Shown one piece after another: positions 1 to 64,000 of a stretch of 64,000 nt of DNA (the first letter of the stretch is position 1; each line of letters opens with the position of its first letter). The position numbers and the translations under genes are program-made. The stretch spans positions 560,501-624,500 of the forward strand of contig CM040099.1 of assembly GCA_022496805.1 (NCBI GenBank). Reading direction: 5' to 3'. Origin of the DNA: Pohlia nutans (taxonomy: Eukaryota; Streptophyta; Bryopsida; Bryales; Mniaceae). The notes under the pieces were generated by a model, which was not told where the DNA came from, ran no database searches, and saw nothing but the letters and a program-made list of their open reading frames with translations.

Positions 1-1017
1 ACTGCCTGCTGGACAGAGAGCCGCGATCATATCTGCTTCCTCCTTGCTCTACCAGATTTGCTGCAACCTCATCTGAAAGTTGTGCTGATGTGGAAGCCTT
101 CTTCAACTGAGCCCGATTCCTTCGTAGCTTCTGTGCCTCCTTTATCTTTCTCTCTTCCGAGATCAACGTGGAGAGGTTCAGCCAATGGTCTTGACGAATG
201 TGCTTAGGCTTGGGCTTATCGGCTACTAATGCCTTCTTCAGCTGATATCTCTTAGTCTTCAGCTGGTTCTTCAACAACGAGTGGAAGGCCTCCTCCGTGA
301 CTCGGCCAAGTCCCCCCTCATAATCAAAGGTGTTGTCGACCCGTTGCTTGATGGCGAGCAACATCGTCGTGCTATGATGGTTATAGTTGTCAACGCTGAA
401 GTCCACATCTTGGGAATGGCCTCGCAAGCATGACATCCAAAGCTGCCGGTTCTGACCGCAGGGGTTGCCCTTCATGTCAACCTCCACTACGTACCTCTTC
501 TTGCCACGGTGCTCTCTTTCCGAAGCCCCCAACAACAGCTGCCGCTCTACTTGTCGTCTGCGACTACGTTGCTCTGAGTCCTCCGTTTGTCTGTCACCGC
601 CATGTCCCTGGCTTTGTTGCGTAGTACCTCCACGCAACTGTCTTTCCGCAGGCTGTCCACCTTGAAGACGACGTTGTGCGACTAACATCTTCGCCTTCTT
701 TAACTCCAATTTCTTGATTTCCAGTTCCAGGGACTTGGCTTCCAAATCGCCCTCGTCACTTTCTGAATCACTGTGGTGATCATCAATATTTGAATATGGA
801 ATCGCCCCATCGTCCATAAGCGGTTCATTTGCATAGAAATCGTGCTCCGCCGACTCGCCAGGCCATGATGCCTGCAACATCTTCACGGCGGGTGCGCTTT
901 TCGAGCCTGCCAATTCTAGGGTCACACGCTTCGGCACCTTGAATGATTGATTCGTGGACAGAAAGGGACGCTTTCTTACTTCCCACTGTACTGGTTCCGA
1001 TGTCTTCAACTTTTCCT
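1..1017 (-). CDS. Partial exon of a hypothetical transposase-associated protein
   Basis: The minus strand is open for about 339 codons from a CAG acceptor at 1018 to the left window edge, so the C-terminus is missing. The protein has a basic N-terminal stretch, an acidic segment (DDHHSDSESDEGD), a Lys/Leu-rich helical stretch likely to form a coiled coil, and a Gln/Arg-rich linker. Its last part contains GGLGRVTEEAFHSLL and QDHWLNLSTLISEERKI, followed by a basic helix. The DHW...NR layout recalls the tail of plant En/Spm-type (Transposase_24-like) proteins, but I cannot confirm that. It probably joins the exon at 1234-1395 through the intron that holds the P1 palindromes. Coding status is fairly sure; identity is weak. 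Confidence 0.55.
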
Positions 1018-1069
1018 GCTGACGTGAATATCGTGAAAATATCAACAAATAAAGATTTGGGTATTTCAG

Positions 1070-1178
1070 TGACTAATTGTAGTCATCGATGTGGAGAAGC
1101 TGACTAACTATAGTCATATAGTTCATAAGCATGACTAGCTTTAGTCAGGTATTCCATAAGCATGACTAGCTATAGTCA
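1070..1178. repeat. P1 palindrome array: four 16-bp palindromes, exact 31-bp period
   Basis: Four copies of TGACTANNNNTAGTCA start at 1070, 1101, 1132 and 1163, so the period is exactly 31 bp. The arms are perfectly conserved. The central four bases vary (attg, acta, gctt, gcta), two of them giving fully palindromic centres. The 15-bp spacers are only partly alike: the second and third share CATAAGCA. The array lies in the probable intron of the minus-strand gene and about 200 bp upstream of the first recognised exon of locus A on the plus strand. It looks like a phased set of dimeric protein-binding sites. Confidence 0.85.
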
Positions 1179-1233
1179 TTACGTGCTTGCCTGACGTGAA
1201 GATCAAATACATTCAATGTTTAGAACCAAGCAC

Positions 1234-1395
1234 TTGTAGTTTTCGGGCAAATACCTTGGCCTTTGGCTGCGGTGGCACTGCAGCCTCCTCCTCCTTTGCA
1301 GACTCCTCCTGCTCTGACTGAGTGTCCTCATCCTCTGTCTCCGTCTTCTCGTCGTCAAAAGAAGACTCTGAGTAATGCCATCTAAGACCATCCAA
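1234..1395 (-). CDS. Acidic first exon of the minus-strand hypothetical gene
   Basis: The minus strand reads MDGLRWHYSESSFDDEKTE, then an acidic Glu/Asp run, then VPPQPKAKVFARKLQ. It reaches a possible GTGCTT donor at 1233 and the next exon starts after a CAG at 1018. The donor is weak and no promoter was seen. The 5' end of this frame lies inside the perfect inverted repeat at 1368-1419, so its first residues are shared with locus A on the opposite strand. Treat it as a tentative exon. Confidence 0.4.
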
Positions 1396-1419
1396 ATGAT
1401 CTTAGATGGCATTACTCAG
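1368..1419. repeat. Perfect 20-bp-arm inverted repeat between divergent frames
   Basis: Bases 1368-1387 are the exact reverse complement of 1400-1419, with a 12-bp loop. Because of this, both strands can encode LRWHYS: LRWHYSE on the minus strand and LRWHYSV on the plus strand. It sits exactly where the leftward frame and locus A diverge and looks like an inverted-duplication junction or a foldback insertion. Confidence 0.9.
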
Positions 1420-4400
1420 TTGATAGCATCATCCAGGAGGTAAAAGGAGATGTACCTACGATGCTCACTGCTCTACACGAAGTCAATTGGTACGATTTCT
1501 AATACTGATTAACTTTGCTTTTATGCAGTTTCTGTGTATCATTTCATAACTAGACTAATTCAAATGTATTTGATTTAACAGGAGAAATGAAAAGTCGCAT
1601 GTGACTTCCAACCTTGTCCATAAAGTCTATCGAGTTCAAACCATTGGGGCTCAACCTCTCTCATATTTTAAATCATTGGTGTCACCTGAGGACCTTCGAC
1701 TCTCTGATCAGAAACAGAAGGGTGACAAGAGCCAGACGTGGTTTTCATTGACTGTTGATTCTCTCAGTGCTCTTCTCAATCAGGTATAACCGTTACTTAA
1801 TTGCTGAAGTTTGTGTATAATGTTGGCAATTAGTACTTTCCTAATGTCTATTTAATTGTTTTGTCTTCCTATTGCAGCAAGAGATTGGAGAAGCAACCGC
1901 TGTTGCTCAGAGGAGATTTTATGAGAGATATCCTAATCCAGAAGATTGGACTGCTAAGAGACTTGAGGAACTGGTGCACAGGGCTGTGAAGAAAACCAAA
2001 GTTCATTACAAGGGTGAGTTGAAGAAGATGCTGCTTGTTGCTGATCCCAGCAACATCATACCTTTTCTTGAAGAAGTGAAGTATCACTATGAGTCTCATG
2101 ATGAAGATCCAGAGATGAAGCTTGAGAAGCTTTGGATGCTTGGCACCAGCGTTATGGATCATATCATGAAGGTTCTTTGGCTTGAACGATGGAATCAGCC
2201 TGCAAAACTCCGAGTGCAACTCAGGTTTCTTAAACCTAACTTTAGTGATGACACCTTCTTAATCTGGCTTCACAAGGCTACTTGGTGGTCCCAAGTACAT
2301 TTCAAGTTTTGTTTACCAAGTTCTTTATGTTTTCTATCAGTGCTCTCACAATTTGACATTGGATTCCTATATCACATTGTTATCATTTCATTACATCTTT
2401 CTCAAATGTTAAATTTTTTGCAGTTGACCATGGAAGTTGGGGTCATTTTCGAGTGCATTGTTTGAGATCAGAAGGTCACCATCGATTATCACCCAGACGG
2501 TAGAGACCCAATACCCACCATCTATGATTACATTGAAGAAATGCGAATTTCACTCTGGGACACTGCTTTCTAAAGAGAATTTGCTGTTGATAAAGGCATC
2601 CACAAGAACAATACAGTTGACAAGCAATATCTGTTCAAACCTGCATTGCACCGTGTCTTGTACCGATACTTTAAGTATATTTTGTTTCCGGCAAAGGCCG
2701 TGTCTAGGTCCCCTCCATTATTTGTGAACTATCTTGATAAGGAAAGTGATGAGTTCATGCTCACAGAAGGGCTTATGAAACAGTGGGATATTGTGCACTG
2801 GGACCGCTGTGGGTGGTACTTAGATTGTCCGGTTTGACCAAGCCTCCTTCATTTGACATTGCCCTCCGAGACTCCCTCGAGCCTACTCTGATTCGAACAG
2901 GTACAGAGAAGGACACAGCAACGCCTGAGAAGGCAGCTGCTTCAACGCAAAAGACAACCACGACATCCAAGCGTGGTTCAAAACGCAAGGCTGATGCAGT
3001 TGAGACCTCTGCACCAGCGGCTGCAGTTCCATCTATTCCCACTGTGGCCAATACCGCAGCACCACCACCAGCGCAGAGTCGACCTCCACCTGTGGAGACC
3101 CCAGCTGTGACAGTAGCCGAGCCTGAAACGAAGAGATTGAAGTTGTCCAGTGCAGGCCCTTCTACTCCAACGGTGTTCCTTTCTCCCCTGAAACGAGCAC
3201 CCATGTTGAGCAAGCCCGGTGTTAGTGTTGCAGAGTACACTTCTCTTGACCTTCTTGTCAACGACTCTTTCTTGCGAATGGCAAATGAGAAGAAAAAAAC
3301 CGGTCAATTCTGCCCAGAGTATAATGAGATCGTGGAGTTTTTGAAGAAGGTGAAAACTATTTCTATAATTTTTTGGTCTACTGTTTGCCAATTGTTATTT
3401 GTTTGTGTATTGTAGTCTCAATATTTGATTCTCTATGTTACAATAAGATTGTGGAGTTATTGAAGAATGTGAAGAGTACATTTTGTTTCTGATTAATTGT
3501 TTGCCAATTGGTATTAGTTAGTGGATTTTAGTCTCAATATTTAATGCTCCATGTTTCTTCATTGTGATACAGGTTTCTAGCTCTAGACAGCTATTCTTTG
3601 ACAATAAGGCTGTAGAGAAACCGGGGGTTGATCTACTTATTGCAGATTATCCAGATGGCTTGAGGGTCCCCGGTGTTTCAGACCCTCCATCTCAGGTTCC
3701 TAATTGGAATGAGAGTCTTGAGGGTCTTTTGAAGGTCACCATGGGATTTGCGTATGCTTATCTCCATGACAATGGTGCATTTCTTCTTTTTTACCCTGAC
3801 AGTCCCATTGTCAAAAAAGAAGTAATGTCCTATTTTAAAAATTATAAGATGAAAGAAGTTGATGAGTGGACAATCATCAACTACCTCCATCTAGCGAATC
3901 CGCTCCATCCATCTAAAAATGTGAGCTCCTCTTACTTTTAAACTTTCTTCAAATTGTATTTCTAGGACATGTTATGTAATATGACACCGTATGTATTAAT
4001 ATTGAGTGTTTTTTGGTAGACTTTGAAGTTCAAGGCGGTTCTTCTTGCCCGTGATGTTCCCATTACTGTTGCCCGGCAGCCTCCACCTCTAGTTATTGTA
4101 AAAGACCCGTCCATTCCGCAGGTCGACCTAGCGTGCGATGATGTTCTTTTCAATGCTGTGACGCTAGAGTCACAGCTGTTGAGGAAGGATACAGGGAGAA
4201 CATGGCGTGGTCCCAAAGAGAAGTCAGAGGTGTTGATGAAATTGTTTGTGTATGGTTTAACTCCAGAGAACGGTATCGTAGCAGACCTAACGGCATCCAC
4301 AGGTAATTTCATTCTCCTTCATTGAATGCTAGAATCAATATCATGTGACTTTAAACCCTTTGTTTCTAATAAACCTTTTCTACTCTATTGTGCAGGTGCG

Positions 4401-4940
4401 TCTATCCGTGCAGCACGGGCTTGCAACCGTCATATTGTCGCACTTGAAAGCGACTCAAAGCTTTTTGCTGAGGTCTTGAAGCCCCTCATTGCTCCTCAGC
4501 CACGGACAGCGCTACCTGAGACCGCTCACATCAACCTTCCTGATTCCGATGACGAGACCGTTCCTGACGAGCCCCTTGACTGTCCATGTGAGTAAGTTTC
4601 AATGTTTATTTAATGCACCTTGCAAACACTAGTTAGTACATCTTCATCTAAATACGTTTTCTAATACTTTTACACTTCTCTTGTTTGCAGTTTGACAAGG
4701 ACTAGACCACTACAGCGGCGCCGTTTTAACCTTAGAAAGTCCTTGCAGAGTTTGGTCAGCCCTGATAGTTCCCCTCAAGGACTTCCAGTGTACGTAGAAG
4801 CATTGGCAACGGCATTTGCCAATGCTAGTCCTAGCCCTAGTGGTTCTTCATGCTATTCTACACCGCGTCGGCATTATGATCCTCGTGTGCTTTCATATGT
4901 CGATGTGAGTGCTATCGAATCTGATACAGATTCACTTTGA
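1376..4940 (+). pseudogene. Locus A: DNA-methylase-fold-like gene, eight exons, with stops
   Basis: Exons at about 1376-1489, 1582-1783, 1878-2294, 2424-3349, 3573-3920, 4020-4302, 4396-4591 and 4691-4940 are joined by GT-AG introns of about 70-220 bp, with matching phases where I checked. The product is colinear with locus B. The C-terminal half resembles a permuted N4/N6 DNA methylase: VDLLIADYPDG stands where (D/N)PP(Y/W) is expected. Later come WRGPKEKSEVLMK and ADLTASTGASIRAARACN, which resemble the SAM-binding motif I region. Exon 4 has in-frame stops at 2463 (TGA), 2571 (TAA) and 2835 (TGA), then shifts frame near 2835 into a Pro/Ala/Thr-rich linker. The 3' exons remain open. It is probably a pseudogene. 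The altered DPPY-like motif suggests the family may not be a working methylase. Confidence 0.7.
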
Positions 4941-5040
4941 TTGTACGGTTTGAGTATTTATTTATTTCCACATCATTTCTTGATTCTATAACGAGTTTGA
5001 ATGTATTTCTGTTAGATTCACGAACAAGCAATTGTTGTTA

Positions 5041-5215
5041 GAAGCTACTAAATTCTACTAATAACCCTAAAAATACACCCTAAATTCCACGGCTATAGGT
5101 ACTTTACACAAATCAATGTTTCATAAATACTCACCAATTACACCTAAATCCGCGGGAATAGGAGGTCCTTTAAAATCCAACAGCTCGAAATTTTTCCAAA
5201 AATCTCTGCTCACTG
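5041..5215 (+). other. Terminal block after locus A (type 1, degraded)
   Basis: Just 3' of locus A lie ACACCCTAAATTCCACGG, a CTATAGGTA and, further on, a triple GCTCACT run (GCTCACTGCTCACTGCTCAC). The same order of elements follows locus B (33190-33306) and locus C (12421-12290): CCACGG(T/C)TATAGGT, then short GCTC-type subrepeats. This copy lacks the clear CTAGCATTCCCG tip of the other two. Confidence 0.5.
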
Positions 5216-6300
5216 CTCACTGCTCACGTAATAGCTTTTCCCAAGGCTGGGCCTCAGGGCCACTCGCGTGACGGCCGTGGCACGTCATGACGCCCCACCC
5301 GAGCCCAAACCCCACTACCACGAATCCACCGTCGGCCCCGAGGGCACTCCATGACCCCCAACCCTTGCACATATTGGGCATTCCATACAAGTGAAGAGTG
5401 GCTCTTGTCAGGGGTCGCGTGTTGAAATTTTGGGGAAGGCAGGGCCTCAGAGCCACTCGCGTAACGGCCGTTGAAACACCCTTTGCAAGAGCTTTCCAAA
5501 AACATATGACAAGGCATACTTCCAAAAAAACGTCTGGAGAAGGTTTTCGAGTGCTATTTTGGGCAACAACGAGTTACACTTTGGCGAGTCACGGGATAGC
5601 CGTCGGGGCCGACGGCAATGTGGGAGGGCCCAAGGTTTGCATTTTTGCCCCTACACAATCATGTAGAGAACTCGTGACGCCAAGAGTCTCGGGCTGTCCA
5701 CCACAAATTTCGCACCCCAACATTGACATTGCAAGCAAATCCTGGGCCCTCCCTCATTGCCGTCGACCCCGACAGCTATGTGGGAGGGTCTAGGGTTTGC
5801 ATTCCAGCCCCCACACAATCACGGAGAGAACTCGTGACGCTTATAGTCTCGGGTTGCCCAACACAAATTCCACACCACAACATTGACATTGCAAGCAAAC
5901 CCTGGGCCCTCCCACACACTAATCTAGAACTCGTGACGCCTAAAATTAGCACTCGAGAAGCTTCTTCAGACTTTGTTTTGGAAGTATGCTTTGTCATATG
6001 TTTTTGGAAAGCTCTCGCAAAGGGCGTATCAAGAGCATAAGACTCATTGTTTTTGGACAGAAACTCCATAAGTTATGGTCTATTGAAAGGTTTACCGCCC
6101 CAATTATCAGCGTGACTATTTAAATTGAGCATAACTTTTGAAGGTTATGTCCAAATTGAATGTGCTATGCACCGCTAAAAATCCCTTTACTCAAGCTTCC
6201 AAAAACATATTACAAGGCATACTTCTAAAAACAAAGTCTGGAGAAGGTTCTCGAGTGCTATTTTGGGCGTGACGAGGTCTGGTTTGGCGAGTGATGGGTG
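5216..6300. repeat. Fold-back (inverted) repeat 5467-6032 plus related copies
   Basis: About 95 bp starting near 5467 (CCTTTGCAAGAGCTTTCC, then AAACATATGACAAGGCATAC) recur as their reverse complement ending near 6032, giving a roughly 565-bp fold-back. A third, direct copy of the same arm is at 6190-6290. Inside, a motif with CAACATTGACATTGCAAGC and CTGGGCCCTCCC occurs twice (near 5720 and 5880). The preceding stretch holds a 34-bp direct repeat at about 5240 and 5437. No open gene is supported; short frames here come from the repeats. It is probably a non-autonomous fold-back or MITE-like element. Confidence 0.65.
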
Positions 6301-6424
6301 AGCTGTTGGGGCTGAGGGCCATGTGGGAGGGCCCTGGGTTTGCATGAAAGGGCAGCGGTCAAGTTGTGCAATTTGTGCTTGCGCGTCACGTTCCAACTAA
6401 ATGATGTAGCCATAATGTTATATA

Positions 6425-6720
6425 TGACCAACCTTCACAAGTACATTGGGCTACCCCATATACCTACAACATACCCTCGGGGCGGAGGGCACATTTGAGT
6501 CCTCACTTGAAGCCAAAAGTTTCAACTAAAACCTTGATTTGACGGCTTTTTTGGATGCGAGTACACGAGGCAATAGCGACCTCACGAGCGCATGATACCA
6601 AGCCTCACGAGCACATTAGACTACTCCATGTACCTTCAACATGCCCTCGGGGCCGAGGGCACATTTGAGCCCTCACTTGAAGCCAAAAGTTTCAAATCAA
6701 ACCTTGATTTGACGGCACAT
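6425..6720. repeat. Two direct repeats of about 170 bp
   Basis: A segment containing CATTTGAG, CCTCACTTGAAGCCAAAAG and CCTTGATTTGACGGC occurs at about 6425-6545 and again at 6595-6717. No reading frame is supported in it. Confidence 0.7.
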
Positions 6721-6735
6721 CCACTATAGAGCTGC

Positions 6736-8401
6736 TACCTTTATGTCCTAAAACCTTACAGTCTCTTGAGCCTCAATGGTATGTTACAAGCCTCAGAGCT
6801 ATTATGATCAACATTCGTAATGTGAAGCGTGAGGCTTTAGATCCTATCATTGAACTGTTTAGTGAATCTGAGAGGAAAACCCCATCTTAGTTTTGTCAAA
6901 GTCCCCTCTTGAATGAACCGATTTTCTTTGCTTCAACTCCATCTCTTTTTTTTGCCCCGGCCAAGAGTCAATCTTCCTCTTTTTCCTTTCGTCTTCGTTG
7001 TCCAACTTCACAAGCATGTCCTAGTGTCATGCAATGTTTGCGAAAGCTCTCAAGTGTTCCTTAATCTTGGAATGAACTTGCTCACATAGATTTTGATTGC
7101 GTAGAGAATCATAAGGTGCAGTTTTTTCCTCTACAATTTGACGGGGACGTAGTTTTTGAGTTGCCATGATGTTGTGGAATCGTACATCCTTCAAGTGCCC
7201 GGAGCATACAGGAAATAGACAAACGTTATAACACTCTCACTTAGTCCCACACGACAACGTTAAAGATACACAACAACCTTGGCTTGAAGTTTAGGAGGTT
7301 GACGTGTGTTGGTGCTTTGCGCTGTGAGAACGAAGATTGTGACTTCTTGCTAGAGCGCCCAAAAAAAATGAGATGGACTGGATAGGTACAACTAATTTTC
7401 CATTCAACATTTGGTTTAACCCTCCTCATGATTCTTCACTTGTTTGGAAAGTTTGCAAGAAGCTCCCGTTATGCCAAGACTTTTGCTCAGCGCCGGTGTA
7501 TTACGTGCTCAACATTGGCAACATGTCTCATGCTTGTATCCACTTGGGTTATCATCGACACCCAGTTGCAAAAGAAAAATGCAGAGAATCTTTGAAGACC
7601 ATCACTGGATTGATTGCAATAGAAGTAGCTAATACAACCAGTCACTTCCAAGAACTTGGACATTGCGATGGTGGAGATGATGACATTGCGATGGCGGCGG
7701 ACTAAACCTCAAACAATTGATTTCTGGTTTTGTCTAGACCAAATCACACGATGTATCATGGGACCAAAGTGCTTCTTTGTCATAGACCGCTCGGAAATCC
7801 CAGATGTTTAGCCCGTTCTCTCAGGTACGGACCTCACGTGTTCAAAGATCCTAGAGCTCCAGGAGGCCGGGTTTTGTCTAGAATTCACTACAGCCCTTTT
7901 GCCTCCACGCCTCTTTACAACGTCGAAGGTGTTTGAGCCCATCTTGTGGACTCACCCGAGGCCATTGCATGCTGATAGGATCCCATCCTCCCGAAACGAC
8001 AAAAACGTACGACGGAACACCAAGGCTTCCACGGAAGCTCACCGCAATCAATGGGAGAGTGCAAGAAACGTGAAGGCGAATATTCTCCGCATCAACCTCG
8101 TCTCCTACCCCAGCCTTGGTGCCATCATCAGGCTCCAGTCCGAGGTGGAACCCGACGAAAATTTGTACAATATCACATTGTGCAATTTTCCGTCATGTAC
8201 GTGCCCACATTACGCTAGCATGAACTCTGCAGCTGTTGGGAGGCGTGGCCAATACGTCAACTGCAAACACCTTTACTATATCTTTCGTTACTTTTACAAG
8301 CTGGACTATAAAGTTGACACGTACATCCATGCTCCTACTCTCAGCTTGGATGAGGTTAAAAAAATTCTTGTGGCGGCCGGGATCATCAAGACCGAGGATT
8401 G
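6736..8401 (+). pseudogene. SWIM-MULE transposase-family relic (copy i)
   Basis: Pieces of one protein family follow in order on the plus strand. An N-terminal piece has LRAIMINIRNVKREALDPII (from about 6770). Then NELAHIDFD and FDGDVVFELP end at a TGA near 7170. Next comes a Cys-rich zinc-finger stretch (7282-7705) with CVGALRCENEDCDF, then LPLCQDFC and ACIHLGYHRHPV. The C-terminus (7899-8401) has the SWIM zinc finger CTCPHY...CKHLYYIF. The central catalytic DDE region expected between the finger and the C-terminus is absent. Frameshifts occur around 7730-7900. Compared with copy ii it is a decayed, internally deleted member. It ends about 300 bp before a type-2 terminal block. Confidence 0.75.
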
Positions 8402-8689
8402 AAAAATGAGTCACAATTGGTGTTTAGACAGGGAGACTAGAACTAGAAGCAATAGCTTCCTATTTTGAATGGCGGCAGCCCTATTTCGAATTGGCTGAAG
8501 TACTAGCTTGCTTGATAAGTTTGACTACTATAACTATGTATTACACAAAAAGAAAAAATGAAAATCCTACATATAGGTCCGCTTGTTCTCTTTCTGTTCT
8601 TGTTTCTTTTCAAAAGGCTCTCTTCATTGGATTCAATTTCATACTCTAAACCCTATAAATATCCAATTTTTTAGGCTGACTGTAAATAT

Positions 8690-8903
8690 TGTACTCAACT
8701 AAGTACTAACCCACGGTTATAGGTGCAGCAGTCATAGGGTACCAAAATTTACTATTATTAGTAAAAATCCTATAAATTGTATTTTATTTTCTAAAATTAG
8801 TGTCATTTTTAAATTTCAGATGGATCCTATGCTCTAGGCTCTCCAAATCCCCGCTCTCCGGACTTGGGCTCTCCTCTCTAGGCTCGCACGGTAGCGTCGT
8901 TGT
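8690..8903 (+). other. Type-2 terminal block after SWIM copy i
   Basis: The block begins CCCACGGTTATAGGTGCAGC and then TCATAGGGTACCAAAATTTA. It continues with an AT-rich stretch and GCTCTC-rich subrepeats, and ends GTAGCGTCGTTG at 8903. The same block with the same end point follows copy ii (10970 to 10764, inverted) and copy iii (36235-36426). Beyond the TCGTTG the three copies differ, so this is a true element boundary. Confidence 0.75.
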
Positions 8904-10140
8904 AGAATTTAGATCAACAAAGGTAGGGCTCATATGAGGTCTTGGCCCCAAGGGTCTATCCATGGTGACCCCCCTTGATCAAGTTGCCTATCATCACGAT
9001 GTGCAAAATTTTTCTTTTCAATTATTAAGAATTTATAAACAAGCAATTAAATGATCGTTAGATCAAGGTGTTACGCCGTAGTTGTGGTCTCGGACCCGTG
9101 ACCCTAATTTCACCCCAACCTCTTCATCAAGGTCTTGGTCTTTTATTTTAAATCATACATTATTTTTTATATAATTAGAATTTTAATTTTTTGACGAAAT
9201 TGTAATAGTTGTTGGTTGGCAGTTTTTTCACTGCAGACTTTGAATATTTTTAGCGATGTGAAAAACATTTTTTTTTTCAAATTTCTTTTTTGCATTGTAA
9301 CATGGAGAGTATTTTGTACATGTAGAAAAAATTTCAAAAAATTTGGAAATTATTTTATTTTAACGATCAATTTGGGTGATCTCTAGAATCGAGATCAGGA
9401 AAGGTATGGGGTCATATGGGGTCTCGGCCCCGAGGGTGCACCCATGGTGACCTCCCATGATCAAGTTGCCTATCATTACGAAGTGCAAAACTTTTTTTTT
9501 TTCAATTATTAAAAAATTTATAAACGAGCAATTAAATGATCACTAGATCAAGTAGTCACGCGGTAATTGTGATCTCTAACCCGAGATCCTAATTTCACCC
9601 CAATCTCTTGATCAAGGTCTTGGTCTTTTATTTTAAATCATGCATTATTTTTTATAGATCTAGAATTTTAAGTTTTTGACAAAACCGTGATGGTTGTTAA
9701 TTGGCAGTTTTTTCACTGCAAACTTTGGATATTTTTAACAATACATGTGAAAAAAAAAATTAATTTTTTCTGGCACTATATCATAGAGAGTAATTTTTAC
9801 ATATAGCAATTTTTTTAATTTTTTAATTTTTTTTTAAACTATCAATTTGGGTGATTCCTAGATCCCAGATCAAGAAAGGCGGGGCGTATATGGGGTCTCG
9901 GCCCCGAAGGTGCATTCATGGTTCCGCCTTTGATCAAGTTGCCTATCACTATGATGTGAATTTTTTTTAGTTGTTTCAATTTTTAAACGAGTAATTTAGG
10001 TGATCTCTAAATCAAGGTGTTACACCGTAAATGTGGTCTTGGTCCTAAGAACTCACTTTCATCCCAACCTCTTGATTAAAGTCTTGATTTTTTGTTGTAG
10101 ATCATGCATGCTTTTTTGTACAAGAAGAATTTTATTTATT
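8904..10140. repeat. Satellite of about 480 bp, 2.5 units
   Basis: Three units start near 8904, 9385 and 9865. They share GATCAAGTTGCCTATCA, GGTCTTGGTCTTTTATTTTA and GGCAGTTTTTTCACTGCA at about 483-bp spacing. The third unit is incomplete. Each unit carries a GGGTCTCGGCCCCGAGGG-like palindromic stretch. There is no coding signal. Confidence 0.8.
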
Positions 10141-10179
10141 TTTGATTAAGTCGTTCTTATTAATAAACCCCTCTCCCAC

Positions 10180-10763
10180 CCCAACCTATTGATTTAGTCC
10201 GTGATTTTGAATTTGTACAACTATAGACAATTTCACCACGACGCGCACCCGGGCCACTTCACCACAGCCTAGGGTCTACACCAATACCCCAAGTCCCATT
10301 ATGAGCATCAACAAGACAATTTTGCACACATCATGCCCGCAAGGAGCACGTAACGACAATACTAGTAGAGTGAGTTGATCATGACGAGTATCCCACGACC
10401 CAAAGTTTATTGAAGAAATTTAATCAAGTGAATGGGGTTTCAATAAGCTCTCGATATCGAGGGCTCATCCATGGTCTACGAGTTTGATAAAAAAACAATT
10501 GACATAAGGTCCCACTGGGCCTAAAGACCCAAATCTTGAATGAACAGCAACACAAACACGATCATCACAACGTGCACCCGGACCACATCACCATCACGGC
10601 CTAGGACCCAGACCAACACCCCAAGTCCAACAACAAGCATCCATGAGATAATCTTGCATACAACATCACCACAAAGAGCACGTGACAACAACGCAAGTAG
10701 GGTGAGCTCAACATGACGAGTACCCCACAACCTTAAATTCTTCAATAACATTTGATGAAACAA
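10180..10763. repeat. Satellite of about 350 bp (left cluster)
   Basis: About 1.7 units contain GAGCACGTGACAACAACG-, CATGACGAGTACCCCACA- and GAGGGCTCATCCATGGTCTA-type stretches. The same family recurs with about four units at 33307-34790. This cluster stops abruptly at the type-2 terminal tip at 10764. Confidence 0.75.
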
Positions 10764-10970
10764 CGACGCTACCGTGCGAGCCTAGAGAGGAGAGCCCAAG
10801 TCCGGAGAGCGGGGATTTGGAGAGCCTAGAGCATAGGGTCCATCTGAATTTTAAAAATGACACTAATTTTAGAAAATAAAATACTATTTTTAGGGGTTTT
10901 ACTAATAATAGTAAATTTTGGTACCCTATGACCGCTGCCCCTATAACCGTGGGTTACTTCTTAGAGTAGT
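10764..10970 (-). other. Type-2 terminal block after SWIM copy ii (inverted)
   Basis: This is the reverse complement of the block at 8690-8903. It starts CAACGACGCTACCGTGCGAG and then runs through GAGAGCC subrepeats to CCTATAACCGTGGG near 10955. With the copy i block it brackets 8904-10763, so two SWIM units lie tail to tail around a satellite island. Confidence 0.8.
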
Positions 10971-11257
10971 TCAGTGTTAAAGTTTTGGGGTAAAAGGGTG
11001 GAAAATTATAGGGTACATGGGTGGATCTGAACCCCATCATGTGAGCTTTTTTAAAAGAGACAAAGAACGGAAAGATAACATGTGGATCTATATGTAGTAT
11101 TTTGTTTTTTGTTTTTTTTCTAATACATAGTTATAGTGGACAAAGTTATCATGCAAGTACTTCAACCAATTCAATATAGGGCATCAGCTATTCTAAGTAG
11201 GAAGATATTGCAGCTAGTTCTAGTCTCCACATCTAAACATAGACTGGTCCTCATTCT

Positions 11258-12310
11258 TCATTCCTCGGTCTTGATGATCCCAGCTGCGAGCAGAATATTT
11301 TTAACCTCGTCCAAACTGAGAATAGGGGCATGGATGTACGTGTCAACTTTATAGTCCAGCTTGCAAAAGAAACGAAAGATATAGTAAAGGTGTTTGCAGT
11401 TGACGTACTGGCCACGCCTCCCAACAGCTGCAGAGTTCATGCTGGCGTAATGAGGGCACGTACATGACGGAAAATTGCACAATGTGATATTGTACAAATT
11501 ATCATCGGGCTCCACCCCGGACTGGAGCACGATGATGGCACCAAGCCCGAGATAGGGGAGTAGGTTCACGCAAAGAATATTCGCCTTGACGTTTCGTGCA
11601 CTCTCCCATTGATTGCAATGAGCTTCCGTGGGAGCCTTGGTGTTCCGACGCACGTTTTTGCCGTTTCGAGATGACGGGACTCTGTCAGCATGCAATGGCC
11701 GTGGGTGAGTCCAGAGCACCGGCTCAAACACTTTCGAGGTCGTAAAGAGGCGTCGAGGCGAAAGGGCTGTAGTGGACTGCAGACGAAAGCCGGCCTCCTG
11801 GAGCTCTAGGATCTCCGAACGCGTGAGGTTTGTACCAGAGAAGACGGGCCAAACGTCTGGGAGTTCCGGGCGATCTATGACAAAGAAGCGCTTCGGACCC
11901 ATGACACATCGTGCGATTTGGTCAGGACAGAACCAGAAATCAGCCGTCTGAGGTTTAGTCCCTTTGTACTCCGTCCTAGTCCCTTGGTAGGTTGGGGCAG
12001 CTGTAGCCTTTCCGCCCTTCACAATCAACATCTTGCACTTGTTGCCATTCCCCGCTTGCACTGCGTGACACTGCTTTCTGGACTTGTGTGACATCCTTGC
12101 AATGTGCCATTTTGAAGTGTCACAGTCAGTCTCCAACACCCTAGTTGTGAATGGAACCGGGGAAGTAGATCTTGGTGATTGCTCCGAGTTCATTCTAGCG
12201 GAGGCATATCGTGTTTGGACACGTGGATGCGAGAAGTTCACCTTGTCAGGGCGATGAGAATCTCCCTCGCAACCCACTAGCATGTCGAGCTTTCTCTTGG
12301 ACCGGGAATG
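11258..12310 (-). CDS. SWIM zinc-finger protein, 5'-truncated transposase copy ii (341 aa open)
   Basis: An uninterrupted frame runs from an ATG at 12283 to a stop at 11258. It contains WHIARMSHKSRKQCHAVQAG, then an FCPDQIARCVMGPKRFF segment, and a SWIM finger CTCPHYASMN...CKHLYYIF near the C-terminus. SWIM fingers (CxC...CxH) occur in MULE/FAR1-type transposases and bind DNA or protein. Codons upstream of the ATG (RSKRKLD) still align with copy iv, so the true N-terminus is lost. Coding homology breaks exactly at the tip of the locus C terminal block near 12310. It therefore lacks the catalytic core. It is the only copy here without stops and could be expressed as a stand-alone SWIM protein. 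Confidence 0.65.
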   Translation of the reverse strand, partial: HSRSKRKLDMLVGCEGDSHRPDKVNFSHPRVQTRYASARMNSEQSPRSTSPVPFTTRVLETDCDTSKWHIARMSHKSRKQCHAVQAGNGNKCKMLIVKGGKATAAPTYQGTRTEYKGTKPQTADFWFCPDQIARCVMGPKRFFVIDRPELPDVWPVFSGTNLTRSEILELQEAGFRLQSTTALSPRRLFTTSKVFEPVLWTHPRPLHADRVPSSRNGKNVRRNTKAPTEAHCNQWESARNVKANILCVNLLPYLGLGAIIVLQSGVEPDDNLYNITLCNFPSCTCPHYASMNSAAVGRRGQYVNCKHLYYIFRFFCKLDYKVDTYIHAPILSLDEVKNILLAAGIIKTEE

Positions 12311-12421
12311 CTAGCATGTGAGCCTGGGAGTGTGAGCCCGAGAGCGTGAGAGCGTGAGAGCCTAGAAAAATTTCAGTTTTTTTGAAGTTTTTTCAAAATG
12401 ACCTATAACCGTGGGATCAAT
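12290..12421 (-). other. Type-1 terminal block of locus C (inverted)
   Basis: Read on the minus strand it has CCCACGGTTATAGGTC, a T-rich stretch, CTAGGCTCTCACGCTCTCAC subrepeats, and ends at GCTAGCATTCCCG. Locus B ends with the same tip (CTAGCATTCCCG, 33306). The flanks differ: here it joins SWIM copy ii coding sequence, there it joins satellite. Confidence 0.75.
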
Positions 12422-12738
12422 ATTTATGGAATTTTTTGTGTATCTGGACTGTAATGTAAAATGTAATTATTTCACATTCTACATCTGAGCAAATTTTTTA
12501 TTAAAATTTGATGATTTAGGGATTAGGGGTTTTGAGATCAAATATGGAAAAACAAAACATGAACAATACAGTTAACAAATCAATGAGGTTTGAGAATAAA
12601 TGGATTAGCAGTGTGAAGTATAACACGGATGTCAAGAATCAAGATTAGTGGCCCTTTTAGTCGCACTACATGTATCATAACAAAAGTAGTACAAAGATGT
12701 GGAGAAGACATCAAAGTTCCTCTAAGTCATCAATAGAA

Positions 12739-13368
12739 TTAATTACTGGTACTAGTAGACCTTGTGCAAGAGCTAGATGTAGAGCGTAGAGGTGAACTAA
12801 AACCATCACATTCAGACTCTTTAGCCTCAACATCAAAGTATACTAGTGCGTCCGAGTTCAACACCTTTGGCTTTAGAATGTGATCTCTAATACCTTGACT
12901 TGTAAGAGCCTGTGCAACAGGCTCAATGTAGACTAGCAAATGAAATGTTTTGGGAGGGCTCTTCAAAAACTCTGGCCTCGCAAAAAGTGGCCTCTATACT
13001 GTAGAATTCGCGGTCTTCATTTTTCTGCACAGAAAGAAACAAATGGACATGAGAACAAGGTGATGAAGAGTCTATCAAACAAAGTAGAAATTGTCCTGAT
13101 TGAATTCAAATTTACTTATTGAATCGAGATTTTTTCAACGTTCGAACGACCGCTAACGGAACAAGGTGTGGATCCTCTAATGTAGATGATGATGCAACAA
13201 TTGCCTCGGGTTCAGGTTTGCGGGCTTGTCGCATAGACAAAAGCGGTCCATCAAATACATCTTGGCCCTCTTCGAGTGCATCAATGTGGCGTTCCACGCA
13301 GCGACATGCCAACAACGAAGCACATGATTGAATGCCCACAAAATAAATTATGAATACTAAGAATGAGA
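12739..13368 (-). pseudogene. Locus C: 3' fragment of a methylase-like gene
   Basis: Two exons match the last two exons of locus B. The first (13368-13112) encodes ASLLACRCVERHIDALEEG, matching ASLLACRRVQRHIVALEDD of locus B. The second (about 13018-12739) has SPPKTFHLLVYIEPVAQAL and KPKVLNSDALVYFDVEA. The splice acceptor before the first exon is destroyed, and the second exon has an in-frame TAG where locus B has a His codon. All upstream exons are missing and a satellite begins at about 13400. It is a dead fragment. Confidence 0.8.
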
Positions 13369-13399
13369 AAATGAATGAGAACTTACAAGATTTAGATAG

Positions 13400-14040
13400 T
13401 GGCAAGGTAATGCGAGCGCTTTTGCCACAGTGGCGCGTAATGCGAGCACTTGGCCATCGAGAGCGTTAGAAGAGAGAAGAGCTGGATCCAGACACCACGA
13501 GCAAATGAGAGTGACGCGCTGGCACCCGAGGGCAAACCCAGCAACAACAAAACCATGATCACTACCTTGATTACTAAGGGACTCGCCTTGCCATAGCTGC
13601 ATGTAATGCGAGCACTGGGCCATCGAATGCGTAGATAAGTACAAGAGGTGGACCCAGAAACACCACGACTAATGGAGAGTGACACCACGAGCCAGTACAC
13701 CACGAGCACACCACGACAATAATACGCGCATGCAACAAGCTAATGCGCTGGTACTCGCACCAGCAAAACCATGATCCCATCTCGACAATCAAGGGACTGG
13801 CCTCGCCACAATGACTACAAAATGCGAGCACTGGGCCATCGAATGCGTAGTAAAATACCCGAGCAGGACTAAAAAACACCACGAGCCAGCACGCCACGAG
13901 CAATGGCATGACACCACGAGCATGACACGAGCCAACTCACTGCCCCATGTACGAAAGCATCAGCCCCAACGGCAATCCTAGCACTCCCAAAATGGTAATC
14001 CCCAACTCGTCCATTAAGGGACACGCCTCGCCACAGTGGC
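13400..14040. repeat. Satellite of about 165-220 bp, three units
   Basis: The motif TAATGCGAGCACTGGGCCAT, with variants, recurs at about 13437, 13602 and 13820, preceded by CTCGCCACA-type sequence. Units carry CACCACGAGC runs. Minus-strand frames across it are repeat artefacts. It abuts locus C on one side and a type-2-like block on the other. Confidence 0.7.
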
Positions 14041-14270
14041 GGACGACACTTCTATGTGAGCGCAGAGCGGAGAGCGGAGAGCAGAGAGCGCAAATTTGGA
14101 GAGCGTAGAGCGGGCAACAATTAAAAATAGTAATATTTTTAGTAATTTTAAGCTAATTTTTTGAAAGATTCGAATATTCCAAAGAATATTTGAGATTCCT
14201 GTTAATAATAGTATATTTTTTTGACCCATTACCCTGGAAATGAGGTCCACAAAAAACAACCACTTTTTTT
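14041..14270 (-). other. Type-2-like terminal block downstream of SWIM copy iv
   Basis: On the minus strand it has GGGTAATGGGTCAAAAAAAT, ATACTATTATTAACAGG, then GCTCTACGCTCTCC and CTGCTCTCCGCTCTCC subrepeats. This parallels the GGGTACC...TTACTATTATTAGTA...GCTCTCC order of the other type-2 blocks but is more diverged. Between it and the gene at 14629 lies AT-rich sequence without a recognised feature. Confidence 0.5.
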
Positions 14271-14572
14271 TTGGTACACTTTTGATTGAATTTAATTACT
14301 TAAAATAGACACATAAATAGATAATTGAGAAATAAAGGTTAAGTATAAAATCAAAGCAAATGAAGAAGTCAAGAAAGGTTTCAATGAGTAAACAAGATTG
14401 ATGCTATTGAAGACTAAGTGAATAAAAGGACAAGGCACAAGAGGCGAAGCACGTAGTTGTGGCATTCTTAACTCATAAATTTTGTTTTTGTTCTAGCTAC
14501 TTGTTGATTTGATTCCTACAACTTGGACAGTAGCAATAATTCATTGTAGTAGACAAAGTTGTCACGACTCAA

Positions 14573-14580
14573 TATATAAG
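14573..14580 (+). promoter_or_regulatory. Probable TATA box
   Basis: TATATAAG lies 49 bp upstream of the ATG at 14629. It would place the start of transcription around 14605, which is normal plant spacing. Confidence 0.5.
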
Positions 14581-14628
14581 GACGTCCTAACACTCAAACA
14601 CAACAAGAATGTAGTCAAGTAGTCTGCG

Positions 14629-15162
14629 ATGGGAGATGAGAGATGCATGTTTGACGGCCTAGGATGGGATGAGGAGATAGTAAGTTTAGAAGATCCCCAT
14701 ATTCCATTTAATCCATTGCCGGAATGTGAGAGGAATGAGAAAAGTGCTGCAGAACGATATTGTCATGAATATGTGATGACACTCTTCTCACAATCCACGC
14801 AAGCTTGGAAGTGGAGGGTGGAGCAAGACGAGCGGCAACGATCTGCGGACAAATTGAGGAAGGAAGATGTGGTGGCAAGAGAAGTAGATGCAGTGGAGGA
14901 AAGAGAAGAGGTGGAGGATGAGGACAACACGGTTGAAAATCAAGAAGAGGTCACGGAGGCAGTGGATTCTTCACAACCATTGTCATTCTGTGAGAGCATG
15001 CGAGGGTTATCACCACATCCCTTGCCATTTGGAAAACGGATGAAGGACCGAACCATTAGCTATGTAGATTTACTTCGGCCCAATCTAGTAAGCACGCCTA
15101 AATCAAACGGGGAACATGCAGCAAGTGCTTCAAGGAGATGGGGACGTCGGAGGTGTAGTTAA
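14629..15162 (+). CDS. Hypothetical acidic coiled-coil protein, 177 aa
   Basis: This single-exon frame runs from ATG to TAG and is preceded by a good TATA box. The protein has a Pro-rich N-terminus (DPHIPFNPLPE), then a charged helical region (EQDERQRSADKLRKEDVV followed by a Glu-rich run) likely to form a coiled coil, and a basic C-terminus (ASRRWGRRRCS). I do not recognise the family. It lies antisense and adjacent to SWIM copy iv, so it may be an accessory gene of that element or a host gene. Confidence 0.5.
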   Translation: MGDERCMFDGLGWDEEIVSLEDPHIPFNPLPECERNEKSAAERYCHEYVMTLFSQSTQAWKWRVEQDERQRSADKLRKEDVVAREVDAVEEREEVEDEDNTVENQEEVTEAVDSSQPLSFCESMRGLSPHPLPFGKRMKDRTISYVDLLRPNLVSTPKSNGEHAASASRRWGRRRCS

Positions 15163-15375
15163 AAAGCGGGAAGTCTAGAGTTGGACGGTGTGAGAGACAT
15201 GCAAGAATTATTGTACTGCAATGATTGGACAAGAATAAAGATTGATCATTGAATATGGTTTGTATTATTTGTAGAGTGTAGAAGTACATATTTATAAGTG
15301 ATAGAGCAAGTACACACGTGGTCAACAAACAACTACGTCCATTAGGGACAAAGTATTCCTAAGCCGGGAACAAGT

Positions 15376-17265
15376 CTAGGTGGTAGAATGTGTCAAAAGG
15401 CCACCTTCGAGGATGAGCTTGACCTCGTTGAAACTAAAGGTTTGGGCGTGTATGAACAGGTTAACTTCAAGATCTAAGTTAGAAACCATAACAAATATGT
15501 TGTACAAATGCTTACAATTCAGATAGGAATTGCGCCTGCTCCTGAACTTGATAATCATATCTTTGAAGGCCGCGCAAGTACACTCTGGGTGAGAACTCAC
15601 CGTCACTTGGTAAATGGCATATGTAGGAGGAGGTTTGGACTGCAACAGGATAACACAACCGAATCCTGGGTGGAAGATTATGGTCAACTTCAAAACGGTT
15701 CCGTGCATGACTCGAGCAGATCCAACATTCTGCTTGTGTTTTATCAAGGGTCCAGTGCCAGAGCGTCGAGTAGCTTTGGATTTCCTCGTGGGAGGAATGT
15801 AGTCAGGGTTGTCGGGAATTCGAACTCTTAACAAGTCGAGTGGGTGAGCAAAATTGTTGAAGAGTCAAGTGGGAGTGACACGCTCCTTAGGGGGAAGTTG
15901 GAATCCTGCATTCTCAAGGGCCATGATCTTCGAGTGAGTGAGTTTAGTACCAACCATGACAGGCCACACGGGAGGAATTGGGGGCTTGCCTTGGGTGTCT
16001 GAAAATGGAACAACCCACTTACGACGGAATCCTTTCACACAACGCTCGATGTCGTCTGGACAAAAAAAGAACTTCGTAGGTTCTCGTTTTTGCATTGTGT
16101 AAAAATCCCAGACTCCAAAGTATGCTGGGCAAGGGACACTCCGATTGTTGGTGACGAGCTTTGCCGTGCATTTCTTCCTAGTACCCGCATGCATAGCCCA
16201 ATAAGACTTGCCGGAATTGTAAGGAAGACGGGCTATATGCCAAAGCAACTCGTCAACCTTGGTCTCTTGAACAACGGTGACTCGGCGGAAATCAAGCCCG
16301 GACGGTGGAGGCGCCTGAACTTCTTGCACGTCTGGGAAAGACTCTTCGACAATTGTAGGTAGAATTACGGGATTAGATCTAGTGAGTCTCTTACCGGGAC
16401 GGGTGCGAGAAAAGTTGATGGTGTCGGGGCGGTGTGTCTCATCATCTGCACCAATAGGATTATCGGGCCTACGCTTCTGCGATCCAAATACCTCGGCGCC
16501 CTCGAGGTGTGGATTGTGAGTGCAGAATTCCTCGCCTCCGGCCATGTCCAACAAGACCTTTTGCAGCACAGTAGGATCACCGGTGCGCTCGGCACGTCGT
16601 TGGACGCTACGAAGTTTCAGTTCCTCCTTGCTAGGACCGTCGCCACCATTGCCCCCCTTGAGGAATTGATAGTAGGCCACCACTTGCAAGAATGCTTGGA
16701 TGTAGTCATCCACGGTGGCAACATACAAATCGCCGCCCTTGTTGCCTAACGCTTGAAGCCACTTGTTGTGGACGGACTCAGCAAGATTGCACGAGGGCAT
16801 TTGAGCAAAGTCCGACTCCGATATGTCATCCTCCTGTTCAAAGAAAATAGAGAAGTGTGAAAATCTGAATATGTCAAAGAAGTGAAGAACTTACAAGACC
16901 AACGAAGCAAAAGACTAACCAGTTCCATGAAGCCACTCCACTGAAGATATCGGAAATGCCAAAACGCAAGCCAGAGATCAAGATGTGGCAATCCATCGTC
17001 GGAGGTACAATTTGATGAGCTCCACCAAGCTTTGATGGCACAATATCGTGTCTCTGCCTCTAGCATTGACGAGGCGTTGCGATACTGGAGGCAGAAATGC
17101 TTGTGTTGTTCCTGCAAATCGTGCTTGATATATTGTTTGGTGTGCTTCTCCAATGATTGTTTCCAATGGAAGAAGCACGTCCTCTTGCGGCCCTCCAATA
17201 TAATCTTGGGATCTGCGGACTCGTAGACGACACGCACGACGTTCCAGTTGGCTTGCGCACTATCG
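15376..17265 (-). pseudogene. SWIM-MULE transposase family, C-terminal half (copy iv)
   Basis: The minus strand encodes the C-terminal half of the transposase family. NWNVVRVVYES and FFHWKQSLEKHTKQYI are followed by DDGLPHLDLWLAFWHFR. After a clean intron (16917-16841) come CNLAESVHNKWLQALGNKGG, a long linker with LLWHIARLPYNSGKS and FFFCPDDIERC, and a SWIM finger CTCAAF...CKHLYNIF. One in-frame TGA at about 15868 interrupts it where copy ii is open. The N-terminal zinc finger and catalytic core are missing. An N-terminal fragment of the same family in the same orientation lies at 36427-37400, beyond locus B, so both may be parts of one gene split by insertion. Confidence 0.75.
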
Positions 17266-17939
17266 GCCATGGGTAGTTCGCTTGCGCACTTTCGCATTGG
17301 GTAGTTAGAAGGTGAAACCCTAAGACACAAGTCTTATGGACTTGGCAAGTTTAGAGACGACCGTCTACTTGAGTGTGGAGGGAGTTGTGGTGTTAGAGTG
17401 CAGAAATTAGGTCTAAAGAGAGGCATTGAGAAGCACACATAAAGGAAACAAGGAAGAGGACAATGAGTGCAACTGAATTGGGGAGGAAGGAGATAGTAAG
17501 TGTGACTAAACAAACGAAGAATAAGGAGTTGTCTAAGAAGGCTGTCGTCGCAAAGGAGAGTGAACGAGTGAAGAAAAGCAAGAAGCGAGAAAGAACAAAG
17601 TTCACCAATTCAAAGCAGAAGAATAAGAAGAAGCTCACGAAGGGAGTGCCAAGCATTGAGGGACAAGGGACTCCAGCAAATTTGAGCGAGAGTGAAAACG
17701 AGGAAGAGGGAGGAAGTTGGAGAGGGAGGCGTAAGGTTCGATCGCTGCATCTTGATTCAATAGTCGACGTGGAAGACGCAAGCAAGGCGTCGAAGACTTC
17801 TGCAGCAACGATTGAGCACCACGAAATAGAGACACCAAACCAAACAGAAGAAATTGTGGAAATTGTAAGTCTAACACCATTTGAATTAACCTTGTTAAAA
17901 CCCATGTAGGGAGTGACCATGGATCTTGTCGCAACACAA

Positions 17940-18375
17940 AACTCCATGGTGGCCAACCCCACGAATCCGTAGAATTAGACACCATAGACTTTATTTTCTA
18001 CGGAGAACTCCACAGTGGCCAACTCCATTGATCCGTGGGATTAGCCACCATGGAAATTTCTTCTACTGCAAACTCCACGGAGGCCATTCCCACGGATCCA
18101 CGGGGTTAGCCACCATGGTGTTCTCTTCAACTCAAAATTCATCGAGGCTAACCCCACGGATCCGTGGGATTAGCCACTATAGATTTTCTTTCAACACAAA
18201 ACTCTATGGTGGCCAATCCCACGGAATCCATGGGATTAGCTACCATGGAGTTTTGTGTAGAGAGAAACTCTATGGTGGCCAATCCCACGGAATCCCTAAG
18301 ATTAGCTACCATGGAGATTTGTGTAGAGAGAAACTCCATCGTGGCCAATCCCACAGAATCCATACCTCTAATATC
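17940..18375. repeat. P2 array: seven palindromic units, about 65-bp period
   Basis: Units begin near 17940, 18006, 18070, 18135, 18199, 18266 and 18331. Each holds an approximately 48-bp palindrome: CTCCATGGTGGCCAA, a centre like CCCACGGATCCGTGGG, then TTAGCCACCATGGAG. The palindromes are separated by about 17 bp of A/T-rich linker such as TTTTGTGTAGAGAG. The array fills intron 1 of locus B. Transcribed, it would form a row of hairpins; as DNA it could be a set of dimeric binding sites. Frames across it are artefacts. Confidence 0.85.
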
Positions 18376-19350
18376 CTTTTCTTTGGGACCTTGTTTCAGC
18401 ACGACATTGCTGCTGCTCGTGATTTAGCTGTGCTTGTTTATCGTGAGGAGACCAAACCAGAAGATGTGACTTGGGAAGGCATTGCGGCTGCAATGAAGAT
18501 GGGCATCAAGGAAAGGACTTCAAAACTAATTGTTAAGTTAGGGAAGATGACAGCTGTGGCGAATCCAGCGCACGGTCCAGAGTTTCTACAAGAGGTATAC
18601 ATCAATTCATTTCTTTCATTTTTACTTAAAGTTGCTTGTATTTCTGTTGCTCACGGTTTGATTTTCACTTCTTTTTTCAGATTGAGAGGCATTGGACTAT
18701 GAATGCCTCGCAGTTGGAGCTCACTTTGGACAAGCTTCAGATCATTGCTACAACAGTTGGTCCTCCTCACCACAAGCTCTGATGGCTGAAGTGGTAGAAC
18801 TCCTCTGTGCACACACGAGAGGCAGTTCGTTTTCCTTTGAGGCCAATTAACGCTGTGGACCTCAATTCCTTTATTCTGAAGGCCGCCTGGTGGGGAGGGG
18901 TGAGTTTCTCTATCAATATTGATTTAGTTTGTTTACATTCTGTCTCTACTATCATACTTTGTAATTTTATTGTTTTAATTTCATAACTATATTTTCTGTA
19001 GATTGAGGACTGCGCCGTGGAGTTGTTTCAAACTATTGTCCACAAAGACAATGTTCCTTTGAACATGGATGTCCCAGCAGAGCCCAAGACACTTTCCCAA
19101 TTCATAGAGTATTGGCGAGTGAAGATTTGGGACAAGGCATTTGTTAACATTTTCAAGGGGGCTGAAGCCTTCAAGAAATCAATTGCCTTCAAGGACTTCA
19201 AGGGTTCTGATCTCGTGGTCAAACGTGTAGTCTACAGGTATTTTTGCTTTTTGTCTAACTTGGTTTTAAGGTAAACCGTTACTTTTGTAAAGTTACACAT
19301 AATATTGCATCAAATGATAATACTAATTGCTCAGTATTGTATGGCTACAG

Positions 19351-19607
19351 TATTGAGGTAATTGATGTACGGTAGTATTGCTAGGAGCCAAAGAGGTTCG
19401 GGTGCTAAATAATGGTGTGTGGGAAGAGGGGTTAGGCATGGGCTGATCTCTAGAGTGTCCTTGTGATGAGTTATCCCATATGGTTTGTCCATGGTGACCC
19501 CCTAGTGTACACTACTTAAGGTAGAAGGCCTTTGAGTAAAGATCATCTCTTTCTACGCATTCCTTGTGTGTGTGTGTGCCTTGTGCTCTCATCTCTTACC
19601 TTCAATA
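19351..19607 (+). repeat. Left LTR of outer copia
   Basis: This LTR is 257 bp, has the termini TATTGA/TCAATA and contains a short TG microsatellite near 19566. It differs from the right LTR by a single C/T. Confidence 0.95.
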
Positions 19608-19621
19608 GGTTATGGGCCCAC
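19608..19621 (+). other. Half-tRNA primer binding site of outer copia
   Basis: GGTTATGGGCCCAC directly follows the LTR. It is complementary to the anticodon stem-loop of initiator tRNA-Met rather than to its 3' end. This is the half-tRNA priming known from Drosophila copia. Confidence 0.8.
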
Positions 19622-20432
19622 TCATGTGTGTTGCATGAGTCTTTGATTGCATTGAGGCAATTAGTTCGAGGTCGTTGCGGAAGGGGTTGATTTGGAGCTT
19701 TTGAGAGCATTTTGGAGCGTTTTGGAGGAGTCTTCTCTCTTGGAGGTGTGCACGGGCTGAAGTTACACGTGGGAGCACTCTTCTTGGTCGATCTCTTCCT
19801 TTGGATTTCCAAGTTTTTCATTCGAAGCCTCTTTTGTAAGTGGAACATCGTTTCGTTCAATTTGATGCACTTGTGGTCATACAAGTGATTTGTGAGGTGT
19901 TGAGGCTCTAAGGGAGGGTCTATGGTCTGATCTAAGTGATTGGGCACTTGCATTGAGGTGTTGCATGTGTTTCATAGCCTTGGAGTGCTCAAATTTTCAT
20001 TTGGGGTTACTTTATGCACTTGGGCACACAAAGGTGCGGTTTTGAGCAATTTCAATGCATTTAGGGTTTCAAGGGGCTTACGTGAGTCCATGAGCATTGA
20101 TATAGTGCTATTGAGGGACACAAAGGTGTCGATTACGTGCATTGAGTGATTGGAAATACTAAGGTGTTGATTTGGGTCAATCGGAGTAGTGGGAGCTCCA
20201 TTGAGTGATTTGAGGTGTTTTGGTTAACATCTTTGCAATTTGGGTGAGCTACCTTCGTATTTGAGTGTTGGAAGGTGTGTGTGGAGCACAAAGGTGCTGA
20301 TTTGTTGTTTAGGGTTGAACTAGAGGCATCGGAAGCACAAAGGTGCTACTTTCTATCAAAAAATCATAAAACAAGTGTGGTTATTGAGTTTGAGGATTTA
20401 ATTGAGTGAGGAGGCATTCGTGAGTGAAAATC

Positions 20433-23162
20433 ATGGCATCTTATGAGGGTGAGGGTCCCAAAGTGGTGGACAAATTCGATGGTGTGAATTTCCACTTGTG
20501 GAAGTTCAAAATGGAGATGGTCATGGCGGAGAAGGAGTTGTGGGACATTGTCGACGGTAGTAAGGAGCCCCCTCAATCTACTACCGACCCGGGCGTGATG
20601 CAAGCATATTTGAGGTTCGAGAAGAAGGCATTTGCCATCTTGGCTCTCAATCTTTCGGATTCCCAACTCGCGCACATTCGTTCGTGCAAGACACCCCGCG
20701 AGGCATGGGCCAAGCTTTGCAACATTCACGAAGCAAAGAGTTTGGCCAACATATTGTTTTTGCGGCGCAAGTTCTTCACCATCAAGATGGAGGAAGAAGA
20801 CGACATGTTGGCGCACATCAACAAAGTCAAGGCACTCGCGGATCAACTCAACGGTGCGGACGTGACCATTTCCGATGGGGATGTTGTGATGACCCTTTTG
20901 GAAAGCCTACCACCCTCGTACGAGTATCTCATCGTGGCCATGGAGTCAAGACCATTTCGGAGCTCACATTGGACTATGTGACCTCGCGGTTGTTGCACGA
21001 GCTCTCGCGGCGAAAGGAGAATGAGTCTCGTGGAGATAGTGCGGCTCTCATGGCAAAGCAATCCAAGAATGGAGGCGGTGGGAGCTCTAGCGATAAGGCG
21101 TGCTTCTATTGCGGTAAGAAGGGCCACATTGCCAAGTTTTGTTACAAACGCAAGAGGGATGAGAAGGGGGAGAGTGCAAACAACACTAAAACTCGTGATG
21201 ATGATGATGAGTATGCGTTTACTATGCGGTATGTCTCTTGGGATGCAAGCATGAGTGATGGCAAAGACGAGTATACAATGGTGGCAAGCAATGTATCGTG
21301 CAATGGTAGTACGAGTGATTGGATTGTTGATTCGGGGGCTACAAGCCACATGTCACCACATAAAACTTGTTTTCATTCGTATGCTCTCATTAACCCAAGG
21401 AGGGTGATTTTGGGAGATGATACGGTGCTTGAGGCCATTGGCAAAGGCCAACTTGTTGTAGACACCGAGGTGAGGGGTCGTGTGAAGACAATCACTATCC
21501 AAGATGTCCTCCACGTTCCCAAATTAACGGCAAATTTACTATCGGTGAGGCAATTAGTGACAAAGCACTTGAGGGTTAAGTTTAGTGATAAGGGGTGTTA
21601 TGTGTTGTCACCGAGTCGAGATGAGGTGGCCATCATTGAAGAACACGAGGGCTTGTACCACATCAAGTTCTCGAAGGTGCATTCCAAGGAATCGGCGGCG
21701 TTGGCGCATTCAAACTTGAAGGACGACAAGTTGGCGTTGTGGCATCGTCGACTCGGCTATTTGAACATCAAGAGTGTGAAGATACTACGCGGCATGGTAA
21801 GTGGCATGGACCTTCATCAATTGAAAGTGGATGCTTCTTCATTCACTTGTGAAGGTTGCATTGAAGGTAAGCAACAACGGATGCCATTTGCGGGTGAAGC
21901 GGCGACTCGGGCCACGAAGGTTTTGGAGATTGTGCATTCGGATGTGTGTGGTCCAATGAAGACCACGTCGATGGGAGGTTGCAAGTACTTTGTGACCTTC
22001 ATCAATGACTTTTCAAGGAAGATTTGGCTCTACCCAATCAAGGCCAAGAGTGAGTGCTTTGACAAGTTCAAGGAGTTCAAGACATTGGTGGAGAACCAAT
22101 CCGAGATGAAGATCAAGGTGTTTCGATCAGAAAATGGCAGAGAGCACATGTCCAAGAAGTTTGACGAGCTATTGAAGAAAGAAGGCATCGCACGCCAAAC
22201 TTCGGCTCCGTACACGCCTCAACAAAATGGAGTTGCGGAGCGTGCAAATCGCACCATTGTAGAGATGGCGAGGAGCATGTTGCACGTTCAAAACTTGAAG
22301 TTGGACCTTTGGGCGGAAGCGGTGGTGAATGCGGTGTACACTCGCAATCGGTGTCCAACAAGCGCGGTTGAAGGCATGACACCGGAGCAAGCGTGGAGTG
22401 GGAGGCAACCATGTGTTGCACACATGCGCATCTTTGGATGGATTGCATACGCAAAGGTTCCCGACGAACGGAGGACTAAACTCGAGGCTAAGGCCTTAAA
22501 GTGTGTGTTTCTTGGGTATTGTGAAGGTACCAAGGCATATAGACTCATGTCGGTGGACACGAGGAAGATCATTCGGTCACGTGATGTGGCGTTTTGTGAG
22601 GAGTCTACGATGGAGGCTCCTTTGGAGGTTGGTCCAAGTGGGAGTAGTGGAGACGTGTTGGTGGACACACCCTCCAAGTCCCCTAGTGTTGTTGATGTAA
22701 GTGGTGAGGACGGTGATGACGAAGATGGTGACACGGAGGTTGTTGAAGCGCCATCGAGCTCAAAGGCCAAGAATGGTGCAAAGGACCCGCAAGAGGAGCA
22801 AATTTCTTCAAGCAAGCGGCGGTACCCCGAGAGATTGCGCAAGCCACCTGGAGAATGGTGGAAGAATCACATCTTCCCTCAAGAGGATGACAAGCATGCG
22901 AATGTGGCATCATCGGATGGTCCATTGACCATTCGTGAAGCCATACAAGGTGAGGATGCGGTCAAGTGGGAGCGCGCCATGCAAGAGGAGTACGACTCTC
23001 TAATTGCTAATGGTACGTGGCAATTAACTCCCATTCCAAAGGATCGCAACCCCATTGGTTGCAAATGGGTGTTTCGGACAAAGAGGGATGTTTCGGGTAA
23101 TGTGGTGCGTCACAAGGCAAGACTAGTAGCCAAGGGTTTCGCGCAAGTGCATGGGGTAGACT
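20433..23162 (+). pseudogene. gag-pol of outer copia, 5' part
   Basis: The start is the ATG of MASYEGEGPKVVDKFDGVNF. A one-base deletion near 20952 shifts the frame within gag relative to the inner element. Downstream come the zinc knuckle CFYCGKKGHIAKFC, the protease motif DSGATSH, the integrase zinc-binding region (LALWHRRLGYLN) and the catalytic core. The second integrase Asp is changed: FRSENGREH stands where the inner copy has FRSDNGGEF. The frame enters reverse transcriptase (GCKWVFRTKRD) and is cut by the inner element at 23163. The frameshift, catalytic change and insertion make it non-functional. Confidence 0.9.
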
Positions 23163-23480
23163 TATTGAAGGTTAGATTAGAATGCCAAAGCCTCACACAA
23201 ACACTTGGAATGCATAGGAAAGAGATGATCTTTACTCATGGGCTGCCCCTCTTAAGTAGCACACCCAAGGGAGTCCCCTTGGCAAACCATTTGGGACATC
23301 AGCCCATACTCCACTCCTAGTACACTAGGATCAGCCCATATCACTTGGGAGACCCAATTCTCATTACTTCTAACTAGTACCACTTCTCTAGTTGCAAGTC
23401 TAGCTCATTCGCATCATCTACTCTAGCTAATGCGCATGGCTATGAGCAACTTCAGCCCACGCAATCATCCTACTTCAACA
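23163..23480 (-). repeat. 3' LTR of inner copia
   Basis: This 318-bp LTR starts TGTTGAAG and ends TTCAATA in element orientation. It is preceded by the polypurine tract AAAGTGGGAG at about 23481-23490. Confidence 0.95.
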
Positions 23481-26400
23481 CTCCCACTTTGCGAATAGTC
23501 AAAGCCTTGGAGCCCAAATGCCACCACTAGTCTTTGATGTCGATCTCTCGCAAGAGCCTTTGTGAGCACGTCCGCCACCATGTGCTCCGTTGGACAATAC
23601 TTCAACTCTATCACCTTCATCTCTAACTTCTCTCGAATGAAGTGATATTGCACATCAATGTGCTTTGTACGTGAGTGATGCGTTGGATTCTTCGCCAATG
23701 ACATACTCCCTTGGTTGTCACACATGATTGTTGTAGCCTCCTTTTGAGTGCATCTCACATCCGCCATTAGTTGCCTCAACCAAATGGCCTCCTTCGTACC
23801 GTGGCTCGTCGCCATGTACTCCGCCTCAACCGTTGACGTGGCCGTGGTTTGTTGGCGCTTGCTATTCCATGAAACGGCCCCCGATCCAACTTTGAACATG
23901 TACCCCGTGGTGGATCTACGATCATTGGTATCACCCGCATAATCCGCATCACAATACCCACTCAACACAATGTTGTCACCTCCAAGACACAACCTCACAT
24001 CACTTGTGCCTTTCAAGTACCGCATGATCCTCTTGACCGCAACCCAATGACTTGAACCCGGTCTTGCCATGTGTTGACTCACAACGCTGATTGGATACGC
24101 AAGGTCCGGCCTTGTTGCAATCATAGCATACATCAATGACCCTACAGCTTGCTTGTATGGCACATCCACCATAGATTGAGCCTCTAATGCATACTCCTCA
24201 TCGGTGAGTTTCACGAGTTTGGAATTCACATCCAATGGAGTGCCAACCGGTTTGCAATCCTCCATGCCAAAGCGTTTGAGAACATCCATAACATACTTGC
24301 TTTGATTCATTGTTATGGTACGTGTTGCTCTATCTCGCACAAACTCAACTCCTAAACAAAAGTGCAACTCACCCAGATCACTCATCTCGTACTCGTTCTC
24401 AAACATTGCCTTCAATGCCTTCAAAGAGCTCATACAACTTGCAAGGATGATCAAATCATCCACATATATGATCACGATGACCACATGTTGCCCTTTTGCA
24501 TGAAATACAAGCTGTGATCAGCGATGCTCCTTGTGACCCGATATGAACAAGAAACGTGTCAATCTTTTGATACCATGCGCGTGGAGATTGCTTCAACCCA
24601 TACAATGACTTGTTCAACTTGCAAACAAGGTTCTCATTACCTCGTTGCACAAATCCTTCGGGTTGTACCATGTAGATGTCCTCGTCCAACTCGCCGTTCA
24701 AGAACGCCGTCTTCACATCCATTTGATGCATTTCCAAATCCATGGCAGCCCCGATGGCCAAAATGCATCGAATAGTGGTGAATTTCGCCACCGGTGCAAA
24801 GGTCTCATGAAAATCAACACCTTCGATTTGTGAAAAGCCCTTTGCCACCAATCTTGCCTTATAACGAACCACATCACCCGTTGCATCTCTCTTTGCACGA
24901 AATACCCACTTACAACCGATAGCGTTGCGATTCTTGGGGAGGGGAGTCAATTCCCAAGTGCCATTGTCCATCAACGATTTGTACTCCTCTTGCATGGCTT
25001 GCTCCCACTTGTTTGCATCATCACAACTCAATGCTTCACGAATCGTCAATGGAGCATCTAAAAGTGCAACGTTTGCATGCTCCTCCTCACCTTGAGGGAG
25101 AATATGATTCTTCCACCACTCGCCAAGTGGTCTACGATTTCTCTCTGGATAACGACGATCGCTCGAGGATGCATTGTCTTCAACCGCCGTTGCTTGTGCC
25201 TTTTTCTCGCCATTCTTCGTCTTCAAAGGTCGCTCCTCAATATGTTCCTCATCACCACCATCTTCGTCATCTTCGTCTTCATCAACAATATCAATAACGG
25301 GAGATTTGGAAGATTGGTCGACAATCGCTGGTTTATCGCCACTTCTCCCACTTGGACCATCGTCCAAATTGTCTTCAACCTTGGAATTCTCGCAAAATGT
25401 CACATCACGAGCTCGAATGATCTTCTTGGTCTCGAGCGACATGAGCCTGTACGCCTTGGTACCTTCACAATATCCAAGAAACACACATTTTGTTGCCTTG
25501 GCCTCAAGTTTGGTTCTTTGAGAATCGGGTACCTTTGCAAATGCGATGCATCCAAATGTGCGCATGTGCTCCACGCGGGGTGGCCTCCCACTCCACGCTT
25601 GCTCCGGTGTCATGTTTTTAACCGCACTCGTCGGGCATCGGTTGCGTGTGTACACCGCAGTCACCACCGCTTCCGCCCAAAGGTCCAAACCCAAATTTTG
25701 TGCATGCAACATACTCCTTGCCATTTCCACAATTGTTCGATTTGCACGCTCTGCAACTCCGTTTTGTTGTGGTGTATATGGCGTTGTCGTTTGTCTAGCA
25801 ATGCCTTCTTTCTTCAATAACTCTCCAAATTGGTTGGACATGAACTCGCCGCCATTATCCGATCGAAACACCTTGATCTTGTGCTCGGATTGCTTCTCAA
25901 CCAACGCTTTGAACTCTTTGAACTTCTCAAAACACTCGCTCTTTGCTTTGATCGGATACAACCATATCTTCCTCGAAAAATCATCAATGAACGTCACAAA
26001 ATACTTGCAACCCCCCATAGACGTGGTCTTCATTGGACCACACACGTCGGAATGCACAATCTCAAGTACCTTGGTTGCACGAGTTGCCCCATCAACTGGA
26101 AACGGTGAGCGTTGTTGCTTGCCTTCAATACAACCCTCACATGTGAATGAACTAGGCGCGGCGTGTGATTGTGCAAGATCCATGCCACTTACCATTCCAC
26201 GCAGTGCTTTCACACTCTTGACATTCAAATGCCCGAGACGACGATGCCACAACGCCAACTTGTCTTCGTTTGAACTTGATTGCACCAACGTTGCCGATTC
26301 CGCCGCGTGCATCTTGGAGAACTTGATTTGGTACAAGCCGTTGACTTCGTGTATAATGGCCACCTCCTCACGACTTGGAGACAACACAAAACACCCTTGG

Positions 26401-27536
26401 TCGCTAAATTCCACTCGCAAATGCTTCATCACCAAATGTCGCACCGATAAAAGATTTGCCTTCAACTTGGGAACGTGGAGGACATCATGGATGGTAATTG
26501 TCTTCACACGACCCTTCACCTCGGTGTCTACGACGATGGATCCTTTACCCACGGCTTGAAGAACCGTATCATCACCCAAAATGACATTCTTTGGAGATAT
26601 GACGTGATATGATTGGAAACAAGTCCTAATGGGCGCCATGTGACTCGAGGCTCCCGAATCAACAATCCAATCGATCACACTACCATTGCATGACACGTCA
26701 CTTGCCATCATTGCATACTCGTCCCCGTCATCACTACAAGAAGAGACGCTGGTCATAAATGCGTACTCATCACCTGCATCGTTGACCTTTGTATTGTTGG
26801 CACTTTCCTCTCTCTTGCGTTTGTAGCAAAATTTTGCCAAGTGGCCCTTCTTACCGCAATAGTAGCATACCTTGTCTGTAGAGCTCCCACTCGCACCGCT
26901 CTTGGATTGCTTCGCCACAAGCGCCGCGCTATCGCCACGAGTCTCGTTCTCTTTGCGCCGAGAGAGTTCATGCAACAACCGTGATGTCACATAATCAAGA
27001 GTGAGCTCGCTAATGGGCCTACTCTCCATAGCAACGATAAGATACTCGTACGACGGCGGCAAACTCTCGAGGAGCGTCATAACGATATCACCGTCGGTAA
27101 TGTTGACGTCTGCGCCGTTGAGCTGATCCGCAAGAGCCTTGACTTTGTTGATGTGCCCCAACATGTCGTCGTTTTCTTCCATCTTGATGGTGAAAAACTT
27201 ACGCCTCAAAAACAAGATATTGACCAAGCTCTTTGCCTCATGAATATTGCAAAGCTTGGCCCATGCCTCGGCGGGAGTCTTGCACGACCGAATATGAGAA
27301 AGCTGGGAATCAGAAAGATTAAGAGCCAAAATCGCAAAGGCCTTTTTCTCTCGCCGAGTGTACGCAGTTCGTACCCTAGCCTCGGCGTCGGACGAAGGCG
27401 GTTCCTCACTACCCTCAACTATCTCCCACAATTCTTTTTCGGCCATGACCATTTCCATCTTGAATTTCCATAAGTGGAAGTTGACGCCATCGAACTTGTC
27501 TACAACCTTAGCACCTTCACCCTCAAATGTAGCCAT
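23465..27536 (-). pseudogene. gag-pol of inner copia, two small frameshifts
   Basis: The start is the ATG of MATFEGEGAKVVDKFDGVNF at 27536. In order it has the gag domain, CCHC knuckle CYYCGKKGHLAKFC, protease DSGASSH, integrase core (HSDVCGPMK, FRSDNGGEF, GVAERANRT), reverse transcriptase (MDVKTAFLNGELDEDIYM and YVDDLIILAS) and RNase H (DADYAGDTNDRRS, VEAEYMA, KHIDVQYHF). The integrase triad looks intact. Two single-base losses near 24540 and 24500, just before YVDD, break the frame in reverse transcriptase. It is very similar to the outer gag-pol and belongs to the same family. Confidence 0.92.
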
Positions 27537-27563
27537 ATCCTTGATTGAAGGACGTACGCTCAC

Positions 27564-28495
27564 AAAATTCAGCCCCTAGAAAGCTAAGAAAAATTGTTTT
27601 TATGATTTTTTGACAATTTTGTGATTTGTGAAGCAAATTGCACACGTATGTGCTTTTAATGCCTCCAAACTAATTCCAAACACTAAATCAGCACCTTTGT
27701 GCTACACATCAACCTCACAACATTCAATCGTGATGGTTCTTAGTGAATTTGCACAAGATCATACCACAACACCCTAACTAGGAGAATTGCGCACTCGTTG
27801 GCTCAAATCCACTCAAATCAGCACCCTTGTGCTTCACAACATGTAATGCACCCTATGGACACCCTTGTGCCTTCCAAGGACTCTAAATCAATGCAAATTC
27901 AGCCCCTTCAAGTCCTAATTGCATTGAAATTCATCAAATCAGCCCCGTTGTGCATTCACTAACCCAAACTCTAATTTTGAGCACTCCAAGGGCATAACTC
28001 ACATTCCAAACCCTTGTGCAAGAATTGCAATACCAAAATCAGATTGTAGACTCACCCCAAGAGCCTCAAAGCATAAAAGTGCCTTGCAACAACACAAGTG
28101 CACAAATTGAGCACAAATTGAACCAATAGGCTCCAATAAGTTCCAATAAGCTCCAATAAGCTCCAATCAGCTCCAATATACTCCAACAAGCACCAATAAG
28201 CTCCAAAGCTCCAATTCAGCCCTTGTAGACGTGTATAAACTCCAAAAGTGCTCCAAAGTGCTCCAAAAGCTCCAAATCAACAAATGATAGCTCCAAAGTG
28301 CGAATTCAGCCCTCCAACACGTAGATCAAAGGTAGGAAGATTGTAATACTTCCCAATGTCGAAATCAACCCACCAAAGCTCGAATTCAGCCCTCCAAAGT
28401 TCCAAATCAGCGCTCCAATACTCCAAAATTAGCGCTCCAACGCACGACCTCTACACAATGAGCAATCTAATCTTTGACTCACGCAAAACACATGA
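27564..28495 (-). other. Untranslated leader of inner copia with short repeats
   Basis: Between primer site and gag lies about 930 bp without a gene. It contains repeats of CTCCAATAAG and CTCCAAAG (28120-28440). It also has AGCACAAAGGTGCTGATTT-like stretches shared with the outer leader at 20170-20350. Confidence 0.7.
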
Positions 28496-28509
28496 GTGGG
28501 CCCATAACC
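28496..28509 (-). other. Half-tRNA primer binding site of inner copia
   Basis: This is the reverse complement of the site at 19608-19621, with the same 14 bases, directly inside the 5' LTR. Confidence 0.8.
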
Positions 28510-28827
28510 TATTGAAGGTTAGATTAGAATGCCAAAGCCTCACACAAACACTTGGAATGCATAGGAAAGAGATGATCTTTACTCATGGGCTGCCCCTCTT
28601 AAGTAGCACACCCAAGGGAGTCCCCTTGGCAAACCATATGGGACATCAGTCCATACTCCACTCCTAGTACACTAGGATCAGCCCATATCACTTGGGAGAC
28701 CCAATTCTCATTACTTCTAACTAGTACCACTTCGCTAGTTGCAAGTCTAGCTCATTCGCATCATCTACTCTAGCTAATGCGCATGGCTATGAGCAACTTC
28801 AGCCCACGCAATCATCCTACTTCAACA
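28510..28827 (-). repeat. 5' LTR of inner copia
   Basis: This 318-bp LTR matches 23163-23480 with three substitutions. Confidence 0.95.
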
Positions 28828-28832
28828 AGACT

Positions 28833-30190
28833 TTCACGAGACGTTTGCTCCTGTGGCCAATTTCACCACCATTCGATGCATTCTTGCGATTGGAGCGGCC
28901 ATGGACTTGGAAATGCATCAAATGGATGTGAAAACCGCTTTTTTGAATGGCGATTTGGAGGAGGACATCTACATGGTGCAACCCGAGGGCTTTGTGCAAC
29001 AAGGTAATGAGCACCTTGTTTGTAAGTTGCAAAAATCATTGTATGGGTTGAAACAATCTCCATGAGCGTGGTACCAAAAGATTGACACGTTCTTGCTTGC
29101 ACACGGGTTTACTAGGAGCATTGCGGATCATAGTCTCTACTTCATGCAAGAGGGACAACATGTGGTGATTGTGATCATATATGTTGATGATTTGATCATT
29201 CTTGCAAGCCTCATGAGTTCAATGAATGCATTAAAAGGCATGCTTGAGAGAGAGTACGAGATGAGTGATCTTGGAGAATTGCACTTTTGTCTTGGTGTTG
29301 AGTTTGTGCGAGACAGGGCTACACGCACTATCACCATGAGTCAAGGCAAGTATGTGATGGACGTGCTCAAGAGATTCGGGATGGAGGATTGTAAGCCCGT
29401 GGCAACACCATTGGATGCAAACTCCAAGCTCGTCAAGCTTTCGGAGGAGGAGTATGCGGCGGAGGCCAAATCCATGGCGGAGGTGCCATACAAGCAAGCG
29501 GTGGGGTCGTTGATGTATGCGATGATTGCGACACGGCCCGACCTTGCGTATCCAATTAGCGTGGTGAGTCAACACATGGCGAGACCGGGCTCAATGCATT
29601 GGATGGCGGTCAAGAGGATCATGCGCTACTTGAAGGGCACAAGCGATGTCAAGTTGTGTCTTGGCGGCAAAGACATTGTGCTGAGTGGCTATTGCGACGC
29701 GGACTACGCGGGAGACACGAGCAATCAAAGATTGACAACGGGCTACATGTTCAAGGTCGGATTGGGAGCGGTATTGTGGAATAGCAAGCAGCAACAAACC
29801 ACGGGGACATCAACGGTGGAGGCCGAGTACATGGCTATGAGCCATGCCACGAAGGAGGCCATTTGGTTGAGGCAACTAATGGTCGATGTGGATTGCACAC
29901 AAAGTGAGGCGAAAACGATCATGTGTGACAACCAAGGGTGCATTTCACTTGCAAAGAACCCTACACATCATTCACGCACGAAGCACATTGATGTGCAATA
30001 CCACTTCATTCGGGAGAAGTTGGAATTGGGAGTTATACGATTGGAGTATTGTCCAACGGAGCACATGGTGGCGGCTGTGCTCACAAAGGGTCTTTGTAGA
30101 GACCGACACCAACGATTAGTAATAGCATTTGGACTTAGAGGCTTTCGCTCTACGCAAAGTGGGAGTATTGAGGTAATTGATGTACGGTAG
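28833..30190 (+). pseudogene. pol of outer copia, 3' part (RT and RNase H)
   Basis: The frame resumes after the inner element with HETFAPVANFTTIRCILAI and MDVKTAFLNGDLEEDIYM. A TGA near 29064 interrupts QSP-AWYQK where the inner copy has Arg, consistent with a CGA to TGA change. Downstream are YVDDLIILAS and the RNase H motifs (DADYAGDTSNQR, VEAEYMA, CDNQGCISLAKN). The stop lies within the right LTR. Confidence 0.92.
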
Positions 30191-30422
30191 TATTGCTAGG
30201 AGCCAAAGAGGTTCGGGTGCTAAATAATGGTGTGTGGGAAGAGGGGTTAGGCATGGGCTGATCTCTAGAGTGTCCTTGTGATGAGTTATCCCATATGGTT
30301 TGTCCATGGTGACCTCCTAGTGTACACTACTTAAGGTAGAAGGCCTTTGAGTAAAGATCATCTCTTTCTACGCATTCCTTGTGTGTGTGTGTGCCTTGTG
30401 CTCTCATCTCTTACCTTCAATA
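30166..30422 (+). repeat. Right LTR of outer copia
   Basis: This 257-bp LTR follows AAAGTGGGAG and is followed by the target duplication TACAG and exon 5 of locus B. Confidence 0.95.
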
Positions 30423-32835
30423 TACAGGTATTTCAAGCATGAGTTACTGGAGAAGAAGGCAATTGTCAAGACAGATCTTCCCGTGTTCTTTGAGAGTTGG
30501 ATGGATCCTTCTTCTGAGTATTGCATGTTCTCACCGCAACAGTTGAAGACGTGGACCAGCACACATCTCAAGGGGGTTGGCTGGTATTTGGACTGTAGGT
30601 TGGGTTATGTACATGCAGAGGAAAAGGATTCCAAATCCTCAGCCGAGACTGCCGATACACCTGTCCTGTTGGTTGGTGAATTGGAGAAGCTTGATGAGGA
30701 GGCGCGGCGTAAACTCATTGCTAAGGTTGAGGCTGAAGACAAGAAGAAGGCGTTGAAGATTACTCAACATGAAGAGAAGGTGGCCGCCCGGGAGCAAGTC
30801 AAGATTGAGAAACAAGCAGAGAAGATTGCCAAGAAGGAAGAGAAAAAGAAGAATCCAAAGGTACAAGAAGTCCCAAAGCCTTCTTCTTCTAGTATTGTTG
30901 ATGCAGAATCTCAGGACCAGAGCCAGGAGCAGCGGGGTACCAAGAGGGATTCTGGGTACTTGGAGCTATCGCAAGACAAGGCCTTTTGTGGCCAAATTCG
31001 TGATGTGGTGGACTTAGGAGAGGACCAGGACATCGACGAGTTGGTACTCAACACATCACTTGCAGCTGCTCTTCCACAGGATGAAGATGACCCTGTTCCA
31101 AAGATGTTTGAAGAGATTCAGAGGTTTTTGGATGAAGTATGCGGTTTGACATACTTCTTGGACTCTTTATACTTAAATTTATTTTGTTGAAGCTTGTCTG
31201 GCAATTTTAATTTACTTACATGTGTATGTTTTGATTCTTGTAGCACAAAGCGGACCGCCCACGAGTATTCAAAGGGCATTTGTGCAAGGATCCATGTGTA
31301 GATTTAATTCTTGTGGACATGCCCGAGAACCTGCCTGTTCCCACCATCTCGGATCCGCCGGGACAGATTCCACCATGGAATGCAGCAGAGGACGATTGGC
31401 TTGATCCCATTTTTGATTTTGCAGACAATTACTTAGTTGATGATGGCGCTATCATCATTGTGCATCCATATAGGCAATCAACCAAGGCTAACATACTTGG
31501 TTACGGTAATGCAACGGGTTTTACGTTGTACAAGGACTGGACTTGCATGAATCGACTCCATTTGGCATCACCAGTCAACCATCTGAAGACGGTAAACTCT
31601 CGTGCACTACCTAGTATTTAAAAATTCATTATTATTTTGCTATTACTATTAGCTAACTCTTTTGGTTCTATATGTTGCAGACTCAGCGTTTTGGCATTTA
31701 CCTCTTGGTTCGTGTGTTGCCCGAGGGTGCTCCTGCACGGTTTGCATTTCGATCTATTCCAGCGCTTGAGGCTATGGGATTAGATGTGGGATGTGATGAC
31801 ATGTTACAGAATTTCACCACCAAGAGTTCACAAAAAATGAATGGAATCAAGCCTTGGCGAGGTCCTCGCGAGAAGGATAGCCAGTTCATACAGATGCTGA
31901 TTGAGGCTTCTTCTCGCCCCAACGATGTTGTCTTGGATTGCACCGCTATGACAGGTTTACATTTCTAACATGCTTTCTCGGTATTACTTGGGTTTTATTT
32001 CTTCTATTTTTTGTTTTTGCTTTCTATTTGTTTCAATTTCTCTTTCACTTACTCGGGCTAATTTTTATATGTTTTTTTGATCTATGCCTTGTTTTAGGTG
32101 CGTCGTTGTTGGCATGCCGCCGCGTGCAACGCCACATTGTGGCACTGGAAGACGACCAAGAGCTATATGATGGACTGCTTTTTTCTATGCGACGTGTCCC
32201 TAAACCCGAACCCGCGCCAGTCGTTGCATCATCATCTGCAACTGAGGATCCAGACGCTATTCCATCAGCGGTCGTTCGAGTGTTGAAGAAATCTCGATTC
32301 AGTAAGTAAGTTTGAATTCAATCATTCCAATTGATACAGTTTTGTTTGATGATTTCTTGATCACTTTGATCTCATTTTCATATTTGTTTGTGCAGAAAAA
32401 TGAAGACCACGTATTCTACCGTGCACAGGCCATTCTTTGCACGGCCAAAGTTTCTTGAGAGCCCACCCAAACCTTTTCAGTTGCCATGCTACATTGAGCC
32501 AGTTGCACAGGCTCTTGTAGGACATGGTATGAGGGATCACATTCCAAAGCCAAAGGTGTTGAATTCTGACGCACTTGTATACTTTGATGTTGAGGCTGAA
32601 GAGTCTGATTGTAATGGTATTAGTTCACCGAGCCGCTCTACATCTAGCTCTTGCTCAGGGTCTACTGCTAGCGGTAATTCTAGTGATGATTGAGAGGAAC
32701 TTCGATGTTCTCTCCACATATTTGTACTACTTTCTATTTTATATTTGTAGTGAGACTAAAAGGGCCACTACTTTGGATTTTTACATCTGTGTTGTACTCC
32801 ACATTGCTAACCATTCTATTCTCCTACCTCATTGA

Positions 32836-33189
32836 TTTGTTCAATCCTTTGTTGATGTTGCATTTTTGAATGTCCAATCTCTACACCCTAATTCCTCAAA
32901 TTTTCATTTTTAATTTGCATAGATGTAGTATGTGAATTACACCGATTTCACATTTAAGCTCTAAACCACTCCAATTAAATGCCATCCGTGTTGTACTTCA
33001 CTTTGCTAAAATCCTAAATTTTACTATCCAACCTCATTGATTTGTATACTCTCTTGTTCATGTATAATTTTTCAACGTCTAAACGATACACCCTAAACCC
33101 TAAACTCTAAATTTTTCATAAACTATTTGCATACATGTATGTAAATGGAAAATTTGCAGATCAATTATACTCCAAATTCAATACATACT
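32836..33189. other. Spacer after locus B, no gene seen
   Basis: This is AT-rich 3' sequence with several CACCCTAA/ACCCTAAA stretches. I see no reading frame of note. It probably holds the 3' UTR and downstream part of the locus B unit. Confidence 0.5.
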
Positions 33190-33306
33190 GAATCCACGGT
33201 TATAGGTCTCTTACAGAAAAAAACGAAAAAAAATTGAAAATTTTCTAGGCTCTCAAGCTCTCAGGCCCTCAGGCTCTCCTCTCTAGGCTCACATTCTAGC
33301 ATTCCC
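33190..33306 (+). other. Type-1 terminal block of locus B
   Basis: TCCACGGTTATAGGTCTC is followed by an A-rich stretch, CTAGGCTCTCAAGCTCTCAG subrepeats and a CTAGCATTCCCG tip. Satellite begins immediately after. It is the same tip as locus C. Confidence 0.75.
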
Positions 33307-34732
33307 GTTGATGAAGTGGATGGGGCTCAAATGAGCTCTCGGCACAAAGGGCTCATCCTTGGCCTATTCGTTTGATTCAAAACAAATTGATACAAGCTCC
33401 TACTGGGACTAAAAATTAAAGTTGAGGTTTAAAAAGACTACCAACACAATCACACTTCATCACACATCCCAGCTAAATCACCACCATAGCCAAACCATCA
33501 CCTCATGCTCTAAGACGAGCATCAAAAAAATAATTATGCACTCATCACCATTACTGTGACTAAAAATTCAAATGTAGAATTTCCAAAACAATCAACACGA
33601 TCATCATGATATGCACTACTGCCACCACGGCCAACGGCATAAACCAGCAAACCAAGCCCCAAAACGAGCATCATCAAGATAATTATGCATGCAACATCAT
33701 CCAAATGAGCACTTGACGAGTTGACAGCAGTGCAAGTAGGATTATCTTGTCGTGACGAGTACCCCTCTACTAAGAGTTCATACAAGAAATTTGATCAATC
33801 GGAATGAGGCTCCAATGGGCTCTCAATACCGAGGGCTTATCCATGACCTAGTACTGACTTGATGAGAAAAAAATTCACCTGCCCCCACTAGGACTAGACA
33901 TCCAAATCCTGAATTTGCAAGATCACTTGCACAAACACCACGACGCACACCATTTGGAACGACGCATACCATTTGCAACGATGCACACCACGGCCAAGGG
34001 CTCATACCAGCATTCCAAACCAACACAAGCATCATCAAGATAATTATCTACACAACTAAAGCACGAGGAGCACGAGATGACAACGTGATTAGGGTGTGCT
34101 TGTTGTTACAAGTACCCTACCACTAAGAGTTCATAATAACAATTTGATCTACTGGATGTGGTTTTAATAAGCTCTTGGTGCCGTTGCTCATCTATGGTCT
34201 AGTAGATTGATAGAAAAAATTACACCAGCTTTCACTGGGACTAGGAATCCAAGTCTAGATTTGGCAAGACCACAAACACGATCACCATGTCGTACACCAC
34301 GGCTACAACACAACCACGGCCAAGGCCCAAGACCAGCACCCCAAGATCCAAAACCCCAAGCCCCAACACGAGCATGAGAGCATCATCAAAATAATTATGC
34401 ACTCAACGTCACCATGACGAGCACGTGATGACAACGTGTGGAGATTGTGCCCATTGTGATGAGTACCCCTCCATCTAAAGGTCGTACATTGAATTTGATC
34501 AAGTGGAATATATTAAGCTCTAGTTGGCTCTTGGTACCGAGGACTTATCCATGGCTTAGTATTGGTTTGATGAAAAGATAAATTCACTAGCCCACACTAG
34601 GACTTGAAATCCAAATCCAAAATTTGCAAAACAACTGATACAAACACCACGATCACACCACTAGCACAAGACCACCACAGCTAAGGGCGAAGACCAGCAT
34701 TCCAAAAGCAGCACGAGCTCATCAAGATAATT
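33307..34732. repeat. Satellite of about 350 bp (right cluster, four units)
   Basis: The landmark around GAGGGCTTATCCATG recurs near 33336, 33818, 34170 and 34523. Spacings are about 482, 352 and 353 bp, so one unit is enlarged. Each unit has CACCACGGCCAAGGCCCA-like, GAGCATCATCAAGATAATTA and GACGAGTACCCC stretches. It is the same family as 10180-10763. Confidence 0.8.
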
Positions 34733-35269
34733 GTGAAATCAAGATCACCATTACGAGCACGTGACGATAGTTTAGTCATTAACAACATGTACTTGAATAT
34801 CACGACGAGTTTGTTGGGACAATGCGATAAGCTCGAGAATTTCAAACAACGTTGCGATGAGTACAATCAGCACAAGCATCTTCAGTTCAACATTGATCAA
34901 ACTTCAAGATGGACACAAAATTCTAGAGGCATCTGTACATCTTTGCTTGCTATATTCAAAACCGGGCCGTGCCCTTACTTGCAACTCCATCAACATTTGC
35001 AATTTGAGACACACACCTTGTCCAGGTCATTGCAATTAATAGCCATGGTGCAAACTCAACTTGTTGATCTCTCTTTAGCTCACTCCTCTCAGTTCTCTGG
35101 CGTTGACATTCACCACGCGCCGAGAGTCAAATCATGCATCACCACAATTTCTAGTAGCAACTCCAAGATTCACAAGCTTACATCTATTAGAGAGGCTAGA
35201 TCACTTGCAGCCACTCGCCAAATAAGAGAACACGTGAACAATACGGCCAAACATATATGCAAATACTAG
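34733..35269 (+). CDS. Hypothetical frame of 178 codons
   Basis: This is an open frame with several possible ATGs (MYLNITTSLLGQCDKLENF near 34790) and a His/Ser/Gln-rich composition. I recognise no domain. It begins at the edge of the satellite and ends just before SWIM relic iii, so it may be the remains of another gene or chance. Confidence 0.2.
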   Translation: MKSRSPLRARDDSLVINNMYLNITTSLLGQCDKLENFKQRCDEYNQHKHLQFNIDQTSRWTQNSRGICTSLLAIFKTGPCPYLQLHQHLQFETHTLSRSLQLIAMVQTQLVDLSLAHSSQFSGVDIHHAPRVKSCITTISSSNSKIHKLTSIREARSLAATRQIREHVNNTAKHICKY

Positions 35270-35382
35270 TACCTTGGTTGAGTGCGGCTGCATCAAAAAG
35301 ACTGCTAGTCCTAACTTGATACCATCTTGGCCATCGAATCAATCGTATGGTGCTCTAATACTTCTCGAGACCACCCTCTAAT

Positions 35383-35929
35383 ACTCCAGGAGGCCTGGTT
35401 TTGTCTTCGGTCCACAACAGCCCTTTCGCCTCGACGCCTCTTTACGACGTCTAAGGTGTTTGAGCCGGTGCTCTGGACTCACCTAAGGCCATTGCATGCT
35501 GACAGAGTCCCATCATCTCGAAACGGCAAGAACGTGCGTCGGAACATCAAGGCTCCAACGGAAGCTCACCGCAATCAATGGGAGAGTGCCTGAAACGTTA
35601 AGGCAAATATTCTCCGCGTCAACCTACTCCCCTATTCCGGGCTTGGTGCCATCATCGTGCTCCAGTCTGGGGTGGAGCGTGATGATAAGTTGTACAATAT
35701 CACATTGTGCAATTTTCCATCATGTACGTGCCCCCATTACGCGAGCATGAACTCTGCAGCTGTTGGGAGGCGTGGCCAGTACGTCAACTGCAAACACCTC
35801 TACTATATCTTTTGATTCTTTTGCAAGTTGGACTATAAAGTTGACACGTACATCCATGCTCCTACTCTCAGCTTGGATGAAGTAAAAAAGATTCTTCTGG
35901 CTGCAGGGATCATCAAGACTGAGGATTGA
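35383..35929 (+). pseudogene. SWIM-MULE relic (copy iii), C-terminus only
   Basis: Nucleotide similarity to copies i and ii starts near 35383 (CCAGGAGGCC). The C-terminal part encodes the SWIM finger (PSCTCPHYASMNSAAVG, then CKHLYYIF). It is broken by frameshifts before 35600 and by a TGA near 35813 between YIF and FFCKLDYKVDTYIHAP. It ends IIKTED at 35929, as in copy i. It is followed by a type-2 block. Confidence 0.75.
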
Positions 35930-36234
35930 AGAATAAGGACCAATCGGTGTTGAGACGGGGAGACTATGACTAGAATCAATAGCTTACTACTTTGACTAGC
36001 TGATGCCCTATTTCGAATTGATTGAAGTAATTGCATGATAAGTTTGACCAGTAGAACTATGTATTACAAAAAAAGAAAAAGAAAAATACTACATATAGAT
36101 CCACATGTTCTCTTTCCGTTCTTTGTCTCTTTTTCAAGAAGCATACCGGATGGGGTTGAATTTCACCCATATACCCTAGAATTTTCCATTTATTTACCCT
36201 AAAACTTTAACATTAACCTACACTAAGTACTAAC

Positions 36235-36426
36235 CCACGGTTATAGGTCCAGCGGTCATAGGGTGCCAAAATTTACTATTATTAGTAATAAATCTAACAA
36301 TAGTATTTTATTTTCTAAAATTAGAGTCATTTTGTAAATTCAGATGGATCCTAGGCTCTAGGCTCCCCAAATCCCCGCTCTCCGCTCTTGGGCTCTCCTC
36401 CCTAGGCTCGAACGCTAGCGTCGTTG
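36235..36426 (+). other. Type-2 terminal block after SWIM relic iii
   Basis: It begins CCCACGGTTATAGGTCCAGC, continues TCATAGGGTGCCAAAATTTA and GCTCTCCGCTCTTGGGCTCT, and ends ACGCTAGCGTCGTTG. The ten-base ACGCTAGCGT is a perfect palindrome. Beyond TCGTTG lies the antisense N-terminal transposase fragment. Confidence 0.75.
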
Positions 36427-37400
36427 GGTTTATGGATGTACCCGTCCATACAGTCTCGTTCTTCTTAGAAGTGCGTTTTAGATAATCACAGACAGTGTTT
36501 TCACAACAGAGATGGCCCACGCACGCTGACCTTCTGAACTTAAGCCCCAAATTATTGTTAATATTAGAAGTGAGAGTGCGCGTCCAAGCATGACCATCAT
36601 ACCGTTTGTCCATTCCTTCCATGCTCTTGGTACTCGAGGAATGAACACTCACTCTACACGCAGGCAATTCAAAAACAACATCCCCATCAAACGTGGGCGG
36701 CAGGAACTGAACCTTTTGATATTCAATGGCGTCGAAATCAATCTGGGCCAATTCATTCCGACAGCAAGGAATGCCATGCATTTGTTTCAGACATTGCATG
36801 ATACTGAGAGAATCAGAAGAAGCAGGATAGAAAGGAGGAAGATGGACTTGTACATGGTGTGCGATAAGTGGACTGATGAGGAAGCGGGAATGGATTCAAT
36901 GTCTTTCCCTCGTTAGATCTACACAAGGCAGGTGTCTCTCCTTCCGATTTGCTAGAGAGTTCTACAATCGCAGGGAGATGCTCTTGTTTCACTTTGCGAA
37001 GCTTAAGCATGATCTCGGCAGCGGATCGAGTAGTATGGGGGATTTGAGAACACTACGTGGCAAGAACCGGAGCTTCTACAGTAGAAGTATCAGAGTTGTT
37101 AACTAGGATCTCGGTGGAGGCCGCTAATTGAGATGGTGTCATACCATACGCTCTATACTGACCAGGGTGAAGGAGCCAGTAATAGCCATCGCGATCCTCA
37201 CATCTAGCCTCCAGGACAACCTCTTTCACTATTCCGTAATTCTCTAAAACTTCTTCAGTCAGCATGGTAGAGGTTTCTGCGATTCCAAAACGGATGGTGA
37301 GGAGATTGGCGGGGACCTTCACAAAACCCTCATCGCCTATGGGAACAACTAGAGGGACTTCATCACCTTCGAAATGAATCGAAGCCATACTGCACTGCAT
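36427..37400 (-). pseudogene. N-terminal fragment of a SWIM-MULE transposase-family gene
   Basis: The minus strand gives MASIHFEGDEVPLVVPIGDE and VKVPANLLTIRFGIAETSTM, later LKLRKVKQEHLPAIVEL. It then has NELAQIDFDAIEYQKVQF, FDGDVVFELPACRVS and the zinc finger LKFRRSACVGHLCCENTVCD. The three segments are in different frames, so frameshifts are present. They align in order with copy i (LRAIMINIRN, NELAHIDFD, FDGDVVFELP, LKFRRLTCVG). The fragment stops at KNETVWTGTS, where the type-2 block begins. An element end has therefore joined inside this gene. Confidence 0.7.
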
Positions 37401-38063
37401 GGGATGTTTGTACTGTCACGGAAAGAAGTGAGAAGGAAATGAGAGTTGTTGTATTTATTCTCTCATCAGGGACAACGATGTTAAAAGCAACTGTTGACCA
37501 TTTTGACGTACTAGTAAAGCAATTCTTTTTTGAATTATATCGCAGGATCAAGTAAACATGGACGTTGAAGGACCGAATTTCAAAGACGGCGGCCATAGTA
37601 TACTTAAAAAACATTTGTGACAGGTAAGGTGATGCTAATGTATTGCTCGAATGGCAAAAATAGTACGCAGTCTGAAAATGACGGCTGCATGAACATTGTG
37701 GAAGCTAATGCACTGACAGTTAAGCATCGTGTTGAGGAAGTTGGTAGCCTGTACTGAAGCCATAATGAACCAAGAATGAAGCTTGATACTTAATTGATCT
37801 TTATAATCTATAAATGGTGAACATGTTTAAAGATACTACGTAAACAAAAATGACAACATCACAAAATGTGTGGACGGCCGAGGCAAAATGGAGGCTACAT
37901 TCATGCACGTAGCAAGCGATGCCTAAATTAATAACATGGAATAGAGTAGTTTGAAATCTACATTATAGCTCCCTATATATATGCTCCAGATATTCCTTAT
38001 GCTAAAGATTGCTACTGACAACGTCAATTGAGTTGTACGAGTTGCCTTCAGAGAACGCTACGT

Positions 38064-38579
38064 CTAAATTACTCCTTGCACCGGGGAGGAACTAAAAGAC
38101 TCGCCGTCATCAGATTCTGAGTTGCTCGTGGCGTCAAGAATGGAATCCCAAAACGGAGGTTGGGGATCGTCATCGAAGTGCTCTTGGACAGCATCAAAGA
38201 TGGCTTGGGGAACGATTTGAACGTCCTGGCACTGGATATTGCACGGATCTGGAAGTCCAAGCATGTCGCAAACATAATGACACCATATCAACGTCCACAA
38301 AACAGGAGGCCGAGGATAGAAATTCCAAATTCCACACGGGATATCATGTCGTCCAAGAACCCCTTTTTCCAGGCGCAGGATGGAGATGTCGACGCGCCAG
38401 TCATTAGAACACTGCATCTCGCTCATCCACATTTCGATTGCCTCCTGCAAAGTGTCAACACGGTATCTCATTTGGACGAACCTATCATTCTTCCACTGCA
38501 TAGGGTAGTCGTCGATGCTTTGAGCCGACACGAGTCTCCAGGTGAATTCCTCAAAACCGCGAGGAGTATGACCTTCCAT
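38064..38579 (-). CDS. Hypothetical protein, about 171 aa
   Basis: The first ATG is at 38579 (MEGHTPRGFEEFTWRLVSAQ). A TATATAAT-like box on the minus strand lies near 38690, a plausible distance upstream. The protein has aromatic-rich segments (GIWNFYPRPPVLWTLIWCHY) and an acidic Ser-rich tail (SNSESDDGESFSSSP). I do not recognise it. The frame is uninterrupted and its composition looks like protein. About 660 bp on its 3' side (37401-38060) show no gene. Confidence 0.45.
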   Translation of the reverse strand: MEGHTPRGFEEFTWRLVSAQSIDDYPMQWKNDRFVQMRYRVDTLQEAIEMWMSEMQCSNDWRVDISILRLEKGVLGRHDIPCGIWNFYPRPPVLWTLIWCHYVCDMLGLPDPCNIQCQDVQIVPQAIFDAVQEHFDDDPQPPFWDSILDATSNSESDDGESFSSSPVQGVI

Positions 38580-38989
38580 CACAAGATTAAAGATATTGGG
38601 CAGAAACTCAAGCGAACATTTGAGAAGTGAAAGCGAAGCGACAAGAACTTTGTTCCGGAGTTGATAAATCTCTAGCAAGGTATTATATAAAGATCAGTGG
38701 CATTTTCTATAAAGTGGACGAATGGAAAATTGTGTAGGACTAATGAATGCAATCGGAGAGTTCATGAAATGCGAAGATAGCCAACAGTGACATGGTTTAA
38801 ACAAATCAAACAATTTCTGTGGACATAATTAGGTGAAACACTTGATTGGATATTCAGAATTAGAAATTTTCAAAATATCTTGTTTATTCATGATATCTTA
38901 AAGACGACTGTGGACAACTAAATGAGAAGACAATGTCAGAGTGATTGAACTATAAAGAAATTGGATATAAAAAACTAAATTTGAAACTT

Positions 38990-39055
38990 CGGCTGACAAC
39001 TTATTATAGTTGGGGAGCCTGCCGGCAAGCCTTCAATAGTTGTCAGCGAAATTCG
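38990..39055. repeat. Imperfect hairpin
   Basis: GCTGACAACT at about 38993 pairs with AGTTGTCAGC near 39045. A GCCGGC-centred stretch lies between. I see no further function. Confidence 0.35.
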
Positions 39056-39379
39056 GGGAGACGACTGCGATAGACTTGATGAAGGTGAGGATGGATGAAC
39101 GGACAGTTGTAGAGTCTGGACACATCGTTGAAATATTCTTAGCGACTCTTACAAGACACTGAGTGAGTGGAGTTGATCAATTCATTTGTGAATCACAGTT
39201 TCTCCTAGAACGTTTTGTTTGCTATGATTTTAGTTCTGATTGTAGTATGGAGGGCTGATGCCGGTAGAGAATGTTGCGATGAAGATCTTAGTGCTGGAGT
39301 TGTAGAATTGCATGAAGTAATGTGGGCTGCTAGTAATTAAGTCTTAGAGTTATGATGTGTCTATGCAAGTATAGGACAG

Positions 39380-39598
39380 ATGCAACGTGAAGATCGTGTT
39401 AGAGAGCAAAAGAGTCAGAATGTGCAAAACATGAAAAGAAAGAAACCAAAGGTTGTATACTCAAGTAGGAAGGAGATAGAGGCAAGCCGAATGAGGCAAA
39501 CGAGGACAAGAACAAGGAAGGCAATGTTCATTAGAATGACACAAAATGGTCATTTTGAGACTCCCAGCCCTCTATTGCGGGCGTCCTTTCAAGGATAG
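39380..39598 (+). CDS. Small Arg/Lys-rich hypothetical protein
   Basis: This 72-codon frame (MQREDRVREQKSQNVQNM at its start) is highly basic (RQTRTRTRKAMFIRMTQNG). No promoter or relative was seen. From 39600 to 40150 I see nothing further. Confidence 0.2.
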   Translation: MQREDRVREQKSQNVQNMKRKKPKVVYSSRKEIEASRMRQTRTRTRKAMFIRMTQNGHFETPSPLLRASFQG

Positions 39599-40152
39599 TT
39601 GTTGAAGCCAAAGATAAAGAAAGGTCGAATTAGATTGATTGATGAAATAAAAGAACTAGTAGTTACTTTGAGCTCATTACAATCATGGATAAACAAAAGA
39701 AATTAATGCTCATTAAATTGAGACAACTTGCACATTCTGAGACTTCCATACACCAACCCATTCAATTGAGCACATTTGAAGTGAAAAGTATGAAGAGCAC
39801 ACTGATGCCATCTGCTTTGTGGAAGTTCGCACGTATTATTTGATATATGGGAGCGTGGGAATTTCCAGAACCGTGCTCATGTACACAGGTTTAGAAGATA
39901 ATGCGTCCTAGAGTATACAAGTATGACTAGTACTAGTAGATGATGATACAGTTATAGACATGAGATATTCGAATATGCCCTTGGCAATATAGGTTTTCAA
40001 GAACAACATACGGTGGTACACAAGAACAACTGTACGCTATCAGGGTATCAAATGTTTATGGGGTTCTGTGGGGACAGCTAATATTTATAGTGAGCTAGTG
40101 ACACAACAATAAGTGACGTACTACTACTACGGGGAACACATGACCCCCTAAG

Positions 40153-41066
40153 CTAGCCATCCTTGCCTCCAGTATGACGATTCTTCTTAGCCTCCAACGC
40201 TTCCTCCAACGCTTTCACCTCTGCCAGGCCTCGAAGGATAGCCCTCAGGCGAGAATCTCCTTCACGGCGCGGCGGAATGTCGTAGTCCTCGAGTGATCGG
40301 GTAGGCCGAGGAGCCTTCACCCGGTTTGTGGAGCGTAGGTTCGGATAGCCGACACCGATGGATCTTGAGTCCTCCGGCCGACGAGCATCACGCAACACTG
40401 GACGACCGGGGACCGGACCGGCTGAGCCAGAAGATACACCACTCCGCGGCGGACGCAAAGGGGCCGGGCGCAAATTATCCTCGATTCGAGGACACTGAGC
40501 AGGTTTGGAGGAACGTAAAGGGGCCGGGCCCAAATTATCCTCAATCCAAGGACACTGAGCAGGTTTCAAAGAAGGCAAAGGAGCCGGGCGCTTGCGACTC
40601 CCGCCCGAGCGGGCCGGCCCGCTTACAGTTGGTCCAGGTGCAGGAGGACGCACCAGCGGAGCTTTGTCATCATCGAGGCGAGGATCCCCAACGCCACCAT
40701 CAGGGCCTCCGTACAACTTCCTGTGGGGGGTGGACTCGGTACGCGGAGTCGGCGAAAGAGAGCGACATCGGACTGGCGAAGAGCGCTTCAGCGGCGAAGG
40801 GGACCTGACGGGGGTTCTGACGGGGCCTCGATCGGGAGGGCTGTTGACAACGCCATCCTCCTCATTCTTCTTCGTGGAGTAGTCCATTGCAGCAGACGCA
40901 GCGTCCGTGGCCGAGCTGGGGACGTAGGGCCTTGAATACTTGGAGGGGCCGCAGCTACCTCCCGCAGACTCGGATCCTCCGAGGAACGATGCGCTCGATC
41001 CCGACTGCAGACTCTTTGTGAGGAGCTGCTCAGGGGGAGTACGGTAGACCGTGAAACCGGTCGCCT
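40153..41066 (-). CDS. Proline-rich disordered protein containing two P3 repeats
   Basis: This minus-strand frame probably starts as an exon after a TACTCAG acceptor near 41067. It is rich in Pro, Ser and Arg (TPVRSPSPLKRSSPVRCRSL) and ends with a helical basic segment (LAEVKALEEALEAKKNRHTG). An internal duplication reads KPAQCP-(W/R)IEDNL-(G/R)PAPL twice. The IEDN parts are encoded by P3 palindromes at 40476-40500 and 40537-40556. It could be a separate gene or the 3' exons of the FCP1-like gene just upstream. The function is unknown. Confidence 0.45.
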
Positions 41067-44000
41067 GAGTAGAGAACATGATCAGGGGGGTGAAGACATG
41101 AAAAGCAACGGCGGGTGGTCCAACAACACATCTTAGAATAAAGGATCCATGTCCCAGATCAATACAAGTATGAGAGAAGACAAACACATGCAATAGGTCC
41201 CGAAAACACAATGAGCATTTACATGATTCCGATTTACACATTATATTTATACAAGGTGGCGTACAAAATTAATGATACAAAATGTAATTACAGTTCGAAG
41301 ACCCAGACAACGTCACTCCTACATAACAAGGCGACCCTGAACTAACGAATCCCCGGGAAGTCGTAAAATTGGCCGGAAAAGGCTAAGGACTGATTGAGCC
41401 CACGACGGATGTGGGCCTAGAGAGGATCAGACGGTTCAAGCGGACCACGCCCCATCCGATTATCCTCCACGTACGCACGCAGCTGGCCCGGTGCACAGGA
41501 GGAGTGCACTGGCGAAGCCACGGAGCCAGGGACCCCATGAGGAAGTCGTCTCTAGTTTTAGAACGGGACCAGGATTCTAAGAAAATTGCGTTTCCCGCCT
41601 CATTGCACACACTCTTCTCGAGGGAATCGTCTATGAGGAGGGTGTTGTCCTTGTCAATAACAGCCCCATTGGAAATGGAGAACACCCGTTTGGAGAGGTC
41701 CTTGAAGAAGATCTCCTTGGTGCCAGACAAGTCCTTAAGGTGCTGCCCCTCTGAGATTTCAACCTTAGTGCAGAAATCCTGCCCCATGATCTCGTAGGGC
41801 TTTTTGGCGCTATAGAAGAGGAACCCCGCGATGAGCTCGACGGTGGACCTCCTCATGGAGCTCCAGACGAAGACATGATCGGCGACCTCGGCGACGATGG
41901 CGAGGAACTCCGCCAGACGGGGACGAGTGTAGACAGCCTTCGGGCCAACTACTGTGGGATGCGACGACGAAAAGAGGTGCATTTCGATATGGTTGACCCG
42001 CGCAGATTTTGGGATCTGGGACCTATCGATGCACTGGCAGAGAATGCCGTTCAAGTCGAAAACGATATTCAACCACTTCTTCCGCGGTAGGGACCCTATA
42101 GACGATACACTCCGCTACACGGCGACTCCGCTACACGGCGACTCCGCTACCTACCTGATCAAGGCAAACACAGAACAAGTGGAGTTACCTGATTGAACGC
42201 AGAAGCAGAGACAGGGGAGCCAGAGAGTGGGGCAAAGCATTTCATCCCACTAAGTGAGGGCAGGACACCCTCCACATGTGATGGTTTCAGGGGCAGCGGA
42301 CGGAGCACACTTTTAAGCAATGTCGGCTGGACAAAAACATGGAAAATGAGAAGACATTAGGCAAGGATATTCAAAAAATGAGCTCCTCATATATTAAATT
42401 TACATAGTCAATATATTATACAATCATCCGGTAAAAAAATGTCGCCGAAGGGGCAGCTATGCACACATCACAAAACTACATCCGGAAGCCGTGAATCTAC
42501 ACTATCCTACAGGAGGTTGTCGCAACGAGGCGGGTCGACAGACGAGGCACTCCCTCCTGTCAACCAAAATGAATAGAAATAAGAGTCTGCATCCGGGCAA
42601 TGACAGATTGATGGAGGTAGTACATTACTTCCGTCAAGTGGCATCCCGGCGACTCATCAATATTCATAAGGGTTTGAAAGGTCAGGGGAGTGTACCTGAT
42701 CTAGGAGACTGTGTGAGTCGTCGTCGACGAACTCCACGGCGGGTACGATCGGTGCCGGCTCGGGCTGAAGCAGCAGAGCGCCGTCTTCGTAGTCTACAAG
42801 CTCCTCATCTAAAGCAAGTGGCGGACAGCCGCCGACCTCTGCATCGGCATGCGGGGGAGTCAACCGCACAAAATCGAATTGAGTCTCGGCCTCAGCAGGC
42901 AGGGCGAGGGAGGCATCCTTGGGACTTGGACGAGGCACAGCAGTATCCTCGAGTCGAGGATGTCCAGAATTATCCTCGACTCAAGGATGGTGGTGTACCG
43001 GGGAGGTACGCGCGGGGATCTCTTCATGAGGTTCGTTCAGTTGAGCCCGAGGGGAAGCGCTGCCAACGGAATCCTGAGAAGCAGGAAGCGCTGCAGCAGA
43101 TGTAACCGCAGCTGGAGCAGGCAAGGAGCAAGACATATCCTCGGGTCAAGGATCACGAGGAGCATTGTAAGCGGGAAGGTGGAGGCCCGAGTCCTGAGTA
43201 CCAGTGGTGGTGCTCACCGCCAAATTCATGGGCCCAGCAGACGGAGTAGAAGAACCCGCGTTTTGGGAGCTCCTAAGGTCGTTTAAGTACTTGGCCCTCA
43301 ACTTTGCCATGAATTCCTCTCTGGCTTTGGCCTCTGCATCCAGTTTGGCTTTGGCGAGCACCTCATCGTACTGCAGTTTACGCTTTGCCTTAGCCGCCTC
43401 CAACTCCTGAACCTTTCTCATCAAAGCTTCCTCATTCTCCCTCTTCAGCTTCTTCCTTGCCAGTTTCTCTTCCCACCAGGAAAGCTCGTAAGCAACGCAG
43501 TCGTTCTCTTTGCCATCGACAGAGGTCGAGTTGCGTTTCATTACTTTGAGCTTCGCGATTTGCTCTTCGATGGGCTCAATCTCACTGGTGGACGACGGCG
43601 CAGGGCGAGCGCTCGGTTCTGAGACAACATTTGCAACTGAAGCAGACGGTGCTGGCTGATCGTCGTCGGAGTCGCTGAGCTCTATATAAGCAGTTGAAGC
43701 AAAGTCGTCAGCGATCGCCTTTCCCTTGTCCCGACTCCGTTTTGGGGGAGGAGGACCAGAAGAGCTCGGTGGCGCTGCTTCTTCGGATTGCTCAGGAGCA
43801 GGAGGAGCAGGAGGAGAATCCATGGCGCGAGTATCCTCGACTCGAGGATCCGGGGGAGGAGAACTATGGGCCGATCGACCTTCTATGGCTCTAGGTCTCT
43901 GGGGAGTCCGTTTCCTTGCCGCCCGAGGCTTGTCCGTCGTGAAGTCGGGATCGTCATCCTTGTCGGAAGCTCCATCGCTCGACGAGCCGTCCTCATCTTC

Positions 44001-46170
44001 TCCATCATCTTCCTCCTCGCTACGCCCGCCAGGAAGATGAGTCCTGTACTCGTCGAACTGCCCATAGACGTCCTTGTCTTCCTCGTTGCGCTCAAGATCC
44101 GCCCGGTCACGGTCCTCCTCGTCAAGGTCCAGCTCCGCATTTATGTCCTCTAATTGTTGGTGTCCAGCATCACTGGACCGTGCAGGAGGGGGTGATGACT
44201 CCTCGTCGCTGTAGCGCAGGACTGCGGCTGTAACGGGCTTGATGTAATTCCCCATGTACGGGGAATTTCCGAACAGGAAGTCCTTCATGTCCAGGGACTT
44301 GGCCTTCAGCGCCAAGGATTTGAGTTTGTGTAATCCCACGTTGCTGGCGATCCCGTAGTAGTGCAACCCATACATCTGCAGCGTCAGCAAGTGAGTGGTT
44401 AGTCATCTATATGAAAAGGGGGCACGGTATAGGTAGTTAAACTTGGAGACTTATCCTCGACCCGAAGATAGAGGAGGAGTGAGAGCAGAAATCTTAAGGA
44501 AATGGCACTTCAAATGCACAGACGTGAACCAAACAAACATGCAGTGCATGCATTAAAACGACTGGAATTATCTACGAGTCGAAGATAACAGCCCAGAAAT
44601 GGTGGAAGGCACTACCTTTGCAGCCAGCATGCACTTGGCACCCGTGTAGACGCCAAAGAAGTTCTCCCCTAGAGAAGCGAAGTTCTGGATGATGTCCAAG
44701 TAGAACTCCATCCGCAGCTCGCTTGAGTTCGATCGAAACTTGGACTCGTGGTTCTCGTGGGGATCATTGTAGTAGGCGATATTGGATGCAACGTACTCTG
44801 GCTTGATGAGCCCAGGAATGTACGACGGTACATCTCGCTGATAAAAGAAGTGGAGATTAACGGAGGGCAGCGCAGCCTGCCGAATCGGAATGTCATACAG
44901 GCGCTCAGCTTTGCATGCCTTGTAGACGGACTGCTTGTATTCCCAGTCCTTGAAATGAACACCGATGAACGCAGTCGCCGCTGCGTCATCCCATGTGTCC
45001 GCCGTAATCCAGAGCCATATTTTCGGGTCCTTTATTGACGGGTCATTCATCTGGTGGAGCTTCTCGAGGAATGGCATAACCGGAGCCGGAGCGACAGGGT
45101 TGTCGGATTTTTTGTGCTTCGGAACGTCCCGAAGATCCGCAATCCCCAAGCTCAGAGGCCTGGTACTGGGAGCGTAGTCCCACGACGCTGGATTCATGAC
45201 GAACGCCATGGACGGTCCGTCATGGGCACGAAGTTGAATCTTGCCGGTCTGCTTTGGTACGTGTTTCTTGAGCGAAACGAAGCGACTGAACATGTCTCTC
45301 AACTCTGTGAATTTCTCCCCCATCTCGTCCGCCCGCTCGTTGACCGCCTTGTTTGTCCGGCGCATCGCGAAGTAAGTTTTGCTGGGAGTGGCGAGAAGAA
45401 AGTCCCACGTCGCTGAGGAGAAGGAGCACGACTTCTTCCAGTCTCTCCATTTCTGCCTGTCGATGTTGCCGTCGTCCTTCACAAATGTGAGGGACTTGTC
45501 AACATTCACCAACTCCTCGAGAATGACCTTCTTGCGCTTTCGGCGCTTAAAACCCACTCACTAGCACAGTAGTTGTCCAGCACCGGCTTTTTCGATTTGA
45601 GAACGGAGACTTTAGGGTATGGCAGCGTTCTTTTGGGGGTCCTCCCGAGTAGATGTTGCACGTATGTCTTGAGGTCGTCGTCTGTAAAGTGCCCCATGTG
45701 CTTGAAGAACTCGCGCTTCAACTCGTACCTTTTCTCTCCGCCCTTGTTCTGTTTGTAAGGCAGGGACTTATCCGGATTGATGATGTCCCCGTCGGTGTAC
45801 CTGGTTAGAAAACTCTCCCACATGGCGTAGTGGTCGTCTTCCAGCGTCATGATCGTGACCTCATGTTTGATATCAGCGATCCCCTTCATGTTGTTTCCTT
45901 CTTTGTTGGGATTGATACTTTGAAATCGACTGAGGATCATGGTCACGAAGGTCTGCAAAACAGTCAAGATCATATCTGATGTTAGAGGCAGATATTGATC
46001 TGATTATTCTCGAGTCGAGGATAATGTCTCCATTTTTCAAGTGCAAACCGCTAGTCTCAGGAGCACATCACAGAGATTATATACAGTTAGGAAATGATGA
46101 GGGTTATGATATGAATGTTTAAAATTTGAAGTATTCAACGAAGGCCTTATCCTCGAGTCGAGGATAATTT
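40476..46170. repeat. Dispersed P3 palindromes in the locus D region (10 copies)
   Basis: Copies of TATCCTCGANTCGAGGATA or close variants start near 40478, 40540, 42943, 42973, 43136, 43833, 44452, 44569, 46005 and 46149. Six lie in exons and four in introns. In exons they are read on the minus strand as P-(R/W)-(V/L/I/P)-E-D. Confidence 0.85.
41383..42108 (-). CDS. FCP1/NIF-type HAD phosphatase-like protein
   Basis: PRKKWLNIVFDLNGILCQC opens the domain. The HAD nucleophile motif DxDG(T/V) appears as DLNGIL: the first Asp is kept and the second, the general acid, is Asn. Downstream are VFVWSSMRRSTVELI and LLIDDSLEKSVCNEAGNAIF, both matching the FCP1/small C-terminal-domain phosphatase layout. 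The substituted Asp suggests weak or no phosphatase activity. The coding frame runs upstream of the first Met toward a 16-bp tandem repeat at 42108-42145, so the N-terminus is unclear. It lies on the same strand as locus D and may be part of that transcription unit. Confidence 0.6.
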   Translation of the reverse strand, partial: VSSIGSLPRKKWLNIVFDLNGILCQCIDRSQIPKSARVNHIEMHLFSSSHPTVVGPKAVYTRPRLAEFLAIVAEVADHVFVWSSMRRSTVELIAGFLFYSAKKPYEIMGQDFCTKVEISEGQHLKDLSGTKEIFFKDLSKRVFSISNGAVIDKDNTLLIDDSLEKSVCNEAGNAIFLESWSRSKTRDDFLMGSLAPWLRQCTPPVHRASCVRTWRIIGWGVVRLNRLILSRPTSVVGSISP

Positions 46171-47625
46171 ATCATACAATGTGATAGTATATACCTGCCA
46201 CTTATGTGGTGCTTGGATCGCCTTGTTTCCCGGACCCGTGCCTCTGCCCCGTTCATGGTTGGCCGTTCGAAGTGTATCCAGATTAGACGACCGCTGATGA
46301 TCTGGTTGCCCCATGTTGGTTGGGCGTGTTCGAGGTGATTGGTGGTGTTATAGAATTTCGAGATGTTGTGCAGCTTAAGCGGGTCCAATGTCCAGACGAT
46401 GTAGGCGTCCCACGTTCTGAGCTCTTCACGCCGCTTCTTGTCACATTGCCCTCTCTGCATCTCCTTTGAAGCTGTAATGCTGTGCTGGCCGTCAATAATC
46501 ATGAATTTACCAAGCTGGATGTCCTCCCATTTGGCAGGTGGTTTCTTTAACAACTTCATGTCATTGTCGACGGGAGTGAGGCACACGACCTGCCGCTGCT
46601 TGATGTCTGCAAGTTGAAGGAGCTTATCCTTGCACTTCTCCAGCATATGCTTCTCCAGCTTTCGGATGATGTACTCCTCATGAGCTGGAAAGCATTGGTT
46701 GATGGATACCGGGAATTTTGCTTCCTTGCCAAAGATGTAGCAGTCACCGTGCTGCTCCCAGAACTCTTTGCGCTGTTGCGCAAACTTCAGGTACTCTGCT
46801 GTTGGCATCGGCTCTTCGGTAGGTCTTCTGTCCAGCTCCGTCAATGCGGAACCCGAGCTACCAGCAGTTGAGGGACGGGCGGCATTTGTTGAATTCCTCC
46901 TCTTCTTCCTCAATTCAGCTGCCGGAGCATCTTTGGCCGTTGACACTCGGGGATTTGAGCGGGCTCTCTTACCCCCACTGGCGCGACTACCTCCACGTGG
47001 TGTTCTCGACTGGGATCTGTTCTCGTCGCGAGATTCTGGGTCGCGGGGTCGCCTTTCTCGGATTGCTGAGGCGGGCGTTCTCGTTGATTGTCTACCCGCG
47101 TGTTTGTCCAGCGACATCCAGATCTGGTTAAGCTTTCGCGACAGGATTGTTGCTTTAGCATTTTTCCATTCGCTGAATTTCTCGAAGGCTTGCTTCAATT
47201 CTGGTGTGGATTGGCTCATGGAAGCGCTGAGGTCGTCCATGTCAAACCTCGGCCCATGCTCGTGCACTTTGATGACCAGGGAGTGCAGGTGAGATTTACT
47301 CTTGCCGCTGTTATCCATTTCGTTCAGGGTGATGACAAGGTAATCGCTGTGGTAGGAGTCGACGATTGTGACCTTCTCATTGTTGTTCCAGACTAGGAAT
47401 CCGGGTCCTCCTTTCTCAAGGTGCTTCAGGTAGACATATTTCTTGAACTGGCTGACCCCAAATGTCCAAGCTTCCACGCAGTCCTTGAATTTCCACAGAG
47501 TTCCGTGGGTGGACTTTATCTCTGGTGGGATGAAAGGCTCCGACTCAAATGGATTCTCAAATGGCTCCATGTATGGAAGAGTTGAGGAATAGTCATAAGT
47601 GTCCACTTGAGCCATTGGAATAGAT
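42696..47625 (-). pseudogene. Locus D: ParB/DGQHR-like domain fused to a methylase-like fold
   Basis: Exons are about 47625-46195 (ATG 47615), 45952-45558, 45557-44616 and 44375-42696. The first holds a basic Ser/Arg linker and then KFMIIDGQHSITASKEMQ, resembling ParB/DGQHR folds (DGQHRxxA). The next two lead to ELRMEFYLDIIQNF and FFGVYTGAKCMLAAK. The fourth begins MYGLHYYGIASN; together they mimic the methylase SAM-site layout. The C-terminal part is acidic, Pro-rich and partly coiled coil. A one-base change in a G run near 46250 and a frame change near 45560 (or a small intron) disrupt it. Two in-frame TGAs (43146, about 42978) both lie inside P3 palindromes. ParB-methylase fusions are known in phages and bacteria. 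Confidence 0.6.
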
Positions 47626-47676
47626 CTGCACATAACATTGGGAATACGGTTTGTTAGCAATCGCGCAGTCCTATAG

Positions 47677-48390
47677 TATCTTCGACCCGAGGATCGGTTT
47701 TGTATTTGGGATGCGTTGGGTGTTGTAAGTTATGCGGACCTCATCTTCGACTCGAGGATAATCTTCTCTGGGTTCGCTATGGTTCAGCTGAAATCATTGT
47801 TAGCATTGCGGACTCAGTTATGAGTATCGTCGGGTCGAAGATAACGCGAAAGCGTTGTCTAGAATTGGTGGAGGCGACCAGGTTTACTGATTTATCTCCC
47901 GGATATGTTCTGTTTAGTTGATGGTTGATATCTTCGAGTCGAGGGTATGACGTTGTTATCCTCGATGCGAGGATAATGTTTTACGACTCCTGTGACTAGG
48001 TATTGGGATTGCAGCAGCCGGTGCATTGTACGGGTTTGGAGAATTATCTCCGCATCGAGGATATTTGTGCGGATTTTTTGCGTGGAGTTACTTTTGTTTT
48101 GTGTTTTTGTCTCCGCCGTGTGCTTGTGATTGAGATTTATCTTCGGGTCGAGGATATTAGTACTGGCAGGGATGATAGTTTCTTGTTTTATGTGTCATTA
48201 ATTTCAAATTTGCATTCCCTGATTGGGTTGGTTGACTGTTATCTTCGAGTCGAGGATAATTCTTTGTCTGTTATTGGTATTTTATGGTTTAGGGTATGAA
48301 TTTCTCTTGTGTTTGTAAGTTATATCTTCGAGTCGAAGATAATAATGCTCGAGTGCAATAGTATTATTCTCGTGTTGAAGATATGTTTCT
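47677..48390. repeat. P3 spaced array upstream of locus D
   Basis: Ten palindromes start at 47677, 47742, 47825, 47929, 47957, 48045, 48138, 48240, 48323 and 48365. The spacing is 28-104 bp and the spacers look unique. The array starts about 50 bp upstream of the first recognised exon of locus D, in its likely promoter or 5' untranslated region. Most copies keep both TATC and GATA ends. Confidence 0.85.
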
Positions 48391-48404
48391 TAAAGTCCAT
48401 GATA

Positions 48405-48740
48405 ACTATCCTGGATTTGAAGAGAATTATCCTCGAGTCGAAGATAATTATTCTCTAGTCGAAGATAATTATCCTCGAGTCGAAGATAATCATGTTGGAG
48501 TTGCTGTTATTCATCTTGGATTCGAAGAGAATTATCTTCTATTCGAAGATAATTATCCTCGATTTGATGATAATTATCTTCGATTCGAAGATAATTATCC
48601 TCGATTCGAAGATAATTATCCTTGAGTCGAAGATAATCATCCTCGATTCGAAGATAATTATCCTCGAGTCGAAGATAATCATCCTCAATTCAAAGATAAT
48701 TATCTTCGACTTCAAGGCACTTTCGCTAATTTCGAAGATA
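48405..48740. repeat. P3 tandem array, 21-bp period, about 16 units
   Basis: Head-to-tail units such as ATTATCCTCGAGTCGAAGAT (plus one base) follow the spaced array directly. Because 21 is a multiple of three, the array is open in several frames and reads as (N/H)YPR(V/F)ED repeats on the plus strand. That frame has no other support. A few units are degenerate. Confidence 0.9.
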
Positions 48741-49780
48741 ATTTTCTTCCGAGAGTTCATGATACATTCAGTGTATTGATATGGAAATCTGTAGCTTTTA
48801 CAAGAAGTCTAACATTCTAAAGTGTGAGGAGTACCTCTGAAAACTTGGGTGCTTGTCCTTGAAATTCTAGCTCCCTCCTGTGCAATAATTCGAACCCCAC
48901 CTCCACTTCGAGAAACCCTCGTGCTATGCTAAATCTGCGAACCTTATTTTATCTCAAATTAGGAACAATACGCTTGCCTTCTGGCCAGAATTTCAAAGCT
49001 AACATTACTACGAGATCTCTTTAACCCTAATCAACCAAGCAGAACAACACACAAGGAAACTAGCAATTCTGTAGCAATTATGTAGCAATTCTGTAACAAT
49101 ACAAACAATCAAGCTAGAGCAAATGTGTAACAATTGTATCATTTTTGAATATAAGCACCCTTAACCCTAAGCTCTTCTTAAAGAATTCCAACAATTCTAA
49201 TAGTTTTTACAGTATCTGTATCCATTTTAACGCCTCTGATACTTAGCACCCTAAACTCTACGGAAACAGAGAAACAGGCAAGGAAACAAGCAAAAACAAA
49301 CAATGGGAAGCAAAAACAAGAAAACAAGCAAACAAACAAAAACAAACATTCATGCAAGCAAACAAGCAAATAAACCATAAGTTGGACGGTCGAAGTACCT
49401 CACGAAAGCTGGACTTGCTCCACCTTCAAGCACACACCTCCACAACAGCAAAAACACTAGAAAGAGAGCTTCCACTGCATTCGCAAGTCACTATACCACC
49501 AATTGCCCAATCGCCCACTCGCCGAATCAAAATGTACAGAGGAGGAGCGGGCAATCACAATCAAAATGTACAGAGAGGATGAAGGTAGCGTGGAGTCACG
49601 CGAGCGTGAGGAGGAGCGGACACGGCGGGGCAGCGTGAAGATGCGACGAGCGACAGCAAAAACTCTAAACCCTAAGCGCGCGGGTGCCTGGGGAGAGAGA
49701 TGACCTCCCAACCTGCAGGCTCGGCTTCGGCGGTTGGCTCGGCTCCGAAGCTTGGTCCTGGCTCGGTACCGAAGCTCGGG
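48741..49780. other. No supported gene
   Basis: This stretch holds AT-rich sequence, an AAACAAGCAAAC-type low-complexity run at 49260-49375 and a GC-richer part at 49500-49700 with short basic frames that I do not support as genes. Confidence 0.5.
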
Positions 49781-49784
49781 CAGG

Positions 49785-49890
49785 GCACCGAAGCTCGAGC
49801 AGGGCACCGAAGCTGAGGTGTTAGGCTTGGCACCGAAGCTGAGGTGTTAGGCTTGGCACCGAAGCTGAAGTGTTAGGCTTGGCACCGAAG
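49785..49890. repeat. Tandem repeat of 29 bp, three to four units
   Basis: GGCACCGAAGCTGAGGTGTT (plus AGGCTT) repeats with few changes. The flanking GGCACCGAAGCTCGAGCAGG is a related variant. Confidence 0.85.
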
Positions 49891-52800
49891 CTTGGCTCCC
49901 CAGCATGAGTTGATCAAGCCTATAAAGGCTAAAAGGCAATTCTATTATTTTGAACTCCTAAATGTCCCAGCATCTAGAAACTGGATGACGAACTGATTCA
50001 AAGCCTTGCAACTTTCTCAATGACGAAGTGATTCAAAGCCTTGCAACTTTATCAAACAACCTCGCATGTCTTTCATCACAGTCACATTTCTAAGCCTATT
50101 AAATTTTGTACCAATTGCAATAAATCTCTAACAATGGAGAATTGTTGATAATATTCGAGAGGCCTCTAAAGGCAATAACGTCAAACTTGTTGCCTAGGTA
50201 TAATTCCATAGAATTGGTATACAAAGAAAACTTACAGATTATGCATCGTGGATTCAACCCGTACGATTTGATTCAAAAATACTATGAACAATACTTTATT
50301 ACATAAGTTGAAAGGTTAAATAAGATATGTACTCTGAATTTGAATTTTTTTACGTTTATTTTGTTTCCTTCTTTGTTTTATCCTTTAGCGTATTGATTGA
50401 ACACTATTATTAAAGATTTGTTTTAAAATGTTTGATGAAAAACAAAAATGGAGTTTATGTACAAAGCAAAGTTGTAATTGTCAACATATTAAAGAAAAAT
50501 GTCTGTATAGTTGGATTCATCAAAATTATTCTCAATATTTTTCAATTAATTTTGCACGGTTTTTGCTTGAAACTTAATTAAAAATCCCAAAAAGTAAACA
50601 AAAATTGAAAAACATTATAATGAACTTGGAATAACACGTAGTACAAGATGGTAAGGTCTCCAATTTTTTACTATAATTATAATTGAAAATCATGTGTAAG
50701 GTTTCATTTCCTGAACTAAAACTGAAATATCACAGAAACTACTCGAGGAACTTCGTTTGTAATTTTTAGAAAATTCACATCATCTTATTTTGAAGATCCA
50801 TACCGTACAAATGGTACTTAACTAGCACAAGAATCAAGAGACTTTTGGATGGATGAAAAATATCACCGTATATAGTGAAGGGACGCGTCAGAATTCATAC
50901 AACATCTAGAAAATGAAGGTTGGCGCGTCAAAGGGTGCACCAATACTAATAAAGGTAATTCTATCAAAACCAATGTAAAAAACAAAATTCTAAATTCTAT
51001 TTGGAATTCTTAGACACGTCCAACCATTTTTCACGAAGAATTATAGATTCTAAGCCTTTGAACTTTTTCATACAACCTCGCGTCACTAATTATCATGAAA
51101 GTCCCTTTTTTAGCGTATTTCTTGCGACGTAGAGCTGTTGATAATTTTGGAGGGGTCTCCAAATGCAATTACGTCAAACTTCTAATAAAATACAAAGAAA
51201 TGCGTGCCACGATCTTTCAACATTATCCTGTTGATATGATCAAAGTATTTTGTAGTACTGTTTGTCGGGTGGACACTAGTAGATTGACATTACAAATAGA
51301 CAATTTATTCACGTTGCCACAAACCACGAATATAACATAATTATAGTGCATTCATTTGACTAAAGCACAATAGATTAACTCCTAAACGTCAACACTTTAA
51401 CCCCTAAATTTCCTTGTGTTTTTGGGAGCTTGAAACCTCAAAACTGCGATTTTCTACCTCTATGTACTCCCGGGGATGTGAACCAAGTTTTTTTACTTCT
51501 TTTAGAATTCCAACCGTAAGATCTTGTACCTAAGCCTATTCATAGCTACTGTTTCAAAAATTGACCGTTGGATGTTTATCATTTGCAAGATCATAACATC
51601 CAAAGTTTGTGCAAAAGTTTTTCGGGGCATTGCTTGGGAGGCATTGTCTCCATAGTGCAAAGGGGGACTTGAAGATTGTTACTCCAAACATTTTGCTCAT
51701 ATTTTTTTCCATGTAGAGAACTAAGTTGGGTACGCTCATGCAAAATTTTAGAGACTCATTACGCGTTTCAAACCTCCATCCAAATTAATTTCCGGAAGTA
51801 GGTATAAAAATGGCAATTTGGTGAAACATGCATCACATTAATTGTATTTGATTTTTGGAAAAAATGAACGGTGATTAGGTACCTCTATGATTTAATAAAT
51901 TTTAGGCGAAATTATTTTTTTAAAATTTCAAAATCTCAAATTTTGACAAATTTCGAAAGAAATGGATGTGAAATTACAAAAAACCTTGGAGGTTGCTGTT
52001 CTTTATTTTGGAGGCTGCCCTTGTCAAGCCAAGAATATAATCAACATGGGTCACTTCAAATTCTGAGCCTAAATGTGGTGAAGAGCATGTCTCCAAAAAA
52101 GAAAATTGAAAAAATGATTATAATAAAAAGTTTTTTTCTGCCCTAGTTGGGCTTGAAACCAAAAATTTCAATAAAAAAATTATAAAATCCGAATTTGACT
52201 TTGTAATTTTTACCCCACACACCTTGTATGTATGACCACGCCCACGCCAAATTATAGTCTAAAATTCTTAATTTAGACCTTCCATCTAAGCTGCCCGAAA
52301 CAGCAAAAAGCCATTTTGGCTTTTAAGGGCCTTTAGGGGTTAATCAATTAACAGATTCAAATCGTTATCACGTTCGCTAAACAAATTTTAACTTATAGAT
52401 TTTAGTATTAAATATTGATGGTAATATTAGTGAATCAAACTGTATGGACGGATTCATTTGGAATTTAAGATTCAAAATCTAGATGTTTCATTTGGTATAT
52501 CAATTCCAAAATAATCTTCTAAATAGTCATTTAGGATCATTTTTCTAGCACCGTCAATTCCATGGTCATACCTTCATAATGTTGATGATTATTTATGAAA
52601 AATTATAAATCATTCAATGTGATATTTAAAGTGTGCAAATTATAGTGCTTTGACTTTTACAAAAGAGGTGAGGACCTTTAGGGGTTAATACATATAAGCC
52701 TTGTTTTAGAAGGGTTTACTATAGGCATTTATATGGGTTAAAAAAATGAGCTTTCGTCTTATTGACCCTAAACTATAGAAGTGTTGAATTACAAAATAAG

Positions 52801-55440
52801 TTGAAAATTTATTAGGTGAAGAACAACTTCCCATTTACAGCTTCAATATTACTCTAAAATCAATTCAGCTGAAATATAACTCTTAGAAAAATCAATACTC
52901 TGAATTTTTTGAGTAAGACAATAAATTCTATATCTTTTTGACCGTAACCAAAAAATTACATCAAAAAGAATTCATTTGAGTATTATAGAATAAGTACAAA
53001 ATCTCAAATGGTATTTCATTGAAGTACACAAGGTTCTTCCTGGTTATTCTAGAAACGTGATATACTTATGCAAGCGATGAAATTATTCCTTTATTTTGTT
53101 CTTCTCCCTTAACTTGATCAGCCAAGCACTTTGAGACTACCCTAGACGCTGGACATCTTATTCAGTCTTGATTTGTGACTGCACGCGGTGTGCCTTTCGT
53201 TCTTCGATCGCATACTTCTACACAATTTTTTTTTGCAAAACACATAATGAAGTATAGTTAAATAGGATCATTATTTACAGAGGACAACAACGTACTGACA
53301 AACCGCCAAAAAATTAGATACTTCTCACCGAAACATTCATTTGATGATTTTCATCGAAGCATTAATGATTTTCATCCAAGGATTAATGATTTGCATTCAT
53401 GATGCATCCCCCTCCTACAAGTACATCGAGCTCAATCATAGCATATGCATGAAGTATATCTTATGTACGTCATGAGTGTACTCTTATCATGTGAATAATG
53501 AATTATCATATGAAAGATTGAAGTAAGGACATGATTTAGGGTAATTAAGTACCTAGGATAGTGCTTATGAATTTCACCATCATGTAGTGCTATTTAAAAA
53601 TTAACACCAATTATGGGAAGTTTCTTACAATATAAACATTTAGGTGTCTTACTTATGTTTACAAATTAAATTGAAGACAACGATGACAAATTATTGAATC
53701 CTAAGTAAATTAAGTAACAAACCCCGGGATATGCAATTGCACATTTCGCTAAAGGGGCAATTAACATATATGTTGTTCAAATTTACAAATTTATTTTAAA
53801 GAAATTTAAATTTTGATTTCTTTTAGGAAAATAATTATCAACATAATAGATCACCACGTTCACCCAAAAAATGTGGGGTGTCTTTTATACGAAGTAATTT
53901 TAATTTGATATGAGTAATGTCTGGTTTTTTTAAACCAATTTTCTGGAATTCTAGATATATTCATAGGATATAGGTGTAATACACCTTAATGAACCTAAAA
54001 ATATTAAACTATTTCACTTTATATAATTATATACATAATTTAGAAATTATATATAGATGAAATGTATAGATTCCGAACACGAGACCCTATCAGCAAAGGT
54101 TCCAACAATTAACCGTATGATAATTATGAAATTATTACGTTTTTGGTCATATTCATTGAATAAGTAGCATTTTATTTGTACTTTATAAAATTTGGGTTAT
54201 GAGTTATTATATTATATTTTATTTGTAGCAGCTCAGAACACATTGCAACCGACATCACCATTCTATCACATGTCACATGCAACTCTAAGTATGTTGGACT
54301 TGAATAATAGTATGTCGAATTAAATTTTTATCCCTTCAAACCAAATATGTTCAGCGCGATTAGTATAGTCTGAAATAATTATAGTTTAACCCCTTCATGT
54401 TCTCACTTTTTTTAAACTTGGCAGATTTAAAAAGATACATAAAAAAAATCAAGTAAGACTGAGGGATATTTTGTCTTTCATGAATGAATAAAAGTTTATT
54501 ACGAACTTAAAATGTAACGATCGTTTGTAACAATTACGATTAGTACAAATAAAATATTGACAATCTAGTAATGAATTCTCGGGGTTCGGATGGGTTCAAA
54601 TGTAGTAGTCTAAGTGTAGTAATGTTTGGCGTTTTTTACGTAGCATATATTAGGTAGTTCACTTTTTCAAGAGCACTTTTGGAATAAAATCTTCGAAATG
54701 AGTAGTGGAGCACTACAACGTGAAATGAGGCATTGAACTTGCACAAGTCATCCCGTTTCTAATGGGACCACACATGCATAATCCAACTTCCCAGATAAGT
54801 TTGAAATACAAATTTCACACTGCAAGAAGTGCATGATAGATGAGAAATCGGAGTTCAAATTTGTTCATCATGAAAAAAATGCATGGTTGGGCGGTTAGGG
54901 GTTAAATGCAACCCATTGAACTAGGTAATTTAGCATTTTTTTAACCATGTGCTTATGACCAAATTTACGAAAATCAACGTAAATAAATAAGTTTCAATTT
55001 TTATACAAATTATAAATGAGTATTAGTGACGCACTATATATTTTTTCGTATATGATGAATGTTATGAATTTAGTAGTATAGATTTGATTGAAAAATCATA
55101 CTGTAATATAATGTATCTACGTAAGTGCATGAGGAAAAAATACTTTCTCATGCGATTTGTCATTGAATTATATTAAATGTAATACTTCTTTATACCTATT
55201 TCCGAACAACTATATGGATGTGTGTGTATCATATTCAATCCAAAATCCAAAATAAGATTTGGAATTGAATAGAATGATGGAGAAATAATACCCATCAATG
55301 TAAATGCATTCAAGTGGGAGTGCAAGGTACATGCACTAGAGTACCAAGTGCTCTCAAGGGTATTGTATGTACGTTGGATGAATGGCGGCTCACATGAGAT
55401 GGAATTCCTTTCAAGTACTCTCCTTCTTCCACATTTCAAT
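49891..55440. other. AT-rich gene-poor stretch
   Basis: About 5.5 kb has no frame above 100 codons and no transposon domain I recognise. Scattered TTTAGGGGTTAA-like words occur at about 52330, 52680 and 54890. The base composition differs clearly from the flanking P3-bearing regions. Confidence 0.6.
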
Positions 55441-55524
55441 ATTTGAATGTGTGAACTTTTTCTCATTCCTCATTCACTCCTTCCCCTTCCTCATTCATCT
55501 CCTCCTTGTTTTTCTTTTTTGACC

Positions 55525-55995
55525 ATGGGTTCTAGGCACCCAACCCATGGAGTTTTGTCTCTCCCTTCTCGTCCTCACTCTTTAGGGGAATTAACAGGGT
55601 TTTTGTGGTTTGTTTACAGTTCAGATGCGTGTCGGAGGAAGAGAAATCTTCCTCCTCATCCATTGTTGCGAGGGATTGTTAGTGGCGCAGATGATTTTGT
55701 GTGGAACTACCACTGTGGCGAAGAGATGGCACGGTTGGAAGCTTTTTCTGGCATTTCATATGCTGAAGTGGCAGGAATTGTGAACCGTCCTTCCACAAAT
55801 TTATTTTGTGGAGTGGCGGTGATAATAAAGGATTGTGGGTGCGTGCAACTTGACTTTTGTGATTGTGCTCCCACAAATTCGAATGGTGGCGGGACCAAAG
55901 AAGTGATCGAGATATCATCAGACACATCTTTCTATGCCACGGCGGAAGGTGGAGAATCGGATGCGGCATCGGTGGGGAGTAATCGCCAATATTAA
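55525..55995 (+). CDS. Hypothetical protein, up to 157 aa
   Basis: The frame runs from MGSRHPTHGVLSLPSRPHSL to SDAASVGSNRQY. A TTTGTTTACAG acceptor at about 55620 suggests a small intron before SDACRRKRNLPP. The middle has YHCGEEMARLEAFSGISYAE and CGCVQLDFCDC, a short Cys cluster. The tail is acidic Ser-rich (EVIEISSDTSFY). I do not recognise the family. It lies on the same strand as, and upstream of, the P3 array and the DUF7869-like gene. The 56.0-56.9 kb stretch after it has no supported gene. Confidence 0.4.
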   Translation: MGSRHPTHGVLSLPSRPHSLGELTGFLWFVYSSDACRRKRNLPPHPLLRGIVSGADDFVWNYHCGEEMARLEAFSGISYAEVAGIVNRPSTNLFCGVAVIIKDCGCVQLDFCDCAPTNSNGGGTKEVIEISSDTSFYATAEGGESDAASVGSNRQY

Positions 55996-56982
55996 TTTTG
56001 ACTTTTGCAGCACAGCTGGGTTACTTGGTTTTGGAAGCGGATTTTGAGTTTAAAGCGGTTTTGATTTTGGTTTTGCAGTGGCACTAATAGTTTGTTTGAC
56101 ATAGCGGCATTGTCACTTTCGGGGGACCCAATTTTTAGAATTCAGGATGTTCATAAGTGATGATTGTAAAAGTGTAGTTGGCCAGCGTGCTCCTCTGACC
56201 ATAGTGAAAGTCAGTGGCTTGTAATCGTTTTTTTAATATAGTAACCTGCGAGTTGCACAGTGGCGGAGTGCTTTGCATTTATGTGCGAAAGCCGTTGCGA
56301 ATTCACTGTAGAATAGGATGCCGTTTTGGAAAGGCATCCAAGACGGCGGAAACTTTGGGCGCTTCTTCATTCTCATCTCTCCCGCGCGTTCTCATTTTGT
56401 ATTGCGTCTCTCACTTTGTTGTCTCCTCCGACCACTCGCCGCTCTTGTCTATCTTGCTTGCGGCCTCTCCCTGTTCTTGTCGCTTGTGTATTGTAGGACT
56501 GTTGTGTGCGCTATCGCGAGACTGAAGCGCTCCGAATGTAAGTGTTGATGTCATTATGTGCCGTATTATTTTGCTGTGTGTTTTGAAGATGGTGTAGGGG
56601 GCGACAGGATCTTGGTTATGAATTGTTTAGCATTACGCTCAAATGTGCAGTTCAATGGTTGTGTGGTTGAATTAGCAGTTCAATTCAGCGGTTCAATCTG
56701 TAGGTCAGTGGTTTTCTGCATTCAGTGCTTGATTAGTTCAGTTGCTGGGGTGCAGACTAGGAGAGTGCACATTGCAGGGATTGTTTTCTTATTCATTGAG
56801 TGTATGCTCTCTTTTCAATTGTGCATGCCATTGCTTATATCCCAAGCTTGCGTTAGCTATGCAAATTGGAATGCATTGTGATCCAATGCATTGAAGTGGA
56901 TACATATTTAATTTGCAACTCGGAATTGAGTGGAATTGAACTGTTCATGTGTTCCATCGATTCAAAGCTTGATTCGTTCTGT

Positions 56983-58097
56983 TATCATCGACTCGAGGAT
57001 AAGTTGAGTCGTTATTGGGTACCTTTATACTGTTGCAGAATGGTTTATCTTCGAGTCGAAGATAACGTGTATATATTCCATGACAGAACATACATTTAAG
57101 AGTACCATGGATGTCAAACCGGGACACTTCAGTCACAGAACCCATTATCCTCGACTCGAAGATAAGTACAACTGAATATACGACATGATGAACACAGAGT
57201 TAATTATCCTCGTGTTGAAGATAAGTACAACAGAATATACGATACTATTTATTGAGATAAAATTATCCTCGAGTCGAAGATAAGTGCAACAGACAATACC
57301 ATAGAACTTATAGAGACACGGGTATTCTCGAGTCGAAGATAATTTCTGAATATATTTACAGTTATCTCATATACCAGTGTCTACTACAAAATCATGATTG
57401 AAAGAATAGAACTAAACCACATATCCTCGACTCGAGGATAAGTCATATAGGGTACTCAAAGGTACTGTGATAAGCGAATACGTTTATCCTCGAGTCGAAG
57501 TTAGGCATATAGACATAAACTGTAGGTAATACAATACGTACCAAGGTAAAATAGTACTATCCAGTATCATTGATGTGACCGGGCCACTTATCTTCGAGTC
57601 GAGGATAATTAGAGGGGTGCGTCATGGTATATATCACATACATAATAAGTTATCCTCGAGTTGAGGATAACATACTCGTATCTTCGATGTTTGATTGTTA
57701 CATTCGTCCGATGCTCCGCATTGGGCAGTACCTGAAGCATTCAGGAACTAGTTATCCTCGACTCGAGGATAAAGTTGATAGGGACATACTGTCCCCCGAA
57801 CTATAAACCAGAAGTCCAGACATGACTTACACGTTATCATCAGTATCCTATAACCATATCCTCGTGTCGAGGATATGGATCACTTTGATACACGTAGGCG
57901 CTGGCTCTTCTTACAGACAAGAAGTGCGCCTTCTGTTTTGGGCTGTCTATGCACGGGGTTCGGTCTAAATGAAATCTGGTGGAGTTTGTCGCTCAGTTAT
58001 CGTCGACTCGAGGGTACTATAGACGGTGTTATAATATGCGGACATCCGAGCCAGGAAGCAGTACAGCCAATAGCATTATCCTCGGACCGAGGATAAT
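56983..58097. repeat. P3 spaced array upstream of the DUF7869-like gene (14 copies)
   Basis: Palindromes start at 56983, 57046, 57146, 57205, 57264, 57323, 57422, 57485, 57589, 57651, 57753, 57857, 57998 and 58077. Most gaps fall in two classes, 59-63 and 99-104 bp. Spacers after 57146 and 57205 share AAGTACAACNGAATATACGA, so part of the array grew by duplication of about 60 bp. The other spacers look unrelated while the palindrome stays nearly constant. The last copy is 70 bp before the ATG at 58166. Confidence 0.9.
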
Positions 58098-58165
58098 AGT
58101 TTGCAAAGCATTCACACCATTACCATGCAGCTCACTGTCTGATACGTGATCTCTCTTGTGACAGA

Positions 58166-61151
58166 ATGGAGACGGTTGCGCATCCACAGTTGGAGCTAAG
58201 GGTGCCAACCCTGCCCCTAGGCGTGGCACCATGTGAGGGCGTTCCACGTTCATCATGGACCACGAGGGGCGTTACGATCACCAACGCGGATGGGATCGAT
58301 GTTGCAAAGGGTATTTGCCATAGTGTTGATCCGAAGCTCGTAATTGACACAGACGGTTTGCCTCTCGGCGATGAGCGCGTAGCGATTCACATTGCAAAAT
58401 CACTCGTTGAGGAGGAGGTTCCATCCGTATGGATGTGGTCTATGCGATCTTGGCATATCTCCAGGGTCTTCCTCAATGGAGTGAGCTTGTACGACCACGA
58501 GCAAACAGCCATATATACGGCAGAGTTGAATGCATCGAGGAGGCGTGTCCGGAAAGGGGTTAGGCCTTACGAGACCACACGCGAGAGAACTGACCCCGCT
58601 ACCCCTCCCAAGAAGGACTTCTTACTTTCTGCCCAGTCGATTAACGCTGTGTCGAGCAATGTCTGTTGTCCTTTAAACTGCGTGCAGCCGTTTCCGCGAG
58701 CAAAGATCCAAGCCCTTCGCACCCAATTATACATAACTGGTAACGTATACTTCCGAAAGCATTTGCTGCTGGAAGTGCACTGTCAAATTCACCGAGATGC
58801 GAACGGCAAAGACATGATTACCTTGGAGGGAATTGAGGTGTGCCCTACAGCATGGTGTCTCATTCATTCGGTGTCTCGTTCATTCGAGAGCTACATACCA
58901 TCGTTACAAGGGCCGAGCAAAATCTGGTGTGCGCCCGGAGCCGCATAGTAACCTTGGAACAAAGAAGCCCCGCTTGCAAACATTGCAAGCCACTGCCACT
59001 CTTCGAACGTTGCTCGAGAACTCCGCAGATCAGATGCCTCACAAGTCCAAGACACTCCCGTCTGGTGAGAAAGTCGTGTCCATGTGTCTCCCGTCCACCT
59101 TTCGGTGGATCGAGACATTGCCTTTGATCAATGAGGTCAACGCGCGCTTTGATTTGCCGAATGTGTCATCTAGCGGACTGAGTAGAATTCGTAGCGAGTC
59201 TTTTCCCGAATTCGCACCAAAGGCTCGTGGGGATAGTTTTTCTCGATGTGGGACCTGTGATAGGATTAAACAGCTCCGTTCCGCTTGCACGTCAAGGTCT
59301 CGTGCATCCCTTCTATAGACTACAAAACTCAAAGCCCACATAAATGAACAAAGGGCTCACATAGAGCTGTATTATGGTAATAGGGATCAGTCTGAGAAAT
59401 TCCCGAACAAGTTACTTACCATCATCCATGACAAAATGGACCACTCAAAGACTGCCTCGCCGCATTATTCTCACAAGAGCAAGGCAGTTGATTCCTTCAT
59501 GAAGTTGCCGGTTGCGGTGACTGGAATGATTGCGCATGGCCATGGAGACATTAGATATGCACATTATGGCCTCGACATTTATCCGAGTGATTCGAATCAT
59601 ACCGTGGGTTCAATTGCCCAATTACTACGAGATCTGGAGAAGCCGCCGAAGTATTCAACGCGGGAGTTGTTCACTGGAAGTAGGTCTTTTGATCTCTCTG
59701 AGGCCTTGTTGCTAGGTTCGGAGATTTGCTTAGAATCCCTCCCACGTCCTCCAAGGGAGCCAGTCATCGCGGAACCACTCCCTCCCACTTTAACTCTTCA
59801 GCTTGACAACGCGTGTGGGGACAATAAGAATCGTTGGGTGTTTGCATTTTGCTCCCTCCTTGTACACAAAGGTGTCTTCCGCGAGATATTCATCAATTTC
59901 CTCATCGTGGGGCACACTCATGATGACATCGATGCCCTCTTCGGTCGATGGAGCCGTAGATTGCGGGAAAATGACTACCCCACGATTCCTAAGCTCATGA
60001 AATCATTCATGGATGCTGAATCTCAGCTTGTCATTCCGCACCTTATTGAAGAAGTCCCAAACTTCAAAGGGTTCGTTGAAGGGTACTTGTGCACGGGTAA
60101 TGATGCTTTGCAAGGTCATACCAATGCTCAACAGTTCAAGTTCTACAAAGATTCCAACGGGTGGCCTTTAATGCAGTACAAAATTCTTTGTACAGACAGC
60201 GACTGGTTGCCCAAGGAGGGTGGGGGAATTCGATTGTGGAAGGAGACTGCAGATGGACGTCCAATGGTGCCCAGTGGACAGCCTCGCGCACTGGCCCCGA
60301 ATCAGATGCGATGCCTTGATGAGATTTGCAAAGGCCTCGATGGATTCATTGCTCTATGGGGCACTATGGCTAATGAGGATTTGTCTGGAGAATTCAGGAG
60401 GATGAATGAGCCCCTCAAATACTATTGGCAGGGGGTGAGATCTGCGCTAACCACGCCAGTTCCGGCGCGGGAGATTTTGCAAAATGAATTTTGGCCATCT
60501 TTGAGGTTCGCACCTGAAATGGAGGACCAATTTTTGGACAACGGGACAGTCCGTGAGGAGTTTGCCGAGGATGCTCCCTTTGTAGGCCGTAGGCGTGACC
60601 GCCCAGCCCCTTCATTTCGCGTTGGTCGTGATGTGTACGCTGGCTATTTCCTCGCGGTGCGCCCTGCAGATGACGACCTCCGACCATTTTGGCTGGCTAA
60701 AGCCTTGACGAATCCCAGTCCTGATCCTGGACATGTGAATTTAATTCAGATGCAGTATTGGACACCTGCTTCACGGCAACACGTCGATATGGACACATAT
60801 GACGGTTGGGATACAAAAGAGGGGAATTCTTGGCGGGAGGATAGGTGTTTCCAACCAAATTGGTCCCATACAGATTGTATCATGACAGCGTGGAAGCCGC
60901 GTACAAGAAAAGAGACTTCCGATCAAGGATTAAAATCCCTCAGACACAAATCAACATCATCAAAGCATCTATTGACTCGTATGTCTCAGATTCTGTCAGT
61001 GAGGCATTCCCGCCTCGAGGATGATTTGTATGTAGGCATATGTGTAGGAGAGATTTGTAGTGATTCCTATTGTGTGGATCTAAATGTAGACTGGTGTGCA
61101 ATACTACAATGGCGATGTCCTTATTGTAGAACATTGTATTACATTCATTGA
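58166..61151 (+). pseudogene. DUF7869-like, RNase H-fold transposase-like protein
   Basis: The start is ATG 58166, just after a TTGTGACAG acceptor. The N-terminal half has CCPLNCVQPFPRAKIQALR and LEGIEVCPTAW, typical of the upstream region of DUF7869 proteins. At about 58890 a duplicated TCATTCG segment (probable 10-bp gain) shifts the frame. The protein continues as RATYHRYKGRAKSGVRPE. A TAG at about 59316 interrupts before KLKAHINEQRAHIELYYGN. The core is open from 59325: TLQLDNACGDNKNRWVFAFC, FLIVGHTHDDIDALFGRWS. The Asp residues of LDN and HDDID are the likely metal ligands of an RNase H-like fold. The C-terminal tail includes a P3 remnant (HSRLEDD) near 61015. Mechanism and substrate are unknown. 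Confidence 0.7.
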
Positions 61152-61734
61152 AATTTATCGAGGTGCCTATGCACTATGCATGTTGAATTTTGTATTTTGG
61201 TACTGGTTTCACATTACATGTATGGATGGTAGGACCATATTTGTCATTGATATCTCACTTAGAATAGATCCTCAATTATAAGTGTGATTCCATTTGATTA
61301 CATCATTGTTGGCTGAGACAAGAATATTATAATTGCCTTAGTTATGCCTCGTACCAGTTTGAGAATGGTTGTGTAAACATTCCATTATTGTTGCGTCAAC
61401 ATTCCTAATATTGCTCAAAGAAATGCAACACAGGTTTCAGGACTTCAACAATTAAATATGACTACTCTTAATTTAATAGATGACTATGAGTGATCCAACG
61501 TAGTTAAGTCTCAATTTAATGAGTTGTCTCAATATAATGACCGATTATTATGTTCGAGATTTGGGGTCATAATTAAAATGAGACTGCACATTGTGTCATT
61601 TTAATGAATATTGCCTTAAGGGTAGCTGAAGTAGATTGTGCAGTTCCAAAGGCCATCTAATTTTGTGCCGTCGACGTGGTGGAATTTGCGAGCGATATCA
61701 GAAGTGAAAACGAGAATGCACTGAACACTGCAGG
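61152..61734. other. No gene seen
   Basis: This is AT-rich 3' sequence after the DUF7869-like gene, without a recognised feature. Confidence 0.5.
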
Positions 61735-61845
61735 AGCGCCTTCAACTGAGACACTGAATTCCAAAATCGACAGCGAACTCCACGTAATCCTGGTTAGTTT
61801 ATTCCCCTCTGCGTAGTGGCATGCTTAAACTTAGCGGGTGGTCTT
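61735..61845 (-). pseudogene. Decayed fragment of 28S rRNA 5' end / ITS2 border
   Basis: Read on the minus strand, GTTTAAGCATGCCACTACG, then CAGAGGGGAATAAACTAACC and AGGATTACGTGGAG align with the start of 28S rRNA (TTTAAGCATATCAATAAGCG, GAGGAAAAGAAACT, AGGATTCCC). Similarity is roughly 70% over about 70 bases. On the other side GACCACCCGCTAAG matches the conserved TACCCGCTGAG border with ITS2. The fragment is too diverged to be a working rRNA gene. Confidence 0.6.
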
Positions 61846-62034
61846 TTCCAATGAGAGTTTGATGCGTGGCTTAAAATCCTTCGAGTCATGGCGCGAGCTT
61901 GGATTCACAAAAACTTCCCCTTTATTTCTTTAAGTCCCGGCGTGTACAGGGACTTAGAAATTCTGGACCTGCATCGGAACTCGCTCGCACTTCGAGCGAC
62001 TTGCAACTCCGTACTTTGACGAACACATTGTGAG

Positions 62035-62260
62035 CACCTGATCGCACTTTGACGAGTTCTCCAGGTAGCTCGAGTTCTCCAGGTAGCTCGAGTTCTCCAG
62101 TCAGCTCGAGTTCTCCAGCAAGCACGAGTTCTCCAGCAAGCACAAGTTCTCCAGGCAAGCTCAAGTTCTCCAGGCAAGCACGAGTTCTCCAGACAAGCAC
62201 GGGTTGACGAACACAGCTTGAGTTCTCCAGTCAGCACGAGTTCTCCAGTCAGCCCTCATT
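62035..62260. repeat. Short tandem repeats, 18-20 bp
   Basis: About ten copies of CGAGTTCTCCAG(N)NAGC-type units occur, followed by repeated TTGTGAGCACCTGATC words up to about 62345. Frames across them are artefacts. Confidence 0.85.
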
Positions 62261-62879
62261 GTGAGCACCTGATCCGCCCCAGCCAGCACATTGCGAGCAC
62301 CTAATTTGTCTCCACAATGTAAGCACATGATCCGCCCCAGCTCGCCCGAATTCGCCGCCACGCTCCCCCGTTATTGTGGACGCCTCCCCCGATGTCGCCG
62401 CCACGTCGTCCCAGGATCTGCCCCACGCCGCTACGCTCCCGAATTCTCCGCCATGCCCCATTGCTGCATCCCCTTTCGCCGACCTTATCCCGCCACGTCC
62501 CTCCACGATCTGCGCCCTCCCCCCGCCGCCTCACCGCCACACCCCCTCGCTGTGGATCTTAATTTCCAGCCCCTGATCTCCTCGAGGATCTCTCCTGCCA
62601 CGCCATTGGCTCCAAACATTTTCCAAATCCACAGCAAGCCCAAAATAGCGTTACACAAAACGCAATATCAATAGTGCCTTGAGTTTGTGGATAGCCAGTG
62701 TGCCCATATTTCTCAAATGTAAGTTCACCGCCGCGCGTGTAGTGTTTGTAAGGACTCGTGGTCAATGAAAACTCGTGTTTTTCAACTCGTGGTCCATGAG
62801 AACTCGTGAGTTGTAGCGTCATTTTGAATGTGTGGGCGCTCGAAGTCCATGAGCAAGTCATGCTAGCTTGAGAGTATTG

Positions 62880-63500
62880 TGGGAAAAACAGTGGGGAGTG
62901 TTGTAGGGAGTGTTGTGGCGCGGCGCGTCCGGGGCGTGGGAAAAACAGTGGGGAGTGTTCTGGCGCGGTGCGTCAGGGGCGTGACGGCGTGGCGCGGCGC
63001 GTCCGTCACGGCGTGGCGCGTCCGTCACAGCAAGGCCTGGCGCGGCGCGTCCAGGGCGTGACGGCGTGTCGCGGCGCGTTCGTCGCGGCGTCGCCCGGCG
63101 CGTCCGTCACGGCGTGGCGCATCCGTCACAACAAGGCCTAGCGCTGCGCGTCCAGGGCGTGACGGCGTGTCGCGGCGTCGCCCGGCGCGTCCGTCACGGC
63201 GTGGCGCGTCCGTCACAACAAGGCCTAGCGCTGCGCGTCCAGGGCGTGACGGCGTGTCGCGGCGCGTCCGTCGCGGCGTCGCCCGGCGTGTCCGTCACAG
63301 CAAGGCCTGGCGCGGCGCGTCCGGGGCGTGACGGCAAGTCGCGGCGCGTCCGTCGCGGCGTCGCAAGGCAAGGGGAACGGGGAGTGTGGGAGTCGTGGCA
63401 GTGGGAGTCTGGGGAGTGTGGGAGTCGTGGCAGTCTGGGGAGTGTGGGAGTACGGGCAGTCTGGGGAGTGTGGGAGTCGTGGCAGTTGGGAGTCCCATTC
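62880..63500. repeat. GC-rich tandem arrays
   Basis: From 62920 to 63370, combinations of GGCGCGTCCGTCACGGCGTG, CAGGGCGTGACGGCGTGTCG and ACAAGGCCTAGCGC repeat. From 63375 to 63500, GGGGAGTGTGGGAGTCGTGG (plus CAGT) repeats with about 24-bp period. A stretch around GTGGGAAAAACAGTGGGGAG occurs twice at the left end. Composition is far from the rest of the window. Confidence 0.85.
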
Positions 63501-63830
63501 CATAGCCAGTGAGAGATGAGTTCCGTGAGTTTGGGAGTCACGACCCATGGCAAATACTAGTATTGTCCCATGATTCGGAGTTTATGTCAAAGCATTCCAA
63601 AGAAGAACTTTTGTTATTTGATGATGCAGTGCGCGAAAATGGTGAGTGGCGATTGAACACCCGTGTCGACCAAGTTGGGGGGACCACCTGGAGGCACACC
63701 GCGTGCAGCAAGCTCCAGCGGCGCGGGGGAATGCGTTGCAGTAAGCGCAATGCAACGCAAAGAGGCTTGGTAGGCTCCCATCAACCATCATACTCAGTTT
63801 GAAATATTAACATAGATTAAAGAAAATTAA

Positions 63831-63980
63831 AAAGAAAACTTGAAAACCCGAGAGGCCCCAAGGGGGGCGTCGCCGACGAAAACGCGAGGGGCCATGGCGC
63901 GAAAACGCGAGGGGCCCCAGGAGAGCGTCGCCGGCGACGCCCCCTCCCGGGGCCCCTGGCGTTTTCAAGTTTTCTCTCAG
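63831..63980. repeat. Small GC-rich inverted-repeat element
   Basis: AGAAAACTTGAAAAC near 63831 is mirrored by GTTTTCAAGTTTTCT near 63962. The arms extend inward through GGCCCC- and GGCGTCGCCG-type sequence for about 50 bp. AAAACGCGAGGGGCC occurs twice inside. It resembles a MITE. The stretch 63510-63830 has no supported gene. Confidence 0.65.
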
Positions 63981-64000
63981 AAAACTTGACGCCACGGCAA

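What the first reader, a model, noticed from the sequence alone, without database searches (positions are those of the whole stretch)
1070..58097. Each main methylase-like locus sits beside its own palindromic array
Locus A has P1 (16-bp palindromes, 31-bp period) about 200 bp upstream. Locus B has P2 (48-bp palindromes, 65-bp period) in intron 1. Locus D has P3 (19-21 bp palindromes) upstream and internally. The palindromes are unrelated in sequence, but the pairing recurs. Locus D also carries a ParB/DGQHR-like motif, and bacterial ParB binds parS palindromes. A plant family of ParB/methylase-like proteins with self-linked cognate sites would be new. Locus C lacks its 5' part, so it is silent on this point.
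Basis: partly seen in the sequence, partly recalled or inferred. Interest (0 to 1): 0.8.

Follow-up and report, generated by a model that had tools for sequence, protein, structure and literature searches.

The report
Moss-like transposon carrying conserved palindromic arrays
One of the three claimed gene-and-palindrome pairings is real, because gene and palindromes belong to the same 22-kilobase jumping gene in a moss-like genome, while the other two look like accidents of broken elements lying side by side.

Summary
P1, P2 and P3 are real (reversed-pattern control 0 each). The general pairing fails. B and C are one gene split by nested copia elements; an uninterrupted copy exists. B lost its 5' part at 18362|18363: ten other copies carry no P2 in the 2.75 kb read, and 0 of 34 listed P2 loci lie within 12 kb of 82 listed copies. 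P2 accompanies a SWIM-finger gene or its divergent neighbour (5 of 5 loci read). A is cut off at a fold-back; P1 lies beyond it and is dispersed genome-wide. D/P3 is genuine: D sits in a 22.1-kb transposon (39518-61617; TIRs; matching 4-bp TSD in 3 of 4 complete copies) with a DUF7869 gene. Five counted copies have 19-28 P3 sites on the D side and 13-14 before that gene, none outside. Against a related family, sites are 87-92% identical, flanks 58-59%. Best reading: P3 is the target of an element-encoded DNA-binding protein, possibly D, resembling VANC/VANDAL. Binding is untested; D's ParB/methylase labels rest on a motif.

The parts
1070..1178 (.). P1: four TGACTA-N4-TAGTCA sites, 31-bp period
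   Evidence: pair pattern at 631 places genome-wide, control 0
2..1018 (-). exon of a minus-strand gene whose apparent intron (about 1021-1252) holds P1; no Pfam family
   Evidence: splice-like borders read; frames; Pfam (best E 2.9)
1368..1419 (.). fold-back palindrome (24-bp arms, one mismatch, 4-bp loop) where locus A is cut off inside the exon that bears the DGNHR motif in other copies
   Evidence: homologous exon in other copies
1384..4940 (+). locus A, 5'-truncated methylase-like gene with in-frame stops (limits approximate)
   Evidence: 33% identity to BC over 283 columns, E 3e-43
15376..17333 (-). SWIM-finger-like gene; P2 arrays elsewhere accompany it
   Evidence: no supporting Pfam hit
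17463..17864 (+). 'exon 1', a charged ORF not found in the ten other BC copies; a 62% identical homologue borders a 20-unit P2 array at C5
17934..18354 (.). P2 palindromic tandem array, about 6.4 units of 65-66 bp
   Evidence: genome
18363..19350 (+). B: remaining 5' half of a methylase-like gene, starting at the junction with P2
19351..30422 (+). copia LTR retrotransposon (a second one nested in it) splitting the gene; TSD TACAG; LTRs differ at 1 of 259
30428..32693 (+). C: 3' half of the same gene; N6_N4_Mtase domain
39518..61617 (.). 22.1-kb transposon carrying D; TIR AAGGCAATRTTCATTARAATGACACA; TSD AAGG
41383..42114 (-). NIF-phosphatase-like reading frame in the transposon
   Evidence: PF03031, 43.3 bits
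42690..44375 (-). D exon 3, low complexity, with four P3 sites; a stop at about 43144 ends the frame here and in C2b, but not in C2a or P0002 (limits approximate)
44612..45952 (-). D exon 2; frame broken near 45556 in the window copy, open over the whole exon in C2b, C7 and C10
46197..47615 (-). D exon 1 with IIDGQHSITAS; relative P0001 56% identical
46004..46167 (.). two P3 sites in D intron 1; P0001 encodes a P3-like peptide at what appears to be the same place
44451..44588 (.). two P3 sites in D intron 2
47741..48699 (.). P3 array 5' of D, 19 sites, partly at 21-bp period
56982..58096 (.). P3 array 5' of the DUF7869 gene, 14 sites
58100..61151 (+). DUF7869 gene, presumed transposase; split over two frames in this copy
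   Evidence: PF25273, E 3.6e-45 for 59319-61151; frames; 272 relatives

Best explanation
P3 is a family-specific cis-site of a 22-kb TIR transposon that carries two divergent genes, D and a DUF7869 protein. Arrays lie in the 5' flanks of both genes and in D's introns, and most likely serve as the binding platform of an element-encoded protein. I favour D, acting as an element-specific activator or anti-silencing factor in the manner of VANC on VANDAL, over the DUF7869 protein, roughly 45:30, the rest being other factors; the confidence given below is for an element-encoded binder of either kind together with the rejection of the other two pairings. Shown: one mobile element, presence in each copy counted, restriction to the element, and site conservation while flanks turn over. 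Inferred: binding, who binds, and the outcome. The A-P1 and B-P2 pairings are not part of this: A and B are 5'-truncated copies of another family, and their arrays lie beyond the truncation points. P1 and P2 appear to be the same kind of family-specific site in other mobile elements (inference).
For: Element ends, TIRs and 4-bp TSDs: AAGG (window), ACAA (C2a), TAAT (C2b); C7 reads TTCT with one extra base. P3 counts D side/middle/DUF7869 side/DUF7869 gene: 28/0/14/0, 27/0/14/0, 25/0/13/0, 26/0/14/0, 19/0/14/0 in 5 counted copies; 0 outside the element in the stretches held. Window D: 5' flank 19, introns 2 and 2, exons 1 and 2 none, exon 3 four. Site versus outside identity against two loci of a related family: 89.5 v 57.8, 87.1 v 58.7, 91.6 v 57.9. 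A 56% identical D relative encodes a P3-like peptide at what appears to be the same intron (its DNA was not seen). 4 of 4 further P3 loci read carry DUF7869-region homology. Against the pairing elsewhere.
Against: L001/L002, an element with a left TIR and a DUF7869 gene but no D between them by blastn or tblastn, keeps 10 P3 sites at up to 3 mismatches, so D need not be in cis. The conservation test aligns partly through the sites themselves. D has no supporting family match and its exon-1 model is unusable (pLDDT 35). The DUF7869 model has no PDB match at E 0.001, so even its being a transposase is inferred from its place in the element. No copy read has all three D exons open to the length seen in P0002. 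No expression, binding or methylation data exist here.
Confidence: 0.66

Rival explanations
1. P3 is bound by the DUF7869 protein, as subterminal or promoter motifs are bound by transposase or accessory protein in CACTA elements (recalled), and D has an unrelated role. (This is the other half of the element-encoded reading above.)
For: All 4 further P3 loci read carry DUF7869-region homology, and L001/L002 keep P3 without D; 13-14 sites lie before this gene in each of 5 counted copies.
Against: The sites are not at the termini: in the window the outermost are about 1 kb from the left end and 3.5 kb from the right. Nineteen sites flank D and each D intron has two.
Confidence: 0.28
2. One reading: ParB/methylase-like proteins as a family each carry their own cognate palindromic array.
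For: D with P3. One BC copy at C3 has a 55-copy 117-bp repeat upstream containing some 16-bp palindromes.
Against: No palindrome of 10 or more net pairs in 2.75 kb of any of 10 BC copies and no P1, P2 or P3 there; B and A are truncated before their arrays; 0 of 34 listed P2 loci near listed BC copies; D not homologous to A/B/C. The C3 repeat has only a degenerate counterpart, in L043.
Confidence: 0.05
3. The arrays are passive satellites spread by slippage and transposition, with no binding function.
For: Tandem 21-, 31- and 65-66-bp periods are typical of slippage.
Against: P3 sites outside the tandem part keep the palindrome while flanks are near saturation, and in the 5 counted copies they are absent from the AT-rich middle and the DUF7869 gene; in the window also from D exons 1 and 2.
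Confidence: 0.15

Closest known systems
VANDAL transposons and their VANC anti-silencing proteins (Arabidopsis; PMC5735166 passages, PMC10398659 abstract and outline)
   Same: A plant DNA transposon with a second gene; short motifs, often in tandem, in noncoding parts of the same element; motifs differ between element families.
   Different: Here the sites are palindromic, the presumed transposase is DUF7869 with 4-bp TSD, and no demethylation or binding has been shown.
Sola DNA transposons (PMC10741241 passages)
   Same: TIRs and 4-bp TSD; reported from the moss Physcomitrella; some over 15 kb.
   Different: No comparison with Sola transposases could be made; the superfamily is a guess from TSD length.
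Fungal transposons carrying TET/JBP dioxygenases (PMC12730594 passages)
   Same: DNA transposons of several lineages carrying a DNA-modification gene.
   Different: That enzyme acts on methylcytosine; A/B/C resemble N6/N4 methyltransferases, and D is unassigned.
Bacterial ParB-parS (recalled)
   Same: Palindromic sites linked to a gene with a DGQH-type motif.
   Different: No ParB family match for D or BC; dozens of sites per element rather than a few parS.

Membership tests
TIR DNA transposon (element carrying D) | terminal inverted repeats and target site duplication at several insertion sites | tested here: met
   both TIRs in window, C2a, C2b and C7; identical 4-bp TSD in 3 of these 4; C10 shows one end, C15a none
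Sola superfamily | 4-bp TSD | tested here: met
   AAGG, ACAA, TAAT; C7 off by one base
Sola superfamily | transposase related to Sola DDD transposase | not testable with these tools
   no Sola model at hand; DUF7869 fold search gave no match at E 0.001
VANC/VANDAL | element-specific motif arrays in noncoding DNA of the element | tested here: met
   a few sites also lie in coding exon 3
VANC/VANDAL | MULE-type transposase | tested here: not met
   DUF7869, 4-bp TSD
VANC/VANDAL | protein homologous to VANC | not tested
   no VANC sequence was compared
VANC/VANDAL | sequence-specific loss of DNA methylation | not testable with these tools
   needs bisulphite data
ParB/parS | ParB domain | tested here: not met
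   D and BC N-terminal parts: no Pfam match listed up to E 10, no PHROGs or PDB support; only DGQH/DGNHR motif resemblance (recalled)
N6_N4 methyltransferase PF01555 (A, B/C) | Pfam model above cutoff | tested here: met
   BC 28.3 bits against cutoff 26.7; A only 18.1, below it; PDB DpnA E 2.7e-6 for BC
N6_N4 methyltransferase PF01555 (D) | Pfam model above cutoff | tested here: not met
   no methylase family for D exons

The most novel reading that the evidence does not exclude
D is a transposon-encoded, sequence-specific DNA-binding protein of a new type that recognises P3 palindromes at both promoters and in its own introns to keep the element unsilenced. This would be an independent, palindrome-based counterpart of VANC in mosses, and P1 and P2 would mark further such systems in unrelated elements of the same genome.
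Probability: 0.3. Interest if true: 0.75.

Novelty: new variant of a known kind. Interest (0 to 1): 0.48.

Why it matters
If P3 is bound by an element-encoded protein, mosses hold a second, independent example of transposons that evolve private DNA sites together with a private protein. Three unrelated site families in one window suggest this may be common in this genome. It also warns that a gene beside an array in repeat-rich DNA is not evidence of pairing: two of three pairings here dissolved once other copies were read.

Tried and rejected
Homologues of B/C in the protein collection: none at E 0.001 among 7992 scored candidates. P0001 in viral and prokaryote contigs: none. Structure of D exon 1 from two sequences: pLDDT 35, not used. 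DUF7869 model (of the Ceratodon relative P0021, 31 sequences, pLDDT 71.8) against PDB: nothing at E 0.001. Profile and BLAST comparison of D with BC and A: no homology; a MAFFT alignment of both placed the motifs apart and was not used. A MULE label for the SWIM-finger gene was considered from memory; Pfam gives nothing, so it stays unassigned. A literature search for DUF7869 found 0 papers; other searches for a transposon-borne ParB/methylase in eukaryotes or palindrome-carrying moss elements listed none that I recognised as describing this, in an open-licence library only and from listings. The test of whether P1 accompanies the minus-strand partner gene did not complete; that gene has no match in the 52 loci held. 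In one search the joined string lacked two bases of the TSD; the conclusion rests on the L041 sequence printed in the same call. The lists of loci compared were typed and grouped by hand from the places that searches printed (about 100 to 150 rows each, P1 on contig C1 only; BC places are those with an exon-5 match, the window's own included).

Full report
Setting. The window lies in a 697.8-Mb genome of 332 contigs at C15:560501-624500.

The arrays exist. P1 is four TGACTA-N4-TAGTCA sites 31 bp apart. P2 is a 65-66-bp tandem palindrome. P3 is a 21-bp site, TTATCCTCGANTCGAGGATAA, found 42 times at up to 4 mismatches in the window and 0 times in each of 20 Markov simulations. All three are abundant genome-wide: P3 565/546, P2 787/676 and P1 pairs 631/631 places on the two strands, against 0/0 for each reversed pattern. 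As the sites are nearly self-complementary, strand counts largely repeat each other.

B and C are one gene. A nine-exon model with GT-AG borders runs through B, skips the insertion and continues into C, with two in-frame stops in exon 3; its first exon is not supported by other copies (below). The insertion is a copia element with a second copia nested in the opposite direction; the outer LTRs differ at 1 of 259 positions, and the TSD is TACAG. The copy at C3 (L041) has the uninterrupted sequence. The gene's second half matches the N6_N4 methyltransferase family (28.3 bits, cutoff 26.7) and DpnA and MboIIA in the PDB. A is a relative (33% identity over 283 columns), but scores below the Pfam cutoff (18.1).

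B is not paired with P2. I fetched 2.75 kb up to exon 5 for ten copies chosen to spread from 95 to 76% identity. Homology with the window begins between 18363 and 18544 in nine of ten, and at 18781 in L046, a disrupted copy. In the closest, L041 (97%), it begins at 18363, just after P2 ends. Upstream, eight of ten copies instead carry a further exon (one with a stop); six of the eight read DGNHR, the others DRNHR and DGNHC. L044 and L046 lack it. None of the ten has a palindrome of 10 or more net pairs and none has a P1, P2 or P3 site. A laxer scan of their first 760 bp (exact arms of 7 or more) gave seven isolated palindromes in five of the ten. By coordinates, 0 of 34 listed P2 loci lie within 12 kb of 82 listed BC places, and 0 of 82 BC places have a listed P2 locus within 5 kb; those lists are the printed parts only. 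The five P2 loci read in sequence (from the ten places the tool cut out) carry the SWIM-finger gene (4) or the 'exon 1' ORF (1), and none carries BC exon 2 or later in the 3 kb read. So P2 goes with the divergent SWIM/'exon 1' unit at 15.4-17.9 kb, and B was truncated next to it.

A is not shown to be paired with P1. A begins inside the same exon that bears the DGNHR motif in other copies, at a fold-back with 24-bp arms. P1 lies beyond it, in what reads as an intron of a minus-strand gene. P1 pairs occur in clusters with similar layouts, such as C1:17033508-17040652 and C1:23890243-23897321, as expected of mobile elements; 0 of 19 P1 loci on C1 lie within 30 kb of a listed BC place. Which element P1 belongs to was not settled, and A's own family was not searched.

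A result partly against me: the BC copy at C3 has a 55-copy, 117-bp repeat ending about 200 bp before its first long reading frame, with eleven exact copies of CTCGTCACGTGACGAG. Of the nine other copies, only L043 shows a comparable (degenerate, 115-bp) repeat in the 760 bp read, and L048 an 8-bp one. Repeats beside BC genes may recur; palindromic arrays as a rule do not.

D and P3 belong together. BLAST of the window against five regions, chosen because P3 sites recur at a similar distance there, shows a repeat ending at 39518 and about 61617 in C2a, C2b and C7 (and on the right in C10; C15a is partial). The ends are inverted repeats; flanking 4-bp duplications are AAGG, ACAA and TAAT, and C7 is off by one base. 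The element carries D, a NIF-phosphatase-like frame and a DUF7869 gene. D's exon 2 is broken in the window but open in C2b, C7 and C10; exon 1 is open in C2b; exon 3 ends early in the window and C2b compared with C2a and P0002. P3 counts per copy are nearly constant, confined to the D side and the DUF7869 5' flank, zero in the 8-kb AT-rich middle, in the DUF7869 gene and in the flanking DNA held (C15a not counted there, 31 sites at up to 3 mismatches). In the window D gene they lie in the 5' flank (19), both introns (2 each) and the low-complexity exon 3 (4), not in exons 1 and 2. A D relative 56% identical (P0001) ends with a stretch that appears to run into the same intron and reads NYPRVEDT, the translation of a P3 site; its DNA was not seen. 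P0002 carries three such peptides in a row in exon 3 where the window has two.

Conservation. Against two loci of a related family (L006, L010), P3 positions are 87-92% identical while the rest of the same stretch is 58-59%; the neighbouring coding DNA is 87%. The alignment is helped by the sites themselves, but both stretches hold 13-14 sites in 1.2-1.5 kb, so retention stands.

Who binds. Many copies of one palindrome at two promoters and in introns suggest a dimeric DNA-binding protein made by the element. D is my first candidate because of the clustering around it; the DUF7869 protein is the main rival, since L001/L002, with no D between left TIR and DUF7869 gene, keep ten sites. D's labels do not hold up: no supporting match in Pfam, PHROGs or PDB, no homology to BC or A. 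That D 'is ParB' is therefore not claimed; that it works like a site-specific binding protein is an inference.

Comparison. VANC proteins of VANDAL elements bind short motifs that form tandem repeats in noncoding parts of the same elements and differ between families (PMC5735166 passages; PMC10398659 abstract). The logic is the same; the transposase and site symmetry differ, and the proteins were not compared. DNA-modification genes inside transposons have precedent in fungi (PMC12730594 passages). Sola elements share the 4-bp TSD and occur in moss (PMC10741241 passages), a lead only.

Verdict. The finding as written, a recurring pairing, is not upheld: two of three cases are junctions. The third is a genuine and conserved element-specific site system worth testing.

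Noticed in passing
19351-30422: Young copia element (LTRs differ at 1 of 259) with a second copia inserted in reverse orientation (LTRs about 23160-23480 and 28507-28827).
   Followed up: partly
10760-12304, 7699-8903, 35384-36426: Three copies of a SWIM-finger-like 3' segment sharing one terminal sequence; a fourth lies in L019:1621-3163.
   Followed up: partly
12303-13323: A further 3' end of a BC-type gene on the minus strand.
   Followed up: partly
L051:1-6000 and L041:1-461: 55-copy 117-bp minisatellite upstream of a BC gene, with repeated CTCGTCACGTGACGAG palindromes.
   Followed up: partly
41383-42114: NIF-phosphatase-like frame inside the D transposon.
   Followed up: no
40453-40589, 42943-43851: P3 sites inside the exon-3 and 3' part of D, giving HPRxEDNS-type peptides; copy number differs in P0002.
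   Followed up: partly
31244-31591 and 3594-3941: Where active N6/N4 methylases have (D/N/S)PP(Y/F/W) (recalled), BC reads VDMPEN and A reads ADYPDG, so activity is doubtful.
   Followed up: no
62960-63494: GC-rich nested tandem repeats (24-, 87- and 101-bp periods among others).
   Followed up: no
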